The position numbers were made by a program, and so were the translations under genes. This document shows positions 1 through 64,000 of a stretch of 64,000 bases of DNA, piece after piece. Every line of letters starts with the position of its first letter. Position 1 is the first letter of the stretch. The DNA lies in assembly GCF_001619985.1 (NCBI RefSeq), contig NW_017264208.1, forward strand, positions 228,936 to 292,935. Direction: 5' to 3'. The stretch comes from Xylona heveae TC161. Taxonomy: Eukaryota > Ascomycota > Xylonomycetes > Xylonales > Xylonaceae. The notes beneath the pieces are model-generated. The model worked only from the letters and a program-made list of their open reading frames with translations. It was not told where the DNA came from and ran no database searches.

Positions 1-746
1 GTAGCTATGAAAAATTCAAAATAACTAGATTACCCATTTCGACGAAAACAAACATCATGCTCCGAAAGAGTAATAGCTTCTTTTGGATCAAGCTATATAT
101 TAGAACAGAGAAGCGATTTTAGTCATGTCCTAATCATAACTATCGCAGTAGTTGCTAGAGCTGTGACTCGGTTCACTTCGAGCTTCACCGTGAAGTACAA
201 GTGCCTGTGACAGAATCAGCCCTTCAAATAGGACAATGAAGGGAAACAAACAGCCTATTTTTCTGGCTGCGAATACTTTTGCGCGGTCACAGCCGCTACT
301 AGGCATTCATCAAATATCGGTGATCAATCACGTCGCGTCCACTATCTATCGATTACCCTCGAAGCCACCGCTGTCCAGTACAATTGGTCAAACCTCCTAG
401 CTGCAGCTTGCAGCGTTTATAATTTAAGGGAGGTATTTTTACTGGAACTCACACCTACTTCAAATTTTCTCCTTTGAGTCCAAAAGACCCATGGATTATC
501 CGACACCGATGGCAAAGGTATCCGGTCGCCGTCCACAAAGCGATCTCGATGCAGAAGTCGACGAAGTATGCCCCTGGATTCAGCCTACCTAGAGAGTGTC
601 TGACTGAGTGACCAGATGATTCTAGATTATCTGATTTGGTCAGCAAGTAAAGCTTTTCTGGATTGTAATAAGGAGGGACAGAATGACGAGATATCGTCTT
701 CACATTTTCCACTGGCCGAGTCGGCTTTCAGCCTCGTGGACGGTAA
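1..746. other. Intergenic stretch and unresolved 5' part of the first gene
   Basis: I see no gene I can support here. The reading frame of the following gene is open only from 747, where a TAA closes it upstream, so its start exon probably lies somewhere in this stretch. A 61-codon frame at 616-801 could hold part of it, but I could not find a convincing splice junction joining the two. Confidence 0.4.
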
Positions 747-1736
747 TGCATTGCAAAAGGCTCACAAGAACTCTACGCTAATAGTTATCAAGCATTTCTA
801 AAGATATTTAAGTCGAAGCATCCGGAGCGACAAACACTCTCGCCTGTCCGGCATCGCCTGGCACTATTGAGATACTGCAGTATCTTTTTTTGCGGCCCAG
901 ACTACAGCGCTTTCACCGTCCCATCTTTGATATCCCTGCGAGATCGAAATTTAGCGCGGGCTAAGGCGTGGCAGGCTCATCAGTCCACAGTAGTTGATAC
1001 GCAAATATTTCAAGAAATTGACATATCAGCGATGACCATATTCTCTTCGAAGGCGTTTCGCTCCGGTGACAATTCAATACACGAGCAATTCCGGGAGTCG
1101 ACCCAAAATCCATACAAAACTGCCAACGATATTTTGCTGCTCGATACTCTACCGCTTTTCATGGAATTTTCAGCTGCTGAACTCTTGACCACTTGCGAGA
1201 TGGATATAACGACTGCATGGGTGGGTTTAGCAGGAGAATACATGCTGCAATCTGTTTTAGAGCAATATTTAATTCAGGGCCTAAAGGGGCTGGAGTCCGC
1301 TAAAGAAGCATTTGCCTGGGGCTTCGGCGCTTTGAAAGCTGACGAGCCTAGCAATTCAATGGTAGGACAGGCGAATACACCATTCGACGAAGATCTCCAT
1401 TCATCCACCCCTTCTTCACAGCATACTATGTTGGCCGATGTCCGCCAAAAGTTTCTATCAGAGGTATTCTCCATACCAATTGTACGCAGCAAAGCGCTTA
1501 GGTAACTAATGGATATTCAGCTATTACCCAAAAATGGCAAGGACATGGAGTTTAATCTGAAATATCTTTTAACAAAATATCCACGAAGACCCTTCTTCCA
1601 AAGGATAGCTTCACTTCTAGAAACACTACTCACAGTCCAGTCGCCGCCAGCGCTTTCAAAATTTGAGTTAGGCTTATTAGATGGACTTTCCGCGTCTGAA
1701 ATGGAAGCCGTGAGAAATCGAGTTGGATGCAGATGA
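747..1736 (+). CDS. Unrecognised conserved-looking protein, 5' incomplete, one intron
   Basis: I do not recognise this family. The frame is open from 747 but holds no ATG near its start, so a first exon upstream is missing. A TAA at 1503-1505 appears to end the frame, but a typical fungal intron removes it: donor GTATTC at 1464, branch-like ACTAAT near 1505-1510, acceptor TTCAG ending at 1520 (57 nt). Both junctions are phase 0 and the frame resumes unchanged to the TGA at 1734-1736. The product is predicted soluble and mostly helical, with a hydrophobic core around FFCGPDY and a middle segment rich in Leu and Glu (LLDTLPLFMEFSAAEL). No signal peptide, membrane segment or catalytic motif is visible. 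Ordinary codon use and CpG content mark it as a host gene. Confidence is moderate for a real gene and low for its 5' limit. Confidence 0.55.
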
Positions 1737-2739
1737 CAATTGTTGGAAATGCGTTTTTTCCCCTTTGATAGGTGCTCTGCTCTTTGACCTCGTAACGGAG
1801 AGGAATCACTGAAGGATGGCCATATCATGTACAACGAGATTACCAATTTTAGTCTATAAAATGCCGTTCCATGTCATACATGCTATGGGATGTCTCCTGT
1901 TGCATATACCTTCGAATATCCTCACTACAATACACATTTACCTCGCGTGGCTCTTTGTTGCGTCGACAATTGGTGGACATTGATGACAAACAGTAACGAT
2001 CACTGATTCAAGTGATGGAGAATTCTCTTTCTATCTGCATTTAAACTAAAATTAACTCCTCATAGGTTGACTCTGCAATCATCAAATTGTTATTTTGTTT
2101 GCGGTGCATTCCACGTATTTAATCTGACTTGCTCCCCGGCTCGAAATCGAGCACTTGCTAGTGATTAATCTTTGATTGCTTCGAAATTACCGTTCGAACC
2201 AGACAAGTATTTATTTTAAGAGCTGGTCAAATGAAGGTAGTGTATCAACTTATTCTTCTTGATGAACAAATGCAGCGATGCTAATATTGCATGGCATTGT
2301 AATGTTTGCGAGACAGTCAGTCCAGTGTTACCTAACTTGCGCCAGTAGAGTGTGCTTTCACATGGCAGACTGATGTACAACGTATTTGCAGTAAAGTTGA
2401 AGTAAAGCCAGCCTAATTAGCGTTGCTTGTGGCTCACCCTTAACGTACGGCCCCCTAGCGTAAAATTATACTCGAGGACCTTGGGCAAAACAGCTTGACA
2501 GTTTACTGTGCGCATGATTTTAAATGGCAAGTGTGAAATCATTCTTGCCCTCCCACAAATATCCACCACAGTATGTAATACCATGATTCCGAAAGTAGGT
2601 CTGCCGGCTGGCTAAGTGCAGTTCCTCACTCTTACGATGTTATATGATATAAGTCTACTCATACAGACTCTGATTAGTGGGCGCAAATCAATCATCCCGG
2701 GCTTCACAAAACTCCGCAAATGCGACGGGGACAAACGGA
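1737..2739. other. Intergenic region, about 1 kb
   Basis: Between the unrecognised gene and the Jjj1-like gene, both on the + strand. No frame, RNA gene or repeat here can be supported. The last few hundred bases should contain the promoter of the downstream gene. Confidence 0.5.
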
Positions 2740-4454
2740 ATGAAAACCTGCTACTACGAGCTTCTCGGCGTGGAGCGCGGAGCCTCCGGCGACGAGTAAG
2801 TATAAAAACCTGAAGATGTGACTTCAGCTAATGAAATTCTAGGATTAAAAAGGCTTATCGCAAGAAAGCACTCGAACTGCATCCCGACCGTAACTACGAT
2901 GATGTTGAGAAAGCAACAAACCTCTTTGCAGAAGTACAATCTGCATATGAGGTTTTGTCAGATCCCCAGGAGCGAGCCTGGTACGATTCGCACAGGGACG
3001 TCATATTACGAGGCGGAGAGGAGGGTTTAGAGCGCCATTATGAATATGATATTCCGGTTACAACAGCGGACGATCTTAACTCTCTTCTTATGCGGTTGAA
3101 TGGACGTATAGAATTCTCCGATTCATCCAAGGGATTCTTCGGTGTCCTTCGAAATATTTTCGATAACTTAGCATGGGAGGAAGAGGCAGCTTCCCAGTGG
3201 GAAGGACTAGACCCGACAGATTATCCCTCATTTGGATATGCGGCAGATACTTATGACGAGTCCGTTCGAAATTTTTACAGCGCTTGGGGCGGCTTTTCCA
3301 CCAAAAAGTCCTTCGCGTGGAAAGACCGATATCGTTATTCAGAAGCACCAGATAGACGGGTTCGACGAATGATGGAGAAGGAGAATAGAAAGTTGCGGGA
3401 TGAAGGCGTTCGGGAGTTCAACGACACTGTGCGATCTTTGGTAGCATTTTCGCGAAAGCGCGATCCAAGATATACGCCAAATTCACAGACTGCAGAACAA
3501 CGCCAACAATTGTTACGAGACGCTGCCTTGGCGCAAGCTGCCCGGTCTCGAGCTGCTAACCTGGAAAGGCTCAAAGAGCATATCGAGCCAGAATGGTCTC
3601 AAAGTCGAGGTGAAGACGATATTGAAATTGAAAGTGAAATTGAAGAGGGTGCGGACAACGAGCAAGAAATGATTTATGAGTGTGTGGCGTGTAACAAGAC
3701 ATTCAAAAGTGAAAATCAGCTCCAGGCTCACGAGAAGAGCAAAAAGCATGTTAAGGCTGTTCGACAGCTGCGGAAACAGATGGAAAAGGAAGACCAAGAT
3801 CTCAATTTGAGTCATCGAACAGGGGCTTTATCTATCGATGATCCCGGAGAGGCTGAAGCGCCTGCAGCTAGCACGGGGAGACAACCGACAGAGTCCCCTA
3901 TAAATCCGAGCACAGATGGTCCAGATCATTTTCAAGACATCACTGAACTTGAAGGTTCAGACAGCTCCTCTCTGTATGTGCCAAACGGGGACGCCTCAAA
4001 AATTATGAGCAACGATAGCGATTCAACCGCGTCTGAGGCGTCAAGCGATGATTACGCACCAAGAGCGCAAGTTGAAGAACGAATATCCGGGAAGGGAGAC
4101 GGTAAAGATACGGAGAAGCCACCTCTCGAAGAGACTCTTCGCGATGAGATAGATGATGAATTCTCTCCGGAACCGGAAGCTCATTCTGTAAAACCAAAGC
4201 TGGGAAAAGCAAAAGAGAGACGGGCAAAAAAAGCTGCTAAGCTTCAAACTGCAGACGCTCCAATGACAAATGTGTGACCCTCACATAAGAGCCTTCATGA
4301 AACTCCATCTATTCTAACTTAGTTCTAGTTCCAATGCGCCTCATGCAAAACCAATTTTTCATCTAGGACTAAACTGTTTAACCACATCAAGTCGCTGAAC
4401 CACGCACAGCCCGTACCGCAAGCGACAAATCCTCTCCTAAAGAAGCGGAAATGA
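2740..4454 (+). CDS. JJJ1: Jjj1-like J-domain protein with two C2H2 zinc fingers
   Basis: Three exons: 2740-2795, 2843-4271 and 4329-4454, giving 536 residues. Introns run 2796-2842 (GTAAGT..TAG) and 4272-4328 (GTGTGA..CTAG, branch TTCTAAC); without the second, the frame would stop at 4277 and lose the C-terminal finger. The J domain fills roughly residues 3-70 with the HPD motif at 32-34, which in this family stimulates Hsp70 ATPase. A conserved middle region and a charged helix follow, then a C2H2 finger (Cys299, Cys302, two His after), a low-complexity acidic/Ser stretch, and a second C2H2 finger (Cys498, Cys501, His514, His520) before a basic tail. This order matches yeast Jjj1/human DNAJC21, which acts with Hsp70 in late cytoplasmic maturation of the 60S ribosomal subunit. 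The function is inferred from the architecture. The gene is convergent with the Sqs1-like gene. Confidence 0.9.
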
Positions 4455-4996
4455 GAGAGCTGTTGTGGATTTTAATGCAAGCTTATCATGGAATACTACG
4501 TCGCGCTGTTGGTGACGCGTCATTGGTCAAGGGCAAGATACCTTGGAAATATCTTTGAGACATCCCCTCTTATCTGGAATACTCTTTAGGTGCCTCCAGA
4601 ATCAGTCTTCTTGAAATTTGCAATCCTAGGAGCAGCGAATCCCTTATGGTTGGGCGAACCAAAGATATGTTCCGAATTGGCTTTCGCTCCTCCGCGTGAG
4701 TTCAAAATCAAAATGCTCCATTCAGAATAGAGCTTCTACTGTTGCTTGGGATTATAATTGGGCGGCGAAATAGACTATATCGAGCTTGTTTCAATGAAAA
4801 GGAGCTTTCGATGATGCTTTGGCAAAAAAAAGAACCCGGCAAGAAAACAATGTCTGGATTCAGACTTTCTGTTCAGCGATTTGTTGTGATTACAAATATA
4901 CCTCAAGCGGCCATCAATGTACATCAAGAAGCATTTCCTGAATCGAACTTAACGAGTACCTGATTTCAAAAACTCTCAGTCACTCGCAGAACCCAA
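4455..4996. other. Intergenic region between convergent genes
   Basis: It must hold the 3' UTRs and polyadenylation signals of the Jjj1-like (+) and Sqs1-like (-) genes. A 73-codon + frame inside it has no recognisable features and I do not support it. Confidence 0.5.
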
Positions 4997-6118
4997 TTAG
5001 CCTAACCCGGCCTTGGAAGTCTTGACCACATGTGCGACCGGTTGTAGAATGCCCTTATTGTGAACAGCACCTAGGGCTGTTCCTGAGCTCCAACCCATCT
5101 TCTCGAGCATTGCTCGTCCTTTATTTTCTGCTCCAAGTTCTGGGGCTGTCGCGCCCACAACATCTCCATCCCGATAAGCGACTCCCGCGCTCACGGATTT
5201 TCCGCCTGCATTTCTCAGCGCACCGTTCTTTTGACTCACGTCCATGCGAGGCAGAAACCGCTTCCGGCCAAGAATTCTGTCGATGTGTCCGCTCGAATAC
5301 ACATCGATTTCTCGGGACCGCGAAGTTTTATATAGGACTGGAAATCGAGATTTGCCAGATCCAACTGATTTTGACTTTAGATAAAAGGCGTTTGCGATTT
5401 CATGGACGAGTTTTCGATTCCGCTTATCCATCGGTGGAAGTGCAAGGCTGAGAATATTAGTTTTGAAACCAAAAAGCGACAAGGTTCATCATACCTTGTA
5501 TGTTCAGCTCTCAAAAATTGCTTGATTTCGACCTTAATATCTTCAAGTCCAACCCCCTCCTTGTATTTAGCTTTGAGTTGCGGCTTTCCCTTCTTGGACT
5601 TTCCCAGTAAACCTTGTGCTCGCAATTCCTCCCGTTCTTTCTTCTTCAACTGCTTCTTCTTCCTGTCCTTCTCCCATGTAGAGTGTAACGATATTTCCAT
5701 CTCACTGTCAGACAGCCCAAACGGAAGTGTCCCACGGCGACCTTTTGGCTTACGTTTTAGACTGGGGCGATCAAAATCCATGACATCAAAGCCATCATAT
5801 GGATCGTTGTCCAGAACATCAGCCATTAAGTTAGCGGATGGAAATTGGTGCTTAGGGCGAGACTGTGGGCGGCGTCCAGGAGATGTGTTCCACATCGGAA
5901 AATTTTCAAGCTCTTCCCCTACTTCCTCATCTCCATCATCTCCATCGAACAGGATCAATTCACCAGACCCCAACCCCAACTCTTCTTGCTTCTCCAGTAG
6001 CCTCGCGATTTTCTCATCTGTCATCCTCTGTATTCTTCGTTCGATGAGATCTTCTTCATCTTGCATATCTTCCAAATAATCAAGGCCAATATCAGATCCC
6101 TCCTCTTCCTCCTCCTCT

Positions 6119-6150
<32 letters not shown>

Positions 6151-7750
6151 CTCTTCCTCTTCCTCTTCCTCTTCCTCTTCCTCTTCCTCCTCTGCTTCTT
6201 CTCCCTCTTCCATACCCTCATTCTCCTCCGCCTCTTCTTCTCCCCCTTCAAATTCGTCTTCGTCATCCTCAGCCACTCTTTGACCAATCTTACTTTCACC
6301 TTCGTTGCCGTTCATCTGAACCTTCTTCCGATAAGCAGCCTCATCCAAGTGTCGAGTAGGCTGCTTGATCTTGTATGTGCTTTGAGGTTCATTGACAGAA
6401 TCCGCCGAAGGCTCCAAACCCTCTAATCTAGTCGAAACATCCTTGTTTGTCCGCAATTGCACTTCGAGCTCGTCCGATGTAGCACGTTGAGGAGTATGCA
6501 CTGAGCGCGCTTCAACAGCCTCGGATTGCTCAGTCGTGTGAAAAGCGTCATTTACACTGCCCCCCACCAAGTGAGATAATCTGGGCTTCCTATCAACGGA
6601 TTTACACGATCCGCGGAGTGGTTGAGGAGCTCGACTTGAGGATGATTGGTTGGTGGGCGTCTTTCTGCAGATGTCAACCTGGTAAGCTTGATCTACATCG
6701 CCTAAATCTCTGAGTGTATAGGTCGTGTGGCCTTCCGTGAACCCCCGATCATCATTTTCTTTCATATTTGCGATATAGTCTGCCACGATCGGGTCGTCTT
6801 CCTGGCCAGATTTGGTGACGACGCTATGGCTCTTTCGATTTTGAAATAGGGCTTGTTTTGAGAAATGGTCACGAGATTGTATATTCTCATGTTTAGGCTG
6901 GAAAGATCTGTTTCCATTGGATCGCTCTTCCGTGGCATCTCTAGAAGGCTCTTTAAACGCGGGGTCGCATCGTCTCCTAGAGGCATCTCCGGCTGAATCA
7001 TCTGTCGGTTGTCCTTCAAATCGGGCTTGATGGCCTCCTCCTACAGAGGACGAAATGGTCAGAGGTGTTTCATCTAGCGTTTCCGATATGTGGGCCAAAG
7101 GTCTGTTTCTTCCAGAAAATAAGATAACTTCTTCACTTGAATCGGATGCAGCCGGCGATGACGACCGCACTCTGGGGTGTGGAAGTCCGGTCTCAAAATT
7201 CAAGGAGGATCCAACAACATCCACGGCAAATAGACTACTCTCTCTTTGAGATTCATCTTCAGTCGGTTGAGCCACCGTACCAGCCATAAAGCTGGATGCC
7301 ACATCTTGATCAGGTTGGATCTTAGCCGGATTGTTCGCATCGAAATCTATCCTTGCCCCCGCTTGACGTTTGTTTGCTTCTTCTTGCTCACATGCTATAG
7401 CAGCATCCTCCTCGCCAACTAGCCTATTGGCATCAAAATTTCCTGCGCTGACGAAGGCAACCCCATTGTGACGCAATTTTGAAGCTGAGGTCCAGTACGA
7501 GTGTCGACGCTCGGTGTTCCTAGCTTCTTGTTGAAGCGAGAAATGTGATTGTTCTGCAGGGAAAATCAAGTCCGTGAGAAAAAATACAATTGTCAGAGTG
7601 ACCATTGGAGAAAATCAAACCTTGCGACGAGGATTGAGTACGTGGACTCTCGACCTTCGGAGAAAACCCTGAATTGCGGAATTCAATACGACCGCCACTG
7701 AGCGGATTCTTTGCCTGGTTACGGCGGGCTCCTTTCTTCCCTTTAGCCAT
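4997..7750 (-). CDS. SQS1: Sqs1-like R3H and G-patch domain protein
   Basis: Three exons on the - strand: 7750-7621, 7553-5495 and 5447-4997, total 879 residues. Introns are 7554-7620 (67 nt, GTTTGA..GCAG) and 5448-5494 (47 nt, GTATGA..TCAG). The N-terminus is basic (MAKGKKGARR). A long Ser- and charge-rich, probably disordered region follows, then an almost pure Glu tract around residues 480-535 and a basic stretch. An R3H domain (about residues 715-775) spans the second intron, and a C-terminal G-patch includes MLEKMGW and ends KAGLG. R3H plus C-terminal G-patch is the yeast Sqs1/Pfa1 layout; that protein activates the DEAH helicase Prp43 in splicing and ribosome biogenesis, so a nuclear role is inferred. 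The Glu tract is encoded by an imperfect hexamer repeat. The start at 7750 is the first ATG in a frame that splices cleanly. Confidence 0.87.
6097..6193. repeat. 97 nt homopyrimidine/homopurine tract encoding poly-Glu
   Basis: The + strand is C and T only for 97 bases, built of CTTCCT/CCTCCT hexamers; the - strand is therefore purely GA and codes for Glu in the Sqs1-like gene. Being in frame, it is expected to vary in length by whole codons. It also generates long Lys/Arg and Leu/Phe shadow frames. Confidence 0.95.
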
Positions 7751-8340
7751 ACTGATATGGCGAATCGATTCAGCTTTTCCACTGTAAGGTGAGACTGATA
7801 TTTCAAGTGTTCGATTTCTTGTTGGAATACTTACGGTGTCACATTACCGTCAGTTGTAATCCCTCAACCATTCAGCTAAGCATAAATTGGTTAAGCGTAC
7901 CCAGCTAGCAGTTTGCCGAGATCCTTAGTCAGGTGGGTCAGCCGCCGTAGCCACCTTCATCCCCGCCAATTTGCTAGTACATTACTTTACCTTGCTCTAG
8001 TTAGCTAAAGAGCTATCGCCCCTCGGAGGGCTTGATGACACAAGGTGCTGATATGCACTCATCGATATATCACTACATTGTCTCTTCATGATAGGACTGA
8101 TATTATTTGCTGTTCTAGTCACCTTGGATGATGATAAATGACTGAACAACGTTATCGTATTCTTTTCTAAGGTTTTGTTTTTCGTACTCTTTTGAGCAGT
8201 CTTGGTCCATCTTTGCCGTCGTTCTGCGATAACCTTATGGTGAATTGCGAATTCGAGCCTCATTATCCGGTTTATTCCAGTTCGCAGTCTTTTTTCTTCT
8301 CTTCATACTCCTCTTCTCCTCGGGCATAAAAAGCTTCGCC
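7751..8340. promoter_or_regulatory. Divergent promoter region, Sqs1-like / Atg4
   Basis: The two genes are transcribed away from this 590 bp interval, which must contain both promoters. I see no clear TATA box or distinctive operator. An 88-codon - frame here is unsupported. Confidence 0.45.
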
Positions 8341-9788
8341 ATGACGAGCCCGGATCTCGGTCGCTACAAGCGCTTCGTACGTTATTTCTGGGATCCAGAG
8401 CCAGAAAATGACGATATTTCTGGAACGCCAATTTGGTGTTTAGGCCGTGAATACGTGTCTTCTGCATCAACATGCAACGACGACAGTTTTGAAACGAAGG
8501 ACGATCAGTTACAAAGCGCGCCAGCAGAGGGTAATGTTACCAGCAACATTGGCGGTGATGCTACTCACTGCTTTAATGAAAGTAGGCGGGAAAGCGTCGG
8601 TGGTTGGCCGCCATCCTTCTTAGATGACTTTGAGTCAAAGATATGGCTCACATACCGGTCCAATTTTCCCCTAATCCCAAAATCACGGAATTCGAAAGCG
8701 ACCTCGAATATGACCTTATCAGTGCGTCTAAGAAGTCACTTGCTTGACCCTTCCGGTTTCACCTCTGATACCGGCTGGGGTTGCATGATCAGGTCCGGTC
8801 AAAGTCTACTCATCAATACTTTGGTTATTCTAAGGCTCGGGCGAGGTGATATTCTTATTATGCATCCAATTAAGCTATTACTGATAAGGAAACAGACTGG
8901 CGAAGAGGCAGCGGGCCAATTGAGGAGAGGCGCATTCTTTCCTTGTTTGCAGATGACCCAGACGCGCCGTTCTCAATCCATCGTTTTGTTGAGCACGGAG
9001 CCACAGCTTGCGGAAAGCATCCAGGAGAGTGGTTTGGGCCATCTGCCACGGCTCATTGCATAGAGTAAGTTTGCACGTGGTCGATTATATACGTGTCACT
9101 TACGCAATGAAGTGCGCTTGTAAACGAACTGAGCGGGATCGGACTCAAGGTTTACGTGACCGGTGATGGCGACGATATATATGAAGACAGATTAATGAAA
9201 GTCGCAACAACCGAAGACGGCACCTTTACCCCTACTCTTTTGCTAGTCGGTATCCGGCTGGGTATTGATCGAGTGACTCCACTTTATTGGGAATCGTTAA
9301 AAAGTTCCCTGACTCTTTCACAATCCGTTGGGATTGCTGGGTATGTCTGCTTAATCGAAATTTTTTTTGGCAAATTTGGATGGGACTCATGAAAATCTAT
9401 CAGCGGCCGGCCCTCTTCCTCCCACTACTTCGTCGGCGTTCAGGGAAGTTCCTTCTTCTACTTGGATCCTCATCAAACTCGTCCAGCGTTGCCGCTTCAT
9501 TTGAACCCGGAAGACTATACGGAAGCAGAAGTCGATTCTTGCCATACAAGACGGCTGCGAAAATTACGAATTGGCGAAATGGATCCAAGTATGCTAATTG
9601 GCTTTCTGATCCGCGATGAAGCCGACTGGATTTCTTGGCGTGAACGCATCTCGAAAACTCCTGGAAAAGCAATCGTCAATATTGCATCTCAGCAAAAACC
9701 CGTTCACGGCCAGGAGTTGGGTAGAGACGACGCGATAGATGAAGTTGAACCATTGGACGACGAGTATGATGATGACATCGGCCCATGA
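8341..9788 (+). CDS. ATG4: Cysteine protease Atg4 (autophagin)
   Basis: Four exons: 8341-8845, 8896-9064, 9113-9340 and 9404-9788, giving 428 residues. Introns are 50, 48 and 63 nt; the first uses acceptor AACAG at 8895, chosen because it alone restores the family frame (LGR|DWRRG). Peptidase C54 hallmarks are all present: the nucleophile Cys148 in [10 protein letters not shown], the Asp322-Pro-His324 pair in [11 protein letters not shown], and the conserved DPSMLIGFL block. Atg4 cleaves the C-terminus of Atg8 to expose its glycine and later removes it from phosphatidylethanolamine; it is cytosolic. The acidic C-terminus ([10 protein letters not shown]) resembles an Atg8-interacting tail, which is inference. 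The start at 8341 is the first ATG; the frame runs open upstream to a TTG at 8245, but that is not a credible start. Confidence 0.95.
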
Positions 9789-10247
9789 TGCTTACGGGGA
9801 ACAAAGATACTAGCTTCAATAAATCGACCTGCATACTGATACCAATTCTTGCTTGTAATCATGAACGTGTTCGACAGGCCCAACGTTCAATATAATACGC
9901 TCATACAATCGAGAATACAAAGCGTGTTTCTGTCGCGGGCTAGTTCCCGGTGATTACGAGGGGAAATCGCAGATCAATTCATGAATAGCAAGTTATGAGG
10001 GAGGAAATGTCGAAATAGAAAGGTTATATCATTAATTCCTTTCGAGAGTCTGTATTTCGCAGCCCATTTACCCACAAAAAAACCGTAAAAGACATTTGCC
10101 CCATGAAAAGCAGGCCATCCCATGACGCATAAAGAAAGAACCCGAATAACACCCCTTAAATCCCACCAGTTCAACCAGACCACATGTGTCAGGTCGGATT
10201 TCGGACGCACATAATTTGGCTCGGAATTAATTTGGAAAAGAAAGAAC
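9789..10247. other. Intergenic region between convergent Atg4 and H2B genes
   Basis: It holds the two 3' UTRs. A 78-codon - frame (9974-10210) is unsupported. No histone-type stem-loop is obvious after H2B, as expected for fungi, which polyadenylate histone mRNAs. Confidence 0.5.
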
Positions 10248-10821
<574 letters not shown>

Positions 10822-11509
10822 TTTGCTTTTCTGCGTGAATGATAGGTTTTACAACACAAATGCTTGGCTTAAAGTCGGTAAATGGTTTCTTGATAGGTTC
10901 GCAGGGTACGGAGGGTCGCTGTGGGGATGTAAAGATGAGGAAGAGGAGAAAATGATCGGATGGCGAGGGGTGCGACGGGATTTATAGGTGCGCGCTATGC
11001 GTGGGTGATCTTGGGAACTTCGCTTTCACGAGGCGCGCAAAAGTTAGTCTAATCCTGAAACGGAAAACAAGGAGATCATAACATCAGGACGCGAAGGTGG
11101 TGTCCAGGAGCTTGGTAAGGTACCTAGGTACCTCTACAGTACCTCTCTGATCTCACTAGATCATCGGTTAAGAATCGAGTATCACTGCATTCCTTATACT
11201 TGAATTCGGCTTAAGCGGACTAGCCCCGAAGTATTTCTGAAGTACTGAATCATCTCATGCCCAGTAGTTAAACCGATTCCTGGCCATGCACGCGTAGAGC
11301 AGTCCATCAATGTTTTGATTGGTCATTCGTGCCAAGCGAGTGGTTGATCTGGTCTGCCTCCGATTTACTAGCACTCCAATTGCTGCCTTTATAATCACCG
11401 TCATCCCCCATCGGTCTATCTTTTGTCACATCTAACTTTCAAATCGGCATACTCACGTCAACTTTCGCCTTCTATCACCCTTTTTTTAAATCCACTTACA
11501 ACTCTCAAA
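10822..11509. promoter_or_regulatory. Shared divergent promoter of H2B and H2A
   Basis: 688 bp between the two start codons. Toward H2A: CCAAT at 11376-11380 and a TATA-like TTTATAAT at 11388-11395, about 115 bp before the ATG, followed by a pyrimidine-rich leader. An inverted CCAAT (ATTGG) lies at 11318-11322. Toward H2B: TATAAA on the - strand at 10981-10986, about 160 bp before its ATG. A palindromic GTACC cluster sits in between (11114-11145). The arrangement implies coordinated S-phase transcription of the two histones, as for other fungal H2A/H2B pairs. Confidence 0.75.
11114..11145. repeat. GGTACCTAGGTACC-type palindrome cluster
   Basis: Overlapping GTACC palindromes (AAGGTACCTAGGTACCTC and a further AGTACC) inside the histone promoter. 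A similar cluster occurs at 13378-13426, outside any gene. Confidence 0.7.
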
Positions 11510-12106
11510 ATGACTGGCGGAGGTAAATCTGGTGGCAAAGCCAGCGGCAGCAGCAAAAATGCTCAATCGTAAGTACTTCCGTGGCCTCAAGAGCTTTTTT
11601 TCCAGCTGTTGTCGCATGTATTATGCTCTACTGTCAGGCAGCAGCTAACTTCCCATAGTCGTTCCTCTAAAGCTGGACTTGCTTTCCCGGTCGGCCGTGT
11701 TCACCGTCTCCTGAGGAAAGGCAACTACGCGCAGCGAGTTGGTGCTGGTAAGATTCCTCTTTCAAATCCATTACTTCTTTTGCTAACAAGTGAAGGTGCT
11801 CCCGTTTATCTCGCGGCTGTTCTTGAATACCTTGCAGCTGAGATCCTCGAGTTGGCTGGAAACGCTGCTCGTGATAACAAGAAGACTCGTATCATTCCTC
11901 GTCATCTTCAGCTCGCCATCCGTAACGACGAGGAATTGAACAAATTGCTTGGTCATGTCACAATCGCCCAGGGAGGTGTTCTTCCGAACATTCACCAAAG
12001 TAAGGCAATACGTCCCTGTATCACTCGCACCGGTGCTAATGCATTATCAGATCTCTTGCCGAAGAAGACTTCCAAGCCTGGAAAGCCGGCCAGCCAAGAG
12101 CTATGA
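11510..12106 (+). CDS. HTA1: Histone H2A (SQEL-ending, H2A.X-like)
   Basis: Four exons: 11510-11568, 11659-11747, 11796-11999 and 12051-12106, giving 135 residues. Introns are 90, 48 and 51 nt; the third has the branch-like TGCTAAT before ATCAG. The tail [13 protein letters not shown] leads into [19 protein letters not shown], and the acidic-patch region [10 protein letters not shown] is intact. The C-terminus is SQEL, the phosphorylation motif of fungal H2A that marks DNA breaks (equivalent to gamma-H2A.X). It forms dimers with H2B, whose gene is divergently placed. Confidence 0.97.
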
Positions 12107-12604
12107 GTTTGATATTTTCCTTTTTTTTTGGGACGGGTGTTCTTTTATTTTAACGTTACGATAATGGGGTCTCGGTTGGGAACCGGTATTATGGTTGTTT
12201 AACTGCGTTCTGGTTGTACATTGCGTCCATGGAAATGGATTAAGCACAACGACAAGCTTGTCGAATGGAAATTTTATTTTTGAAACTACGAAAACCTAGC
12301 CTTCTAAGAGTGCACGCGAAGATGTCATTCTGCTAATTTCTTACGATCTTTGCCAGTTCCGGACGAAGTATTGTTTAAGACCCTTAAGTGTAGATCGCGG
12401 TTTGCCCATCAGCCTGGTTGGCTTTCTCACCAGTTACTGTCATTGAGTAATGCTTCTTAGGGCATCTAAAGATCCGGCAGATTGATATTGCGATTGCTGC
12501 CAGTCCACCAAAGTGAATACGCCTGTGATGTCTTTTCAGTTTAAACTTCACAAGGCCTGCAATGTGACCAACCCTCAATTGGAATAAAAAGATTTCCCCT
12601 ACGT
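12107..12604. other. Intergenic region between convergent H2A and NDUFB9 genes
   Basis: It contains the 3' UTRs. A long - frame (12384-12833) reads through the last intron of the NDUFB9 gene and is not coding beyond the exons given there. Confidence 0.5.
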
Positions 12605-13147
12605 TTACAGCAACATTTTTGGAGGAGCTAGAAAGAAGCATCATTATACTGCGGCTATTCTTCATCTTGGAGCATAACTTACGGTCCAAGATCGGAGCGG
12701 GGATGTTTCGCTCGTATTTAGAACCTGAGCAGCAAGGGCAAGACCCTTTCGTCAGCTTCAACATCGATAAGTGCAATTTAAACACATACCACCGGGTGCG
12801 GTTGGTGGTCGATAAGAGTCGGGATGTTTCCACTTCTCCAGGACCTTTTCAGTTTCCCAAAGCAGTTCCTTATTCTCCGTATTAGTCTATAGTTCAACGA
12901 TTGAGGAACGTTAACGGCAGGGAAGCTTACCTTTTGTTGCCGTGGGTCACGGACGTCCTTGTTGGCTTCAAATAGGGAGCGGATATAAACTGCTTGACCT
13001 CGCCATACATATCTATGTACAGACCAATCAAGCGCAAGCTTCAGCGAGCGACGGTACAATGCTCTATATAGCTCACAGAATCAGAAGTGTTTCAATCCGT
13101 ACAATGCTGCGATGAAATACATACTTCACTGATTGTTGGGCAGCCAT
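12605..13147 (-). CDS. NADH:ubiquinone oxidoreductase B22 subunit (NDUFB9 family, LYR protein)
   Basis: Five exons on the - strand: 13147-13125, 13063-12931, 12874-12790, 12724-12683 and 12627-12605, giving 101 residues. Introns are 61, 56, 65 and 55 nt. The first and last exons are only 23 nt each. The LYR motif (ALYRRSLKLALDW) sits at residues 9-21, followed by WRGQAVYIRSLFEANKDV, WETEKVLEKW, and the family signature PGGSKYERNIPAP before a short Pro-rich end. Members of this family are accessory subunits of mitochondrial complex I that bind acyl carrier protein through the LYR helix. The ATG at 13147 has a good context (ACCATGG). No cleavable presequence is evident, as usual for this subunit. 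All splice phases agree, and the last exon is supported by the spliced product ending LDPPPKMLL. Confidence 0.88.
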
Positions 13148-14114
13148 GGTGGAACACTGTGTTCCTTCAAGGAATAGACAGATAACGCCTTCCCAGATGC
13201 TCGAGCAGATTCGGATAGTAACTTCGTGGGCATTAAATGTATGATCCGCTTCCTTGGAAGTATTCTTCACTAAAGACAACAGATTGTGGCTCTGAGGAGC
13301 AATCGTCCAACGGAGGATGGATCAAGGGGATGAGCGGAACTAGGTCAACAAGTTTGGGGCGAGTGCGCACCCAGGCTTGGTAGGTACCTGTACTTACTGC
13401 TAAAGTAGGTAAGGTACTTACCTTACCCCACACATGTACCCCATGCCTCGGGTACAGTACGATCTTGGGATGTTTCTGTGGAGCAGCGCTTTTAAGGCAT
13501 GCACAATAGTCCTTATGTTACGTACTGTCCGGAGCCGTACACGTACAGCGAATTTGCGGAGCTGAGTAGAGTCCACACTTGACTGCCTGACAGCGACCTA
13601 ATTCCATCGGAACACGTCGCCAAATTCAAGTTTATGATAAAAAATGATCTATTGTAATTGCACCATTGCAATCCAATTCTTACTGATGTTTATGTTGCAA
13701 GTGTCATTTTTATGTCGGATTAACCGTACACATCTAACCCAGTAGCAGAGGGGATGCTGTCTAGCACGCTTCAAGAAGCAGGAATAATTGACTACACAGA
13801 CCAAGCTGGAAGTAGAAGAAGTGTATTCTGCGAAATATGCTTCACCTATATACACGTGCTTACAGAGGTACTGCACAAAGTTGAAAGAACAAACTTATCC
13901 ATCGGTTGAACTTGCGGTTATCAAGTAATCAATGCCTGCGCTTGAAAATAAAAGATCAGTTCAACCTCATCTCTGCACCAATAGACTACCGTGAAGTATA
14001 AACAAGCTTCGGCTCGAACCTGCTGAGCACGCAGTGGTCATTCGACAAATACTGTGTTATGGTCATAGTATTTGCAGATTAGTCCTCCGCCTCAGGGATT
14101 TTCGATTCGTTCGC
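13148..14114. other. Intergenic region with GTACC palindromes
   Basis: Upstream of NDUFB9 (-) and downstream of Kgd2 (-). It holds the NDUFB9 promoter and a 49 bp palindrome-rich cluster (13378-13426). No gene is supported; a 75-codon - frame at 13649-13876 has no recognisable features. Confidence 0.5.
13378..13426. repeat. GTACC/GGTAAGGTACTTACC palindrome cluster
   Basis: Interlocking palindromes (TAGGTACCTGTAC, then TAGGTAAGGTACTTACCTTA) capable of hairpin formation. Related to the cluster in the histone promoter at 11114-11145. Confidence 0.65.
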
Positions 14115-16100
14115 TCAGCCCAATAGCATTCGCCGGGGGTCCTCGATGAATTCCTTAACCTTGATTGGTAATGTGTCAGAGAACTCTTTCAATCATACGG
14201 GTCAGAGCTGGGGATCAAGATTACCTTCACCAAGAAAGTCACCGCCTCCCGTCCATCGAGAAGGCGATGGTCGTACGTAAGAGCCAAATACATGATCTGT
14301 TGTAGAAGGATCGTTAGCTCAGGGAATTCATATTCTCCTGGCTGATATTCACTCACCGGTCTGATCTCAATTTTTCCATTGACTACAACGGGCCGTTCTT
14401 TGATGGCATGCAGGCCCAACACGCCTACTAGAAGTTAGCCAATCATCATTCCTAAGGTGACAGGTAAAAGGCTGCATACCAGTCTGGGGTAGGTTGATGA
14501 TGGGTGTACCCATTAGAGATCCGAATACTCCGCCCTTGAATGGATATCTATTAGCCAGATTCTGGAAACTCCGTATATCTTTCCAAATCTTACATTGCTA
14601 ATTGTAAACGTTCCGCCAGCCATATCCTCGATTGTCAGCTTGTTATCCCGAGCCTGTAGGTTGCAATGGTCAGCACGTGTATTCGAGCTCGAATCTCTAC
14701 TACGTACCTTTTTACCAAGATCGGCAATGGCTTTTTCAATTCCAACCATATCCAGTGATTCAGCGTTACGAACGACTGGAGTTACCAATCCTTTCTCCGT
14801 GGCAACAGCAACACTAATGTCGACGTAATCTCTAAAGACAATGGTGTCGCCACCATTAGGGCCTTCAATAGAGGCGTTGACTGCTGGGATCTCTTTCATT
14901 GCCAGGACACAGGCGCGCGAAAATGCGCTCATGAACCCAAGTTTGACTCCAGTCTTCTTTAGCACATCGTCCTTGTACAATTTACGGAATTCCATGAGAG
15001 CCGACATATCAACTTCGTTGAATGTGGTTAGCGAGGCAGCAGTATTCTGGGACTGCTTAAGGCGTTCCGCGATTCGAAGGCGCATGCGATTCATTTTCAC
15101 CTGTGATGTTTGAGCATTTTTGAATGCAATCTTGGGCTTCAGCTTTACTCACCCTGCGCTCCTCTCGACTACCCGGAGTAGTGGGCCCGGCAGCTGCATC
15201 CGCAGACGGCTTTTTCGATTCGGGCTGCTTCGGCGCCTCTGGCTTTTTGGGAGGCTGAGCAGGTTCCGCTTTCTGTTGGGTTGCAGCTGCTGCCGGCTGA
15301 TCCTCTTTATCTTTGGACTCAGCCTTGGGCTCCGATGTAGTGGGTTGTTCTTTCGGCGCGGGTTCTTTGGGCTCTTCTTTTGCCTTTTCTGCCTGTCCAC
15401 CTTCGGGTGGACCGCCCAGCTCGAGTCTAACGATGTCTTGTCCAACGGTGACTGTGTCCTCTTCCTTGGCTAGAAATTCTTTGATCGTACCCGCCTCCGG
15501 CGCGTTGACAGCAACGTCAATCTGATTTACGGTCAGTGGATTGATTAAGAGTATCGGTGCCTCGCGCTACTCGATTTCATACCTTGTCTGTTTCAATTGT
15601 AGCAATCTCTTCGTCTTGTTCGACATAATCACCAATCTCTGCCATGTCTAAGCCCCGAACATTCCCAGCATATCTGATATGTCAATTGACTACTTACGTT
15701 TTGAAAATTGCTTCAATGTTCCCTCTGATATGGATTCTGCCATTTCTGGCACCTTTACAACCTTATCGGCTACACCAGTCAGTGTCGATTTCCTGTAAAG
15801 GGGCTGCCGGAGGGAATACCATAATGGCAATGCTGCGAAAACTTTGTCCATGAGCAGCGCATTGGCGCAATTGACATTCTAGCGTAAAAGAATTAGCTCC
15901 ATATGATGTTCAGTATTTCCATAATCGTACCTTGCGGAAAGCAGAAGGAGCGGTGCCTTATTGGTGGTCGCTTTTGACGAGAAACTGCGGTTGTTCAAAG
16001 GCAGTATTCTAGAGGGCTTCAATTGACGCGCGGAAATGACATTGTGTCGGGTAATAGAAGTCTGGCTTATAAGCCGCGATGAGCATTGCCTGCTGGCCAT
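14115..16100 (-). CDS. KGD2: Dihydrolipoyllysine succinyltransferase, E2 of 2-oxoglutarate dehydrogenase
   Basis: Ten exons on the - strand: 16100-15931, 15792-15698, 15638-15583, 15521-15153, 15100-14708, 14653-14594, 14534-14480, 14424-14357, 14296-14225 and 14159-14115; 460 residues, normal for fungi. Introns are 52-65 nt except the first (138 nt). The N-terminus is a mitochondrial presequence rich in Arg/Ser (RSFSSKA). The lipoyl domain follows ([16 protein letters not shown]) with the lipoylated Lys107 in ETDK. A Glu/Pro/Lys/Ala linker comes next, then the catalytic domain with [20 protein letters not shown] and the active-site motif [12 protein letters not shown] (His432, Asp436). There is no E3-binding domain, as is typical of this E2. 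It transfers succinyl groups from lipoate to CoA in the TCA cycle. The first intron is chosen because it is the only one tried that restores the lipoyl frame; the presequence boundary is less certain. Confidence 0.94.
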
Positions 16101-16836
16101 GATAGGGTACTTTATGCAATTGAATGGAGCAATTGTGGATGGACGAGCGATCTCAAGATTCGACAATTGGGGAGATCAAGGCTGATCGGAAGCAATGAAG
16201 AGGTAGGTGAGCTAATATTAACCGAGCTACTTGGCCAGGAAACCAATCTACGTAATGACTCGTTTAAGTTAGGTAGTTACTTGTTGAGCTTTTGATAATT
16301 ATCTTTATAATTTCAATTTAATCAATGTAAGAGATTGAGGTTATTTAAGGAGGTGACCATTTCGTATGAAATTGATACAATTTTGAGGGGGTATAAAGCC
16401 TGAAATCGAAGAACAATATAATTTCAATAGCGCCTTTTTTTTTTTTCTTTTTTTTTTTTTTAAAAAAAAGGTTTTAATAGTATTACTGGAAACAAAGTGA
16501 AATGAGGTTGGAATATGATCCTGAAGTTTAACTAGTTAGGTATAAATTGATAATTCGTAATCGAGAATTAAAAAATAAACTGCTTATAGTCTAATATAAA
16601 TTTCATTACTCCATGCAATCAAAACAGCATCCTTGGACAATTTGTTACAGGTAATCTAGAAATCCTAAGTAAAATTTCAGTCAGTACTTTGCTCGAGAAT
16701 ACAACACCTATAGAAAATCTTATTCTGACTTAATTAGCTTATCGGACCTGAGAGCATAATAGGCACATCCTTCTCCCGACAAGAAGTTTAAATGGTGAGG
16801 TTGATTATTAATTACATTCTAGAAATTATTCTTGTC
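16101..16836. other. AT-leaning intergenic region
   Basis: Between Kgd2 (promoter side) and the 3' end of the Csr1-like gene. Base composition falls well below that of the neighbouring genes, and there is a T12-C-T14-A8 run at 16435-16469. No gene is supported. The drop foreshadows the AT compartment beyond 18,780 and may be an old decayed insertion, which is inference. Confidence 0.5.
16435..16469. repeat. Poly-T/poly-A homopolymer run
   Basis: T12, one C, T14, then A8: a self-complementary homopolymer in the Kgd2-Csr1 spacer. Its length should be treated as uncertain in an assembly. Confidence 0.8.
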
Positions 16837-18734
<1,898 letters not shown>

Positions 18735-18779
18735 AGGAGAAACACAATTGCCTTATAGTCTAATCTCGAGATCTGTAGT

Positions 18780-19636
18780 TTGATGGTTGAAATTAGATTT
18801 GGGAAGTAGTAGTTAAAAGATGAGGAAAATTGTAAGGTTGGAGTATTAATAAAATATTATAATAAAAATTTAAATTAGCTTTAAAATTAAAATATTTAAA
18901 ACTTTGAAATTTTAATAATTAACAGTTTGTTGTAATTTATTTGGCTTTATATAAATTATTTAGAATAATAATTTTAAAAATTATATATTATTATATAATA
19001 TTATAAAAATAAAAAGTTTAAATCATTTGAAATTTTAATATAATATTTAATTATTTGAATTAAAAATAATGTATTTTATTAACTCTATAAATAAAAAGTT
19101 AAATATAAAATAAAAATTTTATTTTTAAACAAATAATAATAATTAATAATATAACAAGATAGCTATATAGATAAAAAGCTAAATATATAGTATAAATTTT
19201 TATTTTAATTCAATTATAAATATAAATATTATTTTATAAAATATAAAAATAATTTAAATTAAAAAAATTTATATAGTAATTATTGTACTATATTATATTA
19301 TTTATATATTATATATACTTTTTTTATTTTTAATTAATTATACTATACTTATTATATTTTTAAAAAATCTATCTAGAGTTTTTTAAATAGTTTTATCTAT
19401 ACTATTTTTATTAATATATTACATATATGCAAATAATATAAAATTTTAAATTATCTATCAAACTTTATAAAAAATAATTAAATAGTTTTTATATTATTTA
19501 TTTTAAAAAAAATCTTTTTGTTTTAAAAGTTTTTTTCTCTTAATAAAGTTTTTATTATGACAAATAGCTATAAACCTGGACAAGCTAGACTTTAAAAATA
19601 TATAAATATAGAAAAACTTTATATTAAACTATATAT
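18780..19636. other. AT desert
   Basis: Almost only A and T, with no frame above background. It starts abruptly behind the Csr1-like gene. I see nothing recognisable apart from relics too decayed to name. Confidence 0.7.
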
Positions 19637-20628
19637 ACTTATATGTAAATAGTATAAATTTTTAATTTATTTAAAATTATTTTTAATTAAAACACTTAAT
19701 ATTTTATATTATATAAATAAATTTAAATTATTAATCTAATACTAATAATTTTAAATAATTTTAAATTTTAAATTAATTTAAATAATTTAAATATAATAAA
19801 AAATTTAAAATTTAAAAAAATAAAAAATAAAAAAATAATTATAATAATTTATTTCCTATTTGAAACTGGCTTACTTTACTATTAGTAATAAACTAGAATA
19901 AAAAAAAGTAAGGCAGAAGTTAAATCTATATTATAGTAAGAGAAACTTTTACTAAATAGCTTTATTAGTAATAAACTAGAGCAAAAAAGGCAGAATTTTA
20001 TTATAGTAAAGAAAGCTTTTGCTAGATGGCTCTATTAGTAATAAATTAAAGTAAAGGAGATAGAAGTTAAATTTGTATTATAATAAGGAAAGTTTTTGCT
20101 AGATTATTATATAGAAGATTTAGTAATATAAAATATAAGGAAATAATGCTAGAGTATAATGCTCAAAGATAAAGTCAAAGATTAAAATTTATAAACTAGT
20201 CTAATTTTAGAGCTTAATATTATACCATTGAGCTAAAAGTACTTTTTTTTAAAAAATAATTTAAAATAAAAAATATATATAGTAGAAAAAAATAAAAAAA
20301 ATAAAAAAAATAAAATTTTCAGCTAGAAATTAAATTCAGGTACTTAAATACTTATAATATTTATATATTTCTTAATTAGGAAATAGCATTTCAAATAGTA
20401 TTTTTTTTAAAATAAATTTTTTTATTTTTTTATTTTTTAAATGTGTAAAATTTTTAAATTATTTTTAAATTATTTTTAAATTATTTTATAACATTTAATA
20501 AGATTTAATATTATTATAAAGTTTTTAGAATTTTTAATTAAATATAAATAATTAAAATATATTTTAAATTTAAATTTAATATAGAAATATATTTTATATA
20601 ATTTAAAAATTTATACTATCTACATGTA
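19637..20628 (-). mobile_element. R2 element copy 1 (terminal inverted repeats, tRNA-like modules)
   Basis: Begins near ATGTAAATAGTATAAATTTT and ends with the inverted counterpart near 20,610-20,630, a terminal inverted repeat of about 25-30 bp. Inside, on the - strand, are an A-box-like TTAGCTCAATGGTATAATA (near 20,220-20,240) and a T-arm/B-box-like GAATTTAATTTC module (near 20,325-20,340). It is interrupted by repeat R3 (19,878-20,190). No protein is encoded. Copies 2 and 3 lie at 23,397-24,418 and 25,546-26,036. Confidence 0.6.
19878..20190. repeat. R3 tandem repeat, copy 1
   Basis: Three or more diverged units of roughly 60-90 bp sharing ATTAGTAATAAACTAGA and AAAGCTTTTGCTAGA, followed by a non-repeated tail. 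The same array and tail occur at 40,861-41,240, so it is an interspersed element rather than a local satellite. It is inserted in R2 copy 1. Confidence 0.6.
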
Positions 20629-21339
20629 AGTACTACAATAAATTTAAAAAATATATTAAAAAAGTCTATAGCAAAATTAATAAGGTACAAGTAATAGAAC
20701 AAAAGCTTTAGATAATGTAATAAAAAAAATTAATAGCTTTATATATAATAAACTTTATACAAGTAGCATTAATTGTATCATGAAAATAGATACTATTAAT
20801 TATAATCTTCTATAACAGACTTAAAAAATGAGTTAAATACAAAATAGCTTGTAGAAAACAATTTAAAACAATGTATAAAATAATAGAATTAACTATAAAA
20901 ATCAACAATTATTAATATAAGCAAGAACAAGAAAAAAACATTAAAATCCAGGTTATAAAATAAACTATTAAATAAATATTAAAAAATACCAAAACAAAAT
21001 ACTAAACAGAAATAATCTAATAAATTTTAATACAATACAAAAACAAGACTTTAAAAAACTCATTAATAAAGAAAAAAAGTAATAATACTTTGAGAATAAA
21101 ACTTGTTTATAATGTAAAAAAATAAATACTAGAAAAAAAACTATAGAACAGGTTAAGCCAAGAAATTTAGTAAAAAAAATCAAGAGTATTAATATCTAAT
21201 TTTTGTAAATAATGAAACAAGAAAAATAGAAGATATTTATTAAAAAAAACTTAAATTAAATTCTAGCATAGATTAAATATAAAAAAATTATATATAATAA
21301 TTAAAAGATATAGTTAAAACCAGTATAAAATTTATAGAA
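20629..21339. other. AT desert
   Basis: No feature can be supported; a 71-codon Phe-rich - frame (20,968-21,183) is an effect of base composition. Confidence 0.6.
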
Positions 21340-21785
21340 AAACTTATATTAAACTAAATATAATACTTGAAAAATAAAATTAAATTTAAAACTTAAAATT
21401 CTTTAAATACTAAAATTAATAGTTTATGACTATTTAAAATAATTATATTAAGTTAAATTTAGCTTAAAAAATTTTATAGCAGAGGTTTAAAAATTATTTT
21501 AATTTAGTTTTAAGTTTAAAATAATTAATAATAGTTATAAATTATTAAATATTTATATATGTATTAAAACTATTATTAAACATTCTATATTAAATTAAAA
21601 ATTTTAAATATTAAAAGTTAATAATTAATTAAAATTTAGTTTAATTTAATCTAATTTAATTTCAAATTTATTATTATTTAATTAAATTTTATTTAAATTC
21701 TATTTAAATTTAACTATATTTATAAAATATAAATTATATAAATTATATAAATAATAAATAATAAATAATAAATAGCCATTATTAG
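21340..21785. repeat. R1 repeat, copy 1 (uninterrupted)
   Basis: Very AT-rich sequence nearly identical to 26,400-26,559 joined to 40,514-40,860. This intact copy shows what the insertion site of element D looked like before insertion (..ATTATATTAAGTT..). Confidence 0.65.
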
Positions 21786-21789
21786 ATGA

Positions 21790-23396
21790 TATTGTTTGTT
21801 TATTTATTTATTCTGCATGCAGTCCTAAAGCTATAGCAGGATCTATGGTTTAAATATATAAAATATGTATTGAGCTTTTGGAGATCATTCTAGAATCAAT
21901 CAAGCTAATACTAGATATTATTTATCAAAATAAAACAAAAGAAAATTAGTGTAATATAAAGAAAATAATAAAGATAAACAAAGTAAAAGTAATAAAAGTA
22001 ATAAAAAAGGGTCAAAATTTGGTTTTTTTTTCTGGTTTTTTAATTTTAGAAATTTCAAAAAGTATTTTTATCTTGAAGTCTACTCTAGTCTTATAATATT
22101 TTTTGTTGATGTTGTTTTTCTTGATATAGTAACCATATTCTTGATGCTACTTTAGTAGTATCTAGATATTCCAGTAAGTAGTTCCAGTTTCTTCCAGTAT
22201 ATAATATTTTCAAAGTAAAAACTTTTTTTTTTACTTTTTGTATTAAAACTTTTCTAGCTTCTTTTGTTTGAGAGCAGGACAGTAATAGATGAGCTGAACT
22301 CTAAGTAAAGTTGCAGATAAAGCTGCATTTTTTTAACTCATATATAAATAGCCTGTATAGGTAGGATTTGAAGTAACCATGTCTTATCTTGAGTTGAATG
22401 GCAGTTGTAACTAGTTTTCTTCTAAGGTCTTGGTATCCCTCAAATAGCTTCTAGTGTGGAAAGGTTTGAAACTGTTTATAATATTTTCTTTTAGAAGTAG
22501 TTTGTCATTGGTAAATCTATTGCTCAAGGATAAGCTTTTTTAACTTTCTTTTCAAGTAGCTGTATGAAGTATATGCATCCTTGTGTAGTTTGTTGGTATA
22601 TGTTATTCCATGCTTGGCTGCTTTATCTGCTTCTTTATTTCCTAGTATTCCTTGATGTCCTGGAACCTATTGAAGGTGGATTTGAATATTATTGTCTTTG
22701 AAAACTTGAATAGCAGAAAAAATTTGTAGTAGTAGTTGTTGTCCAGGTCCAGCTATAGGATGTTGTATTGTATCTAAGATACTTTGATTGTCTGTAAATA
22801 TCCAGATAGTTTTGGAATTTATAGTTGATCTATATACTATCCATTTTATTGCTTTAGTTAAAGCAAAAAGTTCTGCATCATAGATTTCCATATATGAGCC
22901 CAGATGCCAGGAAAAAGTATATATATCTTAACAGTATGTAATATAATATCCTGTTCCTGCTATTGTTTGTAATGATTCATCTATATATACTATATAATTT
23001 TCTTCTGGAATTTGTTTTTGAAGGATATTTAGTATTGTTTGGTGTTTTTCTATCATATCAGACTTGAAATACTTGTCTTTGATGATAGATATAGCTGGAA
23101 ATTGTTTTCATGGAGGCCATTTAGTTATTATGTAGGATTCTAGCTCTGGTATAATAGGTAAAATAATAGCTAATTTAGCTAGTATTTGTATGTACTGAGT
23201 AGGATATGCTTTTGATTTTAACTGAGTAGATTGTTGATTCCAGTCTAGATACTTGGTAGTATCTATATCTTGTTCTATTTATAATATTGGAGAAAATTCT
23301 TTAGGAGTTCTTTGTTTAAGTGGATGTGACAAGTATAGTATAGTTATTTTCAATGCATATTTATAGCTGTGAAGTTCTAGCCTGAGGTTGAGAGGT
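21790..23396 (-). mobile_element. LINE 3' fragment (Tad-like), - strand
   Basis: About 1.6 kb matching the 3' part of the LINE at 46,585-48,190. From its 3' end it has an AAAC/AAAT-rich tail after GCATGCAG, the 3' UTR, a C-terminal zinc-binding region, and an RNase H remnant whose 22,667-22,891 frame contains MEIYDAELFALTKAIKW and IFTDNQS. It is 5'-truncated near 23,396 and carries several stops. It is less AT-mutated than the surrounding desert. Confidence 0.75.
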
Positions 23397-24418
23397 ATTT
23401 ACATACAGATAGTATAAATTTTTAAATTGTTTTAAAATATTAAAAATAGTACTAATTTATAATTAATAGATATAAATTAATTTTAATTATTTTAATTATA
23501 TATATATGATTAATTATTTATATTTATATTAATCAATCAAAATTTAATTTAATTTATATTTAATAATTAAAAATAATTTTTTAAATTATATAAAATATAT
23601 TTTTATATTAAAATTAAATTTAAAATATTTAAAATATTTATATATTTAAACTAATTTATATTAATTTAATAATTGTATTGATTTTATTTAAAATAATTAA
23701 ATATAATTTTTTATATAAAGTTTTATATTTAATAATTTTAAATATATTTTAATTATTTATATTTAATTTAAAATTTTAAAAACTTTATAATAATATTAAA
23801 TCTTAGTAAATGTTATAAAATATTTTTAAAATAATTTAAAATTTAAAATTTTTTGAAAATAGTTTTTAATTAATTTAAAATAGTATAAAATTATTTTAAA
23901 AATAAAAAAATATATAAAAAAAATAAAAAATTTTATTTTAAAAAAATATATCATTTAAAAAGCTATTTTTTAATTAGAAAATATATAAACATTATAAGTA
24001 CCTAAGTACCTGAATTTAATCTCTAGCTGAGAAATATTTTTTTTATTTTTTTTATTTTTTTTATTATATATAATTTTTATCTTAAACTATTTTTAGACAA
24101 AAAGTATTTCTAGCTTAATAGTATAATATTGAGCTCTAAGCTTAGACTAGTTTGTAAAGTAAGCTAGTCTCAAATAAAAAATAAATTATTATAATTATTT
24201 TTTTATTTTTTTAAATTTTTTATTTTTCATTATATTTAAATTATTTAAATTAATTTAAAAATATTTTGAAAAAATTTAAAATTTTTTTAAATTATTAGTA
24301 TTAGATTAATAATTTTAAATTTATTTATATAATATAAAATATTAAATGTTTTAATTAAAAAATATTTTTTAAATAAAAAATAATTTTAAATATATTAAAA
24401 ATTTATACTATCTGTATA
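23397..24418 (+). mobile_element. R2 element copy 2
   Basis: Opposite orientation to copies 1 and 3. Terminal inverted repeats ACAGATAGTATAAATTTTTA (23,403-) and its complement ending near 24,418. The tRNA-like modules lie on the + strand: TACCTGAATTTAATCTCTAGCTG near 24,005-24,030 and TTCTAGCTTAATAGTATAAT near 24,107-24,127, the latter followed by an AGACTAG..CTAGTCT hairpin. Confidence 0.6.
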
Positions 24419-24424
24419 TAAAAA

Positions 24425-25247
24425 ATTATATAAGGATGCATATACTTTATACAACCACTGGAAAAGAAGGTTAAAAAAGCTTATTCTTGAGTAATGAATC
24501 TACCAATAGCAAACTAATTTTAAAAGTAAATATTATAAACAATTTCAAACTCTTCTATACTAGAAACTATTTGAGGGATACCAGGACCTTAAAAAAAAAT
24601 TAATTACAACTGCCATTCAACTCAAGATAGGATATAGTTATTTTAAATCTTACTTGTACAGGCTACCTGCATATGAGTCCAAAGAATGTAGCTCTATTTG
24701 CAACTTTATCCAGAGTTCAGCTTATTTATTATTACCTTGCTATCAAAAATAAAGAGCTAGAAATATTCTATTATAAAAAATAAAGAAAAAAGTTTTTACT
24801 TTAAAAGTACTATATACTGGAAAAAACTGGAACTACTTACTAAAATATCTAGATACTATTAAAATAATATCAAGAATATAGTTACTACATCAAGAAGAAT
24901 ATTATCAACAAAAAACACTATAAAACTGGAGTAGATTTCAAGAAGAAAATACTTCTTGACATCTTCAAAATCAAAAAACCAGATTCTGGTTTAAAAAAAA
25001 CCAAACTTTAACTCTTTTTTATTGCTATTATTGCTCTCATTCTGTATATTTTTATCATTTTCTTTATATTATATTATTTTTTTTCTTTTTATTATATTTA
25101 ATAAATGATATCTAGTATCAGCTTGACTAATTCTAGAGTGACCTTGAAAAGTTTAATACACATTTTAAAAATATATTTAAACTACAGACTCTGCTATAGC
25201 TTTAGGGCTGCATGCAGAATAAATAAACAAACAAATAAACAATAACT
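24425..25247 (+). mobile_element. LINE 3' fragment, + strand
   Basis: Homologous to about 46,590-47,390 in inverse orientation, including the GCATGCAG 3' end and the AAATAAAC-type tail at 25,205-25,247. Heavily C-to-T mutated, with no usable frame. With the fragment at 21,790-23,396 it forms an inverted pair around R2 copy 2. Confidence 0.7.
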
Positions 25248-25545
25248 TGATAAAGTAAGAATTAACAATAAAAATTAACTAATAAAAGTAAAATGACAAT
25301 TTATAGCAATTAATTATATTAAAAAATTTAAAAACAAGTTGTTAGTTAATACAACTTCTAGCAAGATATAAAAATAAAAAAGGCCATTAAATAAATTATT
25401 TAGAAAAATATTATTAAAAGTTCGACTTTAGAAAATTAATATAAATACTAGAACCTAAAATATTAATTAAAAGTTTAGTAAAAAAAGCAAAAAAAATAAA
25501 AACAAAAAATGGAAAAAATATTTATTATAAAAGATGAGTAGTCTA
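25248..25545. other. AT-rich spacer
   Basis: Nothing recognisable. Confidence 0.5.
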
Positions 25546-26036
25546 CTTACATGTAGATAATATAAATTTTTAATTTATTTAAAATTATTTTATATTATAT
25601 AAATAAATTTAAAATTATTAATTTAATATTTAATAATTTTAAATATTTTTAAATTAATTTAAATAATTTAAATATAATGAAAAATAAAAAATAAAAAAAA
25701 ATAAATAAATAATTATAATAATTTGTTTCCTATTTAGGACTAGCTTACTTTATAAATTAATCTAACTTTAAAACTTAATATTATACTATTGAGCTAAAAA
25801 TACTTTGTTTTACAAATAATTTAGGATAAAAAATATATATAATAAAAAAAATTAAAAAAATAAAAAAAATATTTTTCAGCTGGGGATTGAATTCAGGTAC
25901 TTAGGTACTTATAATGTTTATATATTTTCTAATTAGAAAATAGCTTTTTAAATGGTATATTTTTTTAAAATAAATTTTTTTATTTTTTTATATATTTTTG
26001 TATTTTTAAAATAATTTCATACTATCTGCATATAGT
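25546..26036 (-). mobile_element. R2 element copy 3 (shortest)
   Basis: Starts CTTACATGTAGATAATATAA and ends TACTATCTGCATATAG (inverted repeat ends). It lacks the R3 insertion of copy 1. On the - strand, the T-arm-like GAATTCAATCCCCAGCTG (near 25,876-25,895) is the best-preserved example, and TTTAGCTCAATAGTATAATA lies near 25,780-25,800. Confidence 0.6.
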
Positions 26037-26399
26037 TTTCTTGAAAGAAAAAATAGTATTAAAACCAAAACTAATATATCTAGAGATATAATAATAAGCT
26101 AAAGCATTAAAAAAATATCTTGTAAAGAGCATTAAAAAATATATTAAACTTAATAAAAGTTTAATAAAATTTTTAATACTATAGATATCAAAGAAAAATA
26201 ACAAGCTATAATTATTTATAGATTATTAATAGTTAAATAATAAAATAATCAAAAATATATATTTATTACTACTTATCTAGAAATTTTAAAACTAATTGTT
26301 AAAAGCTAAATAAATAACAATATTTAATATTCAAGAAAAATATTATCAAATCTATATAAAAAAAATAAAAAAATAAAAAATAGGTTTTAAAACTTATTA
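26037..26399. other. AT-rich spacer
   Basis: Nothing recognisable apart from low-complexity A/T frames. Confidence 0.5.
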
Positions 26400-26559
26400 T
26401 AACTTATATAAATATCTAATAATACTTAAGTGTCTTTTAATAAAAATAAAAAACTAAATTTAATTAAATATAATACTAGAATAATAAAATAAAACTTAAA
26501 ACTTAAAATCTTTTAAATATAAAATTAATAATTTATAACTATTTAAAACAGTTATATTA
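26400..26559. repeat. R1 repeat, copy 2, left part
   Basis: Matches the left part of R1 copy 1; continues at 40,514 after element D. Its last five bases TATTA (26,555-26,559) are repeated at 40,509-40,513 as target-site duplication. Confidence 0.65.
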
Positions 26560-26713
26560 TGTTACAGTCTTGCTTGCTTTATGTTGCTCCTTTTACTTCT
26601 GTACTTTAGTATATTAAGTGACAACAACCATATATAAGGTTGTTGTCAAGAGCTATGTAAGAATCAAGCTTCTTTACACTCTTATACCATGTTCATTGTC
26701 ATAGACTATAACA
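26560..26713 (+). repeat. Left 154 bp terminal repeat of element D
   Basis: Begins TGTTACAGTC and ends GACTATAACA, so the unit itself has TG..CA ends and short internal inverted ends like an LTR. Matches the reverse complement of 40,355-40,508 over its whole length, with transition-type differences. Confidence 0.8.
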
Positions 26714-26947
26714 ATTGATAGTGACACTTTTTTCAATCCATTTGGATTCTCCAGACTATATGGTTTTCCTGTAGTCATCTTCTCTTACTGTTCTACAAAG
26801 TGAGAGCTATACAATACTAGTCAATGGTGACCTATTGTCATAAGTCCCTGGTCTTCTTACTCCTACTATTACCTTTCATAGCATTGTCTTATATCTGTTG
26901 CTTATTGTTTTGTTTAAACCATTGTCCTTCTTATCACTTATACTTGT

Positions 26948-27619
26948 TTGTGTTACTTTCATTTCTTTATTGAACAACTAGTCAGCTTGGCTAGTAGCAT
27001 CACAACAGCTTTATCCTTGTATAGAGGAAAGTCCAGGAGTTGTTCAATTTCAAACCATCTAACAAGATTGAGAATAGAAGGGAGATTACAGCATATACTA
27101 ACACCTAAGTTAGATCTAACAGACAACATGTTGTTGGCCTATACCTCTACAGAACTGGTTCTCTCTAATACCTTGTTAGTTCCTATGTCTATAGATTTAA
27201 CTACTGCACCAACAGACCAATCTCTAGTATTGTCCTCCAGAGAATTAATGTCCCTGCTTTTGGAACTACTTGAAAGTAATAAAGGTGACTCTGTACAGAA
27301 GGTCTTGTCATCATCTTCTGACAAGGAGCTTTTGTTGACTGAGCTGCAACAACTAGATTTACCCTTACAAGTACTACAGGTAACAGCACCATTACTTGTA
27401 ATAGTACCTTCTCAAGCAATGTCACCTCTTGACATGGCAATGCCTGACTATCAGGTACCTGAGAACCCTATAAATCTACATCCCAGATATGGGTCAGCAT
27501 CAAACATTCTACTGTCCTCAATACCAAATGTTCCCCCTGTCATTCCTTCTAGTACTGGGAGTGTACCAGGTTTTAGTAGTCCAGTAGACAATAACCACCT
27601 AATGGCTATAATGATGTAA
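26948..27619 (+). CDS. Leader frame of element D, unknown
   Basis: A 223-codon open frame just after the left repeat, before the Gag-like frame. The product is rich in Leu, Ser and Pro (TSTELVLSNTLLVPMSIDL) and matches nothing I recognise. It may be the N-terminal part of Gag or chance opening in a mutated element; its uninterrupted length among broken frames makes it worth keeping. The stop at 27,617-27,619 lies 16 bases before the next frame. Confidence 0.35.
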   Translation: MCYFHFFIEQLVSLASSITTALSLYRGKSRSCSISNHLTRLRIEGRLQHILTPKLDLTDNMLLAYTSTELVLSNTLLVPMSIDLTTAPTDQSLVLSSRELMSLLLELLESNKGDSVQKVLSSSSDKELLLTELQQLDLPLQVLQVTAPLLVIVPSQAMSPLDMAMPDYQVPENPINLHPRYGSASNILLSSIPNVPPVIPSSTGSVPGFSSPVDNNHLMAIMM

Positions 27620-27634
27620 ATCATGTAGTATCAA

Positions 27635-28318
27635 ATGGATAATATAGAATGCTGGCCACCATGTAAGATACATGAGTTAAAGGTTGAATCTATTGGTAAA
27701 TTTATACCTAATTCTACTACCAACACCTACATGGTACAAACCTTTATTAACAACATTCAGGACACAGTAAGAGTATTTGATAAAGAACAGGTATTAGTCT
27801 TACTTAAAAAATGTCTTACCAATGATTGTGCATGTGACTGGTTGTATAGTCTATCTAAAAAAAATAAAAAAGTAATGGATCAATCAGCCATTGAATGGTG
27901 CCAATGTATCTACATCAAATTCATGCCTTGCAGAGGAATTACTTACATTAAAGCTGACTATGAGAAGTTTACATGGTTGTTAGGACAAGAACCCTTAGAT
28001 TACCTTACCAAGAAGTTATGTCTATTAAGGATTGCAGGATACAATGATGAAAATGACTTGGTTAAAAGAGTACATGATGGCTTTTCCCTAGAGCCATCCA
28101 TTTAAATTGCTATAGAGTCTGTTTTGGAGGATGATGAAAATACACTCTCAAAGTATTCTAGCTGTCTAGACAAAATACAAGTAGCTCTAAAGGCAGAACA
28201 TTTAAAGTCAAGACATGAAGTTTGTACAGGATTGTTTAATCAGTCTGGAACAGTGTCATCTTTTACTACAAACTACCTGGCTAGCTGGAATCAGCCCTCA
28301 AATGAGGTGTACAACTAG
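27635..28318 (+). pseudogene. Gag-like region of element D
   Basis: Two successive pieces of one frame (27,635-28,105 and 28,124-28,318) separated by a stop. The pattern of Trp, Tyr and amphipathic helices (ACDWLYSL, AIEWCQCIYIKF, LDYLTKKLCLLRIAGY) resembles the capsid region of Ty3-like Gag. No CCHC knuckle was seen. Broken by a stop, therefore not functional. Confidence 0.5.
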
Positions 28319-28615
28319 AATAAATGTTCTAATTGGTAGAATAACTACTCAGAAAAGGTTAATCATCAAGGCACCTAATGAAAATATAGGTTGTGGTAGA
28401 CAATGATGGATGCAAATATCTTGTGGTGAGATACCAAAAGTGCAGGCTACAATGTTAGACCTTGTTGCCTCTGTATAGAAGAACACTAGGACTGTGACTA
28501 TCTACAGATTAAAAAAGAAGGTAATAGTTATAGAGGTAAATGGCATGCATTTCATGCTAATGGTAATGATCTTGCAGAGAGTCAAAACATTGATGATGGA
28601 GATAATAGAGCTTCA

Positions 28616-29578
28616 ATGTCTTCCTATATATTGGTAAATAATCTTGAATTAAACATGACTGTATCTAATACTAATGATGTAGTAGAAAAAGTATTTTTTG
28701 TTTCTACTAAGGTTAAATATAACAAGTACAAGCAAAGCTTTTTGTTATGCAGTGCTCTATACCAACATATTAAGGCAGATGGTCATCAGACTAAATCCTC
28801 TATATCTAATCCAATCATTGTCAAATCCTTTGCCCTGCTAGTTAAGCAAGTTCCTGGATTTGATTTGGTTGTGTATAGCTATGTTAACACAGATGTAGCT
28901 TTCATGCCAGACTTTAATACTACCCATAAGGTAGTGATTGATTCTAGATTTAGAAATTCTAGCATTGATGCAGAATTTTTAAAGTACATTCCAAATGAAA
29001 ATTTTATGATTTAGGACCTACCCTTTATGTATTAGATTAAGGGTGTAGAACTTGGCAAGACCACTGTTACCTAAAGAATAATATTAAAATTCTGCCTCTA
29101 TACTAAGGATAGAAAGAAGGTAGTAGTCATTACAAGATCATTCTTCATCATCCCAAACCTGGGTACTGATCTACTAATTGCCAATGATGTAATTGTAATT
29201 GAGGGCATGGTAATTAACCCAGCATGAGGAATTATGACTGTTTGATAATGTAGTAACATGGTAATATTAGTATGTGTTCAAAAAGACTATAAATATAAGA
29301 ATATTCCTGTTTGGCTCTCCAAAGCTATAGTTATACTACCAAGATCAACATGTAAAATTCCCATTAAATTTGCAAAAACTGTCCAATTATGTCAAGATTA
29401 TGAATTCATTCTCATCACTACTGGAGTAGCAGTGGAGACCTCCTTACCAAGATCTATTATATTAACCAATCAAACTCACTTAGTATATACTAATTTCACT
29501 AACAAACAATATACCTTACCAAAGAATTTCATTGTAGGGACAATCTATAGTCTAAAGACTAGCAAGGTAGCATTGTAG
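28616..29578 (+). pseudogene. Protease-linker region of element D
   Basis: Broken frames carrying HKVVIDSRFRN and, further on, GTDLLIANDVIVIEG, which resemble the active-site and GxDLL segments of retroviral-type aspartic proteases. The canonical D-S/T-G is not intact. The assignment rests on position between Gag and reverse transcriptase. Confidence 0.45.
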
Positions 29579-29699
29579 GCTAAAGCTTTAGATGAGATCT
29601 CTGCTTTCTTTAGGGCAGATACTACATTATCTGTAGCAGTATTGTGACCTACTCTTACTACTGGTACTGGAGTTTACTCTGAAACTATCATGGTGGTGG

Positions 29700-30840
29700 C
29701 CAGTGGTACCAATGATTGTTTTATCACAAGCACCCTAGATGGCTCCCTATCAAAATCCTTGAATACTATGCTTCATGAAGCTAGGCTTGGGTTCTTGGTA
29801 ATGAATGCTTCTATTGACATCACTATAGGTAGCAAACCTGCATATGAGATGCTAGCATAGTTAAATGATAAATTTCAGCCTATGTATGAATATCTTGTAC
29901 CTACTGGTATAAAAGTTCCAGACATTACTATGTCAATGTACTAGCAGGTTGATGTAAATATAGAGCTTCTTAATAATCAAATTGTGACCTTGTACAAACT
30001 GTACAACTAACATAAAATCCTGTTTAACAACAGTTTGGGAATTATGCATGAGCACTCCAGCTAATAAATGAGGCTTGAAGTAGATCTAGCACTAGAGGCC
30101 AAAATAAAGATCAAACCCTTGTTTAATATTAGCATCAAAGCTCAATGGGCCATCAACTATATTTTCAATTCTTTGCTTGAAAGTAGTCATATTACCAAGT
30201 ATTGAAGATTACTATATAGTATACAAGTCTTTGTGGTCACCAACAGTAATAAATCTTAGCCTATTATAGATATATAAAAGATTAATCTACTACTAAATAT
30301 AGATGGCTATCCATTGCTACAACAAGAAAGAGTAATTAGATCTGTACAGAGAGCACACTTTATAAGCTTGTTTAATATTATTTCTACTTACTACCAACAA
30401 CTTATATACCTTACTAACAGGTATTGGACAGTGTTTGTTATCCATCAAGGACAAGAGTAGACTTCTGTTATAATTATAGGTAACAAGAAGTTGGTAGCAC
30501 ATCAACAGTGTCTAATGAACAATTTGTTTAAGGGTCTCTCCTGGTGTTTTGTGGCCTGCTACATAAACAATATTATCATATACAGCCTGATGTTTTATGA
30601 GCATGTCAATTATCTTGATAAGGTCATGCAAATCCTATTTACTGTAGGAATAATACTTAAGGCAAAGAAATACTATCTAGGTTACTAGTTAATAACTATC
30701 CTTGGACAGAAAGTAGATTGCTTAGGCCTATTAACTATGGAAGAGAAAACAAAAGTAATATTACAATGGTTGCCTCAACAGTGTGACAGCTTGAGACATC
30801 TTAAGCAATTTCTGGAAACCACTAGGTAGCACTAACATCT
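29700..30840 (+). pseudogene. Reverse transcriptase of element D
   Basis: The + frame shows RYWTVFVIHQGQE, KGLSWCFVACYINNIIIYS and VGIILKAKKYYLGY, the palm and fingers of a Ty3-like RT. The catalytic YxDD reads YINN, both Asp changed to Asn by G-to-A-type changes, and many stops interrupt it. Non-functional. Confidence 0.7.
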
Positions 30841-30871
30841 AATTCTGTACTACACTCAACAGGCAAAACCA

Positions 30872-31299
30872 TTGATAAAGCTAAAGATGGTGCTACTATG
30901 GAAAACATCTGCTGCCACAATAATAAAAAAAAAACATTGTAAAGTTACATCCAGAACTCAGATAGTTTTAATAGCAGAACAGACAGTAGCATTCTACAAT
31001 TTACAAAATATAGTAGCTAAAGCCATGATTATACACTTTGATTTTGAAAAACATCTAAACTTTTTTCTTGACATATCTAAGGAATATAGATTTGAGAGTG
31101 TAGACTACCAGACCATCCATGATGACTCAACAATAAAGCAGAACATTTCTCTACATACAGATCTACAACTAGTATTCTTTCTTAGTAGAGAATTAAATTC
31201 TACAGAGAAACACTACTGGCCAACCAAATTAGAAATGGCTAACATAATTTAAATGATCTAAAAAGTCATATCAATGGTAGAAGAAGCATCTTATACTAT
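30872..31299 (+). pseudogene. RNase H region of element D
   Basis: Contains LDISKEYRFESVDYQTIH and LSRELNSTEKHYWPTKLEM, the typical RNase H segment after RT. It is split at 31,299 by insertion of chromovirus copy A and resumes at 37,100. Confidence 0.65.
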
Positions 31300-31515
31300 T
31301 GTTATAGCAATGGTGGTATGGAGCTTTAAAAGTAATGGCATTGACTAAGACAAAGCATGAAGAAGGAAAACAAAACTATCTACAATTCTGCCAACTATAT
31401 CTCTTGCTTGCTTAGAGCACACAGTCTACCTGTGGTTGCTGGGTAACCTTCAGTGGTACCAGGTAACCCCAGGTGGTTCCAGTCCTTGCTCCTGTCCAGA
31501 GGTTGGTCTGTAACA
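31300..31515 (-). repeat. 3' LTR of chromovirus copy A
   Basis: 216 bp direct repeat partner of 36,879-37,094, differing by transitions, TG..CA-type ends with mutation. Confidence 0.9.
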
Positions 31516-31571
31516 TTACCCCCTCCTTTAACAGTCTTGAGCTCTGTGAAGGCTATGTAATGGTCTTGTTA

Positions 31572-34500
31572 TCATGGTTTAATTGGATACAGGTGATGAA
31601 ACCTAGTCAGCAGGTAATCTGCATGGTCAACATTCTCTTCTGGTAACCATTCAAGTGCATCATAATCTGTCCATTTAACCAAGTATTTAATCCATCCCTG
31701 CCTTTCTCAAGAATCCAGGATATCTTCTACCTCATATGCTTCTTCTCCATCTACTAGTACCAGTGGCACTGGGGCAGCTATTTGGCCTGGAAGTAGGTCT
31801 CCTGCTGCTGGTAATAGTTGAGAAACATAGAAGACATTATGAATTTGCATGCTTTCAGGTAGGTCCAGTTCATATACATAAGGGTTTAGTACTTGTTTGA
31901 TAGTAAATGGCCCCAAGTTCTTCCAATCTAATTTCCATGAGGGATGTTGAGTTCTTATCTCTTTTGTACTTAACTATACTTGATTGCCTTCTTTATATGT
32001 AAGTGCTGGTAGTCTTCTGCAGTTGACATTATCCTTGTAACACATTTTAGCTTTGTTGATCTCCACTCATAATAGTGTTAGGATTTCTTCCATGTACCAT
32101 CCAAAGTCAAAACCTTCATTTGCATTAGGTGTTTTAGCTAGTTCTGGGGACAGGGTCAGTTCAAATCTCATACAAGGGTTGTAACTATAATTCATGTAGA
32201 ATGAAGTGTACCTGATTGCTGATGATTCAGTATTATTTAATGCAAATTCAGCTAGGCCTAACCATAGTAACCAGTTGTCTTGTAGGTAAGAGACATAACT
32301 GTGCAGGTACTGTTCTATTATGGCATTGAGTTGCTTAGTTTATCCATCTGTCTCTGGGTGATAGGCTGTAGATAGTAATGCCTGGATCTTTAAGATGTAG
32401 CATACTACTTGCCAGAAGTCTGAAACAAATTGTGTACCTCTATCTAACACTATTGTCTCTGGGAGCCTGTATAGTGAGAATATTTAGTTTACAAATAGTT
32501 TAGCAACATCTTGTGCTATGGCCATAGTTGTTGTGGGTAAGGAATGTCTCATCTTAGTTAGCTAGTTAGTTACTACCAGTACTGCATTGTACCCTCTTGA
32601 TAGGGGCAGCCCTGTGACAAAATCCATTGAGATGTCCTTCTAGCATTGCATGGGTATTGGTAGTGGTTTCAGTACTCTGTACAGGCTTCAACAGTGTGGT
32701 TTGCTCTGTGCACAGGTATGGCAGTTCCTTACATACTGGGCTACTATAGCTTGCATGCCTGGCCAGTAGAAGGCCTGGCTAATTAGTTCCAGTGTGCAGG
32801 CTCTTCCTGAGTGTCCAGCTGCTGGTGAGTCATGGTGCTGGTGACAGATAAGGGTTTGGAGGTTTTTGAAGTCTGGTATGTATAGTTGTTCTCTATAGAA
32901 TAGCTGTTGATTGACCTCCTGGCAGTCTACTAGAGTTATCAATCTGGATTGGTGCTGTCCTGAGTGTAGCACTTGGAACACCTTTTGGACCTATTCATCT
33001 TGCATATAGCCCTCTTCTAGGAGTTCTGATAGTGTTGGTTCTTCAGGTTCTGGGGACTCCAATCCCTAGTAGGGCTGTGTAGGTGGTTCTAGGTCAACTA
33101 AGGTTTGGTGTTCTTCCTGCCTGGGTCTTAACTGTTGTTGAGGTAGCATGCTGCTATGCTCTGGTTCTGCCAGTAGCTTGTAGTTGGAGTTGGTGTCACT
33201 GTATAAGCTAGAGTTGTTACTATCTTCAAACTATAGTGGCTGTAGTCTTAGTAGAACTGGTTCTACTTGGTGTGGTTTGATCACTATCTGTTGTTGGTGT
33301 TTTAACTACAGGTTGCCTAGTTCAGGCTAATTAGCAGACTTCTAGGTAAGGGTGTCTGGTTTCCCTTCTAGTCTCCTGGGGTAGTAGTGTATCCTGAAGT
33401 CAAACTATAAAAGATACTCTGCCCATTGGGCCTGGTGCTAGTTAAGGGTTTTGGTAAACATGAAGTGTTCCAGGTTTTTATAGTTGCTGAAGATCTTAAC
33501 TAGGTGCTTTACTCTCTCAAGCTTGTGTCTCTACTCTTTAAATGCTAGGATGATGGCCATTAGTTCCTTGTCATGGATCTTGTAATTGCATTCAGTAGGT
33601 GAGAACTTCTTGGAAAAGTACACTACAGGCCACAATATGCCCTTTTTATCATGTTGAGAGTGTACTACTATAGCTACTAGGTTTGAAGCATTAGTTTCTA
33701 CAATGCTTTCCTTGTCTAGGTCATATAATGCCAGTATTGATGCAGCACAGAATAATATCTTGAGATCCTCAAAGGTGTGTTGGCACTCCTGAGTCCATTT
33801 TCACAGACTGTCTTTGCAGGTTAGTCTGGTTAGGGGGGCTACTATCTTGGAGAAGCCTTTTACAAACTTTTAGTAAAAGTTAGTAAACCTCAAGAAGCCC
33901 TGAACATCTTTTACTTTCCAGGGTGTCTCCTATTCCCTAACTGTAGCCACCTTTTCTAGGTCTATTCATACACTTCCTTGTTCAATTAGTAAGCCTAGAT
34001 ATTTAACTTCAGTGGTATAGAACTTACATTTAGTAATATCTACCTGTAAGCCTGCACCCCTTAGTGCTTGTAGTACTAGTTTCATATGGTTTTTGTACTC
34101 TTTGAGGTTATCACTGTAAATGAGTATATTGTCTAAATACACCATGCAGAAGATGTTTAGGTATTCCTTGAGTACATCATTAATAAAGTTCTACCATGAG
34201 CCCAGGGCTCTACACAGCCCAAAGGGCATAACTAAAGACTCAAACTACCCATAACAGGTTCAGAAGGCTGTTAGGGGCTCATCCCCTTCTTACATCCTAA
34301 GTTGGTTGTAAGCCATGATGATATCTAGCTTTGTGTAGTATTGGGCCTTGCTTAGCTAGTTGAGGGTCTCTTTAATAAGTAGAATCAGGTAACAGTCCTT
34401 AATAGTAATGGTGTTAAGTCCTCTATAGTCTACACATAATCAAAGGCCCTCCCCTGGTTTCTTAACAAACATGATGGGCATAGTAAAGGGTAAGTAGCTA

Positions 34501-35465
34501 GCTCAAATGAACCCTTTCTAAAGGTTCTCTTCAAGGAATTTCTTGAGCATTTTGAGCTCTTTAACTGACATGTTGGCCAATCATCCAATTGGTAAAGAGG
34601 TTCCTAGTTAAAGGTTTATGGTATGGTTATATAGTTGATGAGAGGCTAATGTATTAGCAAGCTTTCAAGAAAACACCTCCAAGTAGTCATGGTATTCAGC
34701 AGGTAAAATAGTGGTAGGGTCAACTTCTGGTTTAGTTTTCAAGGTGATCTCTATATCTCTCATAGATACTATATAAAGCTTGCAATCTCTTCTCCTAGCT
34801 AACCATGTAAATGGTCTTGCTCCTATAAGGTTTATCTAAATTGATGTTGTGCAGTCATTCTTTGCAGGGGCCCCAGCTATGTTTAGGCTAGAGTATGCAT
34901 TAGCAGTAGGTAGGCACAAGGACAGTGGCATAGGCAGTAACATAGGTGGTGAGTAAACTAAGTGTGTAGGGGTTGTGTCCTCCTTGTCAGGCATGTCCAC
35001 TAACCCTGCTAATACAGCAGCTTGTTGTCCTTGTAGGCAGTGTTTTTGACAATAATTCAAGTTGAGGATAACTGTGTTTGAACCCTAGTAGGTGTATACA
35101 TTGTGTTTTTGTAACCATTTAATACCAAGAACCACTAGGTAGTGGCCCAGCTGTGTAACCAGGAACTTAACTAATTCTTGGTGGTTACCAGTTACTATAG
35201 TTGCTTGTAAGTATTGTGTAAGCAGTCCTGATGCAATAGTCCAGCCATCTACCACTGTGAGCATTCAAGGGTTGTTAAGTTTAGCAAGTAGCATTTGGTG
35301 TTGTTGGGTGAAGTGTTGGTCAATAAAGGCTAGGGTGGATGTGCCACTGTTAACTAGGGCATGAGTAATGATTTCTCTAAAGTTAAAGACAAGTTTGATT
35401 GCTATGACCATGTGGTCTCCTTCTAAACTATCTTCAAGAGAACTAGCTGAGATTGAGATTGACAA
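31572..35465 (-). pseudogene. Pol of copy A (PR-RT-RH-IN-chromodomain)
   Basis: Broken frames along the - strand. Protease has ALVNSGTS (Asp to Asn) near 35,350. RT is near 34,600-33,900, with the active site reading YLDN at 34,128-34,133. RNase H is near 33,800-33,450 and the integrase H2C2 zinc region near 32,700-32,870 (HQHHDSPAAGHSGRA..CHTC). The integrase core follows, then a C-terminal chromodomain (YEVEDILDS..) ending at 31,572. The domain order defines a chromovirus. It is inactive. Confidence 0.88.
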
Positions 35466-35479
35466 TAGGGGCCTCCAAG

Positions 35480-36783
35480 GGCAACTATCCCTGGAGGCAC
35501 CTAGTTTTCTGCAGTAGGCTTGCTAGATCCAGAGCTAGTAGCAACCTGGAGAGTAGCTTCATTCAGGCACACACATTTGCCCTCAGGGCAGTTCACTACA
35601 GCATGGCCTAGCTTGCTATAGTTATAGCACTTAAATTTCTCACAGCTACTTGCTATATGTCTACTTCCTCTACAGTAAGAACAGAGGCCAAGTTCTTGGT
35701 GTTAGGCTTTCTCCTCTGGTAGGACTAGTCTATATTGTACACTAGATAGGTCCATGGAAGTAGCTCCAAAGTTAGAGGCTGAATCAGAGGGGCAAATAGT
35801 GGGAGTAAACATGGTGGTACTAACCATGGTCAGTGCAACACTAGAGGGAGCTGTAGTGGCTACATAACTATAACAACCTCCTTGATAGCAGGAGATCATA
35901 GAGCTTGGAGTGGACTTTGAACCATAAGTGCCTCTCAGGGGTACAGGGAAGTGGTCTTGCATGGTGACTATTTTGTTGTCCACCTTCTGTAAGAGCTGAA
36001 TATAGTCATCTAGTTTGCTAGGGACCTTGTAAGTGATCATGGCATTTGTCAACTCATAGAGATACCTCCACTCAATATGCTTTTTAGCACCATTTCATCA
36101 AATCCAGTATCAGGGGCTAAGCAGCAGAAGGTGGCAATGAAGGTCAAAAAAGGTAAGTTTGCTTGGTTAAGGTGGCAGAGCTCCCACTGAGCAGTGGCCT
36201 GCTTGTCAAGGTCACCAAAGGCTTGTTCTAGCATCTTGAGCAAGTCCACCACAGTAGTATAACCTTGGAACTAATTATTAGCTAAGACTAACAGCATGAC
36301 TTGCTTAAGGACTGTTCCTTCTAGGCAGCTCATAACATAGAGCATCCTGGCAGTTTCATCTAGGAAGTGGTCATGGTTTATACCAAGCTTTGAGCAGATG
36401 AGCACAAGGAATGTATCAACTTCATCATGCTTTCCACTGAACTTCAGTGGATCAGGGTGTGTAGCTGAGCATTTGGAAGATGTTTTCTCATGGGTTTTAG
36501 AGAGGGCATTGATCAGTTGATCACTCAAGGCCTGGATCTTTATGGCAGAGATGCATTCTCATTCTTCAACTTGCTTAGCAACTACAATGGCTTGATTGCA
36601 TTCAATGTAGGTCTGCTTCCAGGCTAGCTCTACTTGGGAGAAGGTATTAGTAAGGTTATGAATAAAATGAAACCAGCTATTAGGGTCTTCTAAAACCAAC
36701 TGGACAAACTGTTCCAGGGTGAGAGTAGTAGGGTCAATGTTGCCAATAGGCAGGGATGGAGGTATGATAGGTTCAAAAGGCAT
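35480..36783 (-). pseudogene. Gag of copy A
   Basis: Starts ATG at 36,783 (MPFEPIIPPSLPIGNID). Capsid-like pieces: DPLKFSGKHDEVDTFL, MLEQAFGDLDKQATAQWEL, and a Ser-rich region before the CCHC knuckles near 35,600-35,690. In-frame stops separate the pieces. The frame overlaps the protease frame, implying a frameshift between Gag and Pol in the intact ancestor (inference). Confidence 0.85.
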
Positions 36784-36878
36784 TTTCTCAATAAGCAGTC
36801 ATTCAATTAAGATGTCACTTGCAGTAAATGAAAGCTAAGCCCTGGTGGAGGCTTTGATTAAGAGAAGATGCTTTGTAG

Positions 36879-37094
36879 TGTCATAGCAATGGCAGTGTAG
36901 AGCTTTAAAAATAATGGCATTGACTAAGATGAAGCACAAAGAAGGAAAACAAAACTATCTACAATTCTACCAACTATATCTCTTGTTTGCTTAGAGTACA
37001 CAGTCTACCTGTAGTTGCTAGATAACTTTCAGTGGTGCCAGGTAACTCCAGGTAGTTCCAGTCCTTGCTCCTGTCTGGAGGTTGGTCCATGACA
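36879..37094 (-). repeat. 5' LTR of chromovirus copy A
   Basis: 216 bp; partner of 31,300-31,515. Followed internally (leftward) by the conserved CTACAAAGCA that begins the internal region in all three copies. Confidence 0.9.
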
Positions 37095-38660
37095 ACTATA
37101 GTAGTGACAAACTATTAGGCAAATGAGACTATTGTCAAAATGAAATCTCTCCAAACAAACTCACTAGCAAAAATGAACAATTATCTCACCAACTGGGCTA
37201 TATTCATGTTTCAATTCTGGGACCACCTGACAGTAGTATATTGAAAAGGTTGTGATATTCCAGTATCTAATGCCCTGTCCAGATGGAACTCCAGGAAGGT
37301 AATGCTTGTCTTTGACCTGGCAAACAAGATTGTCTCAAAAGGTGGTCCCTTGCCACAAATCAAGGATTTCACAACAGACCATGTATACCTTGCTATTATA
37401 GTAGAAGATGATTTGAAGCAGTGACATTAGGAAGGAGTAGCTTCTGACTAGCATCTAAAAACCATCTATAAGTTTGTTTTCTTACAGGGTCAAAATGATC
37501 CTACTAACAATTCAATTCAAATGTCATTAAGCCAATATGTCATAAAAAATGATCTACTATTTTTTGAAGATCTCATCAATCATTGCCTAAGACTTGTGAT
37601 CTTACCAAGCCTATAGTAACACTACCTCAAGCTGACTCATGACCAACAGTCCTACTACAGGCACAGACAAACATATACACAGTTAGTAGACAAGTACTTT
37701 TGGCCCAGAATGCACAAGACAGTCAAGCATTATATTAACCATTGCCTAGACTGCTTATGAAATTATACTAGCTGTTAGTGTAGTTATACAGCCCTATGTC
37801 CTATAAATTCTCTAGTAGAACCATTTTACATGTTATCAATTGACTTCATTACCAATCTACCAGAAGCCAATAGCCTCCTCTACATGCCTAACAAAGTTAA
37901 TACAATCCTTATAGCTACTAATAAGTTTTCTAAAGCTGTAACATTAATACTAGGATGAAAAAACTACTCTTCTAGAACATGAACAGTCCTCTTCTAGGAC
38001 CAGGTAGTTACAAGATGGGGCATTCCATGTGTAGTCATGACAGACTGTGATTAACATTTTATACAAGGGTTTTTCAATACCTTATTTACAAGAGTAGGTA
38101 CAAGATTTATAATGATCACTGCATACCATAGTAGCATGAACAGGCAAGATAAGTAGTTAAATTAGAAAATTGAAATTATGATCTACTACTACATCAATGC
38201 TATGCAATCAAATTGGCTGAACACTTTACCTATCATAGCAGAGCAAATAAACAACTTTGAATGTATAGCTTTAGATAGATTATCCCCTAACAACCTGCTA
38301 TATAGTATGAAGGTCAGGCAAGCCTATGACATTTCTGGCAAGCAGATGGGAGTATTCCTAGCTACTGTTCCCTGGGAGGATATGAGGAAAATAGCATGAT
38401 GTACTGCTACTAATGTAATAGCTCTCAGAAAGAAAGCTATGGTATATTAGCACAATTGTTGGCACCATGACCCAGAACCTAATTTCTCATTGAGATGAGC
38501 ACTGTTGTAGTTGAAGCATTACCAACTTTTATTAGTTAGAAAAGCTAAATTGAGACTCTAGCAAGTTGGGCTGTTCTAGATTCTTGAAAAGGTAGAAAAG
38601 AGTATAACCTACTATCTTGAGCTACTTTTGACTATCTACATCTACCTGATAATAGCCTCT
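37095..38660 (+). pseudogene. RNase H end and integrase of element D
   Basis: Continuation of element D after copy A. The H2C2 zinc region (LVDKYFWPRMHKTVKHYINH) lies near 37,680-37,760. Integrase core segments run from 37,830 to 38,170, including ITAYHSSMN. A C-terminal part at 38,178-38,399 is open for 73 codons (LNTLPIIAEQINNFECIALD). Interrupted by many stops. Confidence 0.7.
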
Positions 38661-38749
38661 ATCTACCTACAGCCATGCCCTGCACCAGGAAGCAACAACT
38701 TTAAAAGAGTAATGCCTAAACTAAGGCCAGTAGAGATGGCTTCCAATGG

Positions 38750-38930
38750 TCAGGGTGAACCTGAATATAAGGTCAGTCAAATACTATGCTCATAGATGTC
38801 TTGAGGACAACATTAATACTTTGTTTGATAGGTTAAATACAGTCTAGAATACAACTAATAGATTCTTGAAGAAAACTTCAAGAACACTCTTGATCTACTT
38901 TGTAAATTTAGGGAGCATAACAGAATCACA
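38750..38930 (+). pseudogene. Chromodomain of element D
   Basis: After the integrase, the + frame shows GEPEYKVSQIL, QYFV and ENFKNTLDLLCKF, the spacing of a chromodomain, with stops between. It supports a chromovirus-type element, whose chromodomain would target heterochromatin. Confidence 0.6.
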
Positions 38931-39239
38931 TAGCAATTAAAGACCTATGCCATATATTATTATGTTAATGTTGACAGAGTTTTATTACTATACCCATGAA
39001 ATTACTTTTGTTGTTTTGACAATACTTTGAGGCTTTTAGAGTTTATAAATATTTACTTGTTTAGTGTACTGTAGCCAATTTACTAGCACTTGCTTATAGT
39101 CTGTTTATATTATTGTTCTCAAGACATGTTACTTCCTATCTCTTTTTTAACTTTAGTTAGCATCTCAACTCTTCATGTCTTACTTCATCTACTACCTTAT
39201 TGCTATACTGTTACTGCCAGAATGCTATGTATAGATATC

Positions 39240-40184
39240 TATAACATATAACATTGTATTAACAATGTAACCAAGAAAGGTCATGAACTATCTCAATAGG
39301 ACAAAGATGTGTTCAATAAGTGGTGGTGTAAGAATGGTCTTCAGGTTGAATCTTAAACTAAACTAACAGGCAAATAAGTCTAGGTTACACTAATGAAGGT
39401 TAAGGTTCTTGAGATGAACCTCAATGTCTTGGATGACAAAAAAGATTCAAAATTTGTTATTAAGAACTATGGAATCCCTGTTGACATGACTAACATGAAG
39501 CCTTGGCATGTTGTGGTAGTTGAGATCAATTTATACCATAAGCAAATGAACATTAAAGCCCTTCTAGTTACCTGCTATGGCTACCTCATTGTCTCAAATG
39601 AAATAAGAAATGTTTTCTACAATGATGTTACATTTAATTAAAATCTTGGCATTACTTGTCCTAGAGACCTTGTTGCTGTAGTACTTACTTGAAAAGATAC
39701 TTTCTGGGCTGATGCTTAGGATTACTACAATACTAGCAATGATTATAGTTTCAAAATTGTACAAGCAAGTGTTTGTTTCAAAAAGCTTTATAGGGACCCC
39801 CTATAGGCAAATGTCTAGGGATTGTCCAGACAGCAAACTATCTAATGTATGGTAAATTTTATGGACACAATGATAGACATAATTGATGACCTCCAGGAGA
39901 AACTAACTGCTTTTGCAAAGGGAGAAATTTCTGACCTCTAACTGTACTTGGCAGTAGTAGCTATGGTCAACAAGATTACAGTCATTTATGCCTGTGCCAA
40001 GCATGGGGATTATGATGATAGACCTGTGAATGCCATTTTTAAGAACTATCTTTCAGAGGGGCTAATATACAAACAATATCTTGATGAGGAGATTGAGAAT
40101 ACCAAGGTAAATGACAATGACTTTAATGTCTCTATAGATGAAAGATTGTTGGTTAAATTAATTGATTCAATTAATAACAAATGA
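39240..40184 (+). pseudogene. Extra frame of element D beyond the chromodomain, unknown
   Basis: One + frame stays coherent for about 315 codons, broken only by a few TAG/TAA that could derive from CAG/CAA. Open pieces are 39,393-39,641 (MKVKVLEMNLNVLDDKKDSK..) and 39,948-40,184 (..RPVNAIFKNYLSEGLIYKQYLDEEIENT). No homology is recognised and there is no integrase or RT motif. It lies between pol and the right terminal repeat, where errantiviruses carry env, but nothing in its sequence shows an envelope protein. The last codon overlaps the start of the next frame (ATGA). Confidence 0.45.
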
Positions 40185-40348
40185 CTACAATCATGGTCTA
40201 CATTCTGTTACTAACTTTTTTCAATCTCATTGCACTATTGGTTTGCTTTGACCTGCTTGCTAGCTGCTATCTTTTTCTAGCCTATTACTCTGTTAGTTTG
40301 TTTTCTTATGTATGTACTATTAGGGCTGATGGCTTTTATTCATTGTAG
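40181..40348 (+). CDS. 55-residue hydrophobic frame overlapping the previous stop
   Basis: ATG at 40,181 overlaps the TGA at 40,182-40,184 (ATGA), the arrangement used for termination-reinitiation. The product is mostly membrane-spanning: VYILLLTFFNLIALLVCF, then LLASCYLFLAYYSVSLFSYV. It ends 7 bases before the right terminal repeat. Intact while most of element D is broken, but it is short and could be fortuitous. Confidence 0.35.
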   Translation: MTTIMVYILLLTFFNLIALLVCFDLLASCYLFLAYYSVSLFSYVCTIRADGFYSL

Positions 40349-40354
40349 CTATAT

Positions 40355-40508
40355 TGTTATGGTCTATGACAATGAACATGGTATGAGAGTATAAAGAAGC
40401 TTGATTCTTATATAGCTTCTGACAACAACCTTATATATAGTCATCATCACTTAACATACTAAAGTACAGAAGTAGAAGGAGCAATATAAAGTGAGCAAGA
40501 CTATAACA
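40355..40508 (-). repeat. Right 154 bp terminal repeat of element D, inverted
   Basis: Reverse complement of 26,560-26,713 throughout, with TG..CA-type ends. Followed by the TATTA duplication at 40,509-40,513. Confidence 0.8.
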
Positions 40509-40513
40509 TATTA

Positions 40514-40860
40514 AGTTAAATTTAGCTTAAAAATTTTATGGCAAAAGTTTAAAAATTATTTTAATTTAGTTTTAAATTTAAAATAATTAATAATAGTTAT
40601 AAATTATTTAATATTTATATATATATTAAAACTATTACTAAACTTTCTATATTAAATTAAATCTTTAAATATTAAAAGTTAATAATTAGTTAAAATTTAG
40701 TTAATAATTAATAAAATTTAATTTAATTTAATCTAATTTAATTTTGAATTTATTATTATTTAATTAAATTTCATTTAAATTCTATTTAAATTCAGCTATA
40801 TTTATAAAATATAAATTATATAAATAATATAAATAATAAATAATAAATAGCTATTACTAG
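40514..40860. repeat. R1 repeat, copy 2, right part
   Basis: Continues 26,400-26,559 across element D and matches 21,460-21,785. Confidence 0.65.
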
Positions 40861-41240
40861 ATAATTGTATTAGTAAAAAAAGCCTTTGTCAAATGGTTTT
40901 ATTAGAGCAACCATTACAAGATAGTTTATATCTATATGTATTAGTAAAACTAGCAAGGAAACAACTTAGATTGAGGGAAAGTCTTTACCAGATAGCTCTT
41001 TTAGTGATAAACTAGAGCAAAGCAGGGCCAGACAGAGGTTGAATCTATATTGTAGTGAGGGAAGCTTTTGCCAGACAGCTTTATTAGCAATAAACTAGAG
41101 TGAGGGAAGTAGAATCTATATTATAGTAAGGAAAGCTTTTGCCAGATTATTGTATAGAAGATCTAGTAAGACAAAATATAAGAAAATGATACTAGAGTAT
41201 GATGCTCAAAGGTAAAATTAAAGATTAAAATCCAGGTTAA
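40861..41240. repeat. R3 tandem repeat, copy 2
   Basis: Less mutated version of 19,878-20,190, with units sharing TTAGTGATAAACTAGAGC and AAGCTTTTGCCAGA. Ends with the same tail (GATGCTCAAAGGTAAA). Confidence 0.6.
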
Positions 41241-44044
41241 AGATTAAAAAACAAGGGTTGAAAAGAAAAACAAAGGATGAGACTTGAGGTAAAACAAACA
41301 AAAACAAACAAGTTTTCTATACTCAAATACATGTAATTGTCTACATTGACTGTATGAGCATAATACTGTCCTTGCAAGTTTTAGCTGGCTTGCCTATTTA
41401 CTCTTGTGATGGCAGAGCCTGGATCATGTATAGATGGCTAGTATTAATACATATAATACTAGTGATTATATATTATTCCATTATATGCTAGATTAAAAAA
41501 CCTAATATCTTGTTTTTGTACTAGTCCTGTGTTAACTCATCAATGATGGCTTCAAGGTAGTAGACAATAACAAAGCTATATATCTTTTGATTATAGTAGT
41601 ATATAAAGTATTGTGATAGCTGGACAAGATTTTCTTGTAGATATGTATAATTCCTAACCTTGAATACATATTAACTTTTTATATATATATTAGTAAATGC
41701 TAGTTGACTTATCTACCTGATTTGCTTCTATAAAAAATATAATATGTACTTTATATCATAGTCAATAGAGAATGCATGGTAGAGAAACTTGAGAAAAAGA
41801 TAGTCTGCAGGTAGCTTATTAAGGTTTATGCTCTATTAGAGTTAGAGATTGTTGCCATGTCTAAGCTGGAATTCAGGGATATCTAGTCTCATGTCATGAT
41901 AGATTTTATTATATTTGACATTTTCTAGATTGTCCTATACATAGTTATCTTCTTTAAAATGAAGAAGAAAGAAAACCATGAGAGTTAAACATTTTTGTTC
42001 AATATACTTCATAGCATCAAGTACATTCAATCAATCATGGCTCCAGGTACTAGCCAAGCCAAGTTACATAGACTGCTACAATGTATCCTTGCTAAAGAGA
42101 TAGATCATTAAATTTAATAGTGAAGTAGTATTAGCTATTGCTTTAAATACTTTGCTCACTTGTTAAACAAGAAATCTATGAAGTGAATACTTACTTGTAT
42201 TTAAGTTCTCTAGCAAGTATATTGCAATTCATAATTGTTGTATATTCCTGAGCATTGTCTAATAAATGCAAGCTAACATAGATGTTTAGTAGTTGAGATA
42301 ATCTAACAAATTAACTAAGCTAGCTAGTTAGTATATTTTTTTTAGAAACTTTAGTAGTAGCATTGTCTAGCTCATTTTTCAAAACACTTTTAATGATAGC
42401 TAAATTTTTAGCATTCTGCTTAGCAAGGTTATAATTAACAATAGCTATAGCCATGACAGAGGTATTGTTGGTTGCAACTGTTACTTTAGTAATATAAAAT
42501 AGTACTTGCATAGCTTGTCTTAACTAAATAGCCTATACATGAATCACCTTAAGATTAGTATATGTTTGGTATATAACCTTTGCATTGCATTAAGTAATTA
42601 TAATATACATACTTAAAAAAAAAGCTCCAGAGATGAAAAAAGTGACCCCCCCTCTATCTCCATCAATAAAACTTCAAATCAAGTATAAATTGGTTTAAAT
42701 TAAAGAAAACTTTTCAGGCTCTTAATTCCATCTTGATTGACTCTATTTGAGTTAAAATTGATAGAATTATAAGAGTTTGAAATTTTCTTTATTTTGAAGA
42801 CAAGAGAAGAAAGATTTCTTTCCTCACTACTCAACCAAATCCTATTTTATTTACTCCAAACTTGTTTTATATGTTTATCTACCTATTTTATTTAATTTAT
42901 CTAAAATTTACAAAAAAATTACTAGTGGTTGTGGTTCTTTTGCATCCTAAATTCTAGGTGCTAAGTACTATATCACTAAGTGAAAAATTTTTATACCCCC
43001 TGCAACTCCACCAATTCTTGTTAAATCTTCTTTGAAACTTGTTAATTGTTTTTTGCATACAAGAGTACTGTATTTCATTTTGAATTTTGTTATTATCATT
43101 GTTTGTTATTGAGTTATTAAGTATTGAAGTTTTTATATATTTTGTATTACAAAATACCTTTCCCCTTATAACACCATCAATCCTTTGTCAATTTTATTTC
43201 TGCAAGTTGTTTCTAATTTTATCTGCTTTACACTCTATTTTCCATTATTATTTGTGTAGGTGGACCTTCTGGTTACCTAGTTATAAGATATTCTCTCTAG
43301 AGTGCTTTATACTAGAAGACAGATGATTCCTCTTTATAATACTACCAATTCTTTGTTAATTTCATTTGTATAAATTACATTATTAAGTTTTAATAAAAAT
43401 TTATATTTGGTTTTGTAGTATCTCCCTGGACCTGAACCTGGACCTGGATTTTCTTTTGTCTTTGAACTATCTTTGTATTTAGTTTTGTACCTCCTAGGAC
43501 CTGGAACAAACTACCTTTATAGATCCTGGAAAGAGTAAGTTTTTTATTTGTTTCAGCTATTGATTATTTACTTTATTTTAAAAAAAAATACCAAAAACCA
43601 AGGATACAAAGTTAGGTTCTAAAAACACTATACTCTAGTATTTTATTCTAGCTTTTAGCTATATTAAAGACCTCTTTCCTTAAAAATCTAATACATCTAG
43701 TACTTTGTAAAGAGCAGGAAACTTTATAGAGTACAGCTAGTAGCTACAAAATTAATTTGATACTTCTTAAATTACTGTTTAAGGAAACTTTTTTAATCTC
43801 TACTAGCTAGATAAAACTCTAGAAGTAAGAAACAAGTCTTCTTGCTTTTAGAAAAAAAAGGATATTAATCTTGGCTAGACCTTTTTATATCTAGAATAGT
43901 AAGCTCTTAGCAACCTTGACAATCAAGACCTAAGAGAACTATATCTAGTTATAAAAGGTGGATTGTAAACCAAAACCTGGACTAGATTTTTACTAGATTA
44001 AATATAAACTAGGCTTAGTTTATACTATAATTTAGTAAAAAAAA
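41241..44044. other. Unclassified degraded region, probably decayed transposon
   Basis: CpG-free and AT-leaning but not a pure desert. On the - strand, 42,511-42,320 encodes 63 residues (MAIAIVNYNLAKQNAKNLAI) and weaker traces continue to about 41,400, suggesting a broken - strand coding region I cannot identify. A few ACCTGGA units lie near 43,428-43,450. Hydrophobic + frames around 43,087-43,326 look like composition effects. Confidence 0.35.
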
Positions 44045-46584
44045 AATAAATATTACCTTGGTAGCAAGGAGTAAGGCTTGGAAGATACTTGTAAGTAAAG
44101 TTTTACTTCTTGAAAAAGTAATTTAGAGAGGTGGCAAAAAATAAGTTTAAAGACAGGACTTGCTCTTTGAAAAGATATGAGTTGGATATCTATAACAAAC
44201 TTTCTATCTTTACTACTATTTTCCATTGCTTTGATTAAAAATACTTTATTTAAAATAGCCTCAACTATTAAAACAATTGAGAAAAAGCCAGATATAGATC
44301 CTTTAATCCAAGTACTACAAGAATCTCCAACTCCAAAACCAAGACAGCTATACTTAAAAAAGAGAAAATACCAAGCTACTAACACTACTATAAAGGAAAA
44401 AATCTAAATGGTAGTTAAACAAAACCAACAATTATTTTAAAACTTAACTATACCAACTATTTCCAAAGACTTTCAATAACAAATAACTCAAAATATTCAA
44501 AACATTAACTAGCTACTACAAGCTATTCAAAAAAGAAAAAGTGTTCAAGTCATGGAACAAGATATTCTATCAACAAAAAGTCAAGAGCAAGTTTTAAAAG
44601 TAGAATTTTAACAATTTAAAACTAAAATTACTACAAAGCTTGATCAAATACTTCAAACAACTATTGAACAACAAGTAATTAAACAAACTACACTACCAAC
44701 TACTTTTCAATTCCAGCCTATCAATCAAAAATCAAAACCATCTACAATATATGCTTCTATAGCTAAAGGATCTAGTACAAAGGACAATTCATGGACTACA
44801 GTCTCAAAAGCTAAGACTAAAACTAAAGAAGTAATCAAATCAATTACTACCTTTAGAGATAAGAGAGTAATTGTTACTCCTAAACAGATGCCAAATTCTT
44901 TCAATGCTATGGAAATCAGGAACTAGATTAACAAAAAACTTAAAAAAGCAAAAATCAATGATCTGCTAGTAGCAAGTGTTACTCAATCTTAGTCAAAGAC
45001 AAACATTGTCTTAACAACCCATTAACTATTACAATACAAAGCTATCTGAGTTTCTAAACTAAAAGTAACACAAATTGCAAAAGATGAGAAGTGGTACAAA
45101 ATAGTTGCTCATGAAATTCCTATAAAAGTATTTCAAGGACCTCAAGAATTACAAGCAATTCAAGAAGAACTTGAAACATATAACAAAGATCTAAAGCTTG
45201 TATATTTACTTACTTGGATTACATCTATAGAAACAAGACAATACAAGCAACACTCTTTTCTGGTACTAGCTTTCAAAACAAAATAAAAAGCTAAGCAAGC
45301 CTTAAAAAACAGACTTTTTATAGCTAGACTATTAGCTAGAACAGTTAAATATGAAAACAACAAACCAATAGACCAATGCTTTAAATATTAACAATTTGAA
45401 CATCAATATACTAGATGTACCAAAGAAGCAAAATGTTAAATCTGTATAGAACTACATAATACAAGACAATATACATGTACAATATGTTCTCCACCAACTA
45501 TAGGCAAGGCCTGTTTTTATAGCATTATTAAATGTAGCAACTACTTAGAAAGTCATAAGACCAATGCAAAAGAATACTCTATATACCAATCCTTATTACT
45601 AACTACATTAACTGCAGACTATCTTGCCATGGAATATAAATGAATAAAAATCTAACAGATATTCAAATAGTTCAATACAATTGTACTAGATCTATTAATG
45701 TTATGTATGCATGTCTAGATCTAGCAACATCTTCAACAAATATTTTTTTACTACAAGAACCCTGGATTGGACCAAACAACACCACTATATCACATCTTTC
45801 ATTTACAACAATATTTCCTTTGTCATTATCAAAAAGACCTAGAGCATTAGCTTTTATTACAAAGCTTAAACCAGACCTACAATATACTGTTGAAACAATG
45901 ATTCAAGATGAAGATTGTTTTATTTTACAAGTACAAAGCACTACCATTTTACCAACATTCATTATTAATATCTATAATGAAGCTTAACAAACTACAACAC
46001 CTTCTTTATAAACAGTAGAGAGACTATTACACAAAATACAATCATGGTCTAGAATACTTATTTGTAGAGATTTTAATGCATACTATGCATAGTGGAACTC
46101 TATGAAAACTACTTCTATTAGAGCAGATGTACTAGTTACATGGCTTACACAACATTAATTTCTCTTAATAAATACTTTTAATCTAATAACTTATCTTGGA
46201 AATCAAAGAAATACTTCCTTAATATTAGATCTAGCATTTTCTATACCTAATCTATATCCTTATATACAAGATTGGCAAATACTTGAAGACTGGGCAACAG
46301 AATCAAATCATGAAGCAATTAAATTTACATTAAAAGGAGCAAAATTAGAAGAAGTTATCCACCCTATATATACTTCTTTTAATGTTAATAAGACCAACTG
46401 GAAGATCTTTCAAAATATAATCCAGGAGCAAGAAAAGTATCATCTAGATTAACTACAAAAAGATGTACTAGAAGATACTATTTCAACTACCAGGCTAGAA
46501 GAAATAGCATGTACACTACAACATGCTATTAAAATAGCATGTCAAAGATCTATTCCTCAATTTAAACTATCTCCAAGATCTAAT
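44045..46584 (+). mobile_element. Tad-like LINE, + strand copy, truncated
   Basis: 5' UTR, ORF1 (start near 44,178) and the 5' part of ORF2 from 45,640 (endonuclease: TSSTNIFLLQEPWIGPNN). It is cut off at 46,584, where the 3' end of the - strand LINE begins. Compared with the - strand copy, it has many additional C-to-T and G-to-A changes and several stops in ORF1. Confidence 0.8.
45640..46160 (+). pseudogene. ORF2 endonuclease domain of the + strand LINE
   Basis: Starts ATG at 45,640. Exonuclease-endonuclease-phosphatase motifs QEPWIG and RDFNAYYA are recognisable (the corresponding - strand copy reads RDFNAYHAWWNS). Broken by TAA codons after residue 115. Confidence 0.7.
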
Positions 46585-46914
46585 TGTTTGTTTGTTTCTT
46601 CATTCTGCATGCAGCTCTAAAGCTATGGCAGGGTCTATAGTTTAAATATATAAAATGTGTGTTGAGCTTTTGGAAGTCACTCTAGAGTCAGTCAAGCTAA
46701 TACTGGATGTCATCCATCAACATAAAACAAAAGAAAATTAGGAAAATAATAAAGAAAGACAAAGTAAGAGTAATAAAAGTAATAAAAGAGAGTCAAAGTT
46801 TGGTTTTTGGTTTTTTTTTTTTTTTTTTTTGGTTTTGGTTTTTTGATTTGGGCAATTTCAAAGGGTACTTTTATCTTGAAGCCTACCCCAGTCTTATAAT
46901 GTTTCTTGTTGATA

Positions 46915-48185
46915 TTATCCTTCTTGATGTAGTAACCATGTTCTTGATGCTACTTTAGTAGTATCTAGATATTCTAGTAGGTGGTTCCAGTTTTTTCCAG
47001 TATATAATATTTTCAAAGTAAAAACTTTTTTCTTTACTTTTTGTAGTAAAACTTTCCTAGCTTCTTTTGTTTGAGAGCAGGACAGTAATAGATGAGCTGG
47101 ACTCTGAGTAAAGTTGCAGATAGAGCTGCATTTTTTTGATTCATATGTAAGTAGCCTGTATAGGTAGGATTTGAAATAACCATGTCCTATCTTGAGTTGA
47201 ATAGCAGTTGTAACTAGTTTTCTTCTAAGGTCTTGGTATCCCTCAAATAGCTTCCAGTGTGGAAGGGTTTGAAACTGTTTATAATGTTCTTCTTTAGAAG
47301 TAGTTTGCCATTGGTAGATCCATTGCTCAAGGATAAGCTTTTTCAACTTTTTTTTCAAGTAGCTGTATGAAGTATATGCATTCTTGTATAATTTGTTGAT
47401 ATATGTTGTTCTATATTTGTCTGCTTTATCTGCTTTTTCATTTCCTAGTATTTCTTGATGTCCTGGAACCCATTGAAGGTGGATTTAAATGTTGTTGTCT
47501 TTGAGAACTTGAATAGCAGAAAAGATTTGTAGTAGTAGTTGTTGTCCAGGTCCAGCTATAGAATGTTGTATTGTATCTAAGATACTTTGATTGTCTGTAA
47601 ATATCCAGATAGCTTTGGGGTTTATAGTTAATCTATATGCTATCTATTCTATTGCTTTAGTTAAAGCAAAGAGTTTTGCATCATAGATTTCCATATATGA
47701 GCCCAGATGCCAGGAAAAAATATATGTATCTTGATAGTATGTAATATAACATCCTGCTCCTGCTGTTGTTTGTAGTGATCCATCTGTATATACTATACAA
47801 TTTTCTTCTAGAATTTGTCTTTGAAGGGTATTTAGTATTGTTTGGTGTTTTTCTATCATATCAGACTTAGAGTGCTTGTCTTTGATGATAGATATAGCTG
47901 GAAATTGTTTCCATGGGGGCCATTCAGTTATTGTATAGGATTCTAGCTCTGGTGTAGTAGGTAAAATAGTAGCTAATTTAGCTAGTATTTGTATGTACTG
48001 AGTAGGATATGCTTTTGATTTTAACTGAGTAGATTGTTNNNNNNNNNNTAGTATCTATATCTTGTCCTATTTGTGATATTGAAGGAAATTCTTTAGGAGT
48101 TCTTTGTCTAAATAGATGTAACAAGCATAGTGTAGTCATTCTCAATGCATATTTATAGCTGTGAAGTTCTAGCCTGAGGTTGACA
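46915..48185 (-). pseudogene. ORF2 3' part: RNase H and C-terminal region of - strand LINE
   Basis: RNase H frame 47,859-47,644 (CIVYTDGSLQTTAGAGCYIT, GSYMEIYDAKLFALTKAIE) with the TDGS motif. The C-terminal frame 47,358-46,915 is open for 147 codons and holds a Cys/His cluster (CSSICNFTQSPAHLLLSC) typical of the end of this LINE type. Stops and the N gap at 48,039 separate the parts. Confidence 0.75.
48039..48048. other. Assembly gap, 10 N
   Basis: Ten undetermined bases in the LINE. The homologous stretch near 23,236 has about 21 bases at this place, so the gap length is nominal. Confidence 0.95.
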
Positions 48186-48310
48186 GGTAATAAACATACT
48201 TCTATCTCTATAGCTTGTATAGGACTTGTTTTGAAGCATCTAAGAATCTTCTTTAGGGCTTGATTTTGAAGTTTTTGAAAGAGGTTCTTGTAGTTTATTT
48301 GTTGTTTCCA

Positions 48311-49167
48311 TCAGATTGGAGATCCAAAGTCACTAATAGATGTAGTACAAGCTTTGTATAAGGTAATTCCAGCTGGGACAGACATTTTTTTTTCTGATCC
48401 AAGTAGTCTACTTAGACTGTGAAAGACTCTTGTTGCTGCTGTTACTTTTCTAGTAACATGTTCTTTGAAAGATAGTTTAAAGTCAAACCAGATTTCTAAC
48501 CATCTAACACAGGTACTGGAAACTATTATAGTTCCATTTGGTAGTATACATGTAGCTTGGCTTGGTGTTTTTGTCCTTTGAAAGTAGATAAGCTCTGTTT
48601 TCATATCATCAAATGCAATAGCATTTTCTTCTCCCCAGGTAAAGGCTAGTTTAGTGATTTCCTTAAGGATTAAACAGTTAGCTATAGGTGTAGCTCCTTG
48701 AACTACTATAGCTATATCATCAATATAGCTAGGTAGTTTAACTGTAGGAAATCTATCTTGAATATAGTTGAATAGAAATCTTAAGTATAATAAAAATAAG
48801 ATAGGTGATAGAAGTGAGCCTTGTGGAATTCTAGTATTGATAGCTGTCATGGGTTGTTGTTGTCCATCAAAAGCTAGACTAATTTGTCTTTGTGTCATAA
48901 AGCATTTTGTCCAGTTAAGTACTACTTTTGGTAGTTAAAGTTGTTGTAGAACTTGTAGTAGTTGTATAGTTGAAACATGGTCAAATGCTCCTTTTACATC
49001 CAGGAATAAGCAGGATAAAACTTGTTTTTGATTCCAAGCTTCTTGAATATTATGGGTAAGCATCATAGCTGCATCTATAGCTGATTTTTGTTTTCTACCT
49101 TCCATTTGCTCTTGATATAGTAGATCTTGACTATCTCCTAGATAGGATAATCTAGTAGCTATAATCT
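48311..49167 (-). pseudogene. Reverse transcriptase core of - strand LINE
   Basis: 195-codon frame 48,898-48,311 with IPQGSLLSPILFLLYL and the catalytic LPSYIDDIAIVV intact, preceded by KSAIDAAMMLTHNIQEAW and LFLDVKGAFDHVS up to the junction with chromovirus B at 49,167. A single TAA near 48,936 separates the two parts. A start upstream of 49,167 is LTR sequence, not LINE. Continues at 54,969. Confidence 0.82.
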
Positions 49168-49383
49168 TGTCACAGCAATGGCAGTGTGGAGCTTTAAAAG
49201 TAATGGCATTGACTAAGATGAAGCACAAAGAAGGAAAACAAAACTATCTACAATTCTGCCAACTATATCTCTTGCTCACTTAGAGTGCACAGTCTACCCA
49301 TGGTTGCTGGGTAACCTTCAGTGGTGCCAGGTAACCCCAGGTGGTTCCAGTCCTTGCTCCTGTCCAGAGGTTGGTCCATGACA
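49168..49383 (-). repeat. 3' LTR of chromovirus copy B
   Basis: 216 bp, begins TGTCACAGC on the + strand and ends GGTCCATGACA. Confidence 0.9.
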
Positions 49384-49439
49384 TTACCCCCTCCTTTAAC
49401 AGTCCTGAGCTCCACAAAGGCTACATAATGGTCTTGTTA

Positions 49440-52400
49440 TCATGGTTTAGTTGGATACAGACAATGAAACCTAGTTAGCAGGTAATCTACATGGTCAACA
49501 TTCTCTTCTGGTAACCATTCAAGTGCATCATAACCTGTCTATTTAACCAAGTATTCAATCCATTCCTGCCTTTCTTGGGAATCCAGGATGTCCTCTACCT
49601 CATATACTTCTTCTCCATCTACCAGTACTGGTAGTACTAGGGTAGCTATTTGGCCTGGAAGTAGGTCCCCTGCTGCTGGTGATAGTTGGGAAACATGGAA
49701 GACATTGTGAATTTGCATGCTTTTGGGTAGATCCAGTTCATATATGTAAGGGTTTAGTACTCATTTGATAGTAAAAAGCCCCAAGTTCTTCCAATCTAAT
49801 TTTTGCAAGGGACATTGAGTTCTTATCTCTTTTGTACTTAACCATACTTGATTGCCTTCTTTATATGTAGGTGCTGGTAGTCTTCTGCAGTTGGCATTAT
49901 CCTCATAACACATTTTAGCTTTGTTAATCTCTGCTCATAATAGTGTTAGGATTTCTTCCATGTGCCATCCAAAGTCAAAACCTTCATTTGCATTAGGTGT
50001 TTCAGCTAGTTCTAGGAACAGGGTTAGTTCAAATCTCATACAAGGGTTGTAACCATAATTCATGTAGAATGGAGTGCACTCAATTGCTGACAATTTAGTA
50101 TTATTTAATGCAAATTTGGCTAGGCCTAACCATAGTAACCAGTTGTCTTGTAGGTAAGAGACATAACTATGCAGGTACTGTTCCATTATGGCATTGAGTC
50201 ACTTAGTTTGTTCATTTATCTCTGGGTGATAGGCTGTGGATAGTAATGCCTGGATCTTTAAGATGTAGCATACTACTTGCCAGAAGTCTAAAACAAATTG
50301 TGTGCCTCTATCTAACACTATTGTCTCTGGGAGCCTGTGTAGTGAGAATATTTAGTTTACAAATAGTTTAGCAACATCTTGTGCTGTGGCTGTAGTTGTT
50401 GTAGGTAAGAAATGTCTCATCTTAGTTAGCCAGTCAGTTACTACCAGTACTGCATTGTACCCTCCTGATAGGGGCAGCCCTGTGACAAAATCCATTGAGA
50501 TGTCCTTCTAGCATTGCATGGGTATTGGTAGTAGTTTCAGTACTCTATACAAGCTTTAGTAGTGTGGTTTGCTCCATGTACAGGTATGGCAGTTCCTCAC
50601 ATACTAGGCTACTATAGCTTACATGCCTGGCTAGTAGAAGGCCTAGCTGATTAGTTCCAGTGTACAGGCTCTTCCTGAGTGTCCAGCTGCTGGTGAGTCA
50701 TGGTGCTAGCAACAGATAAGGGTTCAGAGGTTTTTGAAGTCTGGTATGTATAGTTATTCTCTATAAAATAGCTGTTAATTGGCCTCCTGGCAGTCTGCTA
50801 GAGTTATCAATCTGGATTGATACTGTCCCAAGTATAGCACTTGGAATACCTTTTGGACCCATTCATCTTGCATATAGCCCTCTTCTAGGAGTTTTGATAG
50901 TGTTAGTTCTTCAGGTTCTGGGGACTCCAATCCCCAGCAGAGTTGTGTAGATGGTTCTGGGTCAACTAAGGTTTGGTGTTCTTCCTGCCTGGGTCTTAAC
51001 TGTTGTTGAGGTAGCATGCTACTGTGCTCTGGTTCTGCTAGTGGCTTGTAGTTAGAGTTGGTGTTACTGTATAAGCTAGAGTTGTTGCTATCTTTGAACT
51101 GTAGTGGCTGTAGTCTTAGTGGAACTGGTTCTACTTGGTGTGGTTTGATCACTATCTGTTGTTAGTGTTTTAACTACAGGTTGCCTGGTTCAGGCTAATT
51201 AGCAGACTTCTAGGTAAGGGTGTCTGGTTTCTCTCCTAGTCTCCTGGGGCAGTAGTGTATCCTGAAGTCAAACCATGAGAGATACTCTGCCCATCAAGCC
51301 TGGTGCTGGTTAAAGGTTTTGGTAGACATGAAGTGTTCCAGGTTTTTATAGTTGCTGAAGATCTTAACTAGGTGCTTTGCTCCCTCAAGCTTGTGTCTCC
51401 ACTCTTCAAACACTAGGATGATAGCCATTAGTTCCTTGTCATGGATCTCATAATTGCATTCAGTGGGTGAGAACTTCTTGGAAAAGTATGCTACAGGCTG
51501 CAATATGTCCTTTTTGTCATGTTGAGAGTGTACTACTATAGCTACCAGGTCTGAGGCATTAGTTTCCACAATGCTTTTCTTGTCTGGGTCATATAATACT
51601 AGTATTGGTATGGTGTAGAATAACATCTTGAGATCCTTGAAGGTGTGTTGACACTCCTGAGTCTATTCCTACAGACTATCTTTGCAGGTTAGTCTGGTTA
51701 GGGGGGCTACTATCTTGAAAAAGCCCTTTACAAACTTTTAGTAAAAGTTAGTGAACCCCAAGAAGCCTTGAATGTCTTTTACTTTCCAGGGTGTCTCCCA
51801 TTCCCTAACTGCAGCCACCTTTTCTAGGTCCATTTGTACACTTCCTTATCCAATTAGTAAGCCTAGGTATTTGACTTTAGTGGTGTAGAACTTGCATTTA
51901 GTAATATCCACCTATAAGCCTGCACCCTTTAGTGCTTGTAGTACTAGTTTTACATGGTTTTTGTGCTCTTTGAGATTATCACTGTAAATGAGTATGTCAT
52001 CTAAATACACCATGTAGAAGATGTCTAGGTATTCCCTGAGTATATCATTGATAAAGTTCTGCCATGAGCCTGGGGCTCTACACAGCCCAAAGGGCATAAC
52101 TAAAGACTTAAACTATCTATAATAGGTTTGGAAGGCTGTTAGGGGCTTGTCCCCTTCTTGCATCCTAAGTTGGTTGTAAGCCATGATGATATCTAGCTTT
52201 GTGTAGTATTGGGCCTTGCTTAGCTAGTTGAGGGTCTCTTTAATAAGTAGAATCAGGTAATAGTCCTTAATAGTAATGGTGTTAAGTCCTCTATAGTCTA
52301 CACATAATCAAAGGCCCTCCCCTGGTTTCTTAACAAACATGATGGACATAGTAAAGGGTAAGTAGCTAGCTCAAATGAACCCTTTCTAAAGGTTCTCTTC

Positions 52401-53333
52401 AAGGAATTTCTTGAGCATTTTGAGCTCTTTAACTGACATGTTAGCCAATCATTCAATTGGTAGAGAGGTTCCTGGTTAAAGGTTTATAGTATGGTTATAT
52501 AGTTGATGAGAGGCTAATGTATTAGCAAGCTTTCAAGAAAACACCTCCAAGTAGTCATGGTATTCAGCAGGTAAAATAGTAGTAGGGTCAACTTCTGGTT
52601 TAGTTTTCAAGGTGATCTCTATATCTCTCATAGATACTATATAAAGCTTGCAATCTCTTCTCCTAGCTAACCATGTAAATGGTTTTGCTCCTATAAGGTT
52701 TATCTAAATTGATGTTGTGCAGTCATTCTTTGCAGGGGCCCCAGCTATGTTTAGGCTAGAGTATGCATTAGCAGTGGGTAGGCACAAGGACAGTAGCATA
52801 GGTAGTAACATAGGTGGTGAGTAAACTAAGTGTGTAGGGGTTGTGTCCTCCTTGTCAGGCATGTCTACTAACCCTGCTAATACAGCAGCTTGTTGTCCTT
52901 GTAGGCAGTGTTTTTAACAGTAATTCAAGTTGAAGATAACTGTGTTTGAACCCTAGTAGGTGTATACATTGTGTTTTTGTAACCATTTAATACCAAGAAC
53001 CACTAGGTAGTGGCCTAGCTGTGTAACCAGGAACTTAACTAATTCTTGGTGGTTACTAGTTACTATAGTTGCTTGTGAGTATTGTATAAGCAGTCCTGAT
53101 GCAATAGTCCAGCCATCTACTACTGTGAGCATTCAAGGGTTGTTGAGTTTAGCAAGTAGCATTTGGTGTTGTTAGGTAAAGTGTTGGTCAATAAAGGCTA
53201 GGGTAGATGTGCCACTGTCAACTAGGGCATGGGTAATGATTTCTCTGAAGTTAAAAATGAGTTTGATTGCTATGACCATGTAGTCTCCTTCTAAACTATC
53301 TTTAAGAGAACTAGCTAAGATTGAGATTGACAG
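49440..53333 (-). pseudogene. Pol of copy B
   Basis: Protease, RT ([20 protein letters not shown].., YLDDILIYS at about 52,000), RNase H (110 open codons, 51,626-51,294, VETNASDLVAIVVHS), integrase and chromodomain ending at 49,440. The longest open frames of the three copies are here, yet stops remain in each domain. Confidence 0.88.
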
Positions 53334-53359
53334 TAGGGGCCTCCAAGGGTAACTATCCC

Positions 53360-54652
53360 TGGAGGCACCTAGTTTTCTACAGTAGGCTTGCTAGATCTGG
53401 AGCTAGTAGTGACCTAGAGAGTAGCCTTGCTTAGATATACATGTTTACCCTCAGGACAGTTTGCTACAGTGTGGCCTAGCTTGCTACAGTTATAGCACTT
53501 AAATTTCTTACAGCTACTTGCTATATGTCTACTTCCTCTGTAGTAAGAACAGAGACCAAGTTCTTGGTGTTAGGCTTTTTCCTCTGGTGGGACTGGTCTA
53601 CATTGTACACTAGATAGGTCTATGAGAGTAGCTCTGAAGTTAGAGGCTAAATCAGAGGGGTAAATAGTAGGAGTAGACATAGTAGTACTAACCATGGTTA
53701 GTGCAACACTAGAGGGAGCTGTAGTGGCTACATAACTATAACAACCTCCTTGATAACAAGAGATTATAGAGCTTGGGGTGGACTTTGAACCATAAGTGCC
53801 TCTCAGAGGCACAGGGAAGTAGTCTTGCATGGTGACTATTTTGTTGTCTACCTCCTGTAAGAGCTGAATATAGTCATCTAGTTTGCTAGGGACCTTGTAA
53901 GTGATCATGGCATTTGTTAACTTGTAGGAGATACCTCCACTCAATATGCTTTTCAGCACCATTTCATTAAATCCAGTATTGGGGGCTAAGTGGTAGAAGG
54001 TGGCAATGAAGGTTGAAAAAGACAAGTTTGCTTGGTTAAGGTAGCAAAGCTCCCACTAAGTAGTGGCCTGCTTGTTAGGGTTACTAAAGGCTTATTCTAG
54101 CATCTTGAGCAAGTCCATTACAGTAGTATAACCTTGGAACTGATTATTAGCTGAGACTAATGGCATGACTTACTTAAGGGCTGTTCCTTCTAGGTAGCTC
54201 ATAATATAGAGCATCCTGGCATTTTTGTCTAGGAAGTAGTCATGGTTTATACCAAGCTTTGAGTGGATGAGTGTAAGGAATGTATTGACCTCATCATGCT
54301 TTCCACTAAATTTTGGTAGATCAGGGTGTGTAGCTAAGCATTTGAAAGACATTTTCTCATGGATTTTAGAGAGGGTATCAATCAGTTAATTACTCAAGGC
54401 CTGGACCTTTATGACAAAGACATGTTCTCATTCTTCAGCTTGCTTAGTAACTGTGATAGTTTAATTGCATTTAATGTAGGTCTACTTCTGGGCTAGCTCT
54501 GCTTAGGAGAAGGTGTTAGTAAGGTTATAAATAAAATAAAACCAGCTATTGAGGTCTTTTGAAACCAACTGGACAAACTATTCCAGGATGAGAGTAGCAA
54601 GGTCAATGTCACCAATAGGTGGGAATGGAGGTATAATAGGTTCAAAAGGCAT
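53360..54652 (-). pseudogene. Gag of copy B
   Basis: ATG at 54,652 (MPFEP..). Capsid pieces are 54,352-54,170 and 54,025-53,570 (the latter open for 151 codons), then CCHC knuckles near 53,450-53,560. Stops interrupt the N-terminal half. Confidence 0.82.
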
Positions 54653-54747
54653 TTTCTCAACAAGCAGTCACTCAATTAAGATGTCACTTGTAGTAAATGA
54701 AAGCTAAGCCCTGGTAGAGGCTTTGATTAAGAGAAGGTACTTTGTAG

Positions 54748-54963
54748 TATTACAGCAATAGTAGTGTGGAGCTTTAAAAGTGATGGCATTGACTAAAACA
54801 AAGCATGAAGAAGGAAAACAAAACTATCTACAATTCTGCCAACTATATCTCTCACTCACTTAGAGTATATAGTCTACCCATGGTTACTAGGTAACCTTTA
54901 GTGGCACCAGGTAACCCTAGGTGGTTCCAGTCCTTGCTCCTGTCTAGAGGTTGGTCCATGACA
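54748..54963 (-). repeat. 5' LTR of chromovirus copy B
   Basis: 216 bp; its outer internal end reads TATTACAGC where the family has TGTCA-type ends, so the terminal dinucleotide itself is mutated. Confidence 0.88.
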
Positions 54964-54968
54964 AATCT

Positions 54969-56574
54969 TTTCTAAAATCTTGCCTAAGCAGTTAAGAAGT
55001 GTAATTATCCTATATGCTTTTGGTTAAGTATAATCAAGCTTTGATGGTTTCTTTAGTACTGCTCCTATGCCTTGTCTCCAGCTAATAGGATAATATCCTT
55101 GGTCTAATAGTAGTTGATATACTAGAGTAAACCATCTTGGAATGTATTGAAATGCTTTTTGAATGATTGCAAAAGATAATTGATCAGGTTCTAGAGCCTT
55201 TTTTGGAGCAGAAGTTTGAATGGCATGCTTGATTTCTTGTTGAGTAATCTTTAGCCAAGAGCATATTTGAGCCTTGTATTAAACTCCTGTAGTTTCTTGA
55301 CTTGTAGGTAGTGTAGGAAATAAAGTAGTTAAGAAAGCTGAACATTTTTCTTGAAAAGTAGTTTTTACAGTAGCTGGTCCTTGGATAGAAGGAAGTTTTT
55401 CTACTTTTCTTGGATTGATATAGTGATATGCTTTGAAAATATCAACTCCTTTAACATTTATTAAAAAGTTTGTCCAGGATGTTTCTTTAGCTTGTTTAAT
55501 ACTTCTAAAGAAACTATTTCTTTTAGTAGTATATTCTTTCCATAGATCTTGGCTTTTATTTTGCTTTCATTGTCTCTTTGCTTGAGCTACTTTAGTTCTT
55601 TGAGATGATAGTTGGTCATTCTACCATGGTTTAGATCTTGGAGATAGTTTAAATTGAGGAATAAATCTTTGACATGCTATTTTAATAGCATGTTGTAGTG
55701 TACATGCTATTTTTTCTAGCCTGGTAGTTAGAATAGTATCTTCTAGTATATCTTTTTGTAGTTGATCTAGATGATACTTTTCTTGCTTCTGGATTATGTT
55801 TTAAAAGATCTTCCAGTTGGCCTTATTAACATTAAAAGAAGTATGTATAGGGTGGATAACCTCTTCTAATTTTGCTCCTTTTAATGTAAATTTAATTGCT
55901 TCATGATCTGATCCTGTTGTCTAGTCTTCAAGTATTTGCCAATCTTGTATATAAAGATATAGATTGGGTGTAGAAAATGCTAGATCTAATACTAAAAAAG
56001 TATTTCTTTGATTTCCAAGATAAGTTATTAGATCAGGAGTATTTATTAAGAGAAATTAATGTTGTGTAAGCCATGTAACTAGTACATCTGCTCTAATAAA
56101 AGTAGTTTTCATAGAGTTCCACCATGCATGGTATGCATTAAAATCTCTACAGATAAGTGTTCTAGACCATGGTTGTATTTTGTATAATAGTCTCTTTACT
56201 GTCCATAGAGAAGGTGTTGTGGTTTGTTGAGCTTTATTATAGATATTAATAATGAATGTTGGTAAAATGGTAGTGCTTTGTACTTGTAAAATAAAACAAT
56301 CTTCATCTTGAATCATTGTTTCAACAGTATATTGTAGGTCTGGTTTAAGCTTTGTAATAAAAGCTAATGCTCTAGGTCTTTTTGATAATGACAAAGGAAA
56401 TATTGTTGTAAATGAAAGATGTGATATAGTGGTGTTGTTTGGTCCAATCCAGGGTTCTTGTAGTAAAAGAATGTTTGTTGAAGATGTTGCTAGATCTAGA
56501 CATATATACATAACATTAATAAATCTAGCACAATTGTGTTGGACTATTTGAATATCTATTGGATTTCTATTCAT
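54969..56574 (-). pseudogene. ORF2 5' part of - strand LINE: endonuclease and RT N-terminus
   Basis: ATG at 56,574 overlaps the ORF1 stop as TAATG. The endonuclease frame to 56,056 shows IQIVQHNCARF, LLLQEPWIGPNN and ICRDFNAYHAWWNS, the metal-binding and catalytic segments of APE-type endonucleases. Downstream, to the insertion at 54,969, frames are broken. Confidence 0.8.
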
Positions 56575-57927
56575 TAATAGTCCATGGCAAGGTGGTCTGT
56601 AGTTGATGTAGTTGGTAATAAAGCTTGGTATATAGAGCATTCTTTTGCATTAACCTTGTAACTTCCTAAGCAGTTGCTGCATTTAATAATGCTATGAAAA
56701 CAAGCCTTGCCTATAGTTAGTAGAGAACATATTGTACATGTATGTTGTTTTGTATTATGTAATTCTGCACAGATTTAACATTTTGCTTTTTTAGTACATC
56801 TAGTATGTTGATGTCCAAATTGTTGGTATTTAAAGCATTGATTTATTGGTTTATTGTCTTCATATTTAACTATTCTAGCTGATAGTCCAGCTATAAGAAG
56901 TCTGTTTCTTAAGGCTTGCTTGGCTTCTTGTTCTGTTTTAAAAGCTAGTACCAGAAAAGAATGTTCCTTGTATTGTCTTGTTTCTGTAGATGTAATCCAA
57001 GTAAGTAAATATACAAGCTTTAGATCTTTGTTATATGTTTCAAGTTCTTCTTGAATTGCTTGTAATTCTTGAGGTCCTTGAAATACTTTTGTAGAAATTC
57101 CATGAGCAACTATTTTGTGCCACTTCTCATCTTTTGCAATTTGTATTACTTCTAGTTCAGAGGCCCAGATAGCTTTGTGTTGTAATAGTTGATAAGCTGT
57201 ATTGTCTTGATAAGTTGTTAAGACAATGTTTGTCTTTAACTGAGATTGAGTAACACTTGCTACCAGCAGATCATTGATTTTTGCTTCTTTAAGTTTTTTG
57301 TTAATCTGGTTCCTGATTTCCATAGCATTGAAAGAATTTGGCATCTGTTTAGGAGTAACAATTACTCTCCTATCTCTAAAGGTAGTAATTGGTTTGATTA
57401 CTTCTTTAGTTTTGGTCTTAGCTTTTGAGACTGTAGTCCATGAATTGTCTTTTGTACTAGATCCTTTAGCTATAAAAGCATATGTTGTAGATGGTTTTGA
57501 TTTTTGATTGATAGGCTGGAATTGAAAAGTAGTTGGTAGTGTAGTTTGTTTAATTGCTTGTTGTTCAATAGTTGTTTGAAGTATTTGATCAAGCTTTGTA
57601 GTAATTTTAGTTTTAAATTGTTAAAATTCTACTTTTGAAACTTGCTCTTGACTTTTTGTTGATAGAATATCTTGTTCCATGACTTGAACACTTTTTCTTT
57701 TTTGAATAGCTTGTAGTAGCTGGTTGATGTTTTGAATATCTTGAGTTGTTTGTTGCTAAAAGTTTTTGGAAATAGTTGGTGTAGTTAAGCTTTGAAGTAG
57801 TTGTTGGTTTTGTTTAACTACCATTTGGATTTTTTCCTTTATAGTAGTGTTGGTAGCTTGATATTTTTTCTTTTTTAAGTGTAGCTGTCTTGGTTTTGGA
57901 GTTGGAGATTCTTGTAGTACTTGGACT
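56574..57927 (-). pseudogene. ORF1 (main part) of - strand LINE
   Basis: Nucleic-acid-binding protein. 57,344-56,775 is open for 189 codons (MPNSFNAMEIRNQINKKLKE) and ends in Cys/His knuckles (CFKYQQFGHQHTRC with Cys to Tyr, then CTIC, CSNC) that continue in frame past one TAA to the true end at 56,574. The N-terminal part is beyond chromovirus C, at 63,724-63,855. Confidence 0.8.
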
Positions 57928-58143
57928 TGTCACAGACCAACCTCCAGACAGGAGCAAGGACTGGAACCACCTGGGATTACCTGGTGCCACTGAAGGTTAC
58001 CCAGCAACCATAGGTGGACTGTGTACTCTAAGTGAGTGAGAGATATAGTTAGTAGAATTGTAGATAGTTTTGTTTTCCTTCTTTGTACTTTGTCTTAGTC
58101 AATGCCATCACTTTTAAAGCTCTACACTGCCATTGCTATGACA
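57928..58143 (+). repeat. 5' LTR of chromovirus copy C
   Basis: 216 bp, TGTCACAGACC..GCTATGACA; followed by CTACAAAGCA, the conserved start of the internal region. Confidence 0.92.
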
Positions 58144-58238
58144 CTACAAAGCACCTTCTCTTAATTAAAGCCTCCACCAGGGTTTAGCTTTCATTTACTG
58201 CAAGTGACATCTTAATTGAGTAACTGCTTGTTGAGAAA

Positions 58239-59590
58239 ATGCCTTTTGAACCTATTATACCCCCATCCCTGCCTATTGGCAACATTGACCTTGCTACTCT
58301 CACCCTGGAACAGCATGTCCAGTTGGTTTCAGAAGACCCCAATAGCTGGTTTCATTTTATTTATAACCTTACTAACACCTTCTCCCAAGTGGAGCTAGCC
58401 TGGAAGCAGACCTACATTGAATGCAATCAAGCCATTGTAGTTGCTAAGCAAGCTAAAGAATGAGAATGTATCTCTGCTATAAAGGTCCAGGCCTTGAGTG
58501 ATCAACTAATCAATGCCCTCTCTAAAACCTATGAGAAAACATCTTCCAAATGCTTAGCTACACACCCTGATCCACTGAAGTTTAGTGGAAAGTATGATGA
58601 GGTTGATACATTCCTTGTACTTATCTGCTCAAAGCTTGGTATAAACCATGACCACTTCCTAGATGAAAATGCCAGGATGCTCTATGTTATGAGCTGCCTA
58701 GAAGGAACAGTCCTTAAGCAAGTCATGCTGTTAGTCTTAGCTAATAATTAGTTCCAAGGTTATACTACTGTGGTGGACTTGCTCAAGATGCTAGAACAAG
58801 CCTTTGGTGACCTTGACAAGCAGGCCACTGCTCAGTGGGAGCTCTGCCACCTTAACCAAGCAAACTTACCTTTTTTGACCTTCATTGCTACCTTCTGCTG
58901 CTTAGCTCCTGATACTGGATTTGATGAAATGGTGTTGAAAAGCATATTGAGTAGAGGTATCTCCTATGAGTTAACAAATGCCATGATCACTTATAAGGTC
59001 CCTAGCAAACTAGATGACTATATTGAGCTCTTACAGAAGGTGGACAACAAAATAGTCACCATGTAAGACCACTTCCCTGTGCCCCTGAGAGGCACTTATG
59101 GTTCAAAGTCCACCCCAAGCTCTATGATCTCCTGCTATCAGGGAGGTTGTCATAGTTATGTAGCCACTACAGCTCCCTCTAGTGTTGCACTGACCATGGT
59201 TAGTACCACCATGTTTACTCCCACTATTTGCCCCTCTGATTCAGCCTCTAACTTTGGAGCTACTCCCATGGACCTATCCAGTGTACAATGTGGACTAGTC
59301 CTACTAGAGGAGAAAGCCTAACACCAAGAACTTGGCCTCTGTTCTTACTGTGGAGGAAGTAGACATACAGCAAGTGGCTGTGAGAAATTTAAGTGCTATA
59401 ACTGTAGCAAGCTAGGCCATGCTATAGTGAACTGCCCTGAGGGCAAATGTATGTGCCTGAATGAGGCTACTCTCCAGGTTGCTACTAGCTCTGGATCTAG
59501 CAAGCCTACTGCAGAAAACTAGGTGCCTCCAGGGATAGTTGCCCTTGGAGGCCCCTACTATCAATCTTAATCTCAGCTAGTTCTCTTGAA
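58239..59590 (+). pseudogene. Gag of copy C
   Basis: ATG at 58,239. The capsid-like region is open in long pieces (58,494-58,751, 58,770-59,066, 59,079-59,321). Two CCHC knuckles near 59,340-59,435 are intact (CSYCGGSRHTASGC and CYNCSKLGHAIVNC, both CX2CX4HX4C). Single stops separate the pieces. Confidence 0.87.
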
Positions 59591-62500
59591 GATAGTTTAG
59601 AAAGAGACTACATGGTCATAGCAATCAAACTTGTCTTTAACTTTAGAGAAATCATTACCCATGCCCTAGTTAACAGTGACACATCCACCCTAGCCTTTAT
59701 TGACCAACACTTCACCTAACAACACCAAATGCTACTTGCTAAACTTAACAACCCTTGAATGCTCACAGTGGTAGATGGCTAGACTATTGCATCAGGACTG
59801 CTTACATAATACTCACAAGCAACTATGGTAACTAGTAACCACCAAGAATCAGTTAAGTTTCTGGTTATATAGCTAGGCTACTACCCAGTGGTTCTTGGTA
59901 TTAAATGGTTATAAAAACACAATATACACACCTACTGGGGTTCAAACACAGTTATCCTCAACTTGAATTACTGCCAAAAACACTGCCTACAAGGACAACA
60001 AGCTGCTATATTAGCAGGGTTAGTGGACATGCCTAACAAGGAGGACACAACCCCTATACACTCAGTTCACTCACTACCTATGCCACTGCCTATGCCACTG
60101 CCCTTGTGCCTATCTACTGCTAATGCATACCCTAGCCTAAACATAGCTAGGGCCCCTGCAAAGAATGACTGCACAACATCAATTCAGATAAACCTTATAG
60201 GAGCAAGACCATTTACATGGTTAGCTAGGAGAAGAGATTACAAGCTTTATGTAGTATCTATAAGAGATATAGAGATCACCTTGAAGATTAAACCAGAAGT
60301 TGACCCTACCACTATTTTACCTGTTAAATACCATGACTACTTGGAGGTGTTTTCTTAAAAGCTTGCCAATACATTAGCCTTCCATTAACTATATGACCAT
60401 GCCATAAACCTTCAACCAGGAACTTCTCCACCAATCAGACAATTGACCAACATGTCAGTTAAAGAGCTCAAAGTACTCAAGAAATTCCTTGAAGAGAACC
60501 TTCAGAAAGGGTTCATTCAAGCTAGCTGCTTACTCTTCACTGCACCCATCATGTTCATTAAGAAACCAGGGGGGGGCCTTTAGTTATGTGTAGACTATAG
60601 AGGACTCAACACCATTACTGTTAAGGACTGTTACTCAATTCTACTTATTAAAGAGACCCTTGACTAGCTAAGCAAGGCCTAATACTACACAAAGCTAGAT
60701 ATCATCATGGCTTATAATCAACTTAGGATGTGAGAAGGGGACAAGCCCCTAATAGCCTTCTGAACCCATTATGGGCAGTTTGAGTCTTTAGTTATGCCCT
60801 TCAGGCTGTGTAGAGCCCTAGGCTCATGGTAGAACTTTATCAACAACATACTTAGGGAATACCTGGACATCTTCTGCACAGTGTATTTAGACAACATACT
60901 CATTTACAGTGATAATCTCAAAGAGCACAAAAACCATGTAAAACTAGTACTACAAGCACTAAGAGATACAGGCTTACAGGTGGATATTACCAAATGCAAG
61001 TTCCATACCACCAAAGTCAAATACCTAGGCTTACTAATTGGACAAAGAAGTGTATAAATGAACCTAGAAAAGGTGGCTACAGTTAGGGAATGAGAGATGC
61101 CCTGGAAAGTAAAAGATGTTCAGGGCTTCTTGGGGTTCACTAACTTTTATCAAAAGTTTGTAAAGGGCTTCTCCAAGATAGCAGCCCCCCTAACCAGACT
61201 AACCTGCAAAGACAGTCTATGGGAATGAACTTAGGAGTGTCAACACACCTTTGAGGATCTCAAGATGTTATTCTGCACTGCACCAATACTGGCATTATAT
61301 GACCCAGACAAGGAAAGCATTGTAGAAACTAATGCCTTAGACCTAGTAGCTGTAGTAGTACACTCTCAACATGATAAAAAGGGCATATTGTGGCCTGTAG
61401 TGTACTTTTCCAAGAAGTTCTCACCCACTAAATGCAATTACAAGATCCATGACAAGGAACTAATGGCCATCATCCTAGCATTTAAAGAGTAGAGACACAA
61501 GCTTGAGGGAGCAAAGCACCTAGTTAAGATCTTTAGTGACCATAAAAACCTGGAACACTTCATGTCTACCAAAACCCTTAACCAGCACCAGGCCTGATGG
61601 GCAGAGTATCTCTCATGGTTTGACTTCAGGATACATTACTGCCCCAGGAGACTAGGAGGGAAACCAGACACCCTTACCTAGAAGTCTGCTGATTAGCCTA
61701 AACCAGGCAACCCATGGTTAAAACACCAACAGCAGATAGTAATCAAACTACACCAAGTAGAACCAGTTCCACTAAGACTACAGCTACTATAGTTTGAAGA
61801 TAGCAACAATTCTAGCTTATACAGTGACACTAACTCTAACTATGAGCCACTGGCAGAACCAGAGTACAGCAGCATGCTACCTCAATGACAGTTAAGACCC
61901 AGGTAGGAAGGATGCCAAACCTTAGTTAACCTAGAACCACCTACACAGCCCTACTGGGGATCAGAGTCCCCAGAACCTGAAGAACTAACACTATCAAAAC
62001 TCCTAGAAGAGAGCTATATGCAAGATGAATGGGTCCAAAAGGTGTTCCAAGCACTACACTTAGGACAGTACCAATCTAGATTGATAACTCTAGCAGACTG
62101 CCAGGAGGCCAATCAATAGCTATTCTATAGGGAACAACTATATATACCAGACTTCAAAAACCTCTGAACCCTTATCTGTCACCAGCACCATGACTCACCA
62201 GCAGCCAGACACTCAGGAAGAGCCTGCACACTAGAACTAATTAGCTAGGCCTTCTACTGGCCAGGCATGCAAGCTACAGTAGCCCAGTATGTAAGGAACT
62301 GCCATACTTGTACACAGAGCAAACCACACTACCAAAGCCCATATAGAGTACTGAAACTACTACCAATACCCATGTAATACTAGAAGGACATCTCAATGGA
62401 TTTTGTCACAGGGCTGCCCCTATCAGGAGGGTACAATGCAGTACTAGTAGTAACCAACCAGCTAACTAAGATGAGACATTTCTTACCTACAACAACTATG

Positions 62501-63451
62501 GCCACAGCACAAGATGTTGCTAAACTATTTGTAAACTAAATATTCTCATTGCACAGGCTCCCAGAGACAATAGTGTCAGATAGAGGCATACAATTTATTT
62601 TAGACTTCTGGCAAGCAGTATGTCACATCTTAAAGATCTAGGCATTACTATCTACAGCCTATCACCCAGAGACAGATGGACAAACTAAGCAACTCAATGC
62701 CATAATGGAACAGTACCTGTGTAGTTATGTCTCTTACCTACAAGACAACTGGTTACTATGGTTAGGCCTAGCCAAATTTGCATTGAATAATACTGAATTG
62801 TCAGTGATCAGGTGCACCCTATTCTACATAAATTATGGTTACAACCCTTGTATAGGATTCAAACCAACCCTGTCCCCAGAACTAGCTGAAACACCCAATG
62901 CAAATGAAGGTTTTGACTTCAGACAGTACATGAAAGAAATCCTAACACTATTACAAGCAGAGATCAACAAAGCTAAAATGCATTACAAGGATAATGCCAA
63001 CTGCAGAAAACTACCAGCACCTACATATAAAGAAGGCAATCAAGTATGGTTAAGTACAAAAGAGATAAGAACTCAATGTCCCTTGCAAAAATTAGATTGG
63101 AAGAACTTGGGGCTTTTTACTATCAAATGAGTACTAAACCCTTACATATATGAACTGGATCTACCCAAAAGCATGCAAATTCACAATGTCTTCCATGTTT
63201 CCCAACTATCACCAGCAGCAGGGGACCTACTTCCAGGCCAAATAGCTACCCTAGTACTACCAGTACTGGTAGATGGAGAAGAAGCATATGAGGTAGAGGA
63301 CATCCTGGATTCCCAAGAAAGGCAGGGATGGATTAAATACTTGGTTAAATGAACAGGTTATGATGCACTTGAATGGTTACCAGAAGAGAATGTTGACCAT
63401 GTAGATTACCTACTGACTAGGTTTCATTACCTGTATCTAACTAAACCATGA
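59562..63451 (+). pseudogene. Pol of copy C
   Basis: Protease with Asp to Asn (site 59,669-59,674), RT with YLDN (60,890-60,895), RNase H (61,265-61,492), integrase H2C2 (CHTCTQSK) and core, 141 open codons at 62,705-63,130, chromodomain before the TGA at 63,449-63,451. Numerous TAG/TGA interrupt it. Confidence 0.87.
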
Positions 63452-63507
63452 CAACAAGACCATTATATAGCCTTCATAGAGCTCAGAACTGTTAAAGGGG
63501 GGGGTAA

Positions 63508-63723
63508 TGTCACAAACCAACCTCTGGACAGGAGCAAGGACTGGAACCACCTGGGGTTACCTGGCACCACTGAAGGTTACCCAGCAACCATGGGTGGACT
63601 GTACACTCTAAGCAAGTGAGAGATATAGTTGGTAGAATTGTAGATAGTTTTGTTTTCCTTCTTTGTGCTTTGTCTTAGTCAATGCCATCACTTTTAAAGC
63701 TCTACACTGCCATTGCCATGACA
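63508..63723 (+). repeat. 3' LTR of chromovirus copy C
   Basis: 216 bp, TGTCACAAACC..GCCATGACA; preceded by the polypurine tract. Confidence 0.92.
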
Positions 63724-64000
63724 GACTAAAGGATCTATATCTGGCTCTTTCTCAATTGGTTTGATAGTTGAAGCCATCTTGACTAAAGTATTTTCAATCA
63801 AAGCAATGGAAGATGGTGGTAAAGATGGAAAGTTTGTTGTAGGTGTCCAACTCATACCCTTTCAAAGAGCAAGTCCTGCCTTCAAACTTACTCTTTGCTA
63901 CCTCTCTGAATTACCCTCTCAAGAAGCAAGACTTTACTTACAGGTATCCTCCAAGCCTTACTCCTTGCTACCAAGGTTATACTTACTCTTCTTCACTAAA
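63724..64000 (-). pseudogene. ORF1 N-terminus and 5' UTR of - strand LINE
   Basis: ATG at 63,855 (MSWTPTTNFPSLPPSSIALI), open to the junction with chromovirus C at 63,724; it continues at 57,927. Upstream bases align with 44,045-44,177 of the + strand copy. The element runs off the window edge. Confidence 0.78.

Follow-up and report, generated by a model that had tools for sequence, protein, structure and literature searches.

A CpG-biased, RIP-like loss is reportedly found in the repeats of Coccidioides and Uncinocarpus (Onygenales). Both they and Xylona heveae TC161 (Pezizomycotina; Xylonomycetes) would thus lose repeat CpG within Pezizomycotina; X. heveae differs in its class and in having a CpG-free LINE. 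The accessible text of PMC7862722 gives raised CA and TG for U. reesii, with one each of Dim-2, RID, and DNMT5. Similarly, the TEs of Tuber melanosporum carry a CpG-first signature (PMC4352252, in part), and RID, Dim-2, and DNMT5 are listed for this species in the excerpts at hand; the signature was read as MIP-type methylation (excerpts of PMC4165359), whereas Xylona shows complete mutation. Under MIP as in Ascobolus, repeats are methylated without being mutated, and those of Xylona are mutated. Neurospora RIP is like the Xylona process in C-to-T change on duplicated DNA, in strand-wise runs (in part of the Xylona copies), and in A+T-rich relics, but is CpA-biased according to the portions of PMC7862722 and PMC4352252 that we cite, whereas in Xylona CpG is hit first and completely, and CpA second. 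In Microbotryum, where a Gypsy expansion has taken place, TpCpG hypermutation mutates on average 1.7 of 35 sites per copy, and a benefit to variants rid of target sites is offered as a proposal only (PMC5381629, in part). Microbotryum and Xylona are alike in a CpG-type mutator and in selection on the elements; the former has, as far as the available text goes, a trinucleotide target whose shedding is only proposed, while the latter has an element without the target.

The window, i.e., the whole stretch analysed, comprises 64,000 nt of contig NW_017264208.1 (228,936-292,935, forward) and falls into two unlike halves:

1-18,767, no strand: gene half with normal CpG (CpG count)
2,955-4,277, + strand: gene for a Zuotin/DnaJ-type protein, gene half
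8,245-9,063, + strand: Peptidase_C54 gene, gene half
17,559-18,734, - strand: CRAL_TRIO gene, gene half
18,768-64,000, no strand: repeat block, CpG-free apart from one site (CpG count), extending beyond the window to C16:299,204
18,800-26,800, no strand: very A+T-rich zone (GC 0.167), probably old, repeatedly mutated repeats

The earlier note had described a repeat half devoid of CG next to a gene half full of it, and the counts bear this out. Positions 18,780-64,000 (45,221 nt, GC 0.328) hold one CpG where about 1,214 are expected from the C and G counts (observed/expected 0.00), far from the 921 CpG (0.93) of positions 1-18,770 (GC 0.458). The final CpG on the gene side lies at 18,767 and the sole one of the repeat block at 25,423, after which 38,577 nt, including 10 N (48,039-48,048), run without CpG to the window end; the first CpG past it is at C16:299,205. 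Observed/expected ratios for the repeat block and the gene half are 1.07 and 1.05 for CpA, and 1.10 and 1.01 for TpG; TpA/ApT is 1.20 vs. 0.71, and (CpA+TpG)/(ApC+GpT) 1.12 vs. 1.29. The further description of repeats keeping moderate GC, CA, and TG fails for 18,800-26,800, where GC is 16.7% and CpA (0.75) and TpG (0.83) both fall below expectation.

CpG loss in X. heveae repeats is genome-wide, as repeat islands sampled on nine other contigs contain 1 CpG in 106,701 nt, against 2,421 expected. Duplicated DNA is hit and single-copy DNA is spared (islands against genes at 0.93), a comparison that includes few single-copy remnants. Counted against complete erasure is a DNA-transposon locus (L051) with 4 CpG left in 3,510 nt; another locus (L064) also keeps 4, all within its final 337 nt. 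In line with the sparing of single-copy DNA, two diverged single matches (71-72% identity; 344 and 143 nt) retain 10 and 8 CpG. Such CpG-keeping single matches are remnants or host genes.

The window carries three copies of an LTR retrotransposon, two of them inserted in a LINE:

31,292-37,170, - strand: LTR retrotransposon copy A (repeat families D1/I2)
33,990-34,439, - strand: RT match of copy A (RVT_1, 5 stops)
32,355-32,633, - strand: integrase match of copy A (rve)
49,160-55,039, - strand: LTR retrotransposon copy B, inside LINE copy 2 (LINE alignment breaks at 49,171/54,964)
51,858-52,307, - strand: RT match of copy B (RVT_1)
57,894-63,736, + strand: LTR retrotransposon copy C, inside LINE copy 2 (LINE alignment breaks at 57,927/63,724)
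60,557-61,033, + strand: RT match of copy C (RVT_1)

The name chromovirus for copy A is a label of the earlier note. We scored as a lost CpG any alignment column holding both CA and TG among the copies. Such columns number 117 in A-C (full length), 170 in family G2, and 86 in family G3, which amounts to 1,799 ancestral CpG instances, and no CG was found in the aligned copies of these three RT-integrase families. They lost CpG after their copies had separated. Thirteen CGN columns without Arg in the RT spans (6 of 7 G2 copies, A-C, and G3) were dropped as evidence, being true by the column definition.

As in RIP, the copies differ overwhelmingly by C/T (G/A) transitions. Pairs among A-C show 449-548 transitions each and, once 7 leading and 90 trailing columns are set aside, 2-4 transversions; the inner 3.4 kb has 830 transitions and no transversion, and the 15-23 transversions per pair of the full-length alignment sit mostly in the outermost columns. 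The LTR pair parts of A, B, and C (212-216 nt each) add up to 56 transitions and 1 transversion. The transition/transversion ratio is 39 in G3, 8.6 in G2, and 5.8 in the LINE, the latter two alignments taking in flanks and older copies (transversions 1.5-1.7%).

A copy-by-copy comparison of contexts gives the target order as CpG (~100%), far ahead of CpA (~16-27%), followed by CpC and CpT, so that CpA is not preferred as in a Neurospora-type process. The bulk dinucleotide counts had implied that CpA is spared, as the earlier note held, and this was overturned by the three-copy patterns and the per-context comparison: CpA>TpA change affects ~16-27% of sites per copy, making CpA the second target, and its loss is masked in bulk counts because CpG>CpA/TpG change replenishes CpA and TpG. 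A minor share of the CpA>TpA columns derives from CpG. Strand runs of TG or CA outcomes at CpG columns occur in all three A-C copies, in three of seven G2 copies, and in none of three G3 copies. When single-copy changes in any context are taken, runs are significant in one of the three A-C copies (p 0.12, 0.50, 0.0004) and in none of the six LINE copies with enough sites; overlapping rounds of mutation could account for the missing runs, which weigh against a RIP-like process.

We propose, with a probability of about 0.8, that a homology-directed, RIP-like C-to-T mutator taking CpG first operates in X. heveae, together with a LINE that was rid of CpG under selection. The mutator would strike repeated DNA, converting CpG to completion, with CpA next in line and CpC and CpT as weaker targets; it would presumably act premeiotically and depend on RID, and repeated rounds would leave only 10-20% GC in the oldest repeats. 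Elements of the LTR type would still contain CpG on arrival and would be stripped of every one very quickly. The LINE lineage would have been under the mutator for long, with every CpG gone from its genes and the protein kept, and its recoding, Arg included, would have come about by cumulative mutation and purifying selection. Since the LINE lacks CpG, new copies would face only the weaker CpA/CpC/CpT activity, which may be why it persists. A CpG-preferring RIP-like mutation in a Pezizomycotina genome, affecting repeats including young copies, is what the earlier note had anticipated, and the data support it; its single process acting on all repeats is an oversimplification, as the LINE family had no CpG left by the time it spread, whereas in the three RT-integrase families the loss came once the copies had parted. 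The LINE parts in the window are as follows:

43,205-46,583, + strand: LINE copy 1, ORF1-side part (91-93% to the C11 copy)
46,583-49,171, - strand: LINE copy 2, 3' part (95-97% to the C11 copy)
48,560-49,183, - strand: RT match of LINE copy 2 (RVT_1, 1 stop)
54,964-57,927, - strand: LINE copy 2, middle part (93-94% to the C11 copy)
63,724-64,000, - strand: LINE copy 2, 5' part, leaving the window (98% over 277 nt to the C11 copy)
21,790-23,397, - strand: older LINE fragment (85-94% to the C11 copy)
24,420-25,238, + strand: older LINE fragment (78-83% to the C11 copy)

This family occupies 16 places on 8 contigs, with one cluster per contig. Only 3 of 3,589 columns in its alignment hold both CA and TG (7 for the AC and GT control), i.e., the family was already CpG-free when spreading. 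Pairing the copy L043 with the others gives 2-4 CA/TG columns each time, against 1-3 in the control, which places the CpG-free state before the split of L043 from them. One copy encodes RT and RNase H (RVT_1, RNase_H) in an open frame of 895 codons that has no CpG, either as an NCG codon or across a C|G codon boundary. The LINE may be Tad-like, a fungal type in which an EN-RT-RNaseH ORF2 follows ORF1. The frame keeps 214 of 238 conserved positions; all 27 Arg codons are AGR (AGA/AGG), vs. 57 of 178 in four host frames, and of 11 conserved Arg eight persist, while Lys, Ile, and Thr replace the remaining three. CpG mutation turns Arg into Cys, Trp, His, Gln, or stop, none of which stands at the three replaced sites. 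Many homologues carry PF14529/PF03372, and the upstream pieces of the open-frame copy gave no Pfam match. The protein has a low share of Arg, but 8 of 110 homologues have one as low or lower, and R/(R+K) was dropped as proof of recoding for this reason. A lack of TGA stops in LINE copies, as opposed to LTR-type copies, is likewise weak and was dropped (TGA makes up 3 of 27 LINE stops vs. 12 of 50 others, 20 RT matches). Overall, the element looks like a retrotransposon without the main target of the mutator.

The LINE could instead owe its lack of CpG to horizontal acquisition from a genome poor in CpG, with no adaptation to the local mutator, which we consider unlikely. Among 272 homologous proteins the top match is 50% identical, and the named ones are from other fungi, as such a transfer would have it. 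However, the silent sites follow the order of the local mutator: G-ending NCR codons make up 0/96 in the LINE and 148/369 in host frames, and C at silent sites amounts to 0/52 (0%) vs. 244/558 (44%) before G, 24% vs. 63% before A, 31% vs. 37% before C, and 50/90 (56%) vs. 164/355 (46%) before T. The age of the CpG-free state, older than the L043 split, also speaks against transfer. The gradient is not clean, since bottom-strand CpT at silent sites is lowered as well (32/184 vs. 236/519). Part of the silent C loss could be post-insertion, against which speaks that the frame is open despite 95 codons one change from a stop (CAA 71, CAG 4, TGG 20).

Quite improbable is a passive decay in which repeats methylated at CpG by DNMT5 and DIM-2 lose 5-methylcytosine to T by slow deamination, with no RIP-like mutator at work. 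X. heveae does have a DNMT5-like gene, and fungal CpG signatures were so explained by Amselem et al. (2015; PMC4352252, in part), as were those of Austropuccinia in the available text of PMC8063080. Yet the 117 columns of the 3 copies A-C amount to 351 or more lost CpG instances, at 8 transversions in ~17,000 inner pair-columns; by our own arithmetic, CpG would have to change at 10,000 or more times the rate of transversion per site. Loss does not scale with age: even where transversions are nearly absent, no CpG is left in the copies, which does not fit slow decay, and intermediate observed/expected values were looked for in the youngest copies and not seen. Strand runs, with CpA, CpC, and CpT hits in the same copies, are not predicted by decay either.

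It is least likely of all that the LINE is dead, mutated sequence spread by segmental duplication among centromere-like islands and open by luck. In favour of this, each contig has its copies in a single cluster, two inverted copies on C14 with 2 differences in 5,289 nt mean that duplication or conversion does occur, and the other six fetched RT matches of the LINE all have 1-10 stops. The length, domains, and conserved positions of the open frame and its Arg replacements, unlike CpG-mutation products, speak otherwise.

For the mutator itself, RID-, DIM-2-, and DNMT5-like genes are present in X. heveae, including the RID/DIM-2 types that the earlier note had in mind, with a putative role in the CpG loss. 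L002/L004 has PF00145 and an EQT motif, a sign of RID; by this motif and by exclusion it appears RID-like, and no hit named RID or Masc1 is among the best 120 of its 835 matches. We lean slightly towards the view that the LINE has shed its whole CpG target and still copies, and that the mutator's leaning towards CpG may be linked to a CpG-specific DNMT5 present beside RID and DIM-2. If so, the LINE keeps copying where every examined LTR-type copy has lost CpG, and would provide an actual example of an element rid of its target, which is only proposed for Microbotryum in the excerpts of PMC5381629. In the literature searched, whose scope took in few subscription journals, we found no description of a CpG-free fungal transposon. 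Such a LINE would open two questions to testing: the identity of the methyltransferase behind the RIP context, and the ability of transposons to recode their way out of a mutational defence.

RIP indices were further scored in 1-kb bins with the usual thresholds (TpA/ApT 1.1, second index 0.75, composite above 0). None of 18 bins in the gene half passes any of the three; in the repeat block, 36 of 45 pass TpA/ApT and 26 the composite index, and a single bin passes all three. This may partly explain the grouping of Xylona with fungi in which 0.37-0.65% of the genome is RIP-positive (PMC7882544, available part).

An earlier note on this DNA had reported that CpG is missing from 18,780-64,000, and this is confirmed in a stronger form than it was given there: the 45,221 nt of the repeat block contain one CpG, against approximately 1,214 expected from their C and G counts. 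Chance is excluded as the cause of this absence. The gene half (1-18,770) has 921 CpG, with an observed/expected (o/e) ratio of 0.93, and the border is sharp, the final gene-side CpG lying at 18,767 and the sole CpG of the block at 25,423; past the window, CpG reappears on the same contig at C16:299,205, behind a gap of 3,415 N. On the gene side, a hexamer repeat (6,101-6,211) encodes a long glutamate tract in a minus-strand frame (5,377-7,605). The protein encoded at 2,955-4,277 matches one from Xylona heveae TC161 with 100% identity across 64%. The LINE (a retrotransposon family) and the LTR retrotransposon copies B and C are arranged as follows:

64,000 down to 46,583, minus strand: LINE copy 2, interrupted by C and B
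57,894-63,736: copy C, splitting LINE copy 2
49,160-55,039: copy B, splitting LINE copy 2
43,205-46,583: LINE copy 1

Because they split LINE copy 2, B and C are younger than it.

Genome-wide, an RVT_1 search gave 32 matches, and CpG was zero in all 20 loci that were fetched and read. Merged sampled islands on nine contigs besides C16 (106,701 nt, counted without the gene-bearing loci L001-L004 and L050 or the two divergent matches, L008 and L009, and likewise without loci from C16) have one CpG against 2,421 expected. Further loci comprised 3/3 DDE_1 and 12/13 rve matches, and 11 of these 15 have no CpG; L053 has one (the same by position as that in L024), L051 and L064 have four each, and 113 CpG (o/e 0.66) occur in L060 (C9:901,169-904,384), a single rve-like match that adjoins the RID-like gene. 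L051, among the few exceptions, is a DDE_1 transposase locus (C2:1,204,521-1,208,030) with three of its four CpG in one 300-nt bin. A LINE query (44,310-46,580) found 16 places on eight contigs (C1, C2, C3, C4, C5, C11, C14, and C16), with a single cluster on each, which matches the expectation for centromeres, so that these clusters may be centromeric; further candidate clusters, on C6, C9, and C10, emerge from the RT matches. A centromere location is unnecessary for CpG loss, since the CpG-free loci L057, L061, L065, and L042 lie near contig ends or off the clusters.

Three RT-integrase families (window copies A-C, and G2 and G3) were aligned by copy, LTRs being demonstrated for A-C alone. 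The inner 3.4 kb of A-C shows 830 transitions and no transversions, and the transition:transversion ratio is 39:1 in G3 and 8.6:1 in G2. We took columns where some copy reads CA and a different one TG as markers of ancestral CpG; there are 117 in full-length A-C, 170 in G2, and 86 in G3 (mirror AC/GT control columns: 45 in G2, 16 in G3), and 56 against four control columns in the inner part of A-C. No CG was found in the aligned copies of these families. If copies are independent, CpG ended as about 60% CA, 31% TG, and 9% TA, judging by the three-copy patterns in A-C (64 columns CA,CA,TG; 33 CA,TG,TG; 20 showing all three states). On this basis approximately 19 CA,CA,TA and 5 TG,TG,TA columns are predicted, whereas 107 and 132 are observed; CpA was therefore mutated in its own right, and the earlier suggestion that it was spared does not hold.

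Per-copy mutation rates (CpA rates for A-C, G3, and G2 contain some sites derived from CpG)
A-C: CpA 0.158, CpC 0.047, CpT 0.024
G3: CpA 0.270, CpC 0.128, CpT 0.060
G2 (5/7 copies used): CpA 0.163, CpC 0.095, CpT 0.097
LINE (4/7 copies used): CpA 0.176, CpC 0.172, CpT 0.105

Slow decay of 5mC is an improbable cause of the CpG loss. Pairs of A-C differ by 2, 4, and 2 transversions once the outermost columns of the alignment (7 at the start, 90 at the end) are set aside, their aligned LTR parts have 56 transitions and one transversion in total, and by our arithmetic full CpG loss at near-zero transversions contradicts slow decay by orders of magnitude; it fits a RIP-like burst. The mutator is a CpG-first form of a known kind of process. 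In the 117 A-C columns, TG/CA runs number 36, 37, and 35 versus 53-57 in shuffles (p ≤ 0.0002 in every copy); strand runs at CpG columns are significant (0.05) in 3/7 G2 and 0/3 G3 copies, and runs of single-copy changes in any context in 1/3 A-C and 0/6 testable LINE copies. The two divergent matches, aligned at 71-72% identity across 344 and 143 nt, retain 10 and 8 CpG; RIP in Neurospora is described as requiring at least 80% identity over 400 nt (PMC3017866).

The LINE has only three CA/TG columns in 3,589 (control 7), and was thus CpG-free before its copies split and before the older L043 split off. The proposal of one CpG-directed C-to-T process for every repeat is too simple: the three RT-integrase families lost CpG after their copies had separated, the LINE before. 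The C11 copy has an open frame (895 codons in L026, 941 in full; RVT_1 and RNase_H) with no CpG, 50% identical to its best homologue over 94%. The protein retains 214/238 positions conserved at ≥80% across 110 homologues (those >850 aa among the best 120), including 8/11 conserved arginines (the other three are Lys, Ile, and Thr), and the surprising part is this LINE without CpG that yet appears to keep its protein. All 27 of its arginine codons are AGA/AGG (AGR 57/178 in four host frames).

Silent sites, LINE versus five host frames
NCR, G-ending: 0/96, 148/369
NTR, G-ending: 8/85, 142/216
NGR, G-ending: 5/61, 90/258
NAR, G-ending: 32/184, 236/519
C before G: 0/52, 244/558
C before A: 39/161, 230/364
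C before C: 31/101, 149/401
C before T: 50/90, 164/355 (p 0.13)

Loss relative to host follows CpG > CpA > CpC > CpT, the mutator's order, and the lineage therefore seems to have lived under the mutator. CpG loss in the LINE was probably gradual, as CGN to AGR takes a transversion, beyond C-to-T mutation. Selection favouring elements that shed targets has been proposed (PMC5381629). Such hardening is not immunity: upstream parts of the C11 copy are interrupted, and stops number 1-10 in each of the six remaining LINE RT matches that were fetched.

A PF00145 search of the genome gave four matches, taken as three genes. L001 (BAH and methylase; top PDB match 9bap, 620 bits) is read as a putative DIM-2-like gene. 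L002/L004, with an EQT motif, is read as a putative RID/Masc1-like gene; the RID-like product and a Xylona protein are 100% identical over 87%. L003/L050 (C11:745,500-752,039) carries an SNF2 domain and is collinear with residues 388-1750 of PDB 7r76, deposited as 'DNA repair protein Rad8' and presumably Cryptococcus DNMT5; judged by sequence, it is probably DNMT5-like. This predicted CpG maintenance methyltransferase is kept although the examined repeats supply almost no CpG. Xylona belongs to the Pezizomycotina (Xylonomycetes), and Coccidioides has CpG-type RIP. Table 2 of PMC7862722 lists RID, Dim-2, and DNMT5 for U. reesii and Tuber, and Neurospora without DNMT5; purely as a hypothesis, DNMT5 presence might accompany CpG-type RIP. 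DNMT5 is also given as present in Verticillium dahliae (PMC13297926). PMC7882544 assigns X. heveae to its Class 2, for which the RIP-positive share of the genome is 0.37-0.65%. A statement in PMC4352252 judges CpG probably no RIP target, and its background cites CpG beside CpA for two Aspergillus species.

Near a contig end, two inverted LINE copies, L015 (C14:654,930-660,218) and L016 (C14:646,701-651,989), have two differences in 5,289 nt, pointing to a very recent duplication, a conversion event, or an assembly effect.
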